From positions 20,166,001 through 20,230,000 of the forward strand of contig NC_090295.1 in the NCBI RefSeq assembly GCF_037392515.1: 64,000 bases of DNA, given 5' to 3'. Below, one piece after another: positions 1-64,000 of the stretch. Source of the DNA: Haliotis asinina. Lineage: Eukaryota > Mollusca > Gastropoda > Lepetellida > Haliotidae. The notes beneath the pieces were generated by a model, which worked only from the letters and a program-made list of their open reading frames with translations, ran no database searches and was not told the DNA's origin. Both the position numbers and the translations under genes were made by a program. How positions within the stretch are numbered: position 1 is the stretch's first letter; the number at the start of each line of letters is the position of its first letter.

Positions 1-57
1 CTCTATTGTTTAAGTGAACATCTGACTGGAAAATGCTCTCATAGTGCTACTATTTGC

Positions 58-275
58 TTTGCCGCACTCAGCAATATTACAGCTATATGATGGTGTCCTG
101 TCTGGACCAAACAATCCACTGATGAACTGCATGGGAATCAATCTGAACAGTTTGGGAACTGATGACATGGGTCAACCAAATCCTCGAGCCTAATCACCCA
201 ATCACATCTGTTAGTCGCCTCTGACGTCAAGCGTGGATTACTGAAGATCAGTTCTAACCCTGATCACAGGTCTAT
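58..275 (-). repeat. SINE family 1 copy in SDF4 intron
   Basis: Reverse-oriented copy beginning GCCGCACTCAGCAATATTAC, followed by diverged 'gtctggaccaaacaatcc' and 'tgttagtcgcctctgacg' blocks shared with about twenty other copies in the window. Confidence 0.75.
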
Positions 276-512
276 TCATCTTTGAATCAAATCCTAGATT
301 TACATAATAAGTAAATGAAAAGTGGTCTCTGAAAGTTAGACAATTGTTTTGAAGTCAGTTGGTTGATAATCACGGCTTAAATAATCGTTGCTTGGACAAA
401 TGACAGTAAAATGGTATTTGTCTTCTAGACCTCCGTAACAGTAGGGACATAATTCATGAGTCATCAGTTTGTGTTTAGAATAAGGCACTAATGAAGATTG
501 GTGGTGTTGCAG

Positions 513-2226
513 ACTCAAACGAAGACGGCACTTTGTCACTGTCGGAGTTTATAGCACTGCCCCCTGGTGATGTGGAAGGAGATGACTTTCGTGAGATGGA
601 TGCCCACTGGCAGGAGGAGCGCAAAGCTGAATTTAATGACGCCATTGATCTAGACAAGGATGGAAAGGTCACTGCAAAGGAACTCAAAGTAAGTGTCTTA
701 TTGTGTATATCTAGGTACTACGTCATTTCATTGTGGCATCACAGTAGATTTTACCTTGTAATTTTGTGCAAAATCAGACCCACATAAATGAGTATGTTTA
801 GTTTTACACTATACTCAGTAATATTCCAGCTGTATGGAGACAGTCTGTAAATGATCGAGTATAGACCACACAATCCAGTGATCAACAGCATGAGCATTGA
901 TCTTCACAATTGATCACCCAATCCTGTTAGTCACCTGTTATGACACTAATGATCAGCTAAAGATCATTTCTAATTTTTATCTTCACGAATTAGGCACACG
1001 AAAGCCACAATCACTGATTTGAATCCCTGTTTATCCCAATGGTTTCTTGAATTGATCGAACCATTCCTGGCATTGTGGGTTTCCCAAAGTGGTAAACGTC
1101 AAAGACCGTCATCTCTACATGCTTTCTTCTCTCCTTAACTTGACCAGCCCAACTTGACATCACTACTGTCAAACTAAACTCACTCAATACTAGAAAAGGA
1201 AACACCTATAGCCAGAGCGACCAACTATCGCAATAGCATCTTGCAATAGTTTTCTCTCTCCAGTATTCATTCCTTAATAATTATAGTGAACAAATCCGTT
1301 ACATCCTGTATTTTGCGCTGCACATTATATCAACAGAAGTCAATTACTAAACCATCAATAGTCCTACAAACTATCGATGCATCAATTGTTTTTCATTTCA
1401 ATCCTCAGTTAACTGTTATCTGAGACTGAACAATTGTTATTCATCAATAGTTTAATGCATCATTACAGCCCTACTTAATACTGAGAGTCCTGAATATCTG
1501 ACAAAATGTCATTGCAACTTGAAAGCTTGTAAAAGTAACCTTTTTTGAACTAGCAGAGTGTGATTTTCAGGGTTGCCCACACATATAGCTCATAGTTTCC
1601 AATGGAAGCTGCTCGTGATCTGCTGCATTTACTGGTGGTTGGCAGCTCACCAAACTCAATCATGATGTCTATATTTAGCAAGGTTTTGTGGTAGTATGTA
1701 TTTAAGTCAAACGTTGCAAATGTGAGAACAATTGCTTCAAGCTCGTTGTTGCTGTCTCAGTCAGATGTTGCTTCATTGGCTGCAAACCGTACTTGACCCA
1801 TGAAGACGCTGGTCAGAATTAGTCTTTAGCTTCACATTACTGTTGTAAGGGGAGACAATCGGGATAGGCAGGTCAGGTTGGATGACTCGGTTGATATATC
1901 ATCATCATGTTGATGGCTGGATTGTCTGGGCCAGACTTGATTATTTACATACAAATGGAATATTGCTGAGTGTGATGTTAAATACCAACCAACCAAACAA
2001 ACAAAAACCCTAATCAGTTTCTGTTCACTGATAGAGTTTGCACTTGCAGGCATATCTGGACCCACGTAACCCAGTTCAAGCACTCATGGAATCAAGAAAT
2101 CTGATCTCTCTTATGGACGAGGATAAAGACAAGATGGTGTCCAAGGATGAAATGCTGAAACACAAGGACATCTTCATCTCCAGCAAGATCGTTGACTTTG
2201 CAGCCAACGTACATGACGAATTCTGA
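513..2226 (+). CDS. SDF4: SDF4 / Cab45-like EF-hand protein, C-terminal part (last two coding exons)
   Basis: Exon 513-688 is preceded by TTGCAG and followed by GTAAGT; the last exon is 2,050-2,226, preceded by CACTTGCAG. The first enters in phase 1 and leaves in phase 0; the second starts in phase 0 and ends at TGA 2,224-2,226. Together they encode three acidic EF-hand-type loops: DSNEDGTLSLSEF, DLDKDGKVTAKEL and DEDKDKMVSKDEM. The protein ends HDEF, like the HEEF terminus of vertebrate Cab45 and the HDEL-like ends of the CREC family (Cab45, reticulocalbin, calumenin). Spacing of the loops and the region around VDFAANVHDEF match Cab45 better than the other members. Cab45 is a soluble Golgi-lumen calcium-binding protein that helps sort secretory cargo. 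The N-terminal half lies left of the window. The intron 689-2,049 holds SINE fragments. No poly(A) site could be fixed. Confidence 0.88.
790..985 (-). repeat. SINE family 1 copy in SDF4 intron
   Basis: Contains TTTAGTTTTACACTATACTC, 'agtaatattccagctgtatg', 'caatccagtgatcaacagc' and 'cccaatcctgttagtcacct' in the order of the other reverse copies. It is diverged and lacks the distal part. Confidence 0.75.
1885..1995 (+). repeat. SINE family 1, 3' part
   Basis: Forward fragment with 'ctggattgtctgggccagac', 'ttgattatttaca' and 'tggaatattgctgagtgtg', ending in a CCAACCAAC-type run just upstream of the last SDF4 exon. Confidence 0.7.
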
Positions 2227-4510
2227 AAACATTAGGCAACAAATGATATTTTTGTAAATATATGAAATTCTTATGAATATATCCCTCTGACACGTAATTG
2301 CAATGCTGTTTGTGAGTCCACATGTTTTGCATGCATGAGAGTTTTAAGTTAATGGACAACAAGGAAGAAAGGAAACACAAACCCTTGAACTTTAGAGATT
2401 TTATCCAAGCTAAACCTGTGGATTCAGAGACAAGTTTCAAGTTAAAGCAATCAAGTGTTAGAGGTATTATTCCAAGAATTTTTATCATTGTTGATAATTT
2501 ATGGGCACGTGAGAATGAGTCAGTGGTATAAACTCAAACACACACACGTATATTTTTTTAGGGTGGGTGGGGTGGATCAAGCAGGGGAGGGGAGGTTGGG
2601 TGTTCAAGGGGTTTATACCTCCCCTGTTTGAAAATGAATAAGGACCACATTGAAGGTAAAGTTTTGCATTGGCAGCGCCGTGGAAGGGTTCAGGGGATGT
2701 GAAACAGTGACACACACACACCTTTAAAAATACCTGGATCCGTCTATATATATTGAGTATCTGAGAGGGGCTTTTCTGCAGTTGGCAAACTGTCATGATT
2801 TGACATCTGTTGAAGATTTGATGGTATTGTTTGTAGTTACAGACTTTGAAGATTATGCAGGTTTTATATGTCACAATGAACCAACAATTTGCTGTATTTG
2901 GTAAATCAAATTGTCCTGTTTATCATATTGTTTTGTTTGATAAACAACGATGTGGTAGTAGCTGTATGCGATCAAAATTTCCTTTTAATTTTGTTTCCAT
3001 ATCAGAGATGGAATATCAAAACATCTCAAATGCCTCAGATCAAGATATTTTTTTAAAAGAGAAATTACAGATTTTTAAGTATAAATTTGATTTATATTTA
3101 TGTTTTAGCTAGATGTGATCCCTCTCTGTGTAATTATCTTGTAGTACCTCCACAGGGGGTAGTATGTTAAAATTCATAATCAATGAATCTTGAGGCAGTC
3201 TCATACTTGTAATCAATTCATAATCAATGAATCTTGATGCTGTAAACAAGATAATCTATTGGTCTGTTGTATAATGTCAGACCTTAGTTCTTGTCCAGCC
3301 AAATTTTGAGCATGTGGGATATCATTTTGATTGGTGTAATGACAGTTGGAAGATTAACAGTGGGTTTTTAATGTTTTTGATGCTTTAAACTGGGGCTTGT
3401 AATGCAAGTACCTGTACTGACAGTGGTTGAGGTGACTGATGGAAGGTTTCAAATATAGTGCCCTTGGCTGGCAGTTTGGGAAAAAAAATCAAATGCTGTT
3501 AAAAAAATGGATTATTAAAATGCCCATATTTTTGGTAAATTATGAGGAATTTGAAATGTTTTCAATTCAAATTCTTGCAATCAGTTGCTGAAGGCTTCGA
3601 CCAATGAATGGGTTTTGTGGGTCTTTAGGTTGTGACTGTACATTTTGCAGCTGCTAATTTTAGCATTGTATGCCTTTGTATCTTTCCAACAGCATATAGT
3701 TTTCTTCTAATGGTTTTGAACAAACCTCTGTGTTTCACAGTGTGTTGTAGCAGCATTTAAAGTATTGCAAAGAGATCTCATACTTGTAATCAATGCAACT
3801 GGAACCACTGGTATAATCTCCAGTCTCGTGAGTATTAGATCTTACACTTTTGGAAATACAGGGCTCCAGATGAAGGCTGTTTCACAAGTTGTTCACTGGT
3901 CACGAAGGGGGCGAGACTAACATAAACAAACATCGAAGGCACATCAACCCATGGGTGACAAGGGACCAGTGAACAACATATTTATTTTATCGAACACCTC
4001 AATGTTAATTTTAACTGTTTGAAGCATGGGTATTGGATTGTATACTTTAGCCAACCTGTGTGAATCAAATGATTCGAATCTTGCATCTAGCTGTTTTTCT
4101 CTACAGGTATTATCTGAGTAAAATCTTCTTCGCAGGAACTGTATTTGAATGTTTTGTCTCAATTTATCTCATTGGAATGTGAGGCAAACCTTTCTGTAAC
4201 CATTTTGCAGATGACACAAGAAAAACAAATTTAGGGTTTTCTCCCTTCCATGAATTTGCATTCTCAAAACTTTGGTAATTGCTGTGCATCATGTGTGGTT
4301 CAGTGTTATTCGAGATAAAAAAGTACTACCATGAAGTACCACATGAATTGCCATTGCCAGGGGGTACATTGTAATGTACCTTGCTTGTAGGAGGGGTATA
4401 TGGCAAATAACAGAAGATGACATTTAAGAGTGAGGTGAGATAATGGCACATGTTCAGAGACAAAATATGCATGATATGATAAGAAAGAACTTAAAACATA
4501 GCAGATAATC

Positions 4511-4924
4511 ACCACAACAGTGGTTTACAGAAGCATGTATCTACATAGATATTGTTTTATTATTGGCCTGTTTATGCAAGCATAGCAATGTTGTGCTGCA
4601 TATATGAAATGAAACACAAGATGGCTAATATGCTGTTAAAAGTACATTTTCCTGATGTTGAAAAATTATCTGGAGCCCTGGAAATAACAACCTGCTGTCT
4701 TCCTGGCTAATGATCGCACCACAACAGTGGTTTACAGAAGCATGTATCTACATAGATATTGTTTTATTATTGGCCTGTTTATGCAAGCATAGCAATGTTG
4801 TGCTGCATATATGAAATGAAACACAAGATGGCTAATATGCTGTTAAAAGTACATTTTCCTGATGTTGAAAAATTATCTGGAGCCCTGGAAATAACAACCT
4901 GCTGTCTTCCTGGCTAATGATCGC
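4511..4924. repeat. Exact tandem duplication of a 207-bp segment
   Basis: Positions 4,511-4,717 and 4,718-4,924 read identically throughout, starting ACCACAACAGTGGTTTACAG and ending CTGGCTAATGATCGC. I saw no mismatch. The unit has no recognisable coding content. Confidence 0.93.
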
Positions 4925-5039
4925 AGCCAATTTGTTACCTTTTACGCTGTTCTGTCCCTGTGTCTTTTGGAAGAGACAGTTAGTAATGAGTATTTTTGTA
5001 GCAAGACATGAAATCCTGTAGATAGACATCCTTACCTTG

Positions 5040-5370
5040 TCAGCTTGTTGGTCATATGGATGAGGCATCTGACTTACGATCTGTGGTTTGAATCCAAGCA
5101 AGGCACAAGACAATTTTATGGCCTCAACCTGTAGATGTATTGCCAATTGTTTAAAAGGCAATGTAACATGCTTACAGAGATAGAAGCAGTTACTTGTTTT
5201 CTTGTCCTGAGAAGCATCTAACTGGATATGGTGGTCAGGCTTGCTGACACATGTCATCGTATCCCAGTTGTGTAGACTGACTCATGCTGTTGATCACTGG
5301 ATTGTCTGGACAGGACTTGATTATTTACAGATGACATATAGCTGTAATATTGCTGAGTGTGGCGATAAGC
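5040..5370 (+). repeat. SINE family 1 copy, partly diverged
   Basis: The distal half is clear: 'ggtggtcaggcttgctgac', 'gttgatcactggattgtctg', 'gacttgattatttacag' and 'gctgtaatattgctgagtg'. The proximal part (from about 5,040) is weaker. Confidence 0.65.
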
Positions 5371-5744
5371 AGCACAGGTTTCACAAGAACTTCATCCAAA
5401 CCAGTATCCTCTGGCTTGTGACAGGATAAAGAGGTCATTTTAGCACAGAGCCAGTGTTGATTTTAGCTTTTGTGAATATTACCAGGAAGTCCATTTTTTT
5501 AAGTTGGTGCTTCATGTCCTCGTTAGGGGTAATACATACCTTTATTGTTACAGATAATATTGGCCAGTCCCAAAGAGGGATTTGCATTTTGTTCTGTCTC
5601 TTAAAGGGTTAAGCCTGTGGATGGACGGACGGATGGATGGATGGATGTTTTTTTGTTATTTTTGGACTATTTATTGGAATATATTGTGTTTTGAAGAAAT
5701 ATGACACGAGTAGGTGGATATGTTCATACACTTACGTAGAAATC

Positions 5745-5865
5745 TGGACTGACTTGCACAAAGCAATCCTAGTGCTACTTGTGTAACTAGTGTAACTCCC
5801 ATTCTGCAACATAGGCTTGAGATAGTCGTAGTGCTAGGATTGCCTTGTACAAGTGTGCTCTGAGG
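5745..5865. repeat. Palindromic hairpin repeat (MITE-like)
   Basis: The left arm TTGCACAAAGCAATCCTAGTG is mirrored on the right by the complement of GTGCTAGGATTGCCTTGTAC, with a loop of about 50 bp. The 'CACAAAGC' start and 'AGTGCTA' motif recur in the repeats near 38,075 and 62,012. Confidence 0.6.
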
Positions 5866-6403
5866 TATTAATGAAATTTGTACATAATCAAAGGAAGGAG
5901 AAACAATAATTGTTGGGAACTTAGTTTTAATGTTAATTGTTTTGGGGATTATTTTTGAACTTCGGCTTTGATGAGGAACGTTTTTGTCTTTACTTCTCAA
6001 GGGACAATGATATTTAGACATTTAACACATATGTTTGTTACTACTGGTTTGAAATATGTTGTTGTCTACATTCCACCTTAGATTTTGCATGCATTCAGAA
6101 GGCTGTTTTGTTAGCGCACCTTATGTTATATCCAGCAAAAGTTTTACGATTTTGAAAATGAATTTATTCAAAATTCAGTATTACCTAAAGTGAGTCACAA
6201 GTATGTTGTTTTATGTGGGTAAGGTTTATATGCTGCATCAAGCTCACAAAGTAATGCATAAATTGTACATCATTTTATTAGCAATTGTAAACCAAAAGTT
6301 ACTGTGTTCTGTAATGTGATTGGTTGAAAAACATGATTAAATGGTATTAGATTCACCGCGTATTGACACGTAAACAATTGTTTTGTTGTGTCATCAACAG
6401 TGG

Positions 6404-6449
6404 TGACGTCATTCAAATCATATTGTGACGTAAAGTTAGAATGACGTCA
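6404..6449. promoter_or_regulatory. Cluster of CRE/ATF-like sites
   Basis: Two perfect TGACGTCA palindromes (6,404-6,411 and 6,442-6,449) and one TGACGTAA (6,426-6,433) lie within 46 bp. TGACGTCA is the CREB/ATF consensus. There is no gene start within several kilobases in my annotation, so this would be an enhancer, a promoter of an unrecognised transcript, or chance. Confidence 0.4.
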
Positions 6450-7004
6450 CAAATGAGCAACTCCAGATGCTACCATGAGAACCAGCTGAAACGGCCAGCT
6501 GATGACACTTCACTGCTGTGTCCGTATTCGATGTAAACGAGTGCAGACACTAAAACCCCTTTGGTTTACTTTTGTGTTTACAATGTCAATAAACATCATG
6601 TGTTGGTCAATTTCCGGGTGTTATTGAGTATTTGAAGCACGGGAATGCATTTGGAACCGATGTTTAAATTAAGTCATGCACATCTCATTCTCAGGAACTG
6701 CTTGATATTTTCTAAGGTGTGTAATGGAAACATGACAAGTCTTCGGTTGTTTTCACAGAAGTATGAAATACACTCCTGGAAGAAAGTCATGCATTGAAAC
6801 AGGCCATATTTGAAATATTAAATTAATCAGTGAGATGTATATTGACTTGGAGTAGCCACACACTGCTTTGTAATATTCACTTCTTCCTTGCATTTTGTAA
6901 TCTAGAGTAAGATGAAAATCTGGTTCAGGATTGATTTTCAGCAACCTATGCTTGTCACTATTTCTTGACACTATCATCAGAATCAGGTATACCTGTTGCA
7001 AAGG

Positions 7005-7075
7005 TTGATGCTCATGATCACTGGATTGCTTGATCCAGATTAGATTATTTACAGACCACTGAGTGTGGTGTTAAA
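7005..7075 (+). repeat. SINE family 1, 3' fragment
   Basis: 'gctcatgatcactggattgc' and 'agattatttacagaccactg' followed by 'agtgtggtgttaaacaata'. Confidence 0.6.
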
Positions 7076-8220
7076 CAATAAATACATAACAACATGCTTT
7101 AAGATCAGTGTTCATCTTGAGGTATTAATAGGCTGATGTCATGGATATATTTATATATATAATGCTTCTTTCCAGAGGTATATTTTTGTTCTTGAACTGA
7201 TATTAGGCGAAAAGGTTGTAGTTTCTAACAAATACTCATGCTTACTACTGGTGTTGAATTGCTTATTTTGTAAAAATGATTGTATTTATGATGGCCATCC
7301 TGCTGTGCTTCTAATTTGAATAAATCCTTTGAGGAACCATGCCTGGCACTATTTCTTAGCAGATGATATCAGTAATTTTCCAAACAACCTGCTCTTGTGA
7401 TTTGTATGAAGGAGGTTCCACGGAGCTATTCTGACTTGGAATTCCTCTGGGTTGCGCAGTGTAGTGAAAATGACCAGTCTTCTTACATGTGAGCAAAGCC
7501 AGCAAAGGCTGGCAGCATAAAATAGCGCCACCATCAAAGATATACACCCATTTCTTCAGTGGGTTGTGCTCTCACATCTTGAACCCGATGTTGAACAATT
7601 GAACATTTTAAGCGCAACTCCTGGTCTATCAGACAGCTCTTCGCCTTCATTCCCCCTTCCAGCTTCCGGTTCAATGGAGTGAAGGAACAGGAGAGTATTA
7701 TTCCATATGGAATACTTACAGTTACCTCCCCTTCTTCATTTGCCCATTATGCCAGAAGTGTTTTTATGTAGAATAAATGTTACGGAAATTCTAACAATAG
7801 AGACGACAGATAAGACAAATAAACTCCAACAGGTTCATGATAAAATTAGGCAAAATGGTATTTCTTTTTCATTTCTGCTCATTCTTGTTCTGTCACTTTG
7901 TTCAACTGGAAGCTGGCAGGGGTAATGGAGGCGAAGAACGATCTGAATACAAGTGGTGCTTAAAATGTTGAATAAAACATATTTCACACGGATAATTATA
8001 TAACATGGGGTAGGAAATCTGAGCACAACCAAGTGAGCAAATGGGAAAGTACCTTTGATGGTGACGATATTTTATTTTGACATGAAAAATATTTTTCGAT
8101 CCCAAGCAAGGGAAGTACGTTGCCAACCTTTGCTCGCATAAAGGAAGACTTGTCATATTCGCTATGCTGCGAAACCCTGTTTGCGCTACAGTGTGCCTGT
8201 GCTCAGGGGAACATGCATAC

Positions 8221-8880
8221 AATACTGGGGGCCTATTCTGATGGCCAAACCTGCATGTAGAAAGACTTGAGGTACCAGGTGAGTATTCTAATGGCCAGAT
8301 CCTCATGGAGACATGCATGAGATACCATGGGTCTAGCCTGATGGCCAAACCCTCATGGAGACATGCATGAGATACCATGGGCCTAGTATGATGGCCAAAC
8401 CTGCATGGAGAAAGACTTGAGGTACCACTGGCCTACTGTGATGGCCAAACCCTCATGGAGACATGCATGAGATACCATGGGCCTAGTCTGATGGCCAAAC
8501 CCTCATGGAGAAAAACGTTATGTACCAGGAACCTATTCTAATGGCCAAAACCTCTTGGAGACATGCAGGTGGTACCAGGGGTTGATTCTGATGGCCAAAC
8601 ACTCATGGAGACATACATGAGGTACCATGGGCCTACTTTGATGGCCAAACATTCATGGAGACGTGGATGAGGTACCACAGGCTATTCTGATGGCCAAACA
8701 CTCATGGACACATGCAGGAGGTACAAAGGGTTTATTCTGATGGCCCAAACGTCTTGGAGACATGCATCAGGTAGCAGGGGGCTAATTTGATGACCCAACC
8801 CTCATGGAGACATGCATGAGGTACCAGGGACCCATTCTGATGGCCAAAACCTCATGGAGACATTCCCAAACCCTCATTCA
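8221..8880. repeat. 50-bp minisatellite, about 13 units
   Basis: The motif ATGGCCAAAC or a one- or two-base variant recurs at 8,241, 8,291, 8,341, 8,391, 8,441, 8,491, 8,541, 8,591, 8,641, 8,690, 8,740, 8,790 and 8,840, so the period is almost exactly 50 bp. Each unit has a GATGGCCAAACCCTCATGG core followed by 'acatgcatgaggtacca'. Divergence between units is moderate. A reverse-strand reading frame at 7,902-8,378 is a by-product of the repeat. Confidence 0.95.
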
Positions 8881-9932
8881 GGGAGTCATGCATGAGGTTC
8901 TAGAGAGCTATTCGGATTTGGAATATCTCAAGGGAACAAGCTTGATGCATAAATTCTGACAAGGAATCATGATTTGTATAAAGAACAAAGATGAAGAATG
9001 GTCTTGGTAATTTTAATAATCATGTAACAGATGAAGCAATGGAAGCTGACAGTATCAGCTTCATGAGTAAAGTCTACAACAATGTTTTTTGATCGAGGAG
9101 TCACATGAGAACATCCTCTAGCCTTCATTTGTTCATGCAGGTAAACTCATCATTCTGCTGAATGAACACCTTGTATAAAATTATTAAAATTTAAATATTT
9201 TAGATATTTAAATACTTACCTTACCATTAACTTAACCTGAACTATTTTGATATTTTGATATTTTTCGGTAACGACATTTTTCTCAGGAACTGGTGTTATC
9301 TGCCATTACAGATATGGACATTACAACATTTTTGTAGTGATCCTGGACGAAGATCACAAGGAGGGGTGCTTCTTAAAAACATCTAAAAATGTTAAAGATG
9401 AAACTAAAATAAAGTTACAAGACAAAACTTGAGTTGAATGTGCATTGTACATAAGAAACTACATACTGTAATGTTTTACAAGTCTGTCTGCTTATTTCAG
9501 TGGAAACAGTATTCCAGAGACTGGAAGTAATTGGATTGAAGATTATATTGCAGAAAAAGTGCTGGGCTTTTAACATACCCTTTGTTCTCAACAAAAAGTG
9601 TTACAGTATTTCTGAGCCGAATGGAATCTAAAACACAGTTCTCAAATTCAGTTCCATACCAAACTTTTTTTTTCTGAACATGTTTGAGCTCAGGAATGGT
9701 TCATTTTCCTGCCACTGGGCCCTTATTCTCGAAACATTCATAGGCCTAAGAATTCTTAACTTAAATTCTTAACACCAATGTGTCACAAATGGGCTTAAGA
9801 AGTTTGTAGGCCCAGGAATATCTGAAGAATAGCTAACCTGTCACCCTGAACAGAACTACATAAGTCTGTGGTGAGTAGAAGAGTAGATAAAAGGATTTGT
9901 GGAATATATTAACAATAGAGCAAGGTAGTGTG
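8881..9932. other. 3' flank of NCAPD2
   Basis: AT-rich sequence expected to hold the NCAPD2 3' untranslated region (read leftwards from 9,932). No AATAAA was found on the minus strand close to the stop; an ATTAAA at about 9,012 is the nearest candidate seen, which is far away. A DIRS terminal fragment lies at 9,178-9,230, and a weak palindrome related to the CACAAA-type hairpins at about 9,715-9,800. Confidence 0.4.
9178..9230. repeat. Isolated DIRS terminus
   Basis: The block with 'aatattttagatatttaaat' followed by 'acttaccttaccat' matches the left end of the DIRS element at 13,499-13,545 with one or two differences. Nothing else of the element is present, so this is a solo end or a footprint. 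Confidence 0.75.
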
Positions 9933-12900
9933 CTATTCTGATGTGTTCAACACTCTCATTCCTCTCTGTCGTGGTGTCAACTTCACTTTCCCACCCTTGC
10001 TGCGCATGTTCACTGGACTCTTTGCGGAAAACGTGTCATCAATGTCATCCTCTGACCCATCTCCACCTGAAGCACCAAAAAAAAAAAAAGTGATTTGCAG
10101 TTCTTGTGGCTGACATGAGCGAGTGACCGGCACATCCATGCGCTGTGACACACAAAAAAATTACATGACTGTTATAAAGGGATGTTACTACATCACTGGA
10201 TGCTATTGATCACTGGATTGTGTTCCTGACTCAATTATTGTTAGACTGCGATTTAGCCGGAATATTACTGAGTGTGACATTCACTAACAAGGAAACAAAC
10301 AAGCAAACCAGACAATCCATTGATTGACATAAACACTCATCCATGAAAGAAGAAAAGTGACATACTTTTGACAATCATCAAGCCTGACAACTTATTTGTC
10401 TGTAATAAAGGGATTTTCTTCCCTATCTACGTTAGCTGTCACCAGTCATATGATGGCAATCTGCAAATAATCAAGTTGTCACCAGACAATCCTTGAAAAT
10501 CCAGGTTAAAATTGATCTTCAGTAACCTATGAGGTCATTATCGCGATTGGGTGGTTGACGTTGTATCCCAGATGCATAAAGTGATGCTCATGCTATTGAT
10601 CACTGGATTGTGTTCCAGACTTGATTATTGATAGACTGTGATTTAGCTGGAATATTACTCAGTGTGACATTCACTAACAAGGAAGCAAACCAGACAATCC
10701 ATTGATTGACATAAACAATCATCCATGAAAGAAGGAAACAGTGACATACTTTTGACAATCATCAAGCATGACAACTTATTCGTCGCCTAAAAAGACAAGC
10801 TCATACACTTCTATTACTGATGTCACGGGTCCCGTACCGAGGGGTCAGTTCACTGAGGAGTTACTCACCATCTTTAACACTGAACAGCTCCACATCACTC
10901 TCTTCATCAGAACTGAATGACAGTTTGGGTTTTCCTTTCATTTTTTTCTTCAGCTGTCGTTTTTGTGGCGTTGGGCTATCATCAAACTCACGATTTTCCT
11001 TCCCTGTGTTGCGCCGCCGTCGCCCTTAAAACACATACACATAATATACGTACAGTTTCTCAGTGGCCAATTCCGTGAATATTTCACCAACTGTGCTCAC
11101 TGAAGTATGCTCATAAGCATTGTTAGTGCCAATTTTAAGCTGCACAGCACATCCTGCTGCCACACAACAATGAACTGGATAAACAAATGATCAATAGAGT
11201 GAGCACCAATGCAGGTTGTACAGATGAGTACCTACCTGGTGTTTTGGCAGGTGTTTTGTGTTTCGACTTCTGTGAAGCAGCAGCTCCTGATGCTTTGCTT
11301 GCTTTGTGGGCGATCTCATCTTCCTCTAAACCCTTGCTGCGGCACCGTTCGATACGTTCCTCAATTTCATCAACAATAGTCTTGAAAAGAAGGAGATTGT
11401 TCAGGCATTAATACAAATCAGAGTCACAGCATCACAGTAAAACATGATATTTCATAGAAATCTGTCACATTTAGCTGCCTATTACATCCAGTAATAATAC
11501 ATTTTTACTGTTTCATACAGAACATCTTTGATCAATGGCTGAGTGACTGAAGAGGGTTGCTTGATTTCTTGTTTAATTCTGCACTCAGCAGTATCACAGC
11601 TATATGGTGGCAGTCTGTAAAGTGAAACTTAATCAGACAATCATGACAACAGCATGAGCATTGAATATCTGAATGACATTTAGAGAACAAATTTTATGGA
11701 TGTCAACTTCCTGTGATTGACATGAGTGTATTCTCACTCCTTAATCAGGTGAACGAAAGAATTAGGAAACAGACAGCTATACATGTACATGTGAAAACAA
11801 CAGTTACGAGATGAGAAACATTGATCTATGCAACTCGGTTATGCTGGCAATACACTGCGTCAACCAAGTCAGCTAGCCTGACGATCCAATCCAATCCAAG
11901 TCACCGCTGAGACAAGCATGGGTTACTGAAGATAAATTCCAAAAGGGATCTTCACGGCTTTACAATGGAAGGAAACTGCTGACAACATCATACTGCATGT
12001 AATATCACGTACCTTGGCCTCTTGTTTCTGAAAGGTCCTTGCCTTGTTGATGATGGTGAGGAAGCAATTGTACACTGCATCATCAGACAGCTTGTCAGCG
12101 TAGCAAGAGAAATTCTCCTGTAGTTTGCGTATACTCTTCTCATTGTAGGACAGCATAGACAGACAGAAGGACAGGTCTCTTGACTGACGCTCAACACTGA
12201 AACACAACATTGAGCAACACATTTCAGTAAGCTGGGTGCATACAACACTATAGACATTGGCCTACATACACCCATATCATAGTGTAAGACCGTTCTTTCA
12301 TTATCACTTGGATGACTGAATATTCTTTATCAATGTTTTACGTTAAAGGGGAGAGATCTTTTTTAAAACAAGCTGACATGCCACATATATGTCTAGAACA
12401 GGTCTAGATCTAGATGAATTCACCATTTTCAGTTACTTTTTGCTGGAAGCTTCTATTTAATCCTTCTTGAAAGTCAAAGGAGAGAATTTATGTGCATCAA
12501 GGGACATAACTCAATATTTATTATGTAATGATCTTATTATTATGTGAGGAATCCTGTCAAATGTCACTTCATGTGTACAGTTGTATGTTTGTGAGCAATT
12601 GAAGTTCTGTGAGTGTGGATGGTGGAGAGACTAAAACTTTTGTGACCTGTTGTGTCCCCAGGCAAGGCACTTTGTCCACATGGCACTCACTCTGTTTAAA
12701 GCTGTTTAAAATGGGTACCTGAGAAGTCGATGTCACTCAAAGCTCTTAGTAAAGACTTTGAAAGTACAATTCCGTCAGGGCAATAAGGTCACACCAGAGA
12801 GCAGGGACAAAAGTGAGCATTATTATTATGAATATTAAATATAAATGACACTGGGCCCTGCACTATCCTGGGTGAAGGTCCATTCTTTGTAACAGGATTT

Positions 12901-15900
12901 CAGCAATGAAAAAAGAATCAATACATAAATGCATTGTAAATTTTGTACCGTGTAGCTCTGAATCGATGACATATCTTCTCTACAAGACTCTCACACTGCT
13001 TGTCCTTCTGGATGAACGCAAACAAGTACCTGCAAGACACATGATCACATTCAGCATTACATTCTGACACATCATTAGAAACTTACATACAAGACAGTCT
13101 TCTGTTGTGGATGTCTTTTGTGTCGGCAAGAAAGGTTTACTCACTTCATGATGGTGTTGAAGTTATCTTCATCCACACCGATGTCGGGGTCGGATAGGCG
13201 GCTTATAATATCAGGCATGACATTGTACACAGCATTACCCTGCAACAGTGAGTGAGTGAGTTTAGTTCAGTTTTACGCCACACACAGCAATATTCGAGCA
13301 ATATGGCGGCAGTCTGTAAATAATCGAGTCTGGACCTGAAAATCCAGTGATCAACAGCATGAATATGAGCAACAGGGAACTGATGACATGTGTCGCCTTT
13401 TATGGCAAGCATGGGTTGCTGAAGGCCTATTCTACCCCAGACCATCATGGGTCACAGGGCAACACATAATTTTCTGAATAAAATTGATATTATATTATTA
13501 TTAAAATCTAAATATTTTAGATATTTAAATACTTACCTTACCATAGGTCTTATGCATATTACCTCTAGCTTCGCTAAACGAGATCAGACAGTCGTTGATT
13601 CGCCATCCCCTCGATGGCTACCTCATGTAATCTACGAATGTAGTCACGGAAGTGACGTGATCTCTCCACTCGCGCGAGAGCGCAGAATCCAAAATTCACT
13701 TTTACCGTCAACCGGAAGGTCCGAAGAGTCCAAAGTGGGGAGGAGCATCCAGCGTTGGGAGGGAGTCACCGCCCTATGGTAAGGTAAGTATTTAAATATC
13801 TAAAATATTTAGATTTTAATAAATTTTTAACTTACCTTACCATAGGTCTTATGCATATGGCTTCGACAGATGGATGGTGGTGTGGACTCCAGAGGACCAT
13901 CCCTCAGCAAACAGTGCACATGCATCAGGAGAACTCGGGAAAGCCAATGTCAACGGTCTCAGGATAATACCTGGAACAGGACAAAGAGCAACCCAATAGA
14001 ACTCCAAAGAAAAACCGACGCACCCTGGGGGTGAGGTTAATCTTAAGACCAAAGGTAAGTAGAAGTGTAGTTACCTAATGGGCGGATGGTCGGGTAAGTT
14101 GCTGAGCAACCACCAATGGACCAAATGACTGTAATCCCTCCACGTCTTCAACTGCCAAGTCCCTCAAGTAGTGGGATGCGAAGACAGTTGATGACCTCCA
14201 GAAACAGCCCTCCATGATCTGCGGTACTGTGCAGTTACGATGGAGGGCCATCGTAGACGCCAAGGCCCTGATCTCGTGCGGGTTACTTGCTACCGGATGA
14301 GGCAGGTGCTTGTCGTCATAGGCCGCCAGGATAGTCGATCTGAGCCAGAGGGCAATAGTATTTCTGTTTACTTCACCTTTGCAGGACACGGCAAAGGGAA
14401 TGAATAACCTTTTGCGGGATCGTCTCCTAGAGGCTGACCTTTTAATATAGCATCTGAGAGCCCTGACTGGACATAGCAGCTCCTCCTCCAAGTCATGATG
14501 ACCCAAGATCGTAGACAAAGGAGGGATGGAGAATAACCTGTTAGGCTGCCCGGGAAGCTGGTTCTTAGCCACAAAATCCCAAAGCAAACCCAAATGAGCA
14601 CGTCCGTGTCTTGACTGTTCAAATCGGATCTGAGTAACGTCAAGAGCATGGATCTCGCTGACTCTAGCCGCTGTTGCCAATGATAGTAAGAAAACCGTCT
14701 TCTTGGAAAGATGTTCAAAGGAGGCTTCTTCTAATGGCTCGTACGGCGGCCCTCTGAGATGTTGAAGGACAACATTAAGATCCCAAGCTGGAGGACGAAA
14801 CTTGGTCTTCTGGTCTTCCAGCTTGAAAGCTTTGAGAAGCGCAATAAGTTCCGGTATCTTGGAGATCTGTGAATCTGACTTGATAGCAAGGACAGAATTC
14901 AAAGCTGACAAATAGGTGCCTAAGGTACTGCCTTTGAGATGTCTAGAGTTCCGTAGGTAGAGAAGGAACTGTGCCACAAACTGAGGAGATGCTGCCATGG
15001 GATCTTGAGATCTTCGTGCGCAAAAATTCTCAAAAGAGCGCCATTTGTCGTCATATAAAGAACGGGTAGAAACTCTATGCGCGCGAGCTATAACGTTCGC
15101 CACGTGCGCAGAGTAGCCCTTAGCCTTTAATGCTCTCTGCAGATGACCCATGCGTGAAGATGGAATCGCCGTGGATCCGGATGCAGCTGTCGACTGTGTG
15201 GATGTCGAAGCAGATGCAACCACTCTGGAAGTTTGTAAGGGTCTCCGCTGGCGAGCCGTCGAAGATCGGGAAACCACGATCTGGCTGGCCACCAAGGTGC
15301 GACCAAAAGCAGTCGGAGGTTCTGCGTCAGTCTGATCTTGGCGATTACATCCGAGAGAAGAATTGGAGGAGGGAACGCATATGCGTCCAGTCCTTCCCAT
15401 GATAGAGACATCGCGTCGACTGCCCACGCCTGTGGATCCGGCACGGGAGATACGTACGTTGGTAACTGGTGATTGAAACTGGTGGCAAAAAGATCTACCA
15501 GTGGTCTCCCGAGTTGCCAGCAAATCTGGCGAAATGCGTCCGGATGAAGCATCCACTCCATCGGGGATGGTTTGCCGGGGCGCGACAGGGCGTCTGCCAG
15601 AATGTTTTTGCAGCCGGGAATGTGACGAGCCGCGATCACGATGCCGTTGCTGTCTACCAGATCCGCTAACAGGAACATCTGGTCCAGAAGTTGTTTGGAC
15701 CTGGTTGTACCCTGATTGTGAATCACCCACACGACCGTGGAATTGTCGGACGCTACCAGGAGTTAGTATCTGTTAGGACCGGTAGCCAGTGGCGAACCGC
15801 TAGGATGACTGCTTGCATCTCCAGGCTGTTGATATGCCACTCCTTTTCGGCGTCTGACCACAGCCCTGAGGTTGTCTGGCCGTTCAAATGAGCACCCCAT

Positions 15901-18900
15901 CCCAAGAGGGATGCGTCTACAAACAATTCGTGGTCGTGGTTGAAGTTTGTCAAACAAACACCGGCGCAGACGTTCCACTCTACCGTCCACCACCTGAGGT
16001 ACTGATGCAGGTGCGGGGGTAGAAGAAATGACGACTGGAGGTCGTTCTCTCGAATGAATGGTAATAGGAACCTCTGTAGTGGGCGCAGCATAAGCCGTCC
16101 TCTGAGGGTGAGGTCCTGCGCCGACGTCAACAAGCCCAACAGAGACTGCCATTCTCTGAGGGTGAGAGGTAGGGACAGAGCTCGATCCGTAAAGGCGAGA
16201 ATCTTCTGCCATCGATCGGGAGGGACCCTGACTAGATTGAGCCGAGTCAGGAACAACCCCCCAATGAACGTTAACTCCTGCGTTGGTTTCAGTTGCGACT
16301 TCTCGAAATTGATAATCCATCCCAACTGTTGAAGTAGGCGTGTGGAGAAGTCCAGTTGTTTGCGTAGCAACTGAGGATTGCAGTGATTTAGAAAACAATC
16401 GTCGATGTAAGGATCGAAGTCTATCCCCCGGAGGTGCAGAAACCGGGTGACAGGCAGTGTGACCCGAGTGAAAAGCCACGGGGCCGTAGAAATTCCAAAC
16501 GGCAGCACTCGCCACTGGTAGTGTACTCCGTTGAATATGAAACGCAGGAACTTCCTGTGGCGTGGGAATACAGGAACGTGCAGGTAAGCATCCTGTAAAT
16601 CTAGGCTGGCCATCCAAGCTCCGGGTGACAATTTGGCTCGGATCTGATCCAGTGATGTCATTCGGAAATGCGGGGGCTCGGCTAAATACAGGTTGTTGAA
16701 AGTCGCCATGTTGTGAATCATCCGCATTTTGGTGGAACCTTTCTTGGGTATCAGGAAGATGGGTGAATAGAACCCCGGGGAGAGATGGGGTTCTGACACT
16801 ATCTCTATAGCATGTTTTGTTAATAAAATGTTGATGTTTTCTAGGATAAGTACCTGTTGATCTATTGAGTACCCTCGTGACAGGGGAGTGGTAGTCAACG
16901 GCGGAGCTCTGGCTAGTGGTAGCTTGTAGCCGGCTCTCAGGATCTTGCAAACAAACGGGTCTTCCAGGAATGTCCAGTTGGCCCAGAAGATCCCTAGTCT
17001 CCCACCTACAGGGGTCGGATGAACTGGTACGACTGGGGGTGGGTGGTCCCAGTCGTAGTAGTCCATGGCTTCAGCGGCCGGAGTAGGGACGCTTGCCCCT
17101 ACCTCGACCGGACGTAGCTGGGGCATCCCTGCCACGTTCTTGAGGCTTGCGCTGGACATCTGAGTCTTTGGTACGACCTCGTCCCCTCCCAAACGAGGAA
17201 CGGATCGACTCTCTCCTGGGTACATATCTTTTCTTGGCATTACCCCTGGCTCGGCCATGAAAGTTGACAGCGCCACTTCCGTGTTAGTAAGTTCGGCATG
17301 TTGTTTATACACCGACGGTATCTTTTCATCAAAGAGGAACTTAGACGTAAATGGTGCACGAAGAAGTTGACGTTTAAATTCCTCTTGCCAAGAACAAGCA
17401 TCTAAAAATCCAGATCGGCGCATAGTAGTAGTCATGGCTAGCGCCGCACGTAAGTGTCCAAGTAGGTCATGGAGTACTCTGCCTTGCCAAGCAAAAATGG
17501 TAGTTAAATGATCCACCCTCGAAGCATTATCCTCTGACAAATCCAAGGCTGCAGCGGAGGTGGCTGACGCAAGCGCCGAGATAGGTTTAAGCATACGTTT
17601 CAGTTCAGTATCAACAGCTGCTAACTTTGAATCCTGAACTCTGTAAGATGACGGAGTTGAACTTGACAACCTCTTAATTGAATCGTCTAGCGCCGCCCCG
17701 TTGTCGGCAAAATCCAGACTGTGCACTTTATAATCTGATTTCTTAGACTTCGACGCTTTGATGGTCGGATTTAAGGATAACTTCGCAAAGTCCGAGTCTA
17801 ACAAAGTAATCGCATCCGCCACCATAGGGTGTGGTGGAATAAGTAACTCAGGAGTCAAGTGAATCGACGCCGGGTTGTTTGAATCCGAAGAAGGGGAAGG
17901 ACAGTCCGGTAATCTGTCGGCAATCCACTCAAAGACAGCAGTTAAGGGAAGATAAGTGCCATCACTATCACCAACATTGCCAGGTTCCTCCTCATAGTCT
18001 GGGCACTCCCAGGAAATAGAGGTTGATTCTCGTCGCTGACTCGAGTTGGAAGCAGAGTTCTTAGTGTTAAATTCTTTGCCGGAAGTCCGCAGTGGTTCCG
18101 GCGATCGCGAACGCTGGGATCTAGAGAGACGTCGTGGTGATCTTGACCGAGATCGCACTCTACGTCTACTTCTGGTACGTGAGTCTTCCTCTAAGGAGCG
18201 CCTTGGAGAGCGGGAAACCGACCGGGAGCGCCGGCGCCTGCTACGGTGTGGAGAACGAGAGCGCCGACCCTTCGGGGACCTAGAACGAGATCTGCGCCGG
18301 GAGCGCTCAGCCTCTAAACGACGAGCGCGCTCTTCATCCAGCTGGCGCTGTAACATTTCTTCTTTAGTCAGCGTATGAGACACTCTGGGGATCCGATAAG
18401 ACGTAGTTATAGGAGCAGGGTGGCGCTGGCGTTGGTACAGGCGCTGGCGTCGGAATAGGCGCTGGCGTCGGAATAAGCGCTGACGAAAACACCGGTGCTG
18501 ATGTAAACAAAGGCGCCGGGACAGGCAGTGGCGCCGGGACAGGCAGAGGCGCTGGTACAGGCAACGGCGCTGGCGTAAGTCTAGGCGCTGTCGTTGGTAA
18601 AGGTGTAGATACCGAGGTAGGGAGTACAGCAGCGCCCGGCGTCAAGAGAGATCGCAGAAGCCTCTGAACTTCAGGATGGGATAAGGCATCCGGGTGAGAT
18701 AAATCTACAAAGGCGTCCGAACGCGTAGGCTCTGGAGAGGAGCGCGCCGGCGTAATAGATGAGCGCTCCACACTCGGCGTTGATAGTGGTATTGAAGGCG
18801 GTGGTAGATCTTGGTCGTCAGGTAAGGATCCCAAGGAAGACGCTGGCGACGACATTCTTCTCTTACGTTGCGTAAAACGTTTCCTCCGAACCGCCAAAAA

Positions 18901-21900
18901 GGTCTTGAAATCGGTGAGAGATAACGCTTGACAGTGTAGGCACCGACTATCGATGGAACAAACAGCGGACGCACAATCCGGACACCAGGGATGTGGGTCC
19001 TTGGCTGATTTCTGCCCCTTGCAGACAGTACAATAGTGTCGAGTCATACACAGAACTGTAACAGACAAGAAACCACGACTTGACGACATGTTAATACAAT
19101 ACTAGGAGGAAAACCCCCTACATAAAAATGTAGAAAGTAGTTGCACCCCTACGTAAAAAATAGGCACACCCGTAAGTGCGGGGCAGCGAAAAATAACAAC
19201 CACAATGGCTGCCTTCGCTACGCTGAAATTCATGGCAGAAAAAAGTATGCTAAATACCGAAAACACAAGTGAAAATGACCAAGCATGGGCAGAAACATGA
19301 CGGGCAAACCACCAACAAGATGAACTACCCTCATGGACGCCATGTCGTTCTCACCTCCGACATGGCCAAGCCAAGCCTGAGTGAGAAAAGAACAACACGA
19401 GGTAGCAAGGTAAGCACATTAAATGCTTGTATGACTTGACTTTGATACATAATGAGGGGATACAAACCATACCTACCAAGGAGTAGCAACTTTATTGAAA
19501 CTACACACAGTAGGAAAAAAAAAACTGCAAACCAACACGTCCGTTCGCACGAACGCTAAAGGTAAAAGTGAATTTTGGATTCTGCGCTCTCGCGCGAGTG
19601 GAGAGATCACGTCACTTCCGTGACTACATTCGTAGATTACATGAGGTAGCCATCGAGGGGATGGCGAATCAACGACTGTCTGATCTCGTTTAGCGAAGCT
19701 AGAGGTAATATGCATAAGACCTATGGTAAGGTAAGTTAAAAATTTATACTTATCCTGACTCATGCTTATTATGTTTATCTCCTCCCTCTATGCAAAGATA
19801 GTGGAACACTTGAAATCCCTTGAAGTGCCCTTCTATTTGAAATGGACATACAATTTACTCACCACACCTGAAATCTCATAAGCCAAACACAAGAGTTACT
19901 GTGGATTCAGTGTACCTGAGAGGGGTCACTCCACGTGGTGAGGGGCCGTATAATGAACAAAACAGGCTTTTCACTAATTGTACAATATTTTATTAAAACA
20001 TTGATACATCTGTCAAGAGATGTGCCTGAAGGACGATTCTCTTCAAAGAACTGGAAACCTCTAAGGTTTGTCTTAATCTCCACATATGTATTCGCGTGTG
20101 GTCCAAAAGGGTTCGTTGAACATTGTCCCTGCGAAGATGACGAACGATGACAATATCTGTGACGATCGGGGCATGCAGTCAGTGAATCCTTGCAGCTGTA
20201 GTGGGATACGTGTGTGCGTCCACTCGCCAAGTCAATGCAAGGTTTGTCGTCCAAACTGCAAAATGATACAGCTGATAGTGATGATCTTTGTGAATGAGAG
20301 TGTTCACAAAATGGATCATCTTCATCCAATGCAACTATAGCAGCTGCCAAACCTTAACGCAGACGAGTGTAGAAGATGACTGTAGAAGATGACTGCAGAT
20401 TTGAAGATGTGTCCGACCTGTATCTGCATCCAATGAAGTGGAAGAACGATGATGGCGTCTCCGATGAACAGGGGATGCAGACGACGAATACTTGCAGATG
20501 TAGTGGAATGCATGAGTGTGGGCACTCGGCAAGTTGATGGAAGGTGCTTCACACAAATGATACAGAGACGGTGATCACATCCGTGAATGGGAGCCTGCAT
20601 ACAATGCATCCCCTTCATCCAAAGGACCTTCTTAGGTTGAGGTGATCCCAATTCTGACAAAGTCCTCTTCTGAGATCTACACGAAGTCTCACTGGAATCA
20701 TCACCATGCCCCTGGGGTACGTCTGACGGATAACTAAAAACATGAATTTCAGCAGTGGTCAATACATGGTTACTAGAGAGCCTACATTGTCTGCCCTTAG
20801 CACGCCTCTGAACAGTATATAAATATAAAGCAAAATCTTTATCAGATAAATTCTTAAAACAAATAGATTTTCATGAAGGACATAATATCTGCACATTAAC
20901 CTCCGACAGACTCAAAGTGCCCCCAGCTGTCCTCGTTGGGCGATGAAGGAGAGAGTAACGGGCAAGGCAGACAGGAAATGGAGGCTTCCAGTGGGCGAGT
21001 GTATTGTACGTCCACTTCAAATAGAAGGTCACTTCAAGGGATTTCAAGCGTTCCACTATCTTCGCATAGAAGGAGGAGACAAGCATAATAAACATGCGTC
21101 AGGATAACGAAAAATCAATAAATACTAATAAATACATGTCATTTCACATATTTAAAAATTTGCAGAAATATCTCTAAACAGGTTCTGATATCAGGATTCT
21201 GCAAGAATCTGAATTGTTTGGATCCAAAGGATGGAGCGACATCAGTAAACAATGCTAGTTATATGCAGAACGTGAGTTCAGTATAAAGGCATGATATTAC
21301 ACCAGAATCAACAGTTACAAGACTTGTCATAGCATGATCTCACCTTCTTAGACAGTTCCAGGAAGAAGAGTTTGGCAAGGTTGGCAATCCTCTCATCATG
21401 ATCAACAATACATGACGCCAGTTCACTGATCTGACCTTTGACTTTCACCATGTCATTAAGAATGAGATGGGTGAGAACTTGCAATGTATTCTTCCGCACC
21501 TGTGGGGACTCATCACGCAGTCTGAGAAAAAGTAACACACTGACTCACAAGCAAGACACAGACAAACAGCAACTTACATCCCCAGCCCCCAAAATACACT
21601 AAACCATAATTTAAACTTGCTAGTGTTGAGGGTACTCCACCCAGACACAGTACACTGATTGTGAGTCAACCTAACCTTGTCTTATCCATCAGATGCTCCT
21701 TTCTCGAAGCAGCCATTCCTAAGGTTAACCCGAACTCCCATTCTTTAACACTGCACTAAGGTTACCTTAGTGACCTACAATCACTTCAGTGCCTTGTTAA
21801 AGGAGACCCAGGCAGGGTGACAAATATTTTTTTTTGGTGACCTTCTGTTTTATCATGAACATGATCAGCACCACCAACATTTGGCTCTATCTATATGAGT

Positions 21901-24900
21901 AATTTCAGCAAATTATTTTATGTTTAAACAGCAGGAATATCACACATTTAGAGTCGGACATTCAAACTTTTATGGCCGAAAGACAATTCAACGTTTACTT
22001 TCTCAAGAAAAACACATTCCCAAAAAGCTGCAGGGAAAAAGACAAGCAAAACAACCAAACAAACAAAGAAAATACAACAAAAAAACAGAAACACCACACA
22101 TTCTCAAACAGATGAAAGGAATTTTATAGTTATTGAGCAGTTGCCAGTGTGAGTGTATCTCACCTGCCGTAGAGGTGAGGTGTCCAGGGTTCAATGAGAT
22201 TTGGGAAGCGGAAGGCCAGGTCGCCAAGGGCAATGATTGTGTTGGCACGGATGATTGGGCTGTGGGATTTCTCCAGGATTGTAAACATGAGCTGCAGATG
22301 GTTTTCACAGAACTCAGAGCTGCAACAGAAATGATATGTGAGACATAGGTCAAGTCAACCTAAATGCTTGTATTCTCTTGTATTCTCGGCAAAGACTGGA
22401 AATGCACAAGGACAAGGATTGCCCTAATGCAGCCATAGATTCATGCTTTAACATTCGCTGGAGTATGAAACATGGAGCATAACACGCTTCAGGGGTGTAT
22501 CGTGTGAACAAGACAACCAGAACAATTGTAGTGAGTGAGTGAGTGAGTGAGTGAGTGAGTGAGTGAGTGAGTGAGTGAGTGAGTGAGTGAGAGTGCCAAT
22601 GCAGTAGGGACTTTTGCCTTTCATGTTAACCATGGTATAGAAGTCCTCTGGATATTATATTAAATGCTGGGCCAGTGGGTACACTCTAGTATTGAAAAAA
22701 GTGCCATTGTATATTATTTAGCGTGAAAGGTGCAATGCCGCTGCCTGGCTGAAGCATATGAGTATGGTTTTACGCTGGTTTTATGCTGTTTTTAGCAATA
22801 TTCCAGCAAGGAACATAAGAAAATTGGCTATGCTCATTGTGCCCATATAGGGAATCAAAACAGTGATAAAGAGCAGATGTGTAGTCAAGTACGCACCTGA
22901 CTGTCATGAACTTTGCAAGTGCGAGCGATGCAGCAGTCTGCAGCTGCAGATCGGGGTACTTGCTGGGCGAGCTGCACACCGCCACGAGCAGGGGCTCGAA
23001 CTCAGACAGCAGACCTGCTCCTGGACACATAGCAATGGTGGTTGAATAAAACTAAACCATTACATTAATCAACAGGACAAAATCAAAGACAAGTGAAGAA
23101 TATCCAAAAGATACCTAACTCAAAGCCTTCATATATTCGAAGTTGAATTCAGATCTAATGTTTAAAAAGGTTATCAAGTCAAGAGAACAAAACAGTAGCC
23201 AATGTATGTATAGAAAACAGTTATCACCTGGGAAAATCTGAAAGCCCAAAATAACTCAACGGTTTTAAAAATAACTCAGTTTTGAAACGCTAACAAGCTC
23301 AGAACTGTAGGAATATTTGTATTGACAGAATTACCAGTGACAATCTCCATCTCGCAGATGCGGCGGATGTATTCGCTCTCCGCATCTTCCGCTGCAGCAC
23401 CAGCCAACCCCATCTCATCCTCTATAGTCTCTTGCTCTGTCATCACACTGTCCTATAAGGGATGAACACAGCAATTAGACAACACAGTGGTCTAAGCATT
23501 GTTTACTCTTTTACTTTAAAACCATCTGAAAACCCTGGATAAAATTAGTCTTGAGCAATCCAAGGTTGCTGATGCATTATCCCAATAGTGTTGATTTATG
23601 CTCATGATGTCAATCACTGGATTATTGATTATTTACAGACAACCATCATAAAGCTGGTATATTGCTGAATGCGGCATTAATCAATGAACAAGTGTTGTTT
23701 AAGGCCATACCAAGCATTATTTCATGTAATGGTGATCTGTAAATGATTGAGTTGGACAGTGCTGTGACTGATATCTACTGAAATGCTTCAAATAAAGTCA
23801 ACAACAACAAATGTTTAAAAACCAATTAAACATTAGATCTCTCATCTCCATAAACTTGCTACCTTTGTCTTTGAGAGTGATGCATCGTTCTTCTTCCCTG
23901 AGGACTTCCTGTTATTGCGTTCCTCCTGCACAGCAAGCCGCCGCTTCACCTCCCCGAACACACTCACGTCCAGGTGTACCAGCTGCTTCAGGGCCACATG
24001 TCCCGCCAGTGACAGCAGCCGGGTCAGATGGACAGAGCTACATCCAGGAAGTGGGGTCTCCGAGTTGTCAGCTCCTGGAAGGACAGTGAGTACATGTTTC
24101 TTTCCTGTAGTTTATTGGAAGGTTGAGTGAGGATGGACAAATAAGTGGATGCACTGATTGGGGATGGAGCACTGAGGGTGTATTGACGGACCGGTGAGCA
24201 AGTAGAGGGATGAGTGTACTGATGGATGAGTTCACTGATGGACAGGTAAGCAAGTAGATGGATGAATGTACTGATGGACAGGTGAGCAAGTACCGGTAGA
24301 TGGATGAGTGAACTGATGGAAGGGTGTACTGATGGACAGGTGAGCAAGTAGATGGATGAGTGTACTGATGGATGGGTGAGCAAGTAGATGGATGAGTGTA
24401 CTGATGGATGGGTGTACTGATGGACAGGTGAGCAAGTAGATGGATGAGTGTACTGTTGGATGGGTGTACTGATGGACAGGTGAGCAAGTAGATGGATGAG
24501 TGTACTGTTGGATGGGTGTACTGACTGATGGGTAAGTGAGTAAATGGGTAAGCGAGTAAATGGATGAGTGTTGATGGATGGGCAAGAGTACTGAGGGTGA
24601 ATGTGAATGGATGAGTGGCTTGATGGTTGAGCAGGTGATGGTTGAGCAACGGGCAATGCCATTGTCCTCGACTACAAATGCAGCTTGCTGAATACCCTAC
24701 CGTCTCCTCCCGATTCCTGACAGAGCTGCCTGGTTTTCACAGTCAGAGCCTTGAGGATGTCTCCACACACCAGGTCGGGATGCTCAGACAGTTTGTAGAT
24801 GACGTTCACAGACAGCTCTGCCAGGGGGATCCAGTGAGGATTGTCTACTTTGGTCACACCTGCAAAAATATGAAATCAAAAACACCTTGACATCCAAAGG

Positions 24901-27900
24901 ATTCTCTGAACCTACACTTCTTCAAGGGGGAATTAGACAATAGATTTCTCCCACACTATTCTGTTGACTAAAAATAACCACAGCCTAGTTAGGGGAGTAG
25001 TCAACCAAATTGAGGTACAAGCATTTACATCTGCAGGTCAACAAAAACATTCCAAATCCTACAAATTTCACAAAACATTACTTAGAAATAGAGGATGTAA
25101 TTACAGCATATAAGTTATGCAATAATATTGATAACAACACCAAATACAGTGTTTAAATAATACTTTACTAGTTTCTGGACAGCACGTAAAAGTAATGGAG
25201 TAGCCTCATGAAGAAGGATGTACATACCAGACACCAGCAGGTGAGAGAGTCGGGAGAACAAGTCATGTGACTGTGGCAGGCGGAATGGCTCGGCTGCCGT
25301 TTCTCCTCGATTCTGAAAGATAAAATCAATACCTCTGAACTTCTTCCAACTTCAGTGACTGGTATCAATGTCTTATACCTACCTTCCATATAGGCAAGAG
25401 AAAAATCAACCTTCTTGACAGACACCAGTTTGTCGTGAGTGAGCTAATTGTCTTACACCTAACTTCTTGACACACACCAGTTTGACAAGAGTGAGATCAT
25501 TGTCTTGACAGAACAGTTTGAGGAAAGAGAGAGCATTGTCTTACACCTACCTTCTTGACAGACCCAAGTTTGACGAGAGCAAGACAGGCATTCTGGGCCA
25601 GCAGGAAGTCATCCTCGGCTCGTGGGCCCAAACCTTCCTTGATCAGTACCTCAATGTTACTCTTCACCATTTCCATCTCCGCCCTATGGAAAACAGTCAG
25701 GTGTCAACATTGTCATGGTGTTTTGTATGCATAAACATAACATAACTGTTTATGTGAAATAACATACTCTGGCAACCACTAAATGGCTGAGATGCTAATC
25801 TGAATTATTTCACTACACAATAACTACACATCATCATTGTTCAACATGTTTGTGTCTTCGAAAATGAAACACAAAAGGTTTATTTAGGACAAATTGTATG
25901 TGTCTTTTCAACAACATTCCAGCAATATAAATTCAAGGGAAACAATAAATGGGATTCTCACATATTGCACCCACGGGCAGACTTAAAACCAGGTGTTCAG
26001 TGTAATGGGTGAATGCTTTAACCACCAGGTTTGCCTAATCCCTTACAGCTTCTCATTACAGTCAACATTAATTTTAGATGCAGTATTATTCATTATATTA
26101 TCATATTATTACTTTAAATTTTTATTCAAAACCCTTTTATGGCTGATAAATATATTATGTCTTGTCTTGAATTTATTAAAACACATATATGGGACAGAAA
26201 TTTGCAAATCAAAATTATCAGAGAAAGAGGAACTGCTTGACAAAAACAACGCATGAACTATTAAAAAACAAATAACTTGAACAAACGTAAGATGTTTTAA
26301 CTGCAGGCCAGGTAAAAACAAACTGCAAGTTGGTACCAAGCTTGACCAATACAGAACCAGCGTGCGGACAGTCACACATGGAGGCCTACCGCTGATTGAA
26401 TCTCCGACTGGGGATATATCTTGTAGGTAAAAAACTGAAGTTGTCATACCCAGCTGCCATTGAGAGCAGCAGCAATGCTGCACGGCTGTCTGATGCTGTT
26501 GTGTTCAGCACCTTCAACGTGAACCTCTCCCACAACATCTGTATCACTGGTGGCCCAATCTCCCCGCTCTTGATGAACTCAACAATCTGTAGCACACAAT
26601 AAAACCAGATACATAGACAAAAACTAAATACATGAATCTATTCAAACCAGGTGAACTTTTTATGCAAATGAAGAATTCAGATGAGTATATCTGATTACTG
26701 TTTTTCAAATACAAATGGCCAGTTCTAAATGCAGACGACAATGGATAGACCATGTTATTGTTGTGGAAAATTTACAAGTTTGCAAATTAAAGACACTGAA
26801 AAACTGATGCAGAAAATGATCTCAAAAAAATTTGTAGAGGAAAGTAACTTTGGTTAATGTTATTTTGAACAATATCTGTCATGAAAAAGAAAGACAGCTT
26901 GTCCCCAAGACAAGCCCGTCACATTGTGCCTTCAGCACTCAGGTAACACCAACAAGAAAGGTGGTTACAAACCTACAAACATAATCAAGCAAAGGCAACG
27001 ATTCTGGTATGCTTGATCTTTATGTAACTGTGCTGGTGCTGAGAAGTTTGTATCATATTGGGTCTGAGAAAATGAGGAGGAGGAACTGAAGTCAGACATA
27101 CCAGCCCTTCCAGTGATGTAAGGTCACCCAATGTTGCTCCGACGGTGAGAGCTGTTAGATTTGTCACGATGGCAAGGGCTTTTGACCTGTTACAAGGGCA
27201 AACAGAATCAGGTTGATCAAATGACTAACTGACATCTGTGAACTGCACTTCAACACATGATGGGTACAAAAATTCTACAGAACTAGATGTTTCATATTCA
27301 TGTTTCAGTAACATGTCTGTTGGACATTTATCAGGAAATGTCTTATGCACATTACCTCAAGCTCCGCTCAAAAGAGATCAGACAGTTATTGATTTGCCAT
27401 TCTCTGGAATGGCTACATCAAGTATGGACGGAAGTGCAGGAACAGAAGTGACGTGATCTCCCCTCCCACACAAGCGCAGACTTTTACTGAACAGGCCTGA
27501 AGAGCCCACAGAGGGGAGAAGCATCCAGCATTGGGAGGGTGTTACCGTCCTAGGTAAGTATTTAAATATGACAGTAGGTGTTGAACTCCAGAGGACCATC
27601 CCACTACAAGATCACATGGCAAGGGGAATCTGGGAAGACTAACTGAAAGACAGTCACAGGTAACATATAGTAACCCAGCACACCCAAGGCGTGAGTTACC
27701 CTTAAGACCAGAAGGTAAGGAGACGTAGTTACCTAATGGGTGGAAGGTCGGGTGAGCTGCTGGGCAACCACCAGTGAACCGAACGATTGAAGGCACTTCA
27801 TGTCCTCCACTGATAGTGGCTAGCAAAGACCATCAAAGATTTCTAAAAGCACCACTCTCATGAAACCCTGAATGGTGCAGTTCCTGTGAAGAGCCATAGT

Positions 27901-30900
27901 GGACACCAAGGCCCTAATCTCGTGAGGATTATTGGCTGAAGGATGAGGAAGATCTCGCTCTTCATAAGACAACTGTAAGTAGCCAGAGCACAGTGGAGCA
28001 CAATATTACCCACACCCTTTGCTGAAGTGGAAAATGGGATGAATAGTCTTGTATGAGGCTGTCTCCTGGGTGCTAACTTGGTAATGTACATCCTAAGAGC
28101 CCGCATAGGACAAAGCATTAGTTCCACAGCGTTGTGGGGTTCTAATATGGAAGACAATGGAGGAATGAAGAACATTCTGTCCAGTTGTCCTGGCGATTGA
28201 TTCTTTGCCACGAAATCCCAAGAAAGTCCCAAGTGAACATGACCATGCTGGGACTGCCCAAAACGCACCCTGTGACATTCAGCGCATGGATCTCTCTAAC
28301 AACCATGGCTAGTGACAGGAGAAAAGCTGTCTTTGTGGAAAGATTTTCAAAAAGAGCAGTGTCCAAAGGTTCATAAGGAGGGTCCCGCAGATGCTCAAGG
28401 ACGATGGAGGAGGATCTTATAATCTTCTGATCCACCAGCTTGAAGGCTGTGAACACTGCAAAAGCTCTGGCACCTTGGATATCTGCTTGTCGCACCTGAC
28501 TCCCCAAACAGCCCTTGAGTCGCCAGGACTGATGAGAACTGAGGAAAGGAACTGAGGAGAGGCTTTCAGCGGGTCCTTGGACTAACGTCAAAAGGCATCC
28601 ACTTATATTGTGGAAACTCTAGCCACATGCGTGGAGAAACCATGGGCTTCAATGCTTCCTGCAGATGGAACCGAAATGGCTTAGGATGCAACTGGTGACT
28701 GTGGGGATGCCGGAGCCGGTGAATCCACTCTGGTGCCTGATACGGATTTCCATTGGCGAGGCAGTGGAGGTCTGGAAACCACGTCCTGGTTGGCCACCAT
28801 GGCACAACCAAAGGATTCCTCCTGCCATGTTCAAGAGTCCAGGAAACCAGAATGCAGCACAGTGGTTGTCCTGGCCAATGCTGCTCGCAGGTCTGCCAGT
28901 TGTGAACTTTCCGCAGTAAGTAGACAAATGGTCAATCCTCACACATTCTTTACTCTTAAATCCACAACTGCCGCCCATGTTGCAAATTCCAAAGCTGAAA
29001 TGGGTTTCAGCATTCAACTAAATTCTGTATCAATCTTCGAATCCTGCACACGATAGAAGGCCTGAGGAAAGCTGGTAAGCGCTTCAGTGATTCATAATGC
29101 ACCGCTCCACCATTGGCAAAATCAAAGCTTTGAATCTTATAATCACCCTTGTGTGACTTCAGAGAATTGATCATCGAGTTGAGTGATGATATAGCAAAAT
29201 TTGCATCCAGGAAGGCAAAGGCATTGGCAATCATTGAGTGAGATGACAAAAGCAACTCCAGTGAAAACTTTTGGGTTGTCAGTACCTCAAGATGGCAACA
29301 GGCAATTAGGCAACCTGTAGGCAATCCAATCATAGACCACGGAGAGGGGAAAGTAAATATCCCCATCATTTGTCTCCTCTAGCATCTCCTCGTTATAATC
29401 TGGGAAGAAATAGCATTCCACCGAATCATCCCACGAAACAGTAGGCACATCATGCTGCTAACTGGAGGTTGAAGACGTTGGGCGCTGAAGAGCAGAGGAT
29501 GACTGAGGCTTTTTGAAAGAAATGTATGTAACATCCGGAAAACATGAGTGTAGGCAATGCGGCAACCGGTGAGGAGGCAGCGACCTAGACTGGGATCAAC
29601 GATGACACTTCCTGAGAGTCAGGGATCTGGAACATCTCTCCCTTTCTGTATATTGCCAGGTAGAGTGAGACCTAGACCTGGATCAGAGGCGGCGACTATG
29701 GCATGGGCTCCTAGATTGGCAACAAGACCTGGGTGAACTGTAGTAAGACTCTCTAGAGCGCCAGACATGCTCCTCCAATAACTGTCGTTGTAAATCCTCT
29801 TCACAACAGATTGTAGAGGCGTAGGCGCTGGTTTATGCAGCAGCTCAAAAACGTCAGCATGTCGGTGCTGGAACCACAGTAGACAAGGTAGAAGTCGGTG
29901 CTAGCGTCGGCGTTGTAATGACACCAGATTGAGTAGTCACTGTTGTCGGCATCTGGCTGTGATAGGTCGACGAAGGCATATGACAAGAACTGAGGTTCTG
30001 GCGTTGGTCTACGCAGATTAAAATAGAGCCTTGGTTATGCGCCTGAACTGTTGATGGAGAGGGATGGTTGTCCAGTGTCCGTGGCAGAGAGGATCATGAT
30101 CCCAAAGATGAAGCCAGGGAAGACATCTTCCTGTTGCACTGCATAAACCACTTCCTTTTTGCGAGAAACGCGAGAAACACTTTAAAGTCAGGGACAGATA
30201 ATGAAGCAACACTCAGTTAGAGTACAAGATACCATGGCATGGTCCAGGCACCAGGGATAGGGGTCCATCGCAGATTTCTGCACTTTGCCGATAGAACAGA
30301 ATAGTCATGTCATACATACAAGACTGACACAAATATGTAATTTTCTGAATAAATTTGATATTTTATACTTATCCTGACTCATGCTTAATTGCTTATCTCC
30401 TCCTGCCTGGAGAAGGTAGTGGAATACTTGAAATCCCTTGAAGTTCCCTTCTAAAGAAGCGGACATAAAATATACTCACCCACCGGGAGCCTCCCTTTTT
30501 CCGCCAAAACAGTCACATGACTAACCATGCTTGTCACTCTCCCCTCATTACCAAGGAGGAGGAGATAAGCAATTAAGCATGATAAAATAACAACTTTAAC
30601 AGAGATAATATATCAGTAAGTAGTTAACTTAGTGAAAACCAAAAACGTCTTGACTCAAAAGACACTTGAGGTAAAAGTGAATTTTTTTAATATGCTGCCC
30701 TTGCCTAGGAGGGGAGATCACGTCTTCCGTTCCTGTACATTCATCCATACATGAGGTAGCCATTCGAGAGAACGGCAAATCAACAATTGTCTGATCTCTT
30801 TTAAGCGGAGCTTGATGTAATATGCATAAGACCTATGGTACGGTAAGTTTAAAAATAAGTTTACAAGGTAATAGGCTCCACATTTTCAAGAACAGGCACA

Positions 30901-33900
30901 GAACTTCTCTGAAATTACAGATATGAAACCAATTCCATCTGTCCCTAGCCACAGTAGCATTTGTTTTGATCTCATACAGATGAATAAACCAGTGACATGC
31001 AGGCTACAAAGGATCGCTCCTCACCTCTGGTTCCCACCCTGGGGACTGAGGTACAGCCTCTTGTAGGCTGCTACCACCGCCTCCTTCACCCCTGACTCCT
31101 TCGACCACACCAGCGCCAACATACGCCTGATCCCCAACATCGTGGCTGTCACACCAAACTCAAACCCTGTCACGAAGAACTCGATGGCCTCAAACACATC
31201 AGACGTGTTCTTAGATCCCAAGAGTTGGCAGATAGTTGGGACAGACGTCTGCACTTGTTTGGCAAAGGTCAGAGAGTCCTGGAATGCACATGACAGAAGT
31301 CTTCAATGTACAAGAGGTCATTTATTTGAGCTTAAAATTGTATGAAAAATCTCATAATATGATCACTATAAGGTCTGATGACATCTCTGGTATCGTGATA
31401 AACCACCGAAAAAGACTATGATAGATAAAATCACATACATATTTAAAACCTCCAACTTAATACAAAAATTCCACACACCTCACTTTCCAAACCCAACACC
31501 AAGTCCTGATGTTCTGCTATACTTACATGCACAGCCATTCTGTTCAATTCCTAGCATACTGTAATCTCACAAACTTACAATCCAAGTACTGTCTGAACCT
31601 AAGTATCACTGACATCCCAGATATCCTCATCTTACATGGTGGGCGGTGGGGTAGACAAGTGTTCGCTCATCACACTGAAGGCCTGGGTTTGATTCCCCAC
31701 ATGGGTACAATATGTGCAGCCCCTGTATGATGTCCCTCACCGTAATATTGCTGTCAACTCACTGTCACTGACCTTACATGAGTGTCCAACAGCTTATCTG
31801 CATTTGCATGAAATTGCAACAAAGAGTGAATGGGTCTAGTTTTACTACCTTTTTAGCATAATTTCAGCAATGTCACAGCAGGGTGACACCAGAAATGGGC
31901 TTCATGCGTTGTACCCATATAGGGAATCACACTGCCCTCCACTGACCCAATGGCAAAAGTAAAGTCTGTAGTCTGGAAGACAATCTTTCCTTGGGCGATA
32001 ACATTTATTTCATGCACCTTTGTGATGCAATAGTTCCACCATATGATGATAATATTATCTGGGATAGCCACAGGAGTGGACGATTGCATGACTAACAATC
32101 CAGGGTGATTAAAGAAAATATTTCAGCAATATTCTAGCAATATGTGTCTACACCAATCAGTTGATCAATAACAAAAGCATAGATCCACCTAATTGGGAAA
32201 TGGTGATAATATAACATTAAAGGTTGTGGTACTCATGGAGAGACAGAGTTATCTACCTTGAGGTACTGGACAAGCACCTGCTGCTTGCACACCTCACTGG
32301 CAGCATCTCCTTCCCCTGCTTCTTCGGTGGAAGACACGTGGGCCAACTTCTTGTTGCCTGAAATGGTCCAATAGACTCATATATGGTCATATAGTTTCAT
32401 ACACTATTTTTTTTTAAAGGTCCTAACAAATAATTTGTCAGCTTAACATGATATGAGGCAGCATAGAGTAAAAGTGTCTAATGCTTTACTACCTTGGCAG
32501 TTTTCAGGGAAATGCCATAAAATTGCACTCCAAAATTTAGTTGTCTCTTCCAGTTGAACGTCAGATGTAAACAAGAAATCAAGGGAGTAAACAGACATAG
32601 TTGTTAACCTGGGGACATTAAGAAAGTAACTAGTCCTGACTAATTTTCCACTGAATGACCTGAATGTTATAACGTAATCATGATGTTGTAACTATGAAAA
32701 AATAAATCAACATCTTACTTGATGGCTGACTGGACTATTTATTGAAACAGTGATAAACAGCAAAGAAAATAACTCCACTTTACTATCACTGCAAAATGTA
32801 ATGGCTACATTTTTAGCAGATATGAAATGACATCCAAGTTTATTTGCAGTTTGAAACTGTAAGCAGTAATTATCTAGTAGCCCACAGACAAGTAAGATGC
32901 CATTATTTGATTGCCTGAAATGAAAACTGACTTGTCCCGGGTGTGGGACCCACTCAGTTTCATGTTGAATTTCAATTACTGAATAAAAAAAGAACAGGTG
33001 ACAAACATTCTGCTGTCTGACAACTAATGATCTCTCACCTAGGAAGATCTGCTTCAACTGTGCGACTGTTTCCGACACAGGATCTACCTCATGCTTGTCA
33101 ACACTGAAAAACAGCAAGACAGTACCATTATCATAGTTATCATTGAAAGACATTGTTGCAGCAAAGAAGCCTGCTTAGGGCAGATGGTTAGGTTCATCAT
33201 CAGCAGTTGCCCCTTGCTGCCAACACAGTGTGAATGAGAAGGAAGTGCTGACCAGTTGAAACCACCAAGAACTACTTGATACTTTTTTGAGTAAAGTCTG
33301 TTTTAGTTTTACATTGCAATAATGTACCCATCATCATCAAAGTCGTTATCATCATCTTGGTTTCTGTTACTACCAAAGTCTACTCCTGTTGTGTCATTTC
33401 AAATCTGAGCCCGTGAAGGTCCCGAGGTAGAATAGGCCTTCAGCAACCCATGCTTGCCATAAAAGGAGGCTATGCTTCTTGTAAGAGGCGACTAACAGGA
33501 TTGGGTGGTCAGGCTCGCTGACTTGGTTGACACATGTCATTGGTTCCCATCTCTGCAGATTGATGATCATGTTGTTGGTCACTGGATTGTCTGGTCCAAA
33601 CTTGATTATTTACAGACCGCCACCATATAGCTGGAATATTGCTGAGAGGCGTAAAACTAAACTCACTCACTCACACTCACTCACTCAAATCTGGGTTCAT
33701 GGAACATAGGTCATTTTGATAAATAATCTGTGCATTATTTATGCAAAGAAACAACATTAGAAACAGTGTGTTGATATTGTCAGTAGCAATGTTTGTTACA
33801 TAAACACATCAGATTTTGAAGAAAGGAGTGTTTTCTTTAACATGCAAATGTATTGCACTCAAAATATTCGTCAAAGGATTGTCACCCTTACCAGTGAGCA

Positions 33901-36900
33901 TCTTTCTGTTCATCATTCTCTTCTTTCTGCTGATCATCTTCGCTCTGACTTGTCTGTCCATCCTCATCAGTCTGTGTTGTCTGCCCTCTTTCCTGGTCGT
34001 GTCCCCTAGGTGCCAGGTCTGGCCATTGCTGCTGTGTGGCTGACAGGACCTTCACCGCAGACAGGTACCGACCTTCCAGGAGCAGGTGGTAGATCCTTGT
34101 CAACTGACTGCAATGCAGGGATATCATGGATGTAAAATGTCACAAGCCTGATTTCATGGTGGCAGAGATTGGGAGTGTTTGGGAAAGGTTTGGAAAGGAT
34201 CTAGGATGGGTTGCATGATGGTTTAGGGTGGGGACTGAGTATAAGAGAAGGTTTGACTGAATGGGTGGACATGTGATTAGGAGCGCGGAAGGGAGGTGGG
34301 AGGGAACGGAGTGGGAAGGGAGGAGTGGAAGGGACAATCAGAAAGGCTGAGTCACAAGATGGGTAGGGGCAGAAAGGGATAAGAAAGTGGTGGGAGTGGT
34401 CATCCACACAGGGAAAACTTTGAATTGGTGTTGAGACCATCTACAGCCAATACTCACTACATCAGGAAGACTTCTTAGACAAATAACAGTTTTTCATTTA
34501 AGCACTGAATGACTGTGATTCTCATGCCTGGCAAGTGAAGTCGTCCTGAAATGTGCTTACCTTGCAACACTGACACATTCCTGACATATGTGCTTACCTG
34601 TGGACATTGACATAGTCCTGACATGTGCTTACCTGGCAACAGTGATGTCACCCTGACATACACTCTTGAAAAAAGTGGATCTTCATGTTTTTATATTTAT
34701 GATTTAAGATATTTAGGAGATTTACCGAGTCCATCAATGTTGATATGGTATTATTGAATGTTTTGAGGGTGCATCACCATTTGCACTTTCTTACAACCAT
34801 GGTTATTTGGAAAGTAGTTGCTTTTGAAAGATGATTGGTGTATGGCATGTAATTTGCATGTATACGGTTTTCATTTTAAAACAAATGACTAGAAACAAAC
34901 AAATGTGTGATGCAAGATGAGTGTCAAACTTAATGTTCTACGTGATTTATCGAAATTCTTGAAACTCAAGAATGGGACCCCATGCATGTGTATGGGGCTA
35001 CTGCGTTGTGCACGTGCATATCATGCATTGTGTTTAGGGGTAGTAATAGAGGGAAATGGCGTTCATAAAATGCCTGTCCTTGAACTGTTTGTTACCGTTT
35101 ACACCTCTTATCCAAATTGAAAGTTCTTTATACCCTACTTTTTTGTGAAGGGTACATGTTCTCACCTGGCAACAGTGATGTTGCCCTGACATACATTCTT
35201 ACCAGGCAACAGTGATGTCATCCTGAATGATGTCCTCACCTGGCAACAGTGATGTCGTCCTGAATGATGTGCTCACCTGGCAACAGTGACGTCGTCCTGA
35301 ATGATGTGCTCACCTGGCAACAGTGACGTCGTCCTGAATGATGTGCTCACCTGGCAACAGTGACGTCCTCCTGACATATGAGCTCACCTGGCAACAGTGA
35401 CGTCTTCCTGACATATGAGCTCACCTGGCAACAGTGATGTCCTCCTGACATATGAGCTCACCTGGCAACAGTAATGTCCTCCTGACTGATGTCCTCCTGG
35501 CTGTCCTCATCCTGTGTGTCCTGGCTGTTGTCTTCATCCAGGGCAGCCAGCAGTTTCTCCTCAACAGCCAGCCACTCTCTCTCAAAACCTTCCAGCACGT
35601 CATCTAAGACAGAGCATGATTTCATCATCATATTCAGAAACTTCTGACAATATTGCCATCTCCATGAGTTTTTTGTTTTGAAAATATTCTTTCTGAAAAT
35701 AAGTTACAATTGTCGTAGGAATTAAACCATATTAATGCTTACAAGTGCCCTAAGGAGCATCTCTAAATAAACATATGGAACTAAATATTTTTGGCCACTG
35801 GAACACTAATATCACTAATGTTATCAAGAGCTTGCTTACCGTCTTCTCATCATAGGAGTATCCTTGCATGTGAATTTCCTTTTGCATTCAATAATAATAA
35901 CAAAAAGGTTTTGTTTTGTCAACAGATACATATATATTATTTAGATCTTTTACTCGCTCCCCAGTGTCCAAATGTGTCTGCAAAGGGTATTTAGTTTGGA
36001 GTCCCAAATAACTACCCAGTGCATCTCTGTGGATACATACCAGGGATGGGCTGTGGGAGATGTTCTACTGGCTTCATGGCCGCCAGCTTCTCCACCTCCT
36101 TCTGATGGTTCAACTCCAACTTCTCCATTGGCAACTGTAACATCAGATGTAAAAACAACTAGTCATACAGACTGTCTATACTGAATTTACCATTTCAGCC
36201 ATAATATCTAACATGCTCGAGTTTACTGTAGCCATGAAAACCAGTCTGAAAATCTTGGTATTTGGGATAATGATTAACATGTAAGGCCAACATCCTCTAG
36301 CTTTGCTATTTGAGTGCCAAGTTCTGAATTTCAAGATTCTTTTGGAAAATTATTTAACAATCATGATTATAATTTGAAACACTTCAGGCTTATGTACACC
36401 CAATGCTATTTGAGCACCTAAATCTTGGTCAACACCTGAGTAATAAATGTGTCTAATGGCTCAAAAACTTTTACTCATCCCAATTTTTAATGAGATAGCA
36501 AGTGTTTCTACCATTTATACAAAGAGTCCCCAATTTGTTTAACAGAAATTTCTTCAGAGTACCAGAATTCCAAACACACCAGCCAGTACTCACCTTGGCA
36601 GCAAAGGGGTTATATTTGAGTAAGGCTGTCATCAGCTGGATGGCATACCTCCGAACCTGGCTCGACTTGTCTTGGAGACGACCAATCACCTTGGTAACCA
36701 GGTGCTCTTGGCGTGGCAGTGGTAGACACTGGGCATCCAGGTAGAGAACATAAGATAGCTCATTAAAACAGTTTACCTCAGAGTAAAATGTCACAGAGCA
36801 AGGAGTGGACTGATAAGTCTGAGACATTTTAAGCTCTTTCGACCTATTCTCCCTTCAATCAAAGAGAATCTGGTCATTATTGGGCCAACATATTTACCAC

Positions 36901-39900
36901 ATGATAAGTTCCAGATTCAGCTGAGAAAAACAACATGATATGAGGCCAATTATACCAAGGAAACTCACCTTTTCATTGACAATTGTCAGCCAGATTTGTA
37001 GTACTTTACTTCTGACGAATGCATGAACATCGTGAATATGTTCCTGAAAGAATTAAAAACATGAGATGAGATGTGAGTGAGTGAGTGAGTGAGTAAGAGA
37101 GAGAGAGAGAGAGAGTAATCGGTGAGATTAATGTTGCTTTGAGTACTATTTCAGTTGTATCACCTCAGGTTGAAGCATAATGTGGAGTGATTTAATCTTA
37201 GTCTGAAGCACTCTCCACATGAACTCTCACAGCAGTGTAACAGACTGCAAGAAATAAATACTTTCCTAGAATAGCCATCCAAAGGGAACAGCAACATTTC
37301 TGTGCTTTGAATGCAAATTACTCATTATATTCAACCAAACAGAATACAGAACACAGTTGGCAACTACGATGTCCATCTTCATCAGCACTTACGATAGCTG
37401 ACTGGTTGATGTTTAATGTAACACTCAGCATTATTCTAGCTATGCAGCAGTCAGAGATAAATGATCATCAGCAACCTGACCATCCAATCCTGTTACCTCT
37501 TTTGACAAGCACTGGCTGCTGAAGACCCAGATTCATCCAGGTTTATCAGCACTTGTGACAACATGCACAGGGACAACGGTAAACCTTCTGTTCAATATCT
37601 TACCTCCAGTTTATCAAAGAAGCCATCTCTTGCATTCTTCATGTTGTCATCCAGGTCGTCCTTTGACAACACACGCTGCAATATCTCACCAAGAACACCC
37701 AACACTCCATTCCGCATTGAGTATGACTGAAAGTTACATGAAACATTTTCTGTGTCAAGTGATCTATGTAACAAATTCATAAACAGTCTGTTCACATAAG
37801 TAGTCTCACAACCATGAAGCTGGTCAACTGTGAACCGGGCATCAAAGGGAAATAACTCTTACAATATGTCAGTGCTAGGTACAATGGAGATAAATAAACA
37901 CATGGTATTGCAAGGTAGGTTTCATGTTTTAGTTTCCCTTAAAATCTTGGTCACATTTTTTTTAGGCAAATCACTGGTAATAAGGGCCATAATAAGGCTA
38001 AAACAAGTTTAGGTCTTTTGAGCACAAAAGTTTCAAATCATGCCTGTGAAAACCCTTAAATATAAGGAGCCAAGGGCCTGTTTTACAAAGCTATCATAGT
38101 GCTACAATTGTCATACATCTATGTCACAGTACAGGATGTACAGCAGTCGTGGCACTATGACAGCTGTGTGAAACAGGACCCAGGATGCTAAGTGGCATGT
38201 GTGAAGCATCCGCCCTTACATCTCCATCTAGGTGACACAGCAAGACACTGATGTTGGGCAGCATCACTGCTGGCACCCTCTCTGCCAACTCAACCAGGAA
38301 CAGTGAGTACGCCCTCGTTCCTGATGTGTCACGACTGAGGTCCTGGGCATCTATGCGGCCGATTTCTCTGAATCATCCAAAAGTAAAACTTCAAGTGATC
38401 TCATATTAAGGGTAAAGGAAGAAACACAAACATCTGAACAATTAAACTGACAGGTCATAGTACAATTCCAACTGAAATCAACAATATACTATTGAGTATA
38501 GGTGACAACAGGTAAATCACAAGGTGTTGCTGATGCTTGTTGTAAAGTCCTATTTTCCAAGTGTACTGAAGCTGAGAATGAAAATGGACTGGTCACTAAT
38601 TTACAGTCAGGAGTAAAATAATGTAGCCAGTGACTTGAATTTATCCCATTATAAATAGAACCATTACCATCATCACATTATTATTTGGCAAACTTCTTAC
38701 TCACTGGCCCCAACAGCAGTGTTGGCTCAAGAGAGGGTTTTGGAGTGTTTTGACTCATCAAATTCAGTGAGGACCCCCTGTATTTTACATCTGCCCATCT
38801 ATTTAACATTGGAGGGGGTCCAAAAACATTATTTTCATCAATTTGGACCCACTCAAAATTTCACCCAAATCTAACACTGCAACACAAATGTTAAAATTAT
38901 GCACTGTCATATAAACATGCTTCTAAGAATCTAAGGGCACTGTAATGTTAAGAGAGTCCTTAGCAATTTTGCAGATGGGGATAGTTGACAGTGGATGTAA
39001 ACAATAGTGCTTGTTTCTGCATTCTAACCAATGTACGAAAGAAATGTTTACCTCATAATCTCAGATACAACACTCTTGGCTCCATAATGATTGACAAACA
39101 TCTCCACTGTTAGAGACAATGGCGACACCAGGTGTTCGAAATGCTGAAGCAGTTGGATCACCTTCAGACTGGCTCCTACGACACAGGAGGTACATCAGCT
39201 CATTAGTAGGGATGTTAAATCTCTCATGGGGAAATGCTGATTCACTAATGGGGCATTTTCAGGGCAATACATGGTAACTTTCAGGGCAATATAGTCACAT
39301 TCAGGGCAATAAAATCACTCTCAGGGCAATCCAGGGTCACTTTTAGGGCAATACAGAGTCACTTTCAGGTAAATACAGAGTCACTTTCAGGACAATCCAG
39401 AGTCTTTCAGGTCAATCCAGAGTCACTTTCACTTGTACTGAATGAGCAATAGTGGCTCCATTTTCAATTTGAGTTTAATACTGGCTCTCTCTGAATACAG
39501 AGAATAGCATCACATATCACCAGTATCTTGGTCCAAATGTAAATACCTTGGACTTGTATCTCCAGAGGTGAAAAATGGACAAACTGGTTAACTACTGATC
39601 ATACATACCGAGACCATGGTTGTATCTCTTCACCAGGCAGCCAAGAATGTGAGAAATTGTTTCCCTCGTGTCCTTCACCTTGGATATTCCTGGATTCTCC
39701 AGCAATTTGTAGCATGTATTACTCACTAAACTGTGGAGAAGAGAAAATAGATGTTACATATCTTCACAGCTCACCACAATCCGTACTAAACAGTATACTC
39801 GACTTTAACCTGATATCTCTCAAAACCTCCATTGGACGTTTTACCTGAACAAACATTGACCATTAATATCAAAACATGTCTGAATGGATTCTTAAGAAGT

Positions 39901-42900
39901 CAGATGAGGGCAATGAGGGATGCGATGCCATGTGTCAATGAAGTCAGTGAGCCTGACCACCCAGTCCTGTTCGTCGCCTTTTTATGACAAGAATGGGTTA
40001 CTGTTCATCAGTTTTGACTGATTCATAAAACAAGATGGCTGACCTTACAAACTCCTCCTCAGGGATGGGTGGGTCCCAGAGTTTGGGGAGATTGAGTTGT
40101 ATTATCTGCAGCAGGGCATGTACCCCCATCTCTCGTTCCCGCTCCCAGTCAATACCTGTTTCCACGCGCTTCTTCTGGGACTTTCGACCCTGGTGACAAA
40201 ATACAAGATAGGCATGCATTAAATACCTCAATTAAAATGTTCAACTTTTATTTATCAAATCACAAAGCATAATACAACCTAGATTTCAATCCTCATCTTG
40301 TTTGTTTGTTATTGAATGCCCCACTCAGCACTATTCCTGGTATATGGTGGCGCCCTGTAAATACTTCCACTGATCAACATCATGAGGATGGATCTACACA
40401 ACTTTGGTACTCAGGAATTAGTTTTCACACTAGAGTGGGGTAAAGACTTCAACCGTAAACACTGTATTCGTTGGTTTCACCTTAATTTTCGACTCGCTAT
40501 GAGCACTATTCTATTTCCGGTTTGGTGATATGCTTTACCAACACTGTGAATTCAATCTAAATAAAAACTGTTATGAAGATCATTTACAGGTGGCAACTGT
40601 ACATACATCCATTTGCCTCTGATTTTCAATAATTTATGTCCTATTTTTGTTACAACTGCATAAAAAATCTTGTGTCTTCTAGTTTTGGGAAGGGGATGCG
40701 CAGGGGTGGATGGTGGTCGTGGTGAGGTGTTTATACAAAACTTGGTTCATATTTATTAAGCTATTTGAATGAATTGAGATCACTTGCACCCAATGCACAG
40801 TGAGTAAAAAATTACCATATCTTTCAGTAAGACATTATCCTTCTGGGACCCAGTCCCTGGGCCCTTGTTTCCACACTATGACCCACACAGAATAAGTATT
40901 TGTATACGGTTGTAACCATGGTAATTCTTGTATCTGAATGATTCCCAAACTGTTTACCTTAGTGACGTTGACTTGTACAGCATTTGCTTTGTGGAAGTCA
41001 GTCTCAAACATCTCAATGAACTGACACAGAAGGTACACGGTCATCTTGACCAGATTCAGGTTGCGGGCACGTGTGTTGGGGTCAATACCGGTCTCTTCCA
41101 CCACACTGGACAGCTGACTTGCTACACCCCGAGAAGCTTCAAAAGGACATGATTTGGGTAAATATATCTCTGTTTCAAGTGAGGATACCAAGTTACTTTT
41201 TTATGAGTGAGAGAGTGAGTTCAGTTTTACACCACACTCTTCAATATTCAAGCTTTAGTAAATAATCGAGTCTGAACCAGACAGTCCAGTGATCAATAGC
41301 ATGAACATCGATCTACGGAACATACAATGACGTGTCAAACCCAGTCAGCAAGTCTGACCACCCAATCCTGTTAGTCACCTACTATGACAAGCATGGGTCA
41401 CTGGAGATCAGGGTCTCCAGTTACATGAAAATGGGTTAAAATTTTTCAATCAAAGGTAAGTGCAGCTAGGGCTGGATTTATGGAATAAGAATAGTATACA
41501 TTAGCTGCAACTTAAGGTAGTGAGTGAGCAAGTTTCATTTTACCATGTTTTTAGCATTGTTCCAGCAATATGATAACGGGGTACACCAGAAATGGGCTTC
41601 ACACATTGTACCCATTTGGGGAAGTGAACCTGGGTCTTCAGCATGACGAGCAAATGATTTATCTACTAGGTTACCCCACTGCCCACCTAACGTAATGACC
41701 TTGTTGAACCAGACCAATATGAGCTGCACCTGCTATTCAAAATAAAATAATATACAATGCTTGAGTCTGGGTATCAGTGTTTTAGAACATCAATTCAACA
41801 ACATTATTCTGGGTGTGACAATTTCATTTGTATTTTGCTTTATAGTAAACTCACATGTTACAAGAGCAAAATATCTGCGTGCAAGTTTAAATATGACTGG
41901 TCAATAAGACTGATGTATGAGTCACACAATCTGTAATAGGCACTGACCCGTGAAGGTCCGGGATAGAATAGGCCTTCAGCAACCCATGCTTGCCATAAAA
42001 ATGTGACTATGCTTGTCGTAAGAGGCGACTAACAGGATCGGGTGGTCAGGATTGCTGACTTGGTTGGCACATGTCACCAGTTCCCAAATGCACAGATTGA
42101 TGCTCATACTGTTGATCACTGGATTGTCTGGTCCAGACTCAATTATTTACAGACCGCTGTCATATAACTGGAATATTGCTGAGTACAGCGTAAAACTAAA
42201 CTCACTCACTGTAAAACTAATAGGCACTGGTGGAATACTGATCCAGCCATGAAATTCCAGCATGGTTCTCTTAGGATGGAAACATATTTTACAGTCTGTT
42301 AGCTTCCTAGCTTTGGGAAGATGTTCAAGTGTGATTTGGCATGTTTGTTGTTGTAATTAAAGCCACACTTAGTAATATTCCAGCAGTGTGATGGAAGTCT
42401 GTACATAAACAAGTTTGGAGAGACAACCCAGTGATCAACATAGTGAGCAGCAATGTACACAGTTGGGATACGAGACAGGTGCCAACAAAATCAGCAAACA
42501 TGACCACCCAGTTGTGTTAATCACCTCTTAGGAATGGCATGGATTGGTGAAGGTCAATCCCAACAGGATCTTCAGGAGTCCAAACAACTGTGGACAACAC
42601 ATACTCACCTTTCAACAAGCAGTCCCATGTTTCCTCCTTCACTGCAGCATCAAGATCCCTCTGAAGACTAGAAAATACAGCAGCTGATAACTATATGCAG
42701 TTTTAACTCAAGCTCAAATATACATAAAACACATGGACTATGAGTAATTCTTTCCCAAAATGTTGACGAAAATGATATATAGGAATTGGAAATGAAGTTG
42801 TGATTTGCCAACATGTTTTGAAGATTTGGTTTAATGAATGGAATTATTATATTTGCTAAGTTTACAGAACGGAAAGACATCTTACCATCCTCAATGATGG

Positions 42901-44087
42901 GAACATTCAACAAAACTGACAGACTGGAAAGAGACAAACTGACATCATATTGTATTTGTTAAGTAGTAGAACTGAATACCAACCACAAGATGCTGAAGAG
43001 TGAGTCGAAATTATCGATGACAGCAAAAGAGTTGGACCGAATTGCATATTTAAAATCTGAAATTTATAGAAAAATATACATATATATCAAGTGTACAAAT
43101 AACTTGGCTCTTGAAATTGACTTCAACTAATTCACAATGAAACTGAAACCAATACACAGTGAAGAGTCGATACTAACTGTTGCACGTGTTTCTGGTTCAT
43201 ATACATTATTACATTAGACTACATCTGCCGTATTTGAACAAGCTATTGTTGGAACTATCTTTTTACTTTCAACTTAAAAGGTCATTTCATCAGGTTCCAG
43301 ATTATACTTCAAGTATAACATGTTGTAATTTGTCTTAGGTATTGAAAGTTTTCTTTGGGTGTTTAACATACATGTATGTCAGCTGAGTATTTTCAAAAGA
43401 GAGAAGACATTTCAAATGCATTTTGTACAAGTGCCACCATGACATCACATGTTGCAACAGAGATGTCACAGTTTCATGACTTTTAATATATGATACATAA
43501 TCATGCCAACAAAATATTTAGAGCAGTATTCACTAATGTATATTTCATGTGTGTGTGATGCTTTTATTTGATCAGTAAACATAAAACATGATAAAGATAT
43601 TCTGGCACATCACCTGAAAAGCCAAAAGATTCAGTGTTGAGACATTTGAGGTTTTTTCTGTGTGTGATCATCCTTTCTCTCATCTCTACGTGACTTATAG
43701 ATAATGCCACATCAATCTAACTGGTTTCTATCAGATATGGTAATTCAAATCCTTGTCTCGCCAGATTTGTTGGGATTAATTATGTAACACAGACACGTAA
43801 CATTAGGTAACATTATGTTACCTCACTCTCAAACATCCTGACCTACCAGTCGCTCAACCTTCAAACTCATTGGATAACAATTTCCTTGATATCAGTGCTG
43901 TTTATTCTACAACCCAACAGTAATATTCAAATCTCCCATCGCAGTAGCGTAGGGTGTCCGAGGGCTACATACCTTGAACAGCGCCCTGAACTAGTCTGTG
44001 TGTCAGAATCTCTTCCACGGAGTATTGGTTCACACTTGTTTTGGTTAGCAGGTCGTCTCGGGACACGGGGATTTGGAATTCAAACAT
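9933..44087 (-). CDS. NCAPD2: Condensin complex subunit 1 (condensin I subunit D2), complete, 33 coding exons
   Basis: HEAT-repeat subunit of condensin I, which compacts mitotic chromosomes. Coding exons in transcript order: 44,087-43,973; 43,056-42,984; 42,667-42,609; 41,136-40,958; 40,189-40,044; 39,730-39,609; 39,175-39,052; 38,367-38,220; 37,726-37,604; 37,043-36,969; 36,728-36,594; 36,134-36,041; 35,603-35,462; 34,107-33,892; 33,103-33,039; 32,357-32,257; 31,278-31,025; 27,186-27,102; 26,586-26,450; 25,683-25,551; 25,312-25,228; 24,859-24,701; 24,074-23,863; 23,452-23,335; 23,020-22,897; 22,319-22,164; 21,521-21,344; 13,239-13,145; 13,029-12,949; 12,196-12,013; 11,380-11,236; 11,024-10,869; 10,066-9,933. 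Every junction is GT-AG and all phases join: 4,353 nt, 1,450 residues plus stop, close to the roughly 1,400 of vertebrate NCAPD2. The start MFEFQIPV, the EEEFV..CYKLLENP block and the HEAT core VRKNTLQVLTHLILNDMVKV (about residue 1,140) are family signatures. Residues about 490-584 form an acidic Q/E/D-rich linker. The tail (about 1,306-1,450) is basic with CDK-type TPxK/R motifs. Confidence 0.95.
10201..10785. repeat. Imperfect tandem duplication, 390-bp offset
   Basis: In the last NCAPD2 intron, 'tgctattgatcactggattg' occurs at 10,201 and 10,591. The following 195 bp or so match with small differences through 'tgacatacttttgacaatca'. Both copies carry a SINE family 1 3' end, so a segment including a SINE was duplicated. 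Confidence 0.8.
11575..11940 (-). repeat. SINE family 1 copy split by unrelated sequence
   Basis: 'ctgcactcagcagtatcac' and 'agctatatggtggcagtctg' at 11,580-11,625 and the distal 'gtcaaccaagtcagctagcc' at 11,858 are in family order but separated by about 150 bp of other sequence. Confidence 0.55.
13246..13452 (-). repeat. SINE family 1 copy, well preserved
   Basis: It begins with GTGAGTGAGTGAG, then 'agttttacgccacacacagc', 'ggcggcagtctgtaaataat' and 'catgggttgctgaaggccta'. It starts 7 bp outside the acceptor side of NCAPD2 exon 28 (13,145-13,239). Confidence 0.85.
13465..13491 (+). repeat. Displaced terminus of the long-TIR element split by the DIRS insertion
   Basis: The sequence here, 'ttttctgaataaaattgata', is the same as the outer end of the long-TIR copy at about 30,340. 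The rest of this copy resumes at 19,743, on the other side of the DIRS element. Confidence 0.7.
13531..13706 (+). repeat. DIRS inverted terminal repeat, left
   Basis: Exact complement, as far as I can read, of 19,561-19,736. It contains 'cataggtcttatgcatatta' and the CG-rich block CACTCGCGCGAGAGCGCAG. Confidence 0.93.
13773..13858. repeat. DIRS internal complementary region
   Basis: The first part (13,773 to about 13,820, 'cctatggtaaggtaagtatt' onward) complements the left end at 13,499-13,545. The second part (about 13,818-13,858, 'aaatttttaacttaccttac' onward) complements the right end at about 19,705-19,745. The two abut at an A/T run. Confidence 0.9.
14075..15730 (-). CDS. DIRS tyrosine recombinase (integrase)
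   Basis: A 551-codon frame. The C-terminal two-thirds is a tyrosine recombinase: ARVSEIHAL around 14,655-14,680 supplies the first catalytic Arg; HEIR (14,268-14,279) is the HxxR box; FWRSSTVFASHYLRD carries the His/Trp and the nucleophile Tyr (codon 14,168-14,170). All expected catalytic positions are present. The enzyme would integrate the circular DNA intermediate without making a target duplication. The first 200 codons overlap, in another frame, the end of the RT/RNase H reading frame, so the true start is probably internal; MGHLQRALKAKG is one candidate. Such overlap is usual in DIRS elements. Confidence 0.9.
   Translation of the reverse strand: MGDSQSGYNQVQTTSGPDVPVSGSGRQQRHRDRGSSHSRLQKHSGRRPVAPRQTIPDGVDASSGRISPDLLATRETTGRSFCHQFQSPVTNVRISRAGSTGVGSRRDVSIMGRTGRICVPSSNSSLGCNRQDQTDAEPPTAFGRTLVASQIVVSRSSTARQRRPLQTSRVVASASTSTQSTAASGSTAIPSSRMGHLQRALKAKGYSAHVANVIARAHRVSTRSLYDDKWRSFENFCARRSQDPMAASPQFVAQFLLYLRNSRHLKGSTLGTYLSALNSVLAIKSDSQISKIPELIALLKAFKLEDQKTKFRPPAWDLNVVLQHLRGPPYEPLEEASFEHLSKKTVFLLSLATAARVSEIHALDVTQIRFEQSRHGRAHLGLLWDFVAKNQLPGQPNRLFSIPPLSTILGHHDLEEELLCPVRALRCYIKRSASRRRSRKRLFIPFAVSCKGEVNRNTIALWLRSTILAAYDDKHLPHPVASNPHEIRALASTMALHRNCTVPQIMEGCFWRSSTVFASHYLRDLAVEDVEGLQSFGPLVVAQQLTRPSAH
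15127..15765 (-). pseudogene. Displaced C-terminal part of DIRS RNase H
   Basis: A different minus frame contains the rest of the RNase H domain (NSTVVWVIHNQG, then ILADALSR with the last conserved Asp) and a following region of DIRS type (LVDLFATSFNHQLP, PWWPARSWFPDL). It is out of frame with 15,753-18,383 near 15,760, consistent with a one-base indel or, less likely, a programmed shift. The same bases also encode the N-terminal extension of the recombinase frame. Confidence 0.75.
15753..18383 (-). CDS. DIRS Gag-like/reverse transcriptase/RNase H polyprotein with N-terminal RS domain
   Basis: An 876-codon frame. Residues about 25-95 are very rich in Arg-Ser dipeptides (SRRRSRSRSPKGRR and similar), like SR splicing factors. 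Residues about 100-420 are Gag-like with no named domain. RT follows, with FYSPIFLIPKKG, the DLQDAYLHVPV block (first catalytic Asp) and the YIDD active site at 16,398-16,409. RNase H starts with ELFVDAS and has the LEMQAV Glu. The frame stops at TAG 15,753-15,755, before the last RNase H blocks, which appear in a different frame at 15,127-15,765. The start ATG (18,381-18,383) overlaps the end of the upstream ORF by 20 bp. Confidence 0.9.
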   Translation of the reverse strand: MSHTLTKEEMLQRQLDEERARRLEAERSRRRSRSRSPKGRRSRSPHRSRRRRSRSVSRSPRRSLEEDSRTRSRRRVRSRSRSPRRLSRSQRSRSPEPLRTSGKEFNTKNSASNSSQRRESTSISWECPDYEEEPGNVGDSDGTYLPLTAVFEWIADRLPDCPSPSSDSNNPASIHLTPELLIPPHPMVADAITLLDSDFAKLSLNPTIKASKSKKSDYKVHSLDFADNGAALDDSIKRLSSSTPSSYRVQDSKLAAVDTELKRMLKPISALASATSAAALDLSEDNASRVDHLTTIFAWQGRVLHDLLGHLRAALAMTTTMRRSGFLDACSWQEEFKRQLLRAPFTSKFLFDEKIPSVYKQHAELTNTEVALSTFMAEPGVMPRKDMYPGESRSVPRLGGDEVVPKTQMSSASLKNVAGMPQLRPVEVGASVPTPAAEAMDYYDWDHPPPVVPVHPTPVGGRLGIFWANWTFLEDPFVCKILRAGYKLPLARAPPLTTTPLSRGYSIDQQVLILENINILLTKHAIEIVSEPHLSPGFYSPIFLIPKKGSTKMRMIHNMATFNNLYLAEPPHFRMTSLDQIRAKLSPGAWMASLDLQDAYLHVPVFPRHRKFLRFIFNGVHYQWRVLPFGISTAPWLFTRVTLPVTRFLHLRGIDFDPYIDDCFLNHCNPQLLRKQLDFSTRLLQQLGWIINFEKSQLKPTQELTFIGGLFLTRLNLVRVPPDRWQKILAFTDRALSLPLTLREWQSLLGLLTSAQDLTLRGRLMLRPLQRFLLPFIRENDLQSSFLLPPHLHQYLRWWTVEWNVCAGVCLTNFNHDHELFVDASLLGWGAHLNGQTTSGLWSDAEKEWHINSLEMQAVILAVRHWLPVLTDTNSW
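18364..19089 (-). CDS. DIRS first ORF, Gag-like with Cys-rich N terminus
   Basis: 241 codons. Near the N terminus paired cysteines (CTVCKG, CPDC, CLHC) with a nearby His suggest zinc binding. The C-terminal half is Pro/Ala-rich with short repeats of the PAPLPV and PAPIPT kind. It sits upstream of the RT ORF and overlaps it by 20 bp. A nucleic-acid-binding structural role is inferred from position and the Cys pairs; I know no named domain for it. Confidence 0.7.
   Translation of the reverse strand: MSSSRGFLSVTVLCMTRHYCTVCKGQKSAKDPHPWCPDCASAVCSIDSRCLHCQALSLTDFKTFLAVRRKRFTQRKRRMSSPASSLGSLPDDQDLPPPSIPLSTPSVERSSITPARSSPEPTRSDAFVDLSHPDALSHPEVQRLLRSLLTPGAAVLPTSVSTPLPTTAPRLTPAPLPVPAPLPVPAPLPVPAPLFTSAPVFSSALIPTPAPIPTPAPVPTPAPPCSYNYVLSDPQSVSYAD
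19561..19736 (-). repeat. DIRS inverted terminal repeat, right
   Basis: Partner of 13,531-13,706. It starts GGTAAAAGTGAATTTTGG and ends CCTATGGTAAGGTAAGT. Confidence 0.93.
19743..21115. mobile_element. Non-autonomous element with long terminal inverted repeats, interrupted by DIRS
   Basis: The left TIR (about 19,745-19,865, 'acttatcctgactcatgctt' onward) is complementary to the right TIR (about 20,985-21,108): both include 'ctatgcaaagatagtggaac' or its near-match and 'ttgaaatcccttgaagtg'. The interior, about 1.1 kb, contains two diverged tandem segments (about 20,135-20,340 and 20,430-20,640, both with 'gatgcagacgacgaata'-like and 'ttgcagatgtagtgg'-like blocks). No transposase is recognised, and short frames on both strands lack domains. 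Further members lie at 30,335-30,600, 58,085-58,310 and 59,185-59,430. The superfamily is unknown. Confidence 0.75.
22531..22590. repeat. (GTGA)n microsatellite
   Basis: About 14 uninterrupted GTGA units in the intron between NCAPD2 exons 25 and 26. The same tetramer ends the SINEs of this genome, so it may be a SINE tail. Confidence 0.95.
22755..22860 (-). repeat. SINE family 2 fragment
   Basis: 'tggttttatgctgtttttag' and 'caatattccagcaagg' followed by 'gtgcccatatagggaatca', as in the other reverse copies of the tRNA-like SINE. Confidence 0.6.
23540..23690 (+). repeat. SINE family 1, distal part
   Basis: 'gctcatgatgtcaatcactg', 'gattatttacagacaaccat' and 'tggtatattgctgaatgcgg', diverged. 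Confidence 0.65.
24120..24630. repeat. Intronic minisatellite with about 35-bp and shorter sub-units
   Basis: Many copies of 'tgtactgatggacaggtgag' plus 'caagtagatggatgag', with sub-units dropped in places, lie between NCAPD2 exons 22 and 23. All three minus frames are open across much of it, giving spurious Thr/Pro/Ser/His/Gln-rich frames of up to 212 codons. These have no splice or homology support. Confidence 0.93.
25365..25550 (-). repeat. Array derived from NCAPD2 exon 20 end and its 5' splice site
   Basis: Directly downstream (in the gene's sense) of exon 20, copies of the exon end recur at about 25,503, 25,463, 25,411 and, partially, 25,365. On the plus strand each has 'cttcttgacagacaccag' or a variant and most have 'attgtcttacacctaac', the complement of the donor and its flank. 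Spacing is about 40-52 bp. Confidence 0.8.
25915..26040 (-). repeat. SINE family 2 copy, diverged
   Basis: 'caacattccagcaatataaa', 'tctcacatattgcacccacg' and 'gaatgctttaaccaccaggt' in the order of the reverse tRNA-like SINE. Confidence 0.55.
27858..29369 (-). pseudogene. Remnants of DIRS recombinase, RNase H and Gag-like coding region
   Basis: 27,858-28,268 matches the recombinase (WDFVAKNQSPGQ, PMRALRMYITK), with an overlapping frame to 28,591. 28,566-28,811 matches the post-RNase H region (PWWPTRTWFPDL). 29,007-29,369 matches the Gag-like part (HSMIANAFAFLDANFA, SHKGDYKIQSFDFANGGA). Frames are broken several times. About 1.3 kb of RT present in the first copy is absent between about 28,950 and 29,050. 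Confidence 0.85.
30335..30600. mobile_element. Short member of the long-TIR family, nested in DIRS copy 2
   Basis: The left end 'ttgatattttatacttatcc' is followed by 'catgcttaattgcttatctc'. The right end has the complement 'gagataagcaattaagcatg' at about 30,560-30,582. The TIR body matches the element at 19,743 ('aatacttgaaatcccttgaa'). Confidence 0.8.
31640..31760 (+). repeat. SINE family 2 (tRNA-like) copy
   Basis: It contains a box B-like GGGTTTGATTCCCCA preceded by 'gttcgctcatcacactgaag' and followed by 'acatgggtacaatatgtg'. Confidence 0.75.
31840..32010 (-). repeat. SINE family 2 copy
   Basis: 'tttagcataatttcagcaat', 'gggtgacaccagaaatgggc' and 'gttgtacccatatagggaat': the reverse of the family 2 distal region. 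Confidence 0.75.
32358..33038. other. NCAPD2 intron without recognisable content
   Basis: AT-rich intron between exons 15 and 16. I see no repeat family or exon in it. Confidence 0.5.
33405..33690 (+). repeat. SINE family 1, nearly full-length copy
   Basis: It starts 'gagcccgtgaaggtcccgag', then 'aggccttcagcaacccatgc', 'gtaagaggcgactaacagga' and 'gtcactggattgtctggtcc', and ends 'tggaatattgctgagaggcg' plus a CTCACTCACTC tail. It defines the family together with 41,945-42,215. Confidence 0.9.
34550..35461 (-). repeat. 37-bp array derived from NCAPD2 exon 13 end and its 5' splice site
   Basis: From 35,160 to 35,461 there are eight 37-bp units of the type CTCACCTGGCAACAGTGATG + 'tcctcctgacatatgag' (plus strand), continuous with exon 13, whose end and donor make the ninth. 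A block of more diverged units at about 34,550-34,658 is separated from it by an inserted element. On the minus strand each unit carries GTTGCCAG followed by GTGAGC, a complete donor consensus. Since 37 is not a multiple of three, use of outer donors would change frame; the first extension already meets TGA. Confidence 0.93.
34661..35152. mobile_element. TA-flanked MITE-like insertion splitting the exon 13 array
   Basis: A 492-bp insertion with ends CACTCTTGAAAAAAGTGGAT and, complemented, CCCTTCACAAAAAAGTAGGG, flanked by TA on both sides (34,659-34,660 and 35,153-35,154). Outside the TAs the 37-bp array resumes. TA duplication and similar short inverted ends suggest a Tc1/mariner-type non-autonomous element. 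No transposase was seen. Confidence 0.55.
35604..36040. other. NCAPD2 intron, nothing recognised
   Basis: AT-rich intron between exons 12 and 13, without a repeat family that I can name. Confidence 0.5.
37074..37113. repeat. (GTGA)n(GA)n microsatellite
   Basis: Four to five GTGA units running into 'agagagagagagagaga' in an NCAPD2 intron. Confidence 0.9.
37410..37545 (-). repeat. SINE family 1 fragment
   Basis: 'taacactcagcattattcta', 'gctatgcagcagtcagagat' and 'gaccatccaatcctgttacc', diverged. Confidence 0.55.
38075..38175. repeat. Palindromic hairpin repeat
   Basis: The left arm 'gttttacaaagctatcatag' 'tgctac' pairs with the right arm 'ggcactatgacagctgtgtg' 'aaac'. Same design as the hairpins near 5,745 and 62,012. 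Confidence 0.65.
38368..39051. other. NCAPD2 intron, nothing recognised
   Basis: Intron between exons 7 and 8 in transcript order. Unique-looking AT-rich sequence without a recognisable repeat. Confidence 0.5.
39253..39431. repeat. 22-bp intronic tandem array
   Basis: Eight units of the type 'agggcaatacagagtcactt' 'tc', some 20 bp long, lie between NCAPD2 exons 6 and 7. No similarity to the neighbouring splice junctions was seen. Confidence 0.9.
39895..40010 (-). repeat. SINE family 1, fragment
   Basis: 'gccatgtgtcaatgaagtca', 'gtgagcctgaccacccagtc' and 'ttatgacaagaatgggttac'. It ends about 35 bp from NCAPD2 exon 5. Confidence 0.65.
40305..40415 (-). repeat. SINE family 1, 3' part
   Basis: 'ttgaatgccccactcagcac', 'tggtatatggtggcgccctg' and 'ccactgatcaacatcatgag'. 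Confidence 0.6.
41205..41425 (-). repeat. SINE family 1 copy
   Basis: It starts 'gagtgagagagtgagttcag', then 'ttttacaccacactcttcaa', 'aataatcgagtctgaaccag' and 'cccaatcctgttagtcacct'. Confidence 0.8.
41520..41690 (-). repeat. SINE family 2 copy
   Basis: 'gtgagtgagcaagtttcatt', 'ttagcattgttccagcaata', 'acaccagaaatgggcttcac', then a box B-like complement within 'aagtgaacctgggtcttcag'. Confidence 0.8.
41945..42215 (+). repeat. SINE family 1, nearly full-length copy
   Basis: 'acccgtgaaggtccgggata', 'ggccttcagcaacccatgct', 'gttgatcactggattgtctg' and 'tggaatattgctgagtacag', ending 'taaaactaaactcactcact'. Confidence 0.9.
42350..42575 (-). repeat. SINE family 1 copy, diverged
   Basis: 'aaagccacacttagtaatat' 'tccagcagtgtgatggaagt', then 'cccagtgatcaacatagtga' and 'gttgtgttaatcacctctta'. 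Confidence 0.65.
43057..43972. other. First coding intron of NCAPD2, nothing recognised
   Basis: AT-rich, single-copy appearance within this window. No SINE or array was found. Confidence 0.5.
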
Positions 44088-44705
44088 CTTGTAATTTGCC
44101 GCCTGGAACAAGGTAAAAGGAATGTAATTATCAATCTACTACCAATGGCATCAAGAGAAAAACAGTACAGAAAAGCAAAACTGTACTGATCATATTGCAT
44201 ATCCTGACATTGTTTATTTGGCCTACACAGAAAATATGAGAACAGTGTCAAATTTGTTAAAACAGTCACACGACCAATCAACAAAGATAAAGAGACAAAT
44301 GATTTGCATTACTATCTTAAATGTGCAATTACATCGGTGCATCTAAAATGCGGCGATAGTATTCCACGGTTCGGTATTTACAAAAAAGTTGAGAATCATT
44401 GTACCTTCCGGGTTTGAAAAGTGCGCCTGCGAGTGTCAGCGCACGAAGATGGCCAATCAGATTTTCCTAAATTCTGGAAGTGCGGAGAGGTTAAAATAAT
44501 CACATTACTAAGCAAGTAAATGCTTTGACGGATATTTTTGCATGGTATTTATAAATGAAATGACAACTTGGAAATAAGCGGGCACAATTGTAATAAAAAA
44601 TTCAGTTTATTTTCAACCAACTGGCGAATTCCCCGTCCGTTTCTGTTGTCCGACCGGATACTCTCGTGTCGAACGCACCGGGAGAATGTGAAAGTTTTAA
44701 GAATA
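44088..44705. promoter_or_regulatory. Bidirectional promoter region NCAPD2 / POM121
   Basis: Only 618 bp separate the two start codons. Within 44,400-44,460 lie an ETS-like CTTCCGG (44,405-44,411), a CHR-like TTTGAA (44,413-44,418), a GC-rich GTGCGCCTGC, a YY1-like AAGATGGC (44,446-44,453) and a CCAAT box (44,453-44,457). Spaced CCAAT and CHR motifs are typical of mitotic genes repressed by the DREAM complex. No TATA box stands out. An acceptor-like TTCCAG ends at 44,103 on the NCAPD2 strand, so its 5' UTR may be spliced. Hexamers of this kind also occur by chance; the motif reading is inference. Confidence 0.6.
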
Positions 44706-47700
44706 ATGTCTTTAAATTTTTCTACTGTTCTAACTGTTGTTTTCTTAACGTTGTTATCTTGTATCGTGTTTGGTTTTAAAACAACTCTCTTTTTATATAT
44801 TTTGACTGTTTTATGTGTGTTTTTATTGGTCGAGGGTAGAGAATGGACCGGTCTTCTTCCGGTGAGACTTTCAGAGCACCTGGCACCGGTCGCTGACCGT
44901 ATCAGAGAAACCACAGGATATATCGGCACTGTTCTCCACAAACCTTTATTCAGAAGCCAAACTCCAAACATGTTTGAGAGTTGGAACCCTTTGCAATGGT
45001 TGTGGAAAGGAAAAGACGGCCAAACGCCAGGATCGCGACCAGTGATGAGATCCAAGTTTGCCAGGAGAACCAAAAATTCAAAATTTGGTCAGAGTAAGCA
45101 AAAAGAGAGATCTAACGCACTGAATTCACCAGCTCCCATATCTGTGTCAAGTCCAAAGTCACCAAAGAGAGGCCTTAGTGGAAATGTATCGACTGGAGAT
45201 TTAAATACAAGTGTGTCTGTGTTAAATGCATCTGGTCCTCTGCTGTCCACCCCATTGATGCCCATGATAAAAAGAGCTGTAGCCAACACATCCGGACACA
45301 ATGACACTTTCAGGTAAGTCGATCTTACCAGGTTGCTCCTTAGATTTGTCAGCATTACACTGAACTTAAGAAGAGAGTTTAAAAGCAATGCTATTTGAGT
45401 GTCGGTCTTGACATAACTATATTCACATAAATGTTTACTGTTATTTCAATCCAGTTGCAGTTGCACAGTTTGGAACAACCTGTTCTATCATCATGATAAT
45501 TAAGATTTATGTAGAATTCCATTATCTGATGACCATGATGTTAGAGACAGTCAGTGCCCAGATTTGTTGATTCTATTTTCCCTGTAGTGTACCACTTTTA
45601 GAATTATGAAGGGTTATAATGAAACAAGTTGATCATAGCTTTTCTGATAATCCCCATGTGCTGATTTAGCATGTCCACTGCTCATTTTGTCATGAGTGTT
45701 ATTTTTGTAAGATTACTAGTCTATGTGAAAATAACAGATTATGCTGTTTACGTGAATCCCATGGTCCATGGCTGTGTCTTACTGTGCCAGTTTGACTTTG
45801 TCAGAGTTTTCCTGTCCTATTTACATGCAACTGATTCATCTGTTTACTGTTTTCATTTTTCAAACATATGTGCTACATATGTATTTGTAATCATTGTGTT
45901 CTATTCTCCTTCATGTTCTAGCCCGGATGTCAGTTCCCCACTTGTTAGTGGCAGTCGAAGTCGACCAGTCAGACGAGCCAACACGTTCCACTTCACTCCA
46001 ACACATCCTGTAGATTCATCACCTGGAGTTTTGCCATGGGTACGCTTTGGCAGGAGAGATCGACATTCCCTGTATAAAGCCGACATCAATTCATTCAAAC
46101 ATCAAAACACTGTACGGGTAGCTCCACCTGATCCTCATAGAGTTATCTCACCAAGGTAAGCCAAGTGTTTGAACGCGCAAACAGGGTGACTCATTTTTAG
46201 AGAAAATTTTAGGATTGTAATGATAAAGAAGACAACACTAGAATATGTTTCGTGATAAACTGGATATGATACAAACCATGATACACTACATTTTCAGTGT
46301 TTGCTCTGATGCAGAAAACCTGCATATTAAATGCACAAATTATCACAAATACACAGTCAATTGTCATTGCTAATGCAATGCTACTGAGCCCTAAGTTCAG
46401 CTAATCAAAGCTTGTAATTTGCTGTTTTTCTAAACTACTTAGTTTATTGTTTGCTGCTCAGTGCTGATTAACTACCTAACCTGCTTTACCTTGTTTTTTG
46501 TCCGTATTAAGCAATCACAGTTGATGTCATGATGAAAGTTCCATACTGGAGTTGACTCCCCAAAACATGTCCATGACTCCCTCTAGTGATGACTCCTAAA
46601 TTTTCATATCTGGGGCAAACACTGGATATCCTGGTATGGCAGGGAAGGAAAGTTTAGACTTACAGGGAAAATTTTTGTTCAGTAAAATAAGGATATGCGG
46701 TTTGTATCTGATGTATGTTAAAATGGACTGATGTGTATCATAGTATATCTCATCATGCTTATGAAAGACAATATATAGTGTGTGCCAGATTTTCGGTGGT
46801 AAATTTCACTTTTGGTCTTTGGTATTTATGGTCTGTTATAATTGAAAATGTTAATATATATTGTATATTTATATACTTATCCTATCTCACAGTACTTTGT
46901 TAGTGAGCGCTTGGGTAGCCTAGTGGTTAAAAGCATTCACTCGTCACGCCAAGAACCCCATTTCAGTTCCCCACATGTGTACAAGGTTTGATTCTTTGAA
47001 GCCCATTTCTGGTCTCCCCCACCATAATATTGCTAAAAGCGGCATTAAACCAAATATAAATGTCAAAAAGACTTTAATCACAGAAGTGGAATCCCAATTT
47101 TAACCGGTGTTTACATTTTACATTGATCCTAATAAACATTCGTCAACAGTCCAAGCTTGTACCTGGTTTCGAGGTGCCATACAATATTTAGCATGTTTAG
47201 CATTATTACATCCTCATTCCAAACTGTGTTGATTAGCAATGTGCATACATATATACTGCAAGAACAACTTCAACAGAAACTTGCTCAACATCGCTAGGAT
47301 TATTTGATTATTTGAGTGTCGAGGTGATAGGTCATAGAGAGAAACTTTAGTGTACACAATGACCCCAGCACCCCATTTACCTTGCAACAAGATTTCACAA
47401 ATCAAAAGGACGGCCACAGATTTTAATTTGATTGGATTTTTGACAGTGTTAAATGCAAATGGAATATGTGGGTGATGAAGATGACTGACTTTTGATACAA
47501 GACAATGTAATGTTGCATTTATGCATTTTGCTCACATAATGACTGGAATTTTAATGTTCTGTCAGACAAAGTTTTAAAAAGCTTTAAACTATGAGTAATA
47601 CATAAAATACTGTGTCTGCTATGCATTAACAATTTTATCAAAGTCAAGAATAGTGCAGTTAAATATGCATAAATTGAGCCTTTCTGGTCTTTCCTCTTCC

Positions 47701-50700
47701 ATCACTCTCCATAGGCAAAGTACTCACTCATTCACACTGAAGATCCAGATTCAATTTACCTCAGGCACAATAGTTGTTGCCCATTTCTGGTTCCCCCCAC
47801 TGTGATAGTGTGAACTTGCTGGTATGCTGCTAAAAGCCATACAAAACCATACTCACTCACTCACTCCAGTCTCTCTCTTTTTTGTAGTACCCTTTACATC
47901 AGTGCTTCTTTCTGTTCACAGTTTAATGCCATTGAAAGAGAGAACCGACAACACACCAAAGCCAGTGGACACACAAGCTGTGGTCAATGCACTCAGGGAA
48001 AGAAGGCAACACATAAAACCAGTCTTGGGCTTGGGGGGATACTATTTACTGCTTAACCTCAATACAACAAAGTTCTATGAACTATGATGTTTAATGTTTT
48101 CAAGTTCATAAATAATCGTCACAATCTTCTCATCATTTCCTTTCTCTTCCTCATTGTAAGCCTGACACAGTCTTGATTTCTTTTGCAAACAGAACATTTC
48201 AGAAAATTAAATTAGGCAGATTTTGTTTCATAGCCAGGCCCACAGGTTTTCATTTGCAACCTGTACATACTACCTGTACTGAAGGATTGATAAATTGATC
48301 CTGTTAATGATATCCTTCCAACATTCATGGAACTAACAACATTTGTATTTTGTCTATTCCAGGAAAAGATCACTTGTTGTTGCAGTAGAAGATGACACAC
48401 TTTTTGAAGAATCAGGTCAACATGCCAAGAGAAGGTGATTCAGTGTAGTTTGTTCTCACTTTGAAAACTTATTATTCATGTCAAGACTGGAAATGACAAA
48501 TATTGGCAGAAGTGAAAACCCGTACTCAATATGTAGAGTTGTGTGCCTAACCCTGACATGAAAAGAATGTCTGATGTTGACTGTCATTATGTCTAACATC
48601 CTAACTGCTTGAGTGAAATGATGGTCTAAGATAAGTAACATCAAAAAGGCTTAATTGTGAACAGCTGTACAAGTGTTAGTAAACTTAGTTTCAGCATTAT
48701 TCGTCACAGTCCTCTACTGAGTCTGGCAGGTGGACCTTGTAGGAGGTCACATCAGGTACCCTTTCACATTGACCAATCAGAGCACAGCTTACCAAATCAC
48801 GAATGTGGACATTTGCACAAACCTTTTGAACCTCTACTTCGAAAAGGTTTGTATCTGAATGATTCTGAATGCTGTTTTCAGTACGGTCACTTCCAGGTGA
48901 TGCACATGGACCATGCTACAATAATGTTAACAATGAGTAAACAGTCACTGAAAAAAGTGTGTTTGTCAGTATTCACTAATTCAGTTTGTGGAAATATTAG
49001 CTAATAGTAACCACGTCATCAAAAAGCCCTTAGCATATATACTCCAGGTTAAATATTCTTTTGTGTGTGGATTCTTTTTGTTGAAATATCAGTGTCAGTG
49101 ACTGGGGAATTTTCTAAGCCCCACCAAACCCTAAACAGTAACCATTGTCTGGATAAATCTGTTCGTTCCTTTCACATTTGATTGGATGGTCACAGGTTAC
49201 TCAAAGGTTACCTGATGCGACCTCCTACTAGGTTGTAAAACTCAGCGTGGAATTGTAACAAATGATACTGAGACTAAGTTTACTTAGACTGACAGCCATA
49301 TCAAACTGTGTGCTCTGAAACTCCTGGGCACCCGTGGCGAGCCACCTCATCGTGGTGGGTGCTGGGTAACGCCAAGAGCTCGCCGACATCCCCGTAGTGG
49401 ACCCGGGGGGATATTTGGTCCACCAACCCGTTTGCCATGGGTTGCAGCCCTGTGTCGGCGGAGGAGGGGATCCTGGTGGTTGAGAGTAATAGGAGCTTGC
49501 AACCGTGTTCCTGTTGCTCAATACACCACTTCGGCCCTGACTTCGCCTAGACGGGTGGTCGAATAGGCCCGGTTCGACCAATCGGCTGGTCATGCCAAGC
49601 CCTGTGCATGGAGCATTATTATATTTATCAATGCACATATATCATTTGGAATCGTTGTAAATTTGGACTTGGCTTTATAATCTAAAACATGTTGAATTTG
49701 AAGTATGTTGTTCTGTAATTTGCCTAGAGTCCTATGCCAGAAGGCGGTGGCTCATGGGCCAATCTGGTAGAATTATTAATCTCTTAATTCTTCTGCTGGA
49801 GTATATCATCCGGGTATCCTTGGTGCTGCAAGCTGGAGGCCCGCTTGCTTTAGCATTGTCCTTGTGATACTCCGTGGTGGGTGGGGAGCTCGGATGATGA
49901 ATCATATGACACCAATCATGGCTTATGAAATACCCCCCAAAAAAACCAAACGTCCACTTGAAATTGATCCCGTTGATACTTCTCATAGACCGTCTCTATC
50001 GATTGAGTATTGGCCACGTTTCCTCGTTATTGAGACTCCGGACAAGACACCATTGAAGTTGAACCCTTTCGCAGTATCTAAGGGCATTCAAGGTATTGCT
50101 GGGGATGTCAAGAACATTAGACGCTTGCGTTCGGGTGCATTGCTAATAGAGTGTGGCAAGAAACAGCAGACAACCAATCTGATGAACATTGAATCTTTTG
50201 TGGGCATTCCGGTCACGGTCTCTGCTCACAAGACCTTGAACACAAGTAAAGGTATCGTCAGAGATTGTGATCGGTTGTTTGCTGACATGTCCGAGCTTGA
50301 TATAGCATGCGAAATGAAGGATCAAGGTGTGCTGTATGTGAAGCGCTTTTCCACCCGAAAAAACAATGAAACAATCCAAACAAATACCTATCTGTTTTCT
50401 TTTTCATTGCCAAATGCTCCCAAATCAGTAAAGGCGGGTTACTGCAATATCCAAGTTGAAACCTACATCCCCAACCCGCTCAGGTGTTTTAAATGTCAGA
50501 AATATGGACACGGTGTATCTACCTGCACATTGTCTGTTGTGTGTGCTCACTGTGGTGAGAAGACACACACAACAGAAGATTGTGACAGTGACTTTAAAAA
50601 ATGCACTAACTGCTCTGGCGACCATTCATCTTCGTCAAAACAGTGTCCAATATGGAAAGAGCAAATGGCGATTAACAAAATAAAGTTCACCCAAAATATC

Positions 50701-53700
50701 TCTTTTTCTGAGGCAAAGAAACTGGTGAAGAGATCTGACCTTCTAGAAAGTTATGCTACAGTAGCAAAATCATCATCTGAATTCAGCTCTAAAATAACAA
50801 AATCATCCACAGGATGCCAAACTACCTTGACTTGGGTCAGTTCCGACTCCCCACAGGTTTTATACCCTGCTATATCATCCCAGACTGAGGAATCACTTCC
50901 TACTACATCAAAGTCCTCTGATCATAAGTCATCTTCACAGTCACGCTCTGAGTCTCATTCAACAGCTGATAGACAACAAATTGTTAAAACTAAACCCAAA
51001 CCTAAGTCAGATGCTTCAAAACAACAAAGTGGCAGAGCTCCTAAGGGGTCACAAAATAAAATTCAATTGTTTAATAAATATGGGTCTCTTGAAGATATGG
51101 ACGTTTCTGAAAACGTCCATTCTAGGGCACATAGCTTGTCGCCCTCCAAAAGAGTGCGGGGTAGATCCCCAAAAAATCCCCCCAAAAGATAGTTTATTCC
51201 AATAATATTGTACAATGGAACTGCAGAGGTTTGAGGGCTAATTTACATGAATTACAGCTATTAGTCCAAGATTTCACACCTTCAGCGTTATGTCTCCAAG
51301 AGACATATTTAAAACAAACAGATGCATTTGACCTTCGCCATTTTAATGCATATCATTGTTTTTCACCTCTGGGTGATAGGGCCACTGGCGGATCATCCAT
51401 TCTAGTCAAACAAAATGTTATTCAAAGCCCTGTTTCACTTAATTCTAATATGCAGGCTGTTGCAGTGAGAATTATTTTACATGTAGCGTTTACGCTATGC
51501 TCTCTTTATATTTCACCATCTTCGGCTTTTGCCAAAACCGATCTTCAAGCTCTATATGATCAGCTCCCAAAGCCCTGTATTATAATGGGAGATTTAAATG
51601 GCCACAACCCACTCTGGGGTAGTGTAAATACAAACACTAGAGGTAAATTGTTGGAGGACTTTTGTTCTGACAATGATTTATGTATTTATAATGATGGTTC
51701 CAACACATATTTACACCCTGCTACAGGGACTTATTCTGCTCTCGACTTGTCACTTACAAATTCAGAACTATTTAATGAATTTGAATGGTCAGTCCACGAT
51801 GACCTCTGTGGAAGTGACCATTTTCCTACTATATTAAAAGCTGTAACTCCATCTGATGTTCCTCCATCATCAAAGCGGAATTTTACAAAGGCTAACTGGA
51901 CTTTATATGAAACACTGTGTGCTGAAAAACTTAAACCCGAACTTTTTATTGACGTTCCTGATGCTATTAAATGTTTTACTGATGAACTGAATTCCATAGC
52001 TGATGAGTGTATACCAAATTCCTCTGTAGTTCCACACATAAGAAAACCATGGTTCAACGATGAGTGCAAACAAGCTAGGAAGGCAAGGAAAAAGGCAGAA
52101 CATTATTTCCGTCGCCATCCTATGGTACATAATTTAAATAAATTTAAAATTTTAAATGCTAAAGCGCGGCGTACTTTTAAACAAAACAAACGCCAATCTT
52201 GGCAAAATTATGTGTCCAAAATAAATTCTCGGACACCCATGTCCAAGGTATGGAACATGGTCCAGAAAATCAAAGGTAAAGGTACTAAATCTACTGTCCA
52301 TCATCTCAAACATGGAGATCAATTGCTTACTGATAAATCAGATATTGCTAATAAACTAGGTGAAACCCTTGCTAAACACTCTTCCTCTTCAAATTATGTA
52401 CCAAAATTCCAGCAATATCAAAAACAACAAGAAAAGAAAACTATTAATTTCAATTCTGATAATGGGGAAGATTATAATGAAGCGTTTTCTATTCATGAAC
52501 TCCATACTGCTCTTGATCAAGCTCATGACACTGCTACTGGAGCTGATAACATACATTATCAACTCCTGAAGCACTTACCAGAATCCTGCCTAGAAACTCT
52601 TCTCAATATTTTTGATGATATTTGGACATCGGGTAACTTTCCTCCCTCATGGCGTGACGCCATAGTAGTACCCATACCTAAACCTGGACGTGATCATACG
52701 GATCCATCCAATTATCGTCCGATTTCATTAACTAGCTGTGTTTGCAAGACCATGGAACGCATGATAAACAATCGACTAGTTTGGTACTTGGAAACAAATA
52801 ACCTTATAACTGATATACAGTGTGGTTTCCGTAAAAACAGAAGTACTGTCGATCACTTAGTGCGTTTAGAATCATTTGTTAAAAATGCACTAATTAATAA
52901 ACAACATACTGTGTCTATCTTTTTTGATCTAGAAAAAGCATATGACACAACCTGGAAATATGGTATTTTAAGAGACCTACATGACTACGGCTTGCGAGGT
53001 CGTTTACCTCAATTTATAGCAAATTTTTTAAAGGACAGACAGTTTCAAGTTCGAGTGGGTTCTACCCTGTCTGATCATTACAATCAGGATCAGGGTGTTC
53101 CACAAGGCAGTATTTTGTCTGTCACACTTTTTAGCATAAAGATAAACAGTTTATCAAAAGTTTTAAACGATTCAATTGATGGATCATTATTTGTGGATGA
53201 TTTTAATATTTCTTGTCGTGGGAAAAATATGCATACTATTGAACGACAACTGCAGTTGTGTTTAAACAAAATAAATAAATGGTGTCTTGAAAACGGCTTT
53301 AAATTTTCTAAATCCAAAACTAACTGTATACATTTTTGCAGAAAATATAAACCACATAAGGACTCTGAACTATCTCTAGATGGCACTCCCATCAAAGTTG
53401 TAAAGGAGGCCAAGTTCTTGGGCCTAATCTTTGACTCCCATTTAACATTTCTGCCTCATATCAAGTCCCTTAAAACTAAATGCTTGAAGGCTCTTGACTT
53501 GTTGAAAGTTGTTTCCAACACAAAGTGGGGAGGAGATCAAGCAACCCTCTTACACCTGTATCGATCACTCATACGTTCGAAACTCGATTATGGTTCCATC
53601 GTATATGGTGGAGCCTGCAACAGCAACCTTAAACTTCTTGATTCTGTCCACCATCAAGGCTTAAGACTTTGCCTTGGGTCTTTCAGAACTTCACCTATTG

Positions 53701-56700
53701 ATAGTCTCTACGTTGAGGCCGATGAACCATCTCTTACTCAACGTCGTATAAAATTGTCTTTACAATACACTACTAAATTATATTCTGATGAATCTAACCC
53801 TGCCTATAACTGTGTGTTCAATCCCCTTTATGAAGATTTGTATAACAAAAAGTCTTCTCTTGTTCCACCTCTTGGGCACAGAATTAAACCATTTATTTCT
53901 TCTGCCGGTATTGAGCTGGAAAGTATATCGCCTTCCCGTCTTCTTTCTTCTCCTCCTTGGCAGTTGGTTAGGCCACAAGTTGACCTAACATTAACATTTT
54001 TTAAAAAATCAGAAACAAATGACTTACAATATAAACAAGAATATCATCAATTAAAGCATAAATATAGCAATTACAAACCTTTATTTACAGATGGGTCCAA
54101 GGATGGTGGCGCAGTGGCTTGTGCCACTGTCATTGGATCCAGAACAATATCTTCTAGATTACCAGATAATAGTTCTATTTTTACAGCTGAAGCTAACGCC
54201 ATATTAACAGCTCTCAAATATATTCAAAGACACCCGAAACGTAAACAATATATAATCTATTCCGATTCTCTTTCTTGCCTTCAGGCTATTAAAAATATTT
54301 CTTGCAAACATCCACTTTTAATAGAAATTATTGAATTGTATAATGATCTTGCTACTGGCCAATACGACATCGTCTTTTGTTGGTTACCCAGCCATGTAGG
54401 CATTTCTGGTAACACACTGGCTGACCTTGCTGCTAAAGCAGCACTCAACAAATCTGTGACACCACTTCTTATTCCTTATAGTGATTACAAAGCCACCATT
54501 AGATCTTATATCCGTGATCTGATGCAAAAGAAGTGGGACACCCAAGTGGGTATCAATAAATTACATGAGACAAAACCTTACATTGGTTATACCCACTTGG
54601 GTTGTCAGTCCAGATTTGAAGAGGTTATTTTGCGACGATGTCGTGTTGGCCACACTAGATACACTCATGCGTACCTGTTAAAAGGTGAAGATCCTCCATT
54701 TTGTATCCCTTGTGATGAGAGAGTCACGGTCAAGCATATTCTGCTTGACTGTGTTGAATTCTCCATCACAAGGGATAAGTATTTTACAGTTAAAACAATT
54801 AAGGATCTTTTTACCAGCGTTAATTCTCATTTAATTATAGGTTTTTTAAAAGAAATTGATTTTTTGGTTGAATTTTGAATAATATGTTTCTGTAAATAGA
54901 TGTATTTTAATGACTGGTAGTTTGAATTAGTAACTTGAATTGTTGGTGGCTGTACCCTCAAAGGGGGTTGAAGTATTGTAAAATTATTGTCCTCCTGAGA
55001 GGGTACGTAAGTCCACAAACATGCAAAGTAAATTCTAAATTTCCACGTTTTTAATGGTAGTATAAGTGTATTTTTATTGTATGGCTAGATTTCCGAAATT
55101 GCTGATGGCTGAGGGGATGATGTAAATCCAGCTAGGGTCCATGCAGGTAGCAAAAGTACTGTAAGTCCCCATGGTCCCTAGAATGGTGATCTACCTTCAG
55201 TTGTTGGCAATCTATAGCCCGGTTTTATATTGTATTGTCCTCTATAGATAAATTGTTTTAGGCATAGCTACTAGTTTTACATTCATTTCTGTGATGTTCT
55301 AGTTTTTTACTGTCCTTCGTCGACTGATTGTTATAATACTCATATATTCCATTTTAATGTTCCGTTCCCGTCACGATATGGCTGAAATATTGCCGATGTG
55401 ACATTAAATTTTAACTCACTCACTCACTCACTCACTGAAACTCCTGTTATTAAAACGAAAGAAAATATTTTACAGTTTGTGGTTGTTGCAGGCGTCAGGA
55501 AAGTAGCCAGTCGACAGCTTCCTCAGCATCTCTGCCACCAATGCCAGATAACCTGCCGGACCTGTCAGACAAGAACGTGATGATGCAGCTGGATGAGGTC
55601 AGTCTGAAGCGTCCGTCTGCTCCCAGCAGGGAGGCCATGGAGGAGGCAGAACAGGACGTCAGTGTTGCCAAGCGACAGAAGAACACGCGTAACAACCCCA
55701 TCACCAGCTCACTCAGCTCTAGCAGGAGGATTCTGATCAGAGAGGTACATGTCGATAAATATTTGATTGAGACTTAGTGAATATGTCCAGCACTGGTTCT
55801 TAATTCCAGTCACTAAACCATATTCAGTTGCAGGGAGATATTCCTCTATGAATCCAGGGATCAAATTTCGGAAAACTTTCACAAATTGCATCCATTACCA
55901 TGATTCTTGTGATTACACATTAACTGCTCTTTAATTTCATTTCAAACATCAACATGAAAGAAAGGGTAGGGGAGATAACTCATATTACCCAGAAACCTCA
56001 GGGTCAGGCTGGTGCCTTCTTGTTGTTGCCAACACAACATGGAGGCGTGTTTGTAACTTGAATTCTGATTGATATGTTATAACACAAGTTGCATAACCAA
56101 TCAACTTTGAAAATGTAAGTCTAGGAAGGGATTATGAGATTGTGAGAAACCCAGGAATTGATCATAGGAGCAGGACAGGTTTAATGACGTGATCCCAGGG
56201 TGAAAGTAGATGTTAGTAGAAGAAGATGGTCATGCCCTTCAGTGAGGAAAGTAAAGCTGGTCCCAAAAGCTGAGAAAATCTAGAACTCATCCCGCATGGT
56301 CTATCAGCAAAATATTGTGTTTGTGGATTTTACAACATGGTTGTATCTATGATTTACATTGATAATTTAATAATAATAATGTGTCCATTTATATAGAGTA
56401 AACTCCAATCCAGCTATGCTTATAGTGCTAACAATGAATAGCACAGCACATTATAACCCCGGATAAACCAAGTTATACACAAGTCAGCCATGGTCACATT
56501 ACTTATCCCACTGATTACCTATTTTAAATGAATTCAGTTGCCTAAGGTGAAAGCAGATGTATGACCTGTGCTTTGTTGTCGGGCAGGATTGAAGTCATAG
56601 AAACTCTCAGAAGTCAAGCTGCCAAACATTGTCACCCATCCAAGGACTCGCGTCCAACATTGCTCAACTTCACCTGGTTTGTGACCTGAGCTCTGTGCAT

Positions 56701-59700
56701 TGTCATACAACTAAAAGAATATCAAAGGGACACAACACACTTCTGGTCTTGCCTCAAGCATGCAGCTCCATCATGCATTACCAGCTTGCATCAACTAAAG
56801 CTTGTTGATATGATAATTGTTGTCTTGTCCCTATCACCTGTCTTGTACTTAATACGGCTGTATTGTTTGAAAGATGTTGCCATGACATATTTTTTTCACA
56901 CTTCAGAGAATAGAAGCCAGGAGTAAGACTCCTCTGTCTCATCTAGATGCAGACCTTCCACGAAGCAAGAGGCGAGCTACTGACCAATCTCCGGCCCCTA
57001 CAACCGATATCCCTGAGACAGTGTAGGTGTCATGTCAACCATGTTGAAAATGTCCATCAGATAGGATAGGTGTCATTTTGAGAATGTCCCTCAGACAGTG
57101 AATTTCTCATATCAGCCATGTTGAAGTATAGGCGTCATGTTAGCCATCTTGAAATATCCCTCAGAGGGTGTAGGTGTCATGTCAGCCATTTTTCAAATGT
57201 CCTCCAAATAGGATGTGTCATGTCAGCCATCTTGAAAATGTCCATCAACAGTATAGGTGTCATGTTACAGAGATGGCAAGCACTCTGATTTTGGAGGAGT
57301 TACTCCGATTTTCAAACACAAAATCTACTCTGTAGAAAAACCTGACGTTTAGAAAATACAAATATGTTTATGAATTTAGAATCTTTGAAAGAATTTTAGT
57401 AGATAGCCATTTGATTATGTTCATTTGAGTTAAGTATTATCTGGTTAAGTATGCCCAGAAATTGCATATTTCCAGCAGACAAAATCTGGTGTTGTAGGGG
57501 AGGCCCCCCAGACACAAACCATGAAAAGGGTCGTGATCCCCGTCTCACCCTCACCCCCAACTTGCACCTTCAGGGTTCGAGAATTGCTTTGAGCAAGGCA
57601 TGACTTTACTTCTGGAAAATGTCCCTCTGATAGAATGGGGGTCATGTCGGCCTCTTGAAAATGTCCCTCAGGTGGGATTGGGGACATGTCAGCATCTTGA
57701 AAATGTCCCACAAATAGGATAGGGGGCATGTCAGCATCTTGAAAATGTCCCTTAGAGAGGATTGGGGGCATGTCGGTCATCTTGAAAATGTCCCTCAGAG
57801 AGGATGGGGGCATGTCAGCCATCTTGAAAATGTCCTTCAGACAGGATTGGGGGCATGTCAGCAACTTGAAAATGTCCCTCAGAGAGGATTAGGGGGCATG
57901 TCAGCAGTCTTGAAAATGTCCCTTAGATAGAGTGGGGGGCCTGTCAGTCAACTGAAGCCCTGTAATAACTTGCACGTTTTCTGCTTTGTTCCAGGGATGG
58001 TGATTCTGTCATGACTCCAGACTGTGAAGAAAACAGACTTGATGCAGCCACTACTGAATCTGTTAGTCAAGATAAGGTACCTATTTTAAATTAGTAATTT
58101 CTTCTCGACCTGACTCTTGCTTATTATGCTTATGTCCTCCCTCTATGCAAAGATAGTGGAAGACTTGGAATCTCTAGAATTTCGCTTCTACCTGAAGCTG
58201 ACGTACAATACACTCACCCATCAGAGCCTCCCTTTTCCGGTCACATGACCAACCACACTTGTCACTCTCTCCTTCATCACCCGACAAGGACAGTTGGAGG
58301 CATTTTGGGAACTGATATTGCAGTAACAGTAGCCTTTTGCTATATACAGGATCTTATGATGTATTATTTTCTCGGTTTCCATGGAAACGTTTCGGACCTA
58401 TTCTGAAAAGTGAGAGGTGTGTTTCGTTTCCAGAACAGAACTCAAAAACTTCTCAATATCTGTGAGTAAAACTTGGTAGATATGTGTGGCAGACCCCAAA
58501 GTGGTGCCTTCTGCTATTTACAGGTTTTTGTGATTTAATTTTTTCTCCGGTTCCATGGACACATTTCGGACTTAGTCTCAAAATGGAGGGATAGGCTTCG
58601 TTTCTGGAGCATAACTCAAAAACTGTTCTATATTTTTCTGCAAAACTTGGTAGATATGTGTGGCAGACCCTAAAGTGGTGCATTTTGCTATTTACAAGTT
58701 TTTGTGATGTATTATTTTCGCGGTTTCCATGGAAACATTTCGGACATAGTCTCAAAAGTGAGAGGTGTGTTTCGTTTCCGGAACAGAACTCAAAAAGTTC
58801 TTAATATCTGTGAGTAAAACTTGGTAGATATTTGTGGCAGACCCCTAAGTGGTGCATTTTGCTATTTACAGGTTTTCGTGATTTATTATTTTCTCGGGTT
58901 CCATGGACACATTTCGGACTTAGTCTCAACATGGTGGGATAGGCTTTCATTTTCAGAGCACAACTCAAATACCATTTGATATCTTTCAACATATCTTGGC
59001 AGATATATGAGGCACATCTTGAAGTGGTGCCTTTTGCTGTTTACAGATATATGGCATTTATATTTTTCATGATTTCCATAGAAACGATTCAAACTTAGTC
59101 TAAGAAAACATCAAGTAACCTTCAGATGATTTGTCCTTTCAAATATGTGGGGTGATATGTCATGTTCTGATGACTCTTGTTTATCAAAATTGATATTTTA
59201 TACTTATCCTGACTCATGGTGTCGAGCCCTCTTAACCGTCCCTCTCAGGTACACTGAATTCACAGTAATTCTCATGTAGGGCTTATGAGACTTCGGAGAG
59301 AGTGATAAGGATGTTGGTCTTGTGACCCTCTTTTGGGGGAAAGGGAGACTTCAAGTGGGTGAGTGTTTTGTACATCCGATTCAATCAGATGGGAATCTAT
59401 GAGTCATGATAAGTACAAAATGAATTTTATTTAAAAAATTACGTAATTGTAATTCAAATTAAGAGTAATCATTCTGCTTCATTATTATCTTGAAATCCTG
59501 GAATGTATTGATACAGAATGGTTCAATGTTTGACTGTAATACCTGTTGTAAAGTGACAAATACAGTATGTACTTTACAGAAAGCATGCCTTTGAACTTGC
59601 AATTATTTTTGTCAAATTTTACAAAACAGGCTCTTTGTTGCAAAAATATTCAAGTGTTTCTTTCCTAGTATTTAACACATCAGTTGTTATCAAGACTTAA

Positions 59701-62700
59701 AATGTCTTCATATATATGTGATGTTTTGTTTGTCCAGTCATCCACACCATCCAGTAAGACATCGACACCCAACAGGAGATTGCAGCTGGATGGTGTACAC
59801 AAGCCAACAAGACGGAGGAACCTGTCCTTGTACCCAGGCTTGAATTCTTCATTTGCTGGGGTGAGTGTCCTGAAGTAATCAGTCCTGTCCCAGGAGTTTA
59901 ATATTTTTGGTGTCGGTATTTTTAAGTAATCAATCCCAGTACCTTGCCTTCCTTACTTCATAAGTTGGGTTTAGTATTCTGTAATCTGTCCCAGAAGCCA
60001 GTTGTCTCACCCTTTACCTTGGCTGCAGTGCTTCATTTGCTGGTGTTAGTACCACAGTAGTCTCACCCTTTACCTAGGCTTCAATGCTTCATTTGCTGGT
60101 GTTGGTACAACAGTAATCTGACCCTTTACCTTGGCTTCATTTGCTGGTGTTAGTACCACAGTCGTCTCACCCTTTACCTTGGCTTCATTTGCTGGTGTTA
60201 GTACCACAGTCGTCTCACCCTTTACTTTGGCTTCATTTGCTGGTGTTGGTACCACAGTAATCTGACCCTTCACCTTGGCTTCAGTGCTTCATTTGCTGGT
60301 GTTGGTACCACAGTAGTCTGACCCTTTACCTAGGCTTCAGTGCTTCATTTGATGGTGTTGTTACCACAGTAATCTGACCCTTCACCTAGGCTTCAGTGCT
60401 TCATTTGCTGGTGTTGGTACCACAGTAATCTGACCCTTTACCTTGGCTTCAATGCTTCATTTGCTGGTGTTGTTACCACAGTAATCTGACCCTTTACCTA
60501 GGCTTCAATGCTTCATTTGCTGGTGTTGGTACAACAGTAAGCTGACCCTTTACCTTGGCTTCAGTGCTTCATTTGCTTGTGTTGTTACCACAGTAATCTG
60601 ACCCTTCACCTAAGCTTCAGTGCTTCATTTGCTGGTGTTGGTACCACAGCAGTCTGACCCTTTACCTTGGCTTCAAAGCTTCATTTGCTGGTGTTTGTGC
60701 TACAGTAATCTGACCCTTTACCCAGGCTTCAGTGCTTCATTTGCTGGTGTTGGTACCACAGTAATCTGACCCTTTACCTAGGCTTCAATGCTTCATGTGC
60801 TGGTGTTGGGACCACAGTAATCTGATCCTTTACCTTGGCTTCAATGATCAATTTGCTGTTGCTGGTATTCTGTACTTACCTGTCTCTGTATTTTTGGTAC
60901 AATATTTGTAATTCAGTGGGAATCTCAAATTCATTTGTAAAGGTAAATATTCTGTAGTCAGAACCCAGACTTGAATTGTACATTTGCTGAAGTTTCTGTT
61001 CCCTACCCTGTACCCCATGTGCTAGGACTGGTATAACGTCCAGAGGTATGTAAACTGATCTTGCAGTTGACTGCTATTCAGGTACCAGTGGCGCGAGTGT
61101 CAGCTACAGCAGATGACTATGAGGCAGATCGAGAGGCTGAGCGGCAGCGAGTGCAGGACATGTTGGAAGATGCCGAGACATCCATCAAACAGAAGAGCAT
61201 TCCAGGTGCAATAACAATACAATATAGGAAAAGTTCAGTCAATAGTTCAGTAGCCATGGCCATCCTCCAGTCTGTGAGTGAGAGTTTAGTTATACGCCGC
61301 ACTCAGCTGTATTCCAGCTATATGGCGGCGGTCTGTAAATAGTCATGATCAACAGCATGAGCATCGATCTGTGCAACTGGGAACCAGTGACGTGTCAACC
61401 AAGTCTGTGAGCCTGACCACCCAATCCCATTATTCACCTGTTAAGACAAACATAGTTGCCTTTCGTGGCAGCATGGGTTGCTGAAGGCCTGTTCTACTCC
61501 AGACCTTCACAGGTTCCAGCTACTTGATGGAACACTTTCTTGTCTTCAACTTGATGGTTGGTTGGTTGGTTGGTTGGTTGGCTGGTTGTTACATAAAGCT
61601 GCACCCTGTAGTGTTCCAACGATATGGCAGGCCTGTCTGTAAATAATCAATCTGGACCAGGCAGTCCAGTGATTTATGTCAGTGTACACAATGAGAACAC
61701 AGTAGCATGTGTCAGCTAAATTAGTGAGTCTGACAACCCGATGCCTCTTACCTCAAGGTGTCATGGGGCAGTCCAGTGGTTAAGGCGTTCACCCATCAAG
61801 CTGAAGACCCGGGTTCAATTCTCCACCTTTTCACAATATGTGAAGCCTATTTCTGGTGTCCCCAGCTGTGAGATTGCTGGAATATAGCTCAAGGCAGTAT
61901 AAAACTCACTCACTCACAAAAGCATGGGTTGCTGAAGATCAATTTTAGCATGTATCATCACATGTAGTTCCAGTTGTATGATAGTGGTCTTGAAATAATA
62001 GATAAGTAGCAGGGGCCCCTTTCACAAAGCTCTCATAAGCCTAAGATCTCGTAACTTTTCTCGTAGCATTCGTACCTCCTATACCATAACATAGGAAGTA
62101 GGAATGCTACGAGAAAAGTTACGAGACCTTAGGCTTACGAGAGTTTTGTGAAAGGGGCCCCAGGTCTGACCATTCTATTATAAGTCACCTCTTCTATAAC
62201 TACAGCAGGTTTGCCTGACAAGCAGTTTGTCGTGATTCCCTGTTAGTGCTGTTACAGTTTGGTGTAAACATGATTCCAGATACTCCATATTCAATTACTT
62301 GTCCCAAAGGGTTGACCTTACAGGTCTAAAGTAGAAATAAAGAATCAGTCCTGGAGACAAGAAAAGATGGAACTTGTTATTACTCTACCTGATGCTTAGC
62401 AGTGAGGGAATAGGAATTGATCGGCTCTGAGTCAGCATACTGTATTTGAGTTGGGTATCCATTTGAAACTACTGTAGAAATGACATTTGTTGCGATGATT
62501 GACACACAAACTTATGCATGTTGCTTTCTGTCTTGAAATTGACGTTGAACCCTTTTACACCTCACAAAGTTAGGGTTTCTCATTTTGGCAGCCACAATGC
62601 CAAATTCCGCAAAAGTTCACAGCCACAATGGTGCATTGTGAAGTTCAGATGAATCTTCCTGGTTGTAAATATGTCTCTTGTTGCAGGTACTGATGCGGTG

Positions 62701-64000
62701 GACTCGGCTGCTGCTCCTGCAAGTTCCAGCCAAACGGCAGCCACAATCAGCACTACTTCATCTCAGCAGGCAGGCATCAGCACATCTTCATCACTCCTGT
62801 CTGTACCCACTAATACCAAGACCTTGACATCTGTCAGCCAGACTCCAACCTTATCATCCACCAACCCTCTGTTGAACACCATACCAACCTCCACCACCAA
62901 TCCTCTCTTAAACAGCAAGCCGACTCCAAGTACAAATCCTTTGTTGAACACTAAACTGGCACCCACTACCACAGCTTCCCAAGTGGACCTCACCTTCAAG
63001 CCTATCTTTGGTGCTGTGACCACAGGATCATCTGCTAGCACCTCAACAACAGCATCGGTGACAACCCCAGTGTCATCCACGACTGCTTCAAGCTTCAACC
63101 CCATCTTTCCACCAGCAGCATCAACAGCTGTGTCTACAGGAACATCAACAACAACAACAACAACAAACCTTGTTGTGCCGACTCCATCAACTAAAACAGA
63201 CACTGGCAGTTCTGGCTTAACAGCAGCTCAGGCACTGTTTAACACATTTAATTCACCTGCCAATCCCCCACCCCCATACCCAGGCACTACCCAAGTCGGA
63301 AATGCCCCTGTCAACTTCTCCAGTGCTCCAGCTAAACCAAGCTCTCAAGTCATCGGCATCTTACCCCTGACTACCAGTACACCCAAGCCTGCAGTTCAAC
63401 CTGGCTTCTCGTTATCTGGACCTACTGCTCTACAGTTTGGGCAGACTTCAGCTCCTTCATCAACTAGTACAGCATCTTCGAACCAACCAGGATCTACTGG
63501 ACTTCCAGTCCCTACTTTTTCTTTTGGTCAACAACCTGCAGCAACTACCACAAATGTTACATTTGGAGGAAGTGGTTCTGTACCTGCGACCACAAAAGAC
63601 ATCACTGCAGGACAGACAACTGGACTTTCAACTCCAGCTAAAAACCTGTTTGGAGCAGCTACCACTGCATCATCCACTGCATCAAACGTGCTTGGGTTTG
63701 GGCAGAATCTCACCGGTTCAGCAACTGTTAATCAGTTTGGACAGAATACTGCTGTATCCACTGCTTCTAGTGGGTTTCAGTTCGGACAGAGTAACAGCTC
63801 GACTGCACAGTCTTCTGGGTTTCAGGTGGGATCAGTGTCAACAACTCAAGCAAAGACTTCCTCAGGTCCAGGGTTATTCTCCTTTGGTGCAACTTCTGCA
63901 GCTGGGACAGCAGCTTCGTTTGGCAACACCAGCAACACTGCACTTGGAGTTAGTAGCACAGCTGCTCCAGTGTTTGGATCCGGGAGCACTTCCACAACTG
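44706..64000 (+). CDS. POM121: POM121-like nuclear pore membrane nucleoporin, 5' part (10 exons, runs off the window)
   Basis: Integral membrane nucleoporin that anchors and helps assemble the nuclear pore. Exons: 44,706-45,313; 45,922-46,155; 47,922-48,005; 48,363-48,434; 55,492-55,744; 56,907-57,022; 57,995-58,076; 59,738-59,860; 61,082-61,205; 62,687-64,000 (open). All phases join, giving about 1,003 residues so far. I chose ATG 44,706 (MSLNFSTV) because it directly precedes the hydrophobic stretch at residues about 8-43 (one or two membrane helices). The TVRVAPPD motif (residue about 267) and ALRERR block match vertebrate POM121. Basic nuclear-localisation-like clusters follow (AKRQK, RSKRRA, TRRRN). 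Exon 10 is Ser/Thr/Pro-rich with four STNPLLN-type repeats, a FKPIF motif and about ten FG dipeptides (FSFGQ, FQFGQ, LGFGQ). Intron 3 uses a GC donor; intron 4 holds a LINE. Confidence 0.93.
45314..45921. other. POM121 intron 1, nothing recognised
   Basis: Donor GTAAGT at 45,314, acceptor TTCTAG ending at 45,921. Unique-looking sequence. Confidence 0.5.
46905..47060 (+). repeat. SINE family 2 (tRNA-like) copy
   Basis: The A-box-like TAGCCTAGTGGTTAAAAGC and B-box-like 'catttcagttcccc' are in tRNA order, followed by 'gaagcccatttctggtctcc' and 'aatattgctaaaagcggcat'. In POM121 intron 2; the remainder of that intron (46,156-47,921) shows nothing else clear. Confidence 0.85.
47710..47870 (+). repeat. 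SINE family 2 copy, diverged
   Basis: 'actgaagatccagattcaat', 'gcccatttctggttcccccc', 'gctgctaaaagccatacaaa' and an 'actcactcactcactcc' tail just upstream of POM121 exon 3. Confidence 0.75.
48006..48362 (+). other. GC-AG intron of POM121
   Basis: The exon ends GAAAGAAG and the intron begins GCAACA; the acceptor is TATTCCAG. Only this junction gives phase 2 into the next exon and the expected ALRERR-KRSLVV continuity. The nearby GT sites give the wrong phase or a stop. Confidence 0.75.
49315..49326 (+). repeat. Target-site duplication of the LINE, 5' copy
   Basis: CTGAAACTCCTG, identical to 55,435-55,446. Confidence 0.9.
49894..51192 (+). CDS. LINE ORF1, nucleic-acid-binding protein with three CCHC-type knuckles
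   Basis: 432 codons from ATG 49,894. The N-terminal half (PRFLVIETPDKTPLKLNPF...) is the RRM-like region seen in ORF1 proteins of this LINE group. Residues about 197-250 hold three Cys/His knuckles: CFKCQKYGHGVSTC, CAHCGEKTHTTEDC, CTNCSGDHSSSSKQC. The C-terminal tail is Ser/Lys-rich and low in complexity. It stops at TAG 51,190-51,192. It binds element RNA in the ribonucleoprotein particle (family knowledge). Confidence 0.92.
   Translation: MMNHMTPIMAYEIPPKKTKRPLEIDPVDTSHRPSLSIEYWPRFLVIETPDKTPLKLNPFAVSKGIQGIAGDVKNIRRLRSGALLIECGKKQQTTNLMNIESFVGIPVTVSAHKTLNTSKGIVRDCDRLFADMSELDIACEMKDQGVLYVKRFSTRKNNETIQTNTYLFSFSLPNAPKSVKAGYCNIQVETYIPNPLRCFKCQKYGHGVSTCTLSVVCAHCGEKTHTTEDCDSDFKKCTNCSGDHSSSSKQCPIWKEQMAINKIKFTQNISFSEAKKLVKRSDLLESYATVAKSSSEFSSKITKSSTGCQTTLTWVSSDSPQVLYPAISSQTEESLPTTSKSSDHKSSSQSRSESHSTADRQQIVKTKPKPKSDASKQQSGRAPKGSQNKIQLFNKYGSLEDMDVSENVHSRAHSLSPSKRVRGRSPKNPPKR
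51165..54878 (+). CDS. LINE ORF2: endonuclease, reverse transcriptase, RNase H
   Basis: The frame opens after TAG 51,162-51,164 and runs to TGA 54,876-54,878, about 1,237 codons. APE endonuclease: VQWNCRGL (51,210), CLQET, MGDLNGHNP and SDHFPT supply the conserved catalytic residues. RT: YRPISLTSC, FFDLEKAYDT, GVPQGSILS and the FVDD active site at 53,190-53,201. RNase H: FTDGSKDGG near 54,088, SDSLSCLQAI, and WLPSHVGISGN...AD near 54,380-54,430. A C-terminal CIPC...H...C motif follows. No in-frame ATG occurs before residue about 95, after the first endonuclease motifs, so the start must be non-AUG, by frameshift from ORF1, or by reinitiation. Confidence 0.94.
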   Translation: MPKKSPQKIVYSNNIVQWNCRGLRANLHELQLLVQDFTPSALCLQETYLKQTDAFDLRHFNAYHCFSPLGDRATGGSSILVKQNVIQSPVSLNSNMQAVAVRIILHVAFTLCSLYISPSSAFAKTDLQALYDQLPKPCIIMGDLNGHNPLWGSVNTNTRGKLLEDFCSDNDLCIYNDGSNTYLHPATGTYSALDLSLTNSELFNEFEWSVHDDLCGSDHFPTILKAVTPSDVPPSSKRNFTKANWTLYETLCAEKLKPELFIDVPDAIKCFTDELNSIADECIPNSSVVPHIRKPWFNDECKQARKARKKAEHYFRRHPMVHNLNKFKILNAKARRTFKQNKRQSWQNYVSKINSRTPMSKVWNMVQKIKGKGTKSTVHHLKHGDQLLTDKSDIANKLGETLAKHSSSSNYVPKFQQYQKQQEKKTINFNSDNGEDYNEAFSIHELHTALDQAHDTATGADNIHYQLLKHLPESCLETLLNIFDDIWTSGNFPPSWRDAIVVPIPKPGRDHTDPSNYRPISLTSCVCKTMERMINNRLVWYLETNNLITDIQCGFRKNRSTVDHLVRLESFVKNALINKQHTVSIFFDLEKAYDTTWKYGILRDLHDYGLRGRLPQFIANFLKDRQFQVRVGSTLSDHYNQDQGVPQGSILSVTLFSIKINSLSKVLNDSIDGSLFVDDFNISCRGKNMHTIERQLQLCLNKINKWCLENGFKFSKSKTNCIHFCRKYKPHKDSELSLDGTPIKVVKEAKFLGLIFDSHLTFLPHIKSLKTKCLKALDLLKVVSNTKWGGDQATLLHLYRSLIRSKLDYGSIVYGGACNSNLKLLDSVHHQGLRLCLGSFRTSPIDSLYVEADEPSLTQRRIKLSLQYTTKLYSDESNPAYNCVFNPLYEDLYNKKSSLVPPLGHRIKPFISSAGIELESISPSRLLSSPPWQLVRPQVDLTLTFFKKSETNDLQYKQEYHQLKHKYSNYKPLFTDGSKDGGAVACATVIGSRTISSRLPDNSSIFTAEANAILTALKYIQRHPKRKQYIIYSDSLSCLQAIKNISCKHPLLIEIIELYNDLATGQYDIVFCWLPSHVGISGNTLADLAAKAALNKSVTPLLIPYSDYKATIRSYIRDLMQKKWDTQVGINKLHETKPYIGYTHLGCQSRFEEVILRRCRVGHTRYTHAYLLKGEDPPFCIPCDERVTVKHILLDCVEFSITRDKYFTVKTIKDLFTSVNSHLIIGFLKEIDFLVEF
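54879..55434 (+). repeat. LINE 3' UTR with SINE-like tail
   Basis: The last 65 bp ('gatatggctgaaatattgcc' 'gatgtgacattaaattttaa' then ACTC repeats) resemble the 3' end of SINE family 1 ('tatagctggaatattgctga' 'gtgcggcgtaaaactaaact' CACTC). Confidence 0.8.
55435..55446 (+). repeat. Target-site duplication of the LINE, 3' copy
   Basis: CTGAAACTCCTG, identical to 49,315-49,326. POM121 exon 5 begins 46 bp downstream. Confidence 0.9.
55745..56906. other. POM121 intron 5, nothing recognised
   Basis: Donor GTACAT; acceptor 'ttcacacttcag'. No SINE or array was recognised. A short frame running out of exon 5 is not conserved-looking. Confidence 0.5.
57023..57955 (+). repeat. 42-bp array derived from POM121 exon 6 end and its 5' splice site
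   Basis: Exon 6 ends ATATCCCTGAGACAGT and the intron begins GTAGGTGTCATGTCA. The units repeat this: 'aatatccctcagagggtg' 'taggtgtcatgtcagcc' near 57,155, and a second block at 57,600-57,955 of about eight units of the type 'atgtccctcagagaggattg' 'ggggcatgtcagcatcttga' with 'gtcc' spaced 42 bp. A stretch of about 330 bp of other sequence (about 57,262-57,598) splits the array and was probably inserted. Confidence 0.88.
58085..58310 (+). repeat. End fragment of the long-TIR family
   Basis: 'tgactcttgcttattatgct' and 'ctatgcaaagatagtggaag' match the TIR at 19,745 onward. The opposite end is missing; it starts about 10 bp after POM121 exon 7. Confidence 0.75.
58320..59100. repeat. 174-bp satellite-like array, about 4.4 units, dimeric order
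   Basis: The motif CATGGA(A/C)AC.TTTCGGAC occurs at 58,380, 58,554, 58,728, 58,902 and (diverged) 59,077, a period of 174-175 bp. Units 1 and 3 share 'gtgagaggtgtgtttcgttt'; units 2 and 4 share 'gggataggctt' and 'ggacacatttcggactt'. The array thus has a 348-bp higher-order period. It lies in POM121 intron 7. Confidence 0.93.
59185..59430. mobile_element. Short member of the long-TIR family
   Basis: The left end 'ttgatattttatacttatcc' 'tgactcat' mirrors the right end 'atgagtcatgataagtacaa'. The interior 'cctctcaggtacactgaatt' 'cacagtaatt' is the complement of sequence at about 19,885-19,925 in the larger element. Confidence 0.75.
59985..60870 (+). repeat. 56-bp array derived from POM121 exon 8 end and its 5' splice region
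   Basis: 'cttcatttgctgg' or a close variant recurs at 60,031, 60,087, then at 48-bp spacing (60,135, 60,183, 60,231), then at 60,287 and every 56 bp to 60,791. The 48-bp units lack 8 bp. Exon 8 ends 'ggcttgaattcttcatttgc' TGGG|GTGAGT; the units read 'ggcttcaatgcttcatttgc' TGGTGTTGGT and continue with 'cagtaatctgaccc', like the intron's 'aagtaatcagtcctgtcc'. The unit's donor is degraded (GTTGGT, GTTAGT). Confidence 0.9.
61270..61515 (-). repeat. SINE family 1 copy
   Basis: It starts 'ctgtgagtgagagtttagtt', then 'atacgccgcactcagctgta', 'tatggcggcggtctgtaaat' and 'gcatgggttgctgaaggcct', and ends 'ccagaccttcacaggttcca'. Starts 65 bp after POM121 exon 9. Confidence 0.88.
61555..61595. repeat. (TTGG)n microsatellite
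   Basis: About six TTGG units ending in 'ggctggttgtt', followed by a SINE family 1 copy. Confidence 0.85.
61596..61752 (-). repeat. SINE family 1 copy, diverged
   Basis: 'gatatggcaggcctgtctgt' 'aaataatcaatctggaccag' 'gcagtccagtgat', and 'gtgagtctgacaacccgatg'. Confidence 0.7.
61757..61918 (+). repeat. SINE family 2 (tRNA-like) copy, well preserved
   Basis: 'gcagtccagtggttaaggcg' (box A region) and CCGGGTTCAATTCTCCA (box B), then 'tgaagcctatttctggtgtc', 'gagattgctggaatatagct' and an 'aaactcactcactcac' tail. Confidence 0.88.
62012..62161. repeat. 150-bp near-perfect palindrome (MITE-like hairpin)
   Basis: Arms of about 72 bp: the left starts GGGGCCCCTTTCACAAAGCT and the right ends with its near-complement AGTTTTGTGAAAGGGGCCCC. 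Only a handful of mismatches separate the arms, and the loop is a few bases. It lies in POM121 intron 9. Smaller relatives are at 5,745 and 38,075. Confidence 0.93.

What the first reader, a model, noticed from the sequence alone, without database searches (positions are those of the whole stretch)
25365..60870. Recurrent pattern: intronic arrays seeded by an exon's 3' end plus its 5' splice site in four introns of two genes
NCAPD2 exons 13 (37-bp unit) and 20 (about 50 bp), and POM121 exons 6 (42 bp) and 8 (56 bp), each continue into a tandem array whose unit is a copy of that exon end and its donor. The four sequences are unrelated to each other, so this is a repeated process at splice donors, not one spread repeat. 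Possible causes: slippage or break repair at R-loops or paused polymerase at 5' splice sites, or selection for donor redundancy. I do not know of a described family of such arrays, but I could not search.
Basis: partly seen in the sequence, partly recalled or inferred. Interest (0 to 1): 0.88.

Follow-up and report, generated by a model that had tools for sequence, protein, structure and literature searches.

The report
Tandem repeats seeded at exon ends
In two neighbouring animal genes, four exon ends together with the start of the following intron have been copied over and over into that intron; this is real and striking to see four times in one stretch, but the same kind of repeat is already known in a human gene, and the data here do not show that splice sites attract it.

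Summary
In NCAPD2 (minus strand) and a POM121-like gene (plus strand), four exons run into arrays whose unit is homologous to the exon's 3' end plus the intron start. Junction scores lie 11.9-22.0 SD above shuffled introns: 4 of 42 donors, 0 of 42 acceptors. In NCAPD2 intron 14, similarity to the exon falls with distance, which fits growth at the exon edge; 11 of 12 copies keep a strong donor. The other three arrays have lost most donor copies.

A process specific to splice donors is not established. Donors (9.5%) are about as array-prone as intron interiors (6.8%, or 12.1% without three transposon-filled introns); acceptors (0 of 42) and exon interiors (0 of 315) are free of it. Ordinary minisatellite duplication plus selection against other placements explains this. 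The human CBS 31-bp VNTR (24 exonic + 7 intronic nt, 16-21 copies) has the same anatomy (PMC2630376 passages). Which came first, exon end or array, has moderate support at one locus only. The genome-wide test could not be run.

The parts
35462..35603 (-).
   Evidence: open frame, AG/GT ends; junction z 22.0; unit -23..+14
35156..35461 (-). array block 1 of intron 14: 8 copies at 37-nt steps, each with exon end + strong donor
34660..35155 (-). about 495-bp insert that splits the array; joined flanks continue the 37-bp register
   Evidence: joined flanks score 105 against the unit
34527..34659 (-). array block 2 of intron 14: 3 diverged copies with strong donors and a terminal copy whose donor is lost (GC in place of GT, junction at 34528)
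25551..25683 (-).
25366..25550 (-). irregular array in intron 21, about 50-bp unit, exon end + GTAGGTGTAAGACA
   Evidence: z 17.1; 4 copies
56907..57022 (+). POM121-like exon 6; last 16 nt match the 42-bp unit in register
57023..57265 (+). array block 1 of intron 6 (TRF itself starts at 57125)
   Evidence: z 14.5
57611..57947 (+). array block 2 of intron 6
59738..59860 (+). POM121-like exon 8; last 45 nt match the 56-bp unit (up to 38 of 47)
59861..60004 (+). degenerate copies linking exon 8 to the array
   Evidence: score 72 against 23.7 +/- 5.6, 0 of 500 shuffles
60005..60867 (+). array of intron 8, 56-bp unit, 15.8 copies
60963..60989 (+). isolated further copy of the exon 8 end
   Evidence: 24 of 27 identical; flank against unit 5 of 500 shuffles

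Best explanation
These are four independent minisatellites that began as short tandem duplications (about 37-56 bp) spanning an exon-intron junction. In such a duplication the upstream junction can go on serving as the donor, so the second copy, exon part included, falls into the intron and is free to multiply and decay by replication slippage or unequal exchange. Duplications of the same size that span an acceptor, or that lie in an exon and are not a multiple of 3, change the message and are removed by selection. Donors therefore take part in minisatellite growth at about the intronic rate while acceptors and exon interiors do not. Shown: the homology, its continuity with the exons, the donor/acceptor/exon counts. 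Moderately supported at one locus: the exon as template. Inferred: the duplication mechanism, the selection, and that the first donor is the one used.
For: Junction homology far above shuffles in 4 of 42 donors and 0 of 42 acceptors. Donor rate 9.5% beside 6.8-12.1% for intron interiors and 0 of 315 for exon interiors. Exon 21's end falls in a stretch that aligns to a fungal Ycs4 across the junction without a gap (6qj3), so coding sequence was there before the array. NCAPD2 intron 14 copies lose identity to the exon unit with distance: 36, 34, 31, 30, 30, 30, 29, 28, 29, 26, 24 of 37. Reading past the donor meets a stop at nt 1 (NCAPD2_14), 51 (NCAPD2_21), 1 (POM121_6) and 15 (POM121_8), so splicing from a register-matched distal donor beyond these points would include a stop. 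Exon 14 itself holds an in-frame 15-bp duplication (35474-35503), so duplication at this place is not confined to the donor. Arrays in NCAPD2 introns 7 and 23 and POM121 intron 7 do not reach a junction.
Against: Four arrays touching the donor is somewhat more than random placement gives (1.72 expected, P = 0.031). Counts are small. In the second, yeast alignment the exon 21 end is gapped, and few of its last residues are conserved, so the exon-first order is only moderately supported there and untested elsewhere. A duplicated intron 7/exon 8 junction of 68 bp is tolerated in human CBS, spliced from the distal site (PMC2630376 passage, which calls it a donor; by position it is an acceptor), which weakens the selection half. 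No population or related-species data.
Confidence: 0.72

Rival explanations
1. A mutational process specific to 5' splice sites (R-loop, paused polymerase, U1-bound transcript) causes tandem duplication there.
For: 4 donors against 0 acceptors; P(>=4) = 0.031 for arrays abutting the donor by random placement; identity gradient from the exon edge in NCAPD2 intron 14.
Against: Donor rate is not above the intronic rate (P(>=4) = 0.32 at 6.8%, 0.76 at 12.1%); Fisher 0.058; P(>=3) = 0.17 on the stricter count; POM121 intron 8 shows no gradient from the exon (rho 0.19).
Confidence: 0.1
2. Selection keeps arrays of spare or decoy donors (redundancy, or stop-carrying poison splice forms that tune expression).
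For: NCAPD2 intron 14: 11 of 12 copies keep donors scoring 9.1-10.9, above the median of 36 real donors, 8.7, although copies differ by up to 39% elsewhere. A neutral simulation in which at most one lineage loses its donor is met in 31 of 200000 runs with 6 lineages and 1085 of 200000 with 4. Every distal donor there would give a stop at nt 1.
Against: 9 of 37 nine-column windows, the donor's own included, are as conserved as the donor nonamer, so it is not singled out. The copy furthest from the exon has lost it. Strong donors are kept in 1 of 4 copies in NCAPD2_21 (offsets 50, 88, 140 lost or weak, 168 kept); in POM121_6 1 of 6 block-1 copies keeps GT and scores 1.3, and the 7 block-2 copies were not scored; in the POM121_8 array core one site of 5.1 occurs. 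Post hoc choice of one array in four; lineages are not independent.
Confidence: 0.08
3. The exon end was born from the array: an intronic minisatellite came first and the donor slid into it.
For: Possible for NCAPD2 exon 14, whose end encodes an acidic low-complexity stretch outside the range of the PDB match, and for the POM121-like exons, for which no homologue was found.
Against: Exon 21's end falls in a stretch with fungal counterparts, though its last residues are little conserved.
Confidence: 0.08
4. The introns themselves arose by tandem duplication of an AGGT site (intron gain).
For: [quoted passage not shown]
Against: The intron ends do not match each other: joint scores 12-16 in the four introns, inside the range of the rest.
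Confidence: 0.02

Closest known systems
Human CBS 31-bp VNTR, c.1444_1467+7(16_21) (PMC2630376, passages; Lievers 2001 seen only in its reference list, not held)
   Same: By its name the unit is the last 24 exonic nt plus the first 7 intronic nt, 16-21 copies. NCAPD2 intron 14 has 23 + 14 nt and 13 copies counting the exon's own.
   Different: One locus in human; here four in two neighbouring genes, three of them with mostly decayed donors; no polymorphism or splicing data here.
Internal tandem repeats at human exon-intron boundaries (PMC2812944, passages)
   Same: Tandem repeats that cross boundaries: 162 alignments, 27 intron modifications after inspection.
   Different: Studied in segmental duplications, as variable repeats retained in the exon or spliced out as new introns.
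Introns born from tandem duplication (PMC2891723 passages; Zhuo 2007 seen only as a reference, not held)
   Same: Short duplication that includes a splice motif.
   Different: Here the intron ends do not match each other.
Polar minisatellites (MS32, MS205; recalled, not looked up)
   Same: Growth at one end of the array.
   Different: Here the active end in NCAPD2 intron 14 would be a coding exon.

Membership tests
Donor-spanning minisatellite (CBS VNTR type) | Unit holds exonic 3' end and intronic start | tested here: met
   weakest for POM121_6 exonic share and POM121_8 intronic share
Donor-spanning minisatellite (CBS VNTR type) | Tandem array contiguous with the exon | tested here: met
   in POM121_8 only through degenerate copies
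Donor-spanning minisatellite (CBS VNTR type) | Repeat copies carry a donor | tested here: inconclusive
   strong in 11 of 12 copies of NCAPD2_14 and 1 of 4 of NCAPD2_21; GT kept in 1 of 6 scored copies of POM121_6
Donor-spanning minisatellite (CBS VNTR type) | Variable copy number between individuals | not testable with these tools
   one sequence only
Intron gained by tandem duplication | 5' and 3' intron boundaries match each other | tested here: not met
   joint scores 12-16
Donor-redundancy element | Distal donors used in transcripts | not testable with these tools
   no RNA data

The most novel reading that the evidence does not exclude
The exon edge can act as a master copy that keeps emitting copies of itself and its donor into the intron, so that NCAPD2 intron 14 is a polar, exon-fed array of 12 near-equal 5' splice sites (the true one and 11 copies), kept functional as decoys that lead to an immediate stop and so tune expression; genomes of this lineage may hold many such arrays.
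Probability: 0.1. Interest if true: 0.75.

Novelty: new member of a known kind. Interest (0 to 1): 0.36.

Why it matters
Four junction-seeded arrays in 42 introns suggest that in minisatellite-rich genomes exon ends are regularly copied into introns. That gives a natural series of duplicated donors, from fresh (36 of 37 identical) to decayed, in which donor choice and the cost of spare donors could be measured, and it warns that exon-like fragments in such introns can mislead gene prediction.

Tried and rejected
Rejected: POM121 intron 7 as a fifth case (0 of 100 shuffles as good, but an isolated 24-nt match and controls reach 28). Intron gain (the single high joint score, 48, is the 56-bp intron overlapping itself). 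An eyeballed likeness of the intron 23 array to the next acceptor (score 14, z -1.1). Donor nonamer as uniquely conserved (9 of 37 windows as good, its own included). A POM121_8 in-register test anchored on the intron side failed (7 of 16; 4010 of 20000 random as good); a block test allowing a shift replaced it. In checking this report I found a terminal twelfth copy in NCAPD2 intron 14 without a donor and two more register copies in NCAPD2 intron 21, and reran the simulation. I also saw that the fungal match supports exon-first less firmly than I had thought; I lowered the best explanation from 0.75 to 0.72 and raised the array-first rival from 0.05 to 0.08.

Could not do: the genome-wide and related-species tests.

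Paper searches: ten, all answered, on VNTR, minisatellite or tandem repeat with exon-intron boundary, junction or splice donor, on the CBS VNTR and on introns from tandem arrays; they listed 0, 6, 4, 1, 10 of 14, 6, 2, 0, 2 and 1 papers. No listed title is a survey of donor-seeded arrays outside human; this covers only that open-licence library and those words. Passages were read in PMC2630376, PMC2812944, PMC12783039 (earthworm intron minisatellites; the passages link them to no donor), PMC2883569 and PMC2891723.
Full report
What was checked. I read the window and built gene models by hand. NCAPD2 lies on the minus strand in 34 putative exons that translate without a stop; Pfam finds Cnd1 and Cnd1_N in its first 1366 residues. 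Exon 3 is not resolved: as modelled its donor is not GT. The species was not determined; interspersed repeats look like those of abalones, from recall only.

Is the homology real? For each of 42 introns (43 modelled, the 56-bp one left out) I aligned the last 40 exonic and first 15 intronic nt to the rest of the intron and compared with 100 dinucleotide shuffles. Four donors stand far out: NCAPD2_14 (score 69, z 22.0), NCAPD2_21 (63, 17.1), POM121_6 (47, 14.5), POM121_8 (47, 11.9). POM121_7 (28, 4.5, also 0 of 100) is an isolated match. No acceptor is comparable (best score 25, z 4.3, 1 of 100). With the exonic 40 nt alone, three remain clear (54, 46, 38), POM121_7 has 27 and POM121_6 falls to 22, where exon-start controls reach 28. 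POM121_6 is rescued by register: 14 of 16 exonic nt match at a copy found by its intronic part alone, 1 of 20000 random exonic 16-mers doing as well. POM121_8 is continuous with its array through degenerate copies at 59861-60004 (score 72 against 23.7 +/- 5.6), but its donor has decayed.

Anatomy. NCAPD2_14: a 37-bp unit, -23 to +14 around the donor, 8 copies in block 1 and 4 in block 2, the last of them without a donor. The blocks are one array split by about 495 bp of other DNA; the flanks rejoin in register. NCAPD2_21: irregular, about 50 bp, 4 copies. POM121_6: 42 bp, two blocks. POM121_8: 56 bp, 15.8 copies. The four units are not detectably related; NCAPD2_14 against NCAPD2_21 is marginal (5 of 200 shuffles as good) and the other five pairs are not.

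Which came first? The end of NCAPD2 exon 21 falls in a stretch that aligns across the junction with Ycs4 chains of the PDB: without a gap at the junction in 6qj3, with a gap in 7q2x (the species, Chaetomium and yeast, are recalled). Few of the last dozen residues are conserved. So coding sequence of this length was there long before, which favours the exon as template, but not decisively. For the other three the order is not tested. In NCAPD2_14 identity to the exon unit falls with distance, 36 down to 24 of 37 over 11 copies, rho -0.97. That fits growth next to the exon. The copies are not independent, so the p-value is only descriptive. POM121_8 shows no such gradient (rho 0.19).

Is there a preference for donors? 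Three comparisons disagree mildly. Donor against acceptor: 4 v 0, Fisher 0.058. Placement of nine arrays within their introns: 1.72 expected within one unit of the donor. Three arrays do so with ends that I extended to the exon by hand (P(>=3) 0.17); the fourth, POM121_8, counts only through its degenerate copies (P(>=4) 0.031); one intron, NCAPD2_21, is nearly filled by its array and contributes 0.94. Rate of self-similarity at score 40: donors 4 of 42, intron interiors 272 of 4024, or 263 of 2175 without three transposon-filled introns, acceptors 0 of 42, exon interiors 0 of 315. The simplest reading is that donors are open to what happens in introns, while acceptors and exons are closed. 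P(0 of 42) at the intronic rate is 0.053 or 0.004. Neighbouring positions in one array are not independent, so these rates are rough.

Spare donors? In NCAPD2_14 11 of 12 copies keep donors at 9.1-10.9, where 36 real donors of this window have a median of 8.7; the furthest has GC in place of GT. In a neutral simulation at most one lineage loses its donor in 31 of 200000 runs with 6 lineages and 1085 of 200000 with 4. But 9 of 37 nine-column windows, its own included, are as conserved as the donor, the lineages are not independent, and the other arrays have mostly lost donors: NCAPD2_21 keeps 1 strong donor in 4 copies, POM121_6 keeps GT in 1 of 6 scored copies, the POM121_8 core has one weak site. 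Reading past the donor meets a stop at nt 1 in NCAPD2_14 and POM121_6, 15 in POM121_8 and 51 in NCAPD2_21. The modelled POM121_6 donor is itself weak (2.0), so its exact position is uncertain.

What is known. The human CBS 31-bp VNTR is written c.1444_1467+7(16_21), that is 24 exonic and 7 intronic nt, 16 to 21 times (passages of PMC2630376). This is the same anatomy as NCAPD2_14. Tandem repeats at exon-intron boundaries have been counted in human segmental duplications (passages of PMC2812944). Introns born by tandem duplication (passages of PMC2891723) differ: the intron ends here do not match each other.

Verdict. Real, strikingly clustered, and of a kind already described. A donor-specific process remains possible but is not shown. 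The protein database and the window's own genome could not be searched (and the eleven genome-search runs), so the decisive genome-wide test is still to be done.

Noticed in passing
4510-4925: A 207-bp unit twice in tandem, 100% identical: a very recent duplication or an assembly artefact.
   Followed up: no
49300-55490: A non-LTR retrotransposon in the POM121-like intron 4, with an unbroken 1237-residue frame holding endonuclease, reverse transcriptase and RNase H and a 470-codon frame before it.
   Followed up: partly
13490-19745: A large element in NCAPD2 intron 28 with, by eye, similar sequence inverted at its two ends, and three long minus-strand frames (962, 565, 435 codons stop to stop); a related piece seems, by eye, to lie in intron 18 (27340-30870).
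   Followed up: partly
34660-35155: About 495-bp insert in the intron 14 array with weakly matching inverted ends and TACA at both edges by eye.
   Followed up: partly
58332-59046: 174-bp unit, 4.1 copies, in POM121-like intron 7; holds TTTACAGGT-like motifs but shows no relation to the intron's own junctions.
   Followed up: partly
35474-35503: In-frame 15-bp tandem duplication inside the coding end of NCAPD2 exon 14 (encodes SQEDI SQEDI).
   Followed up: no
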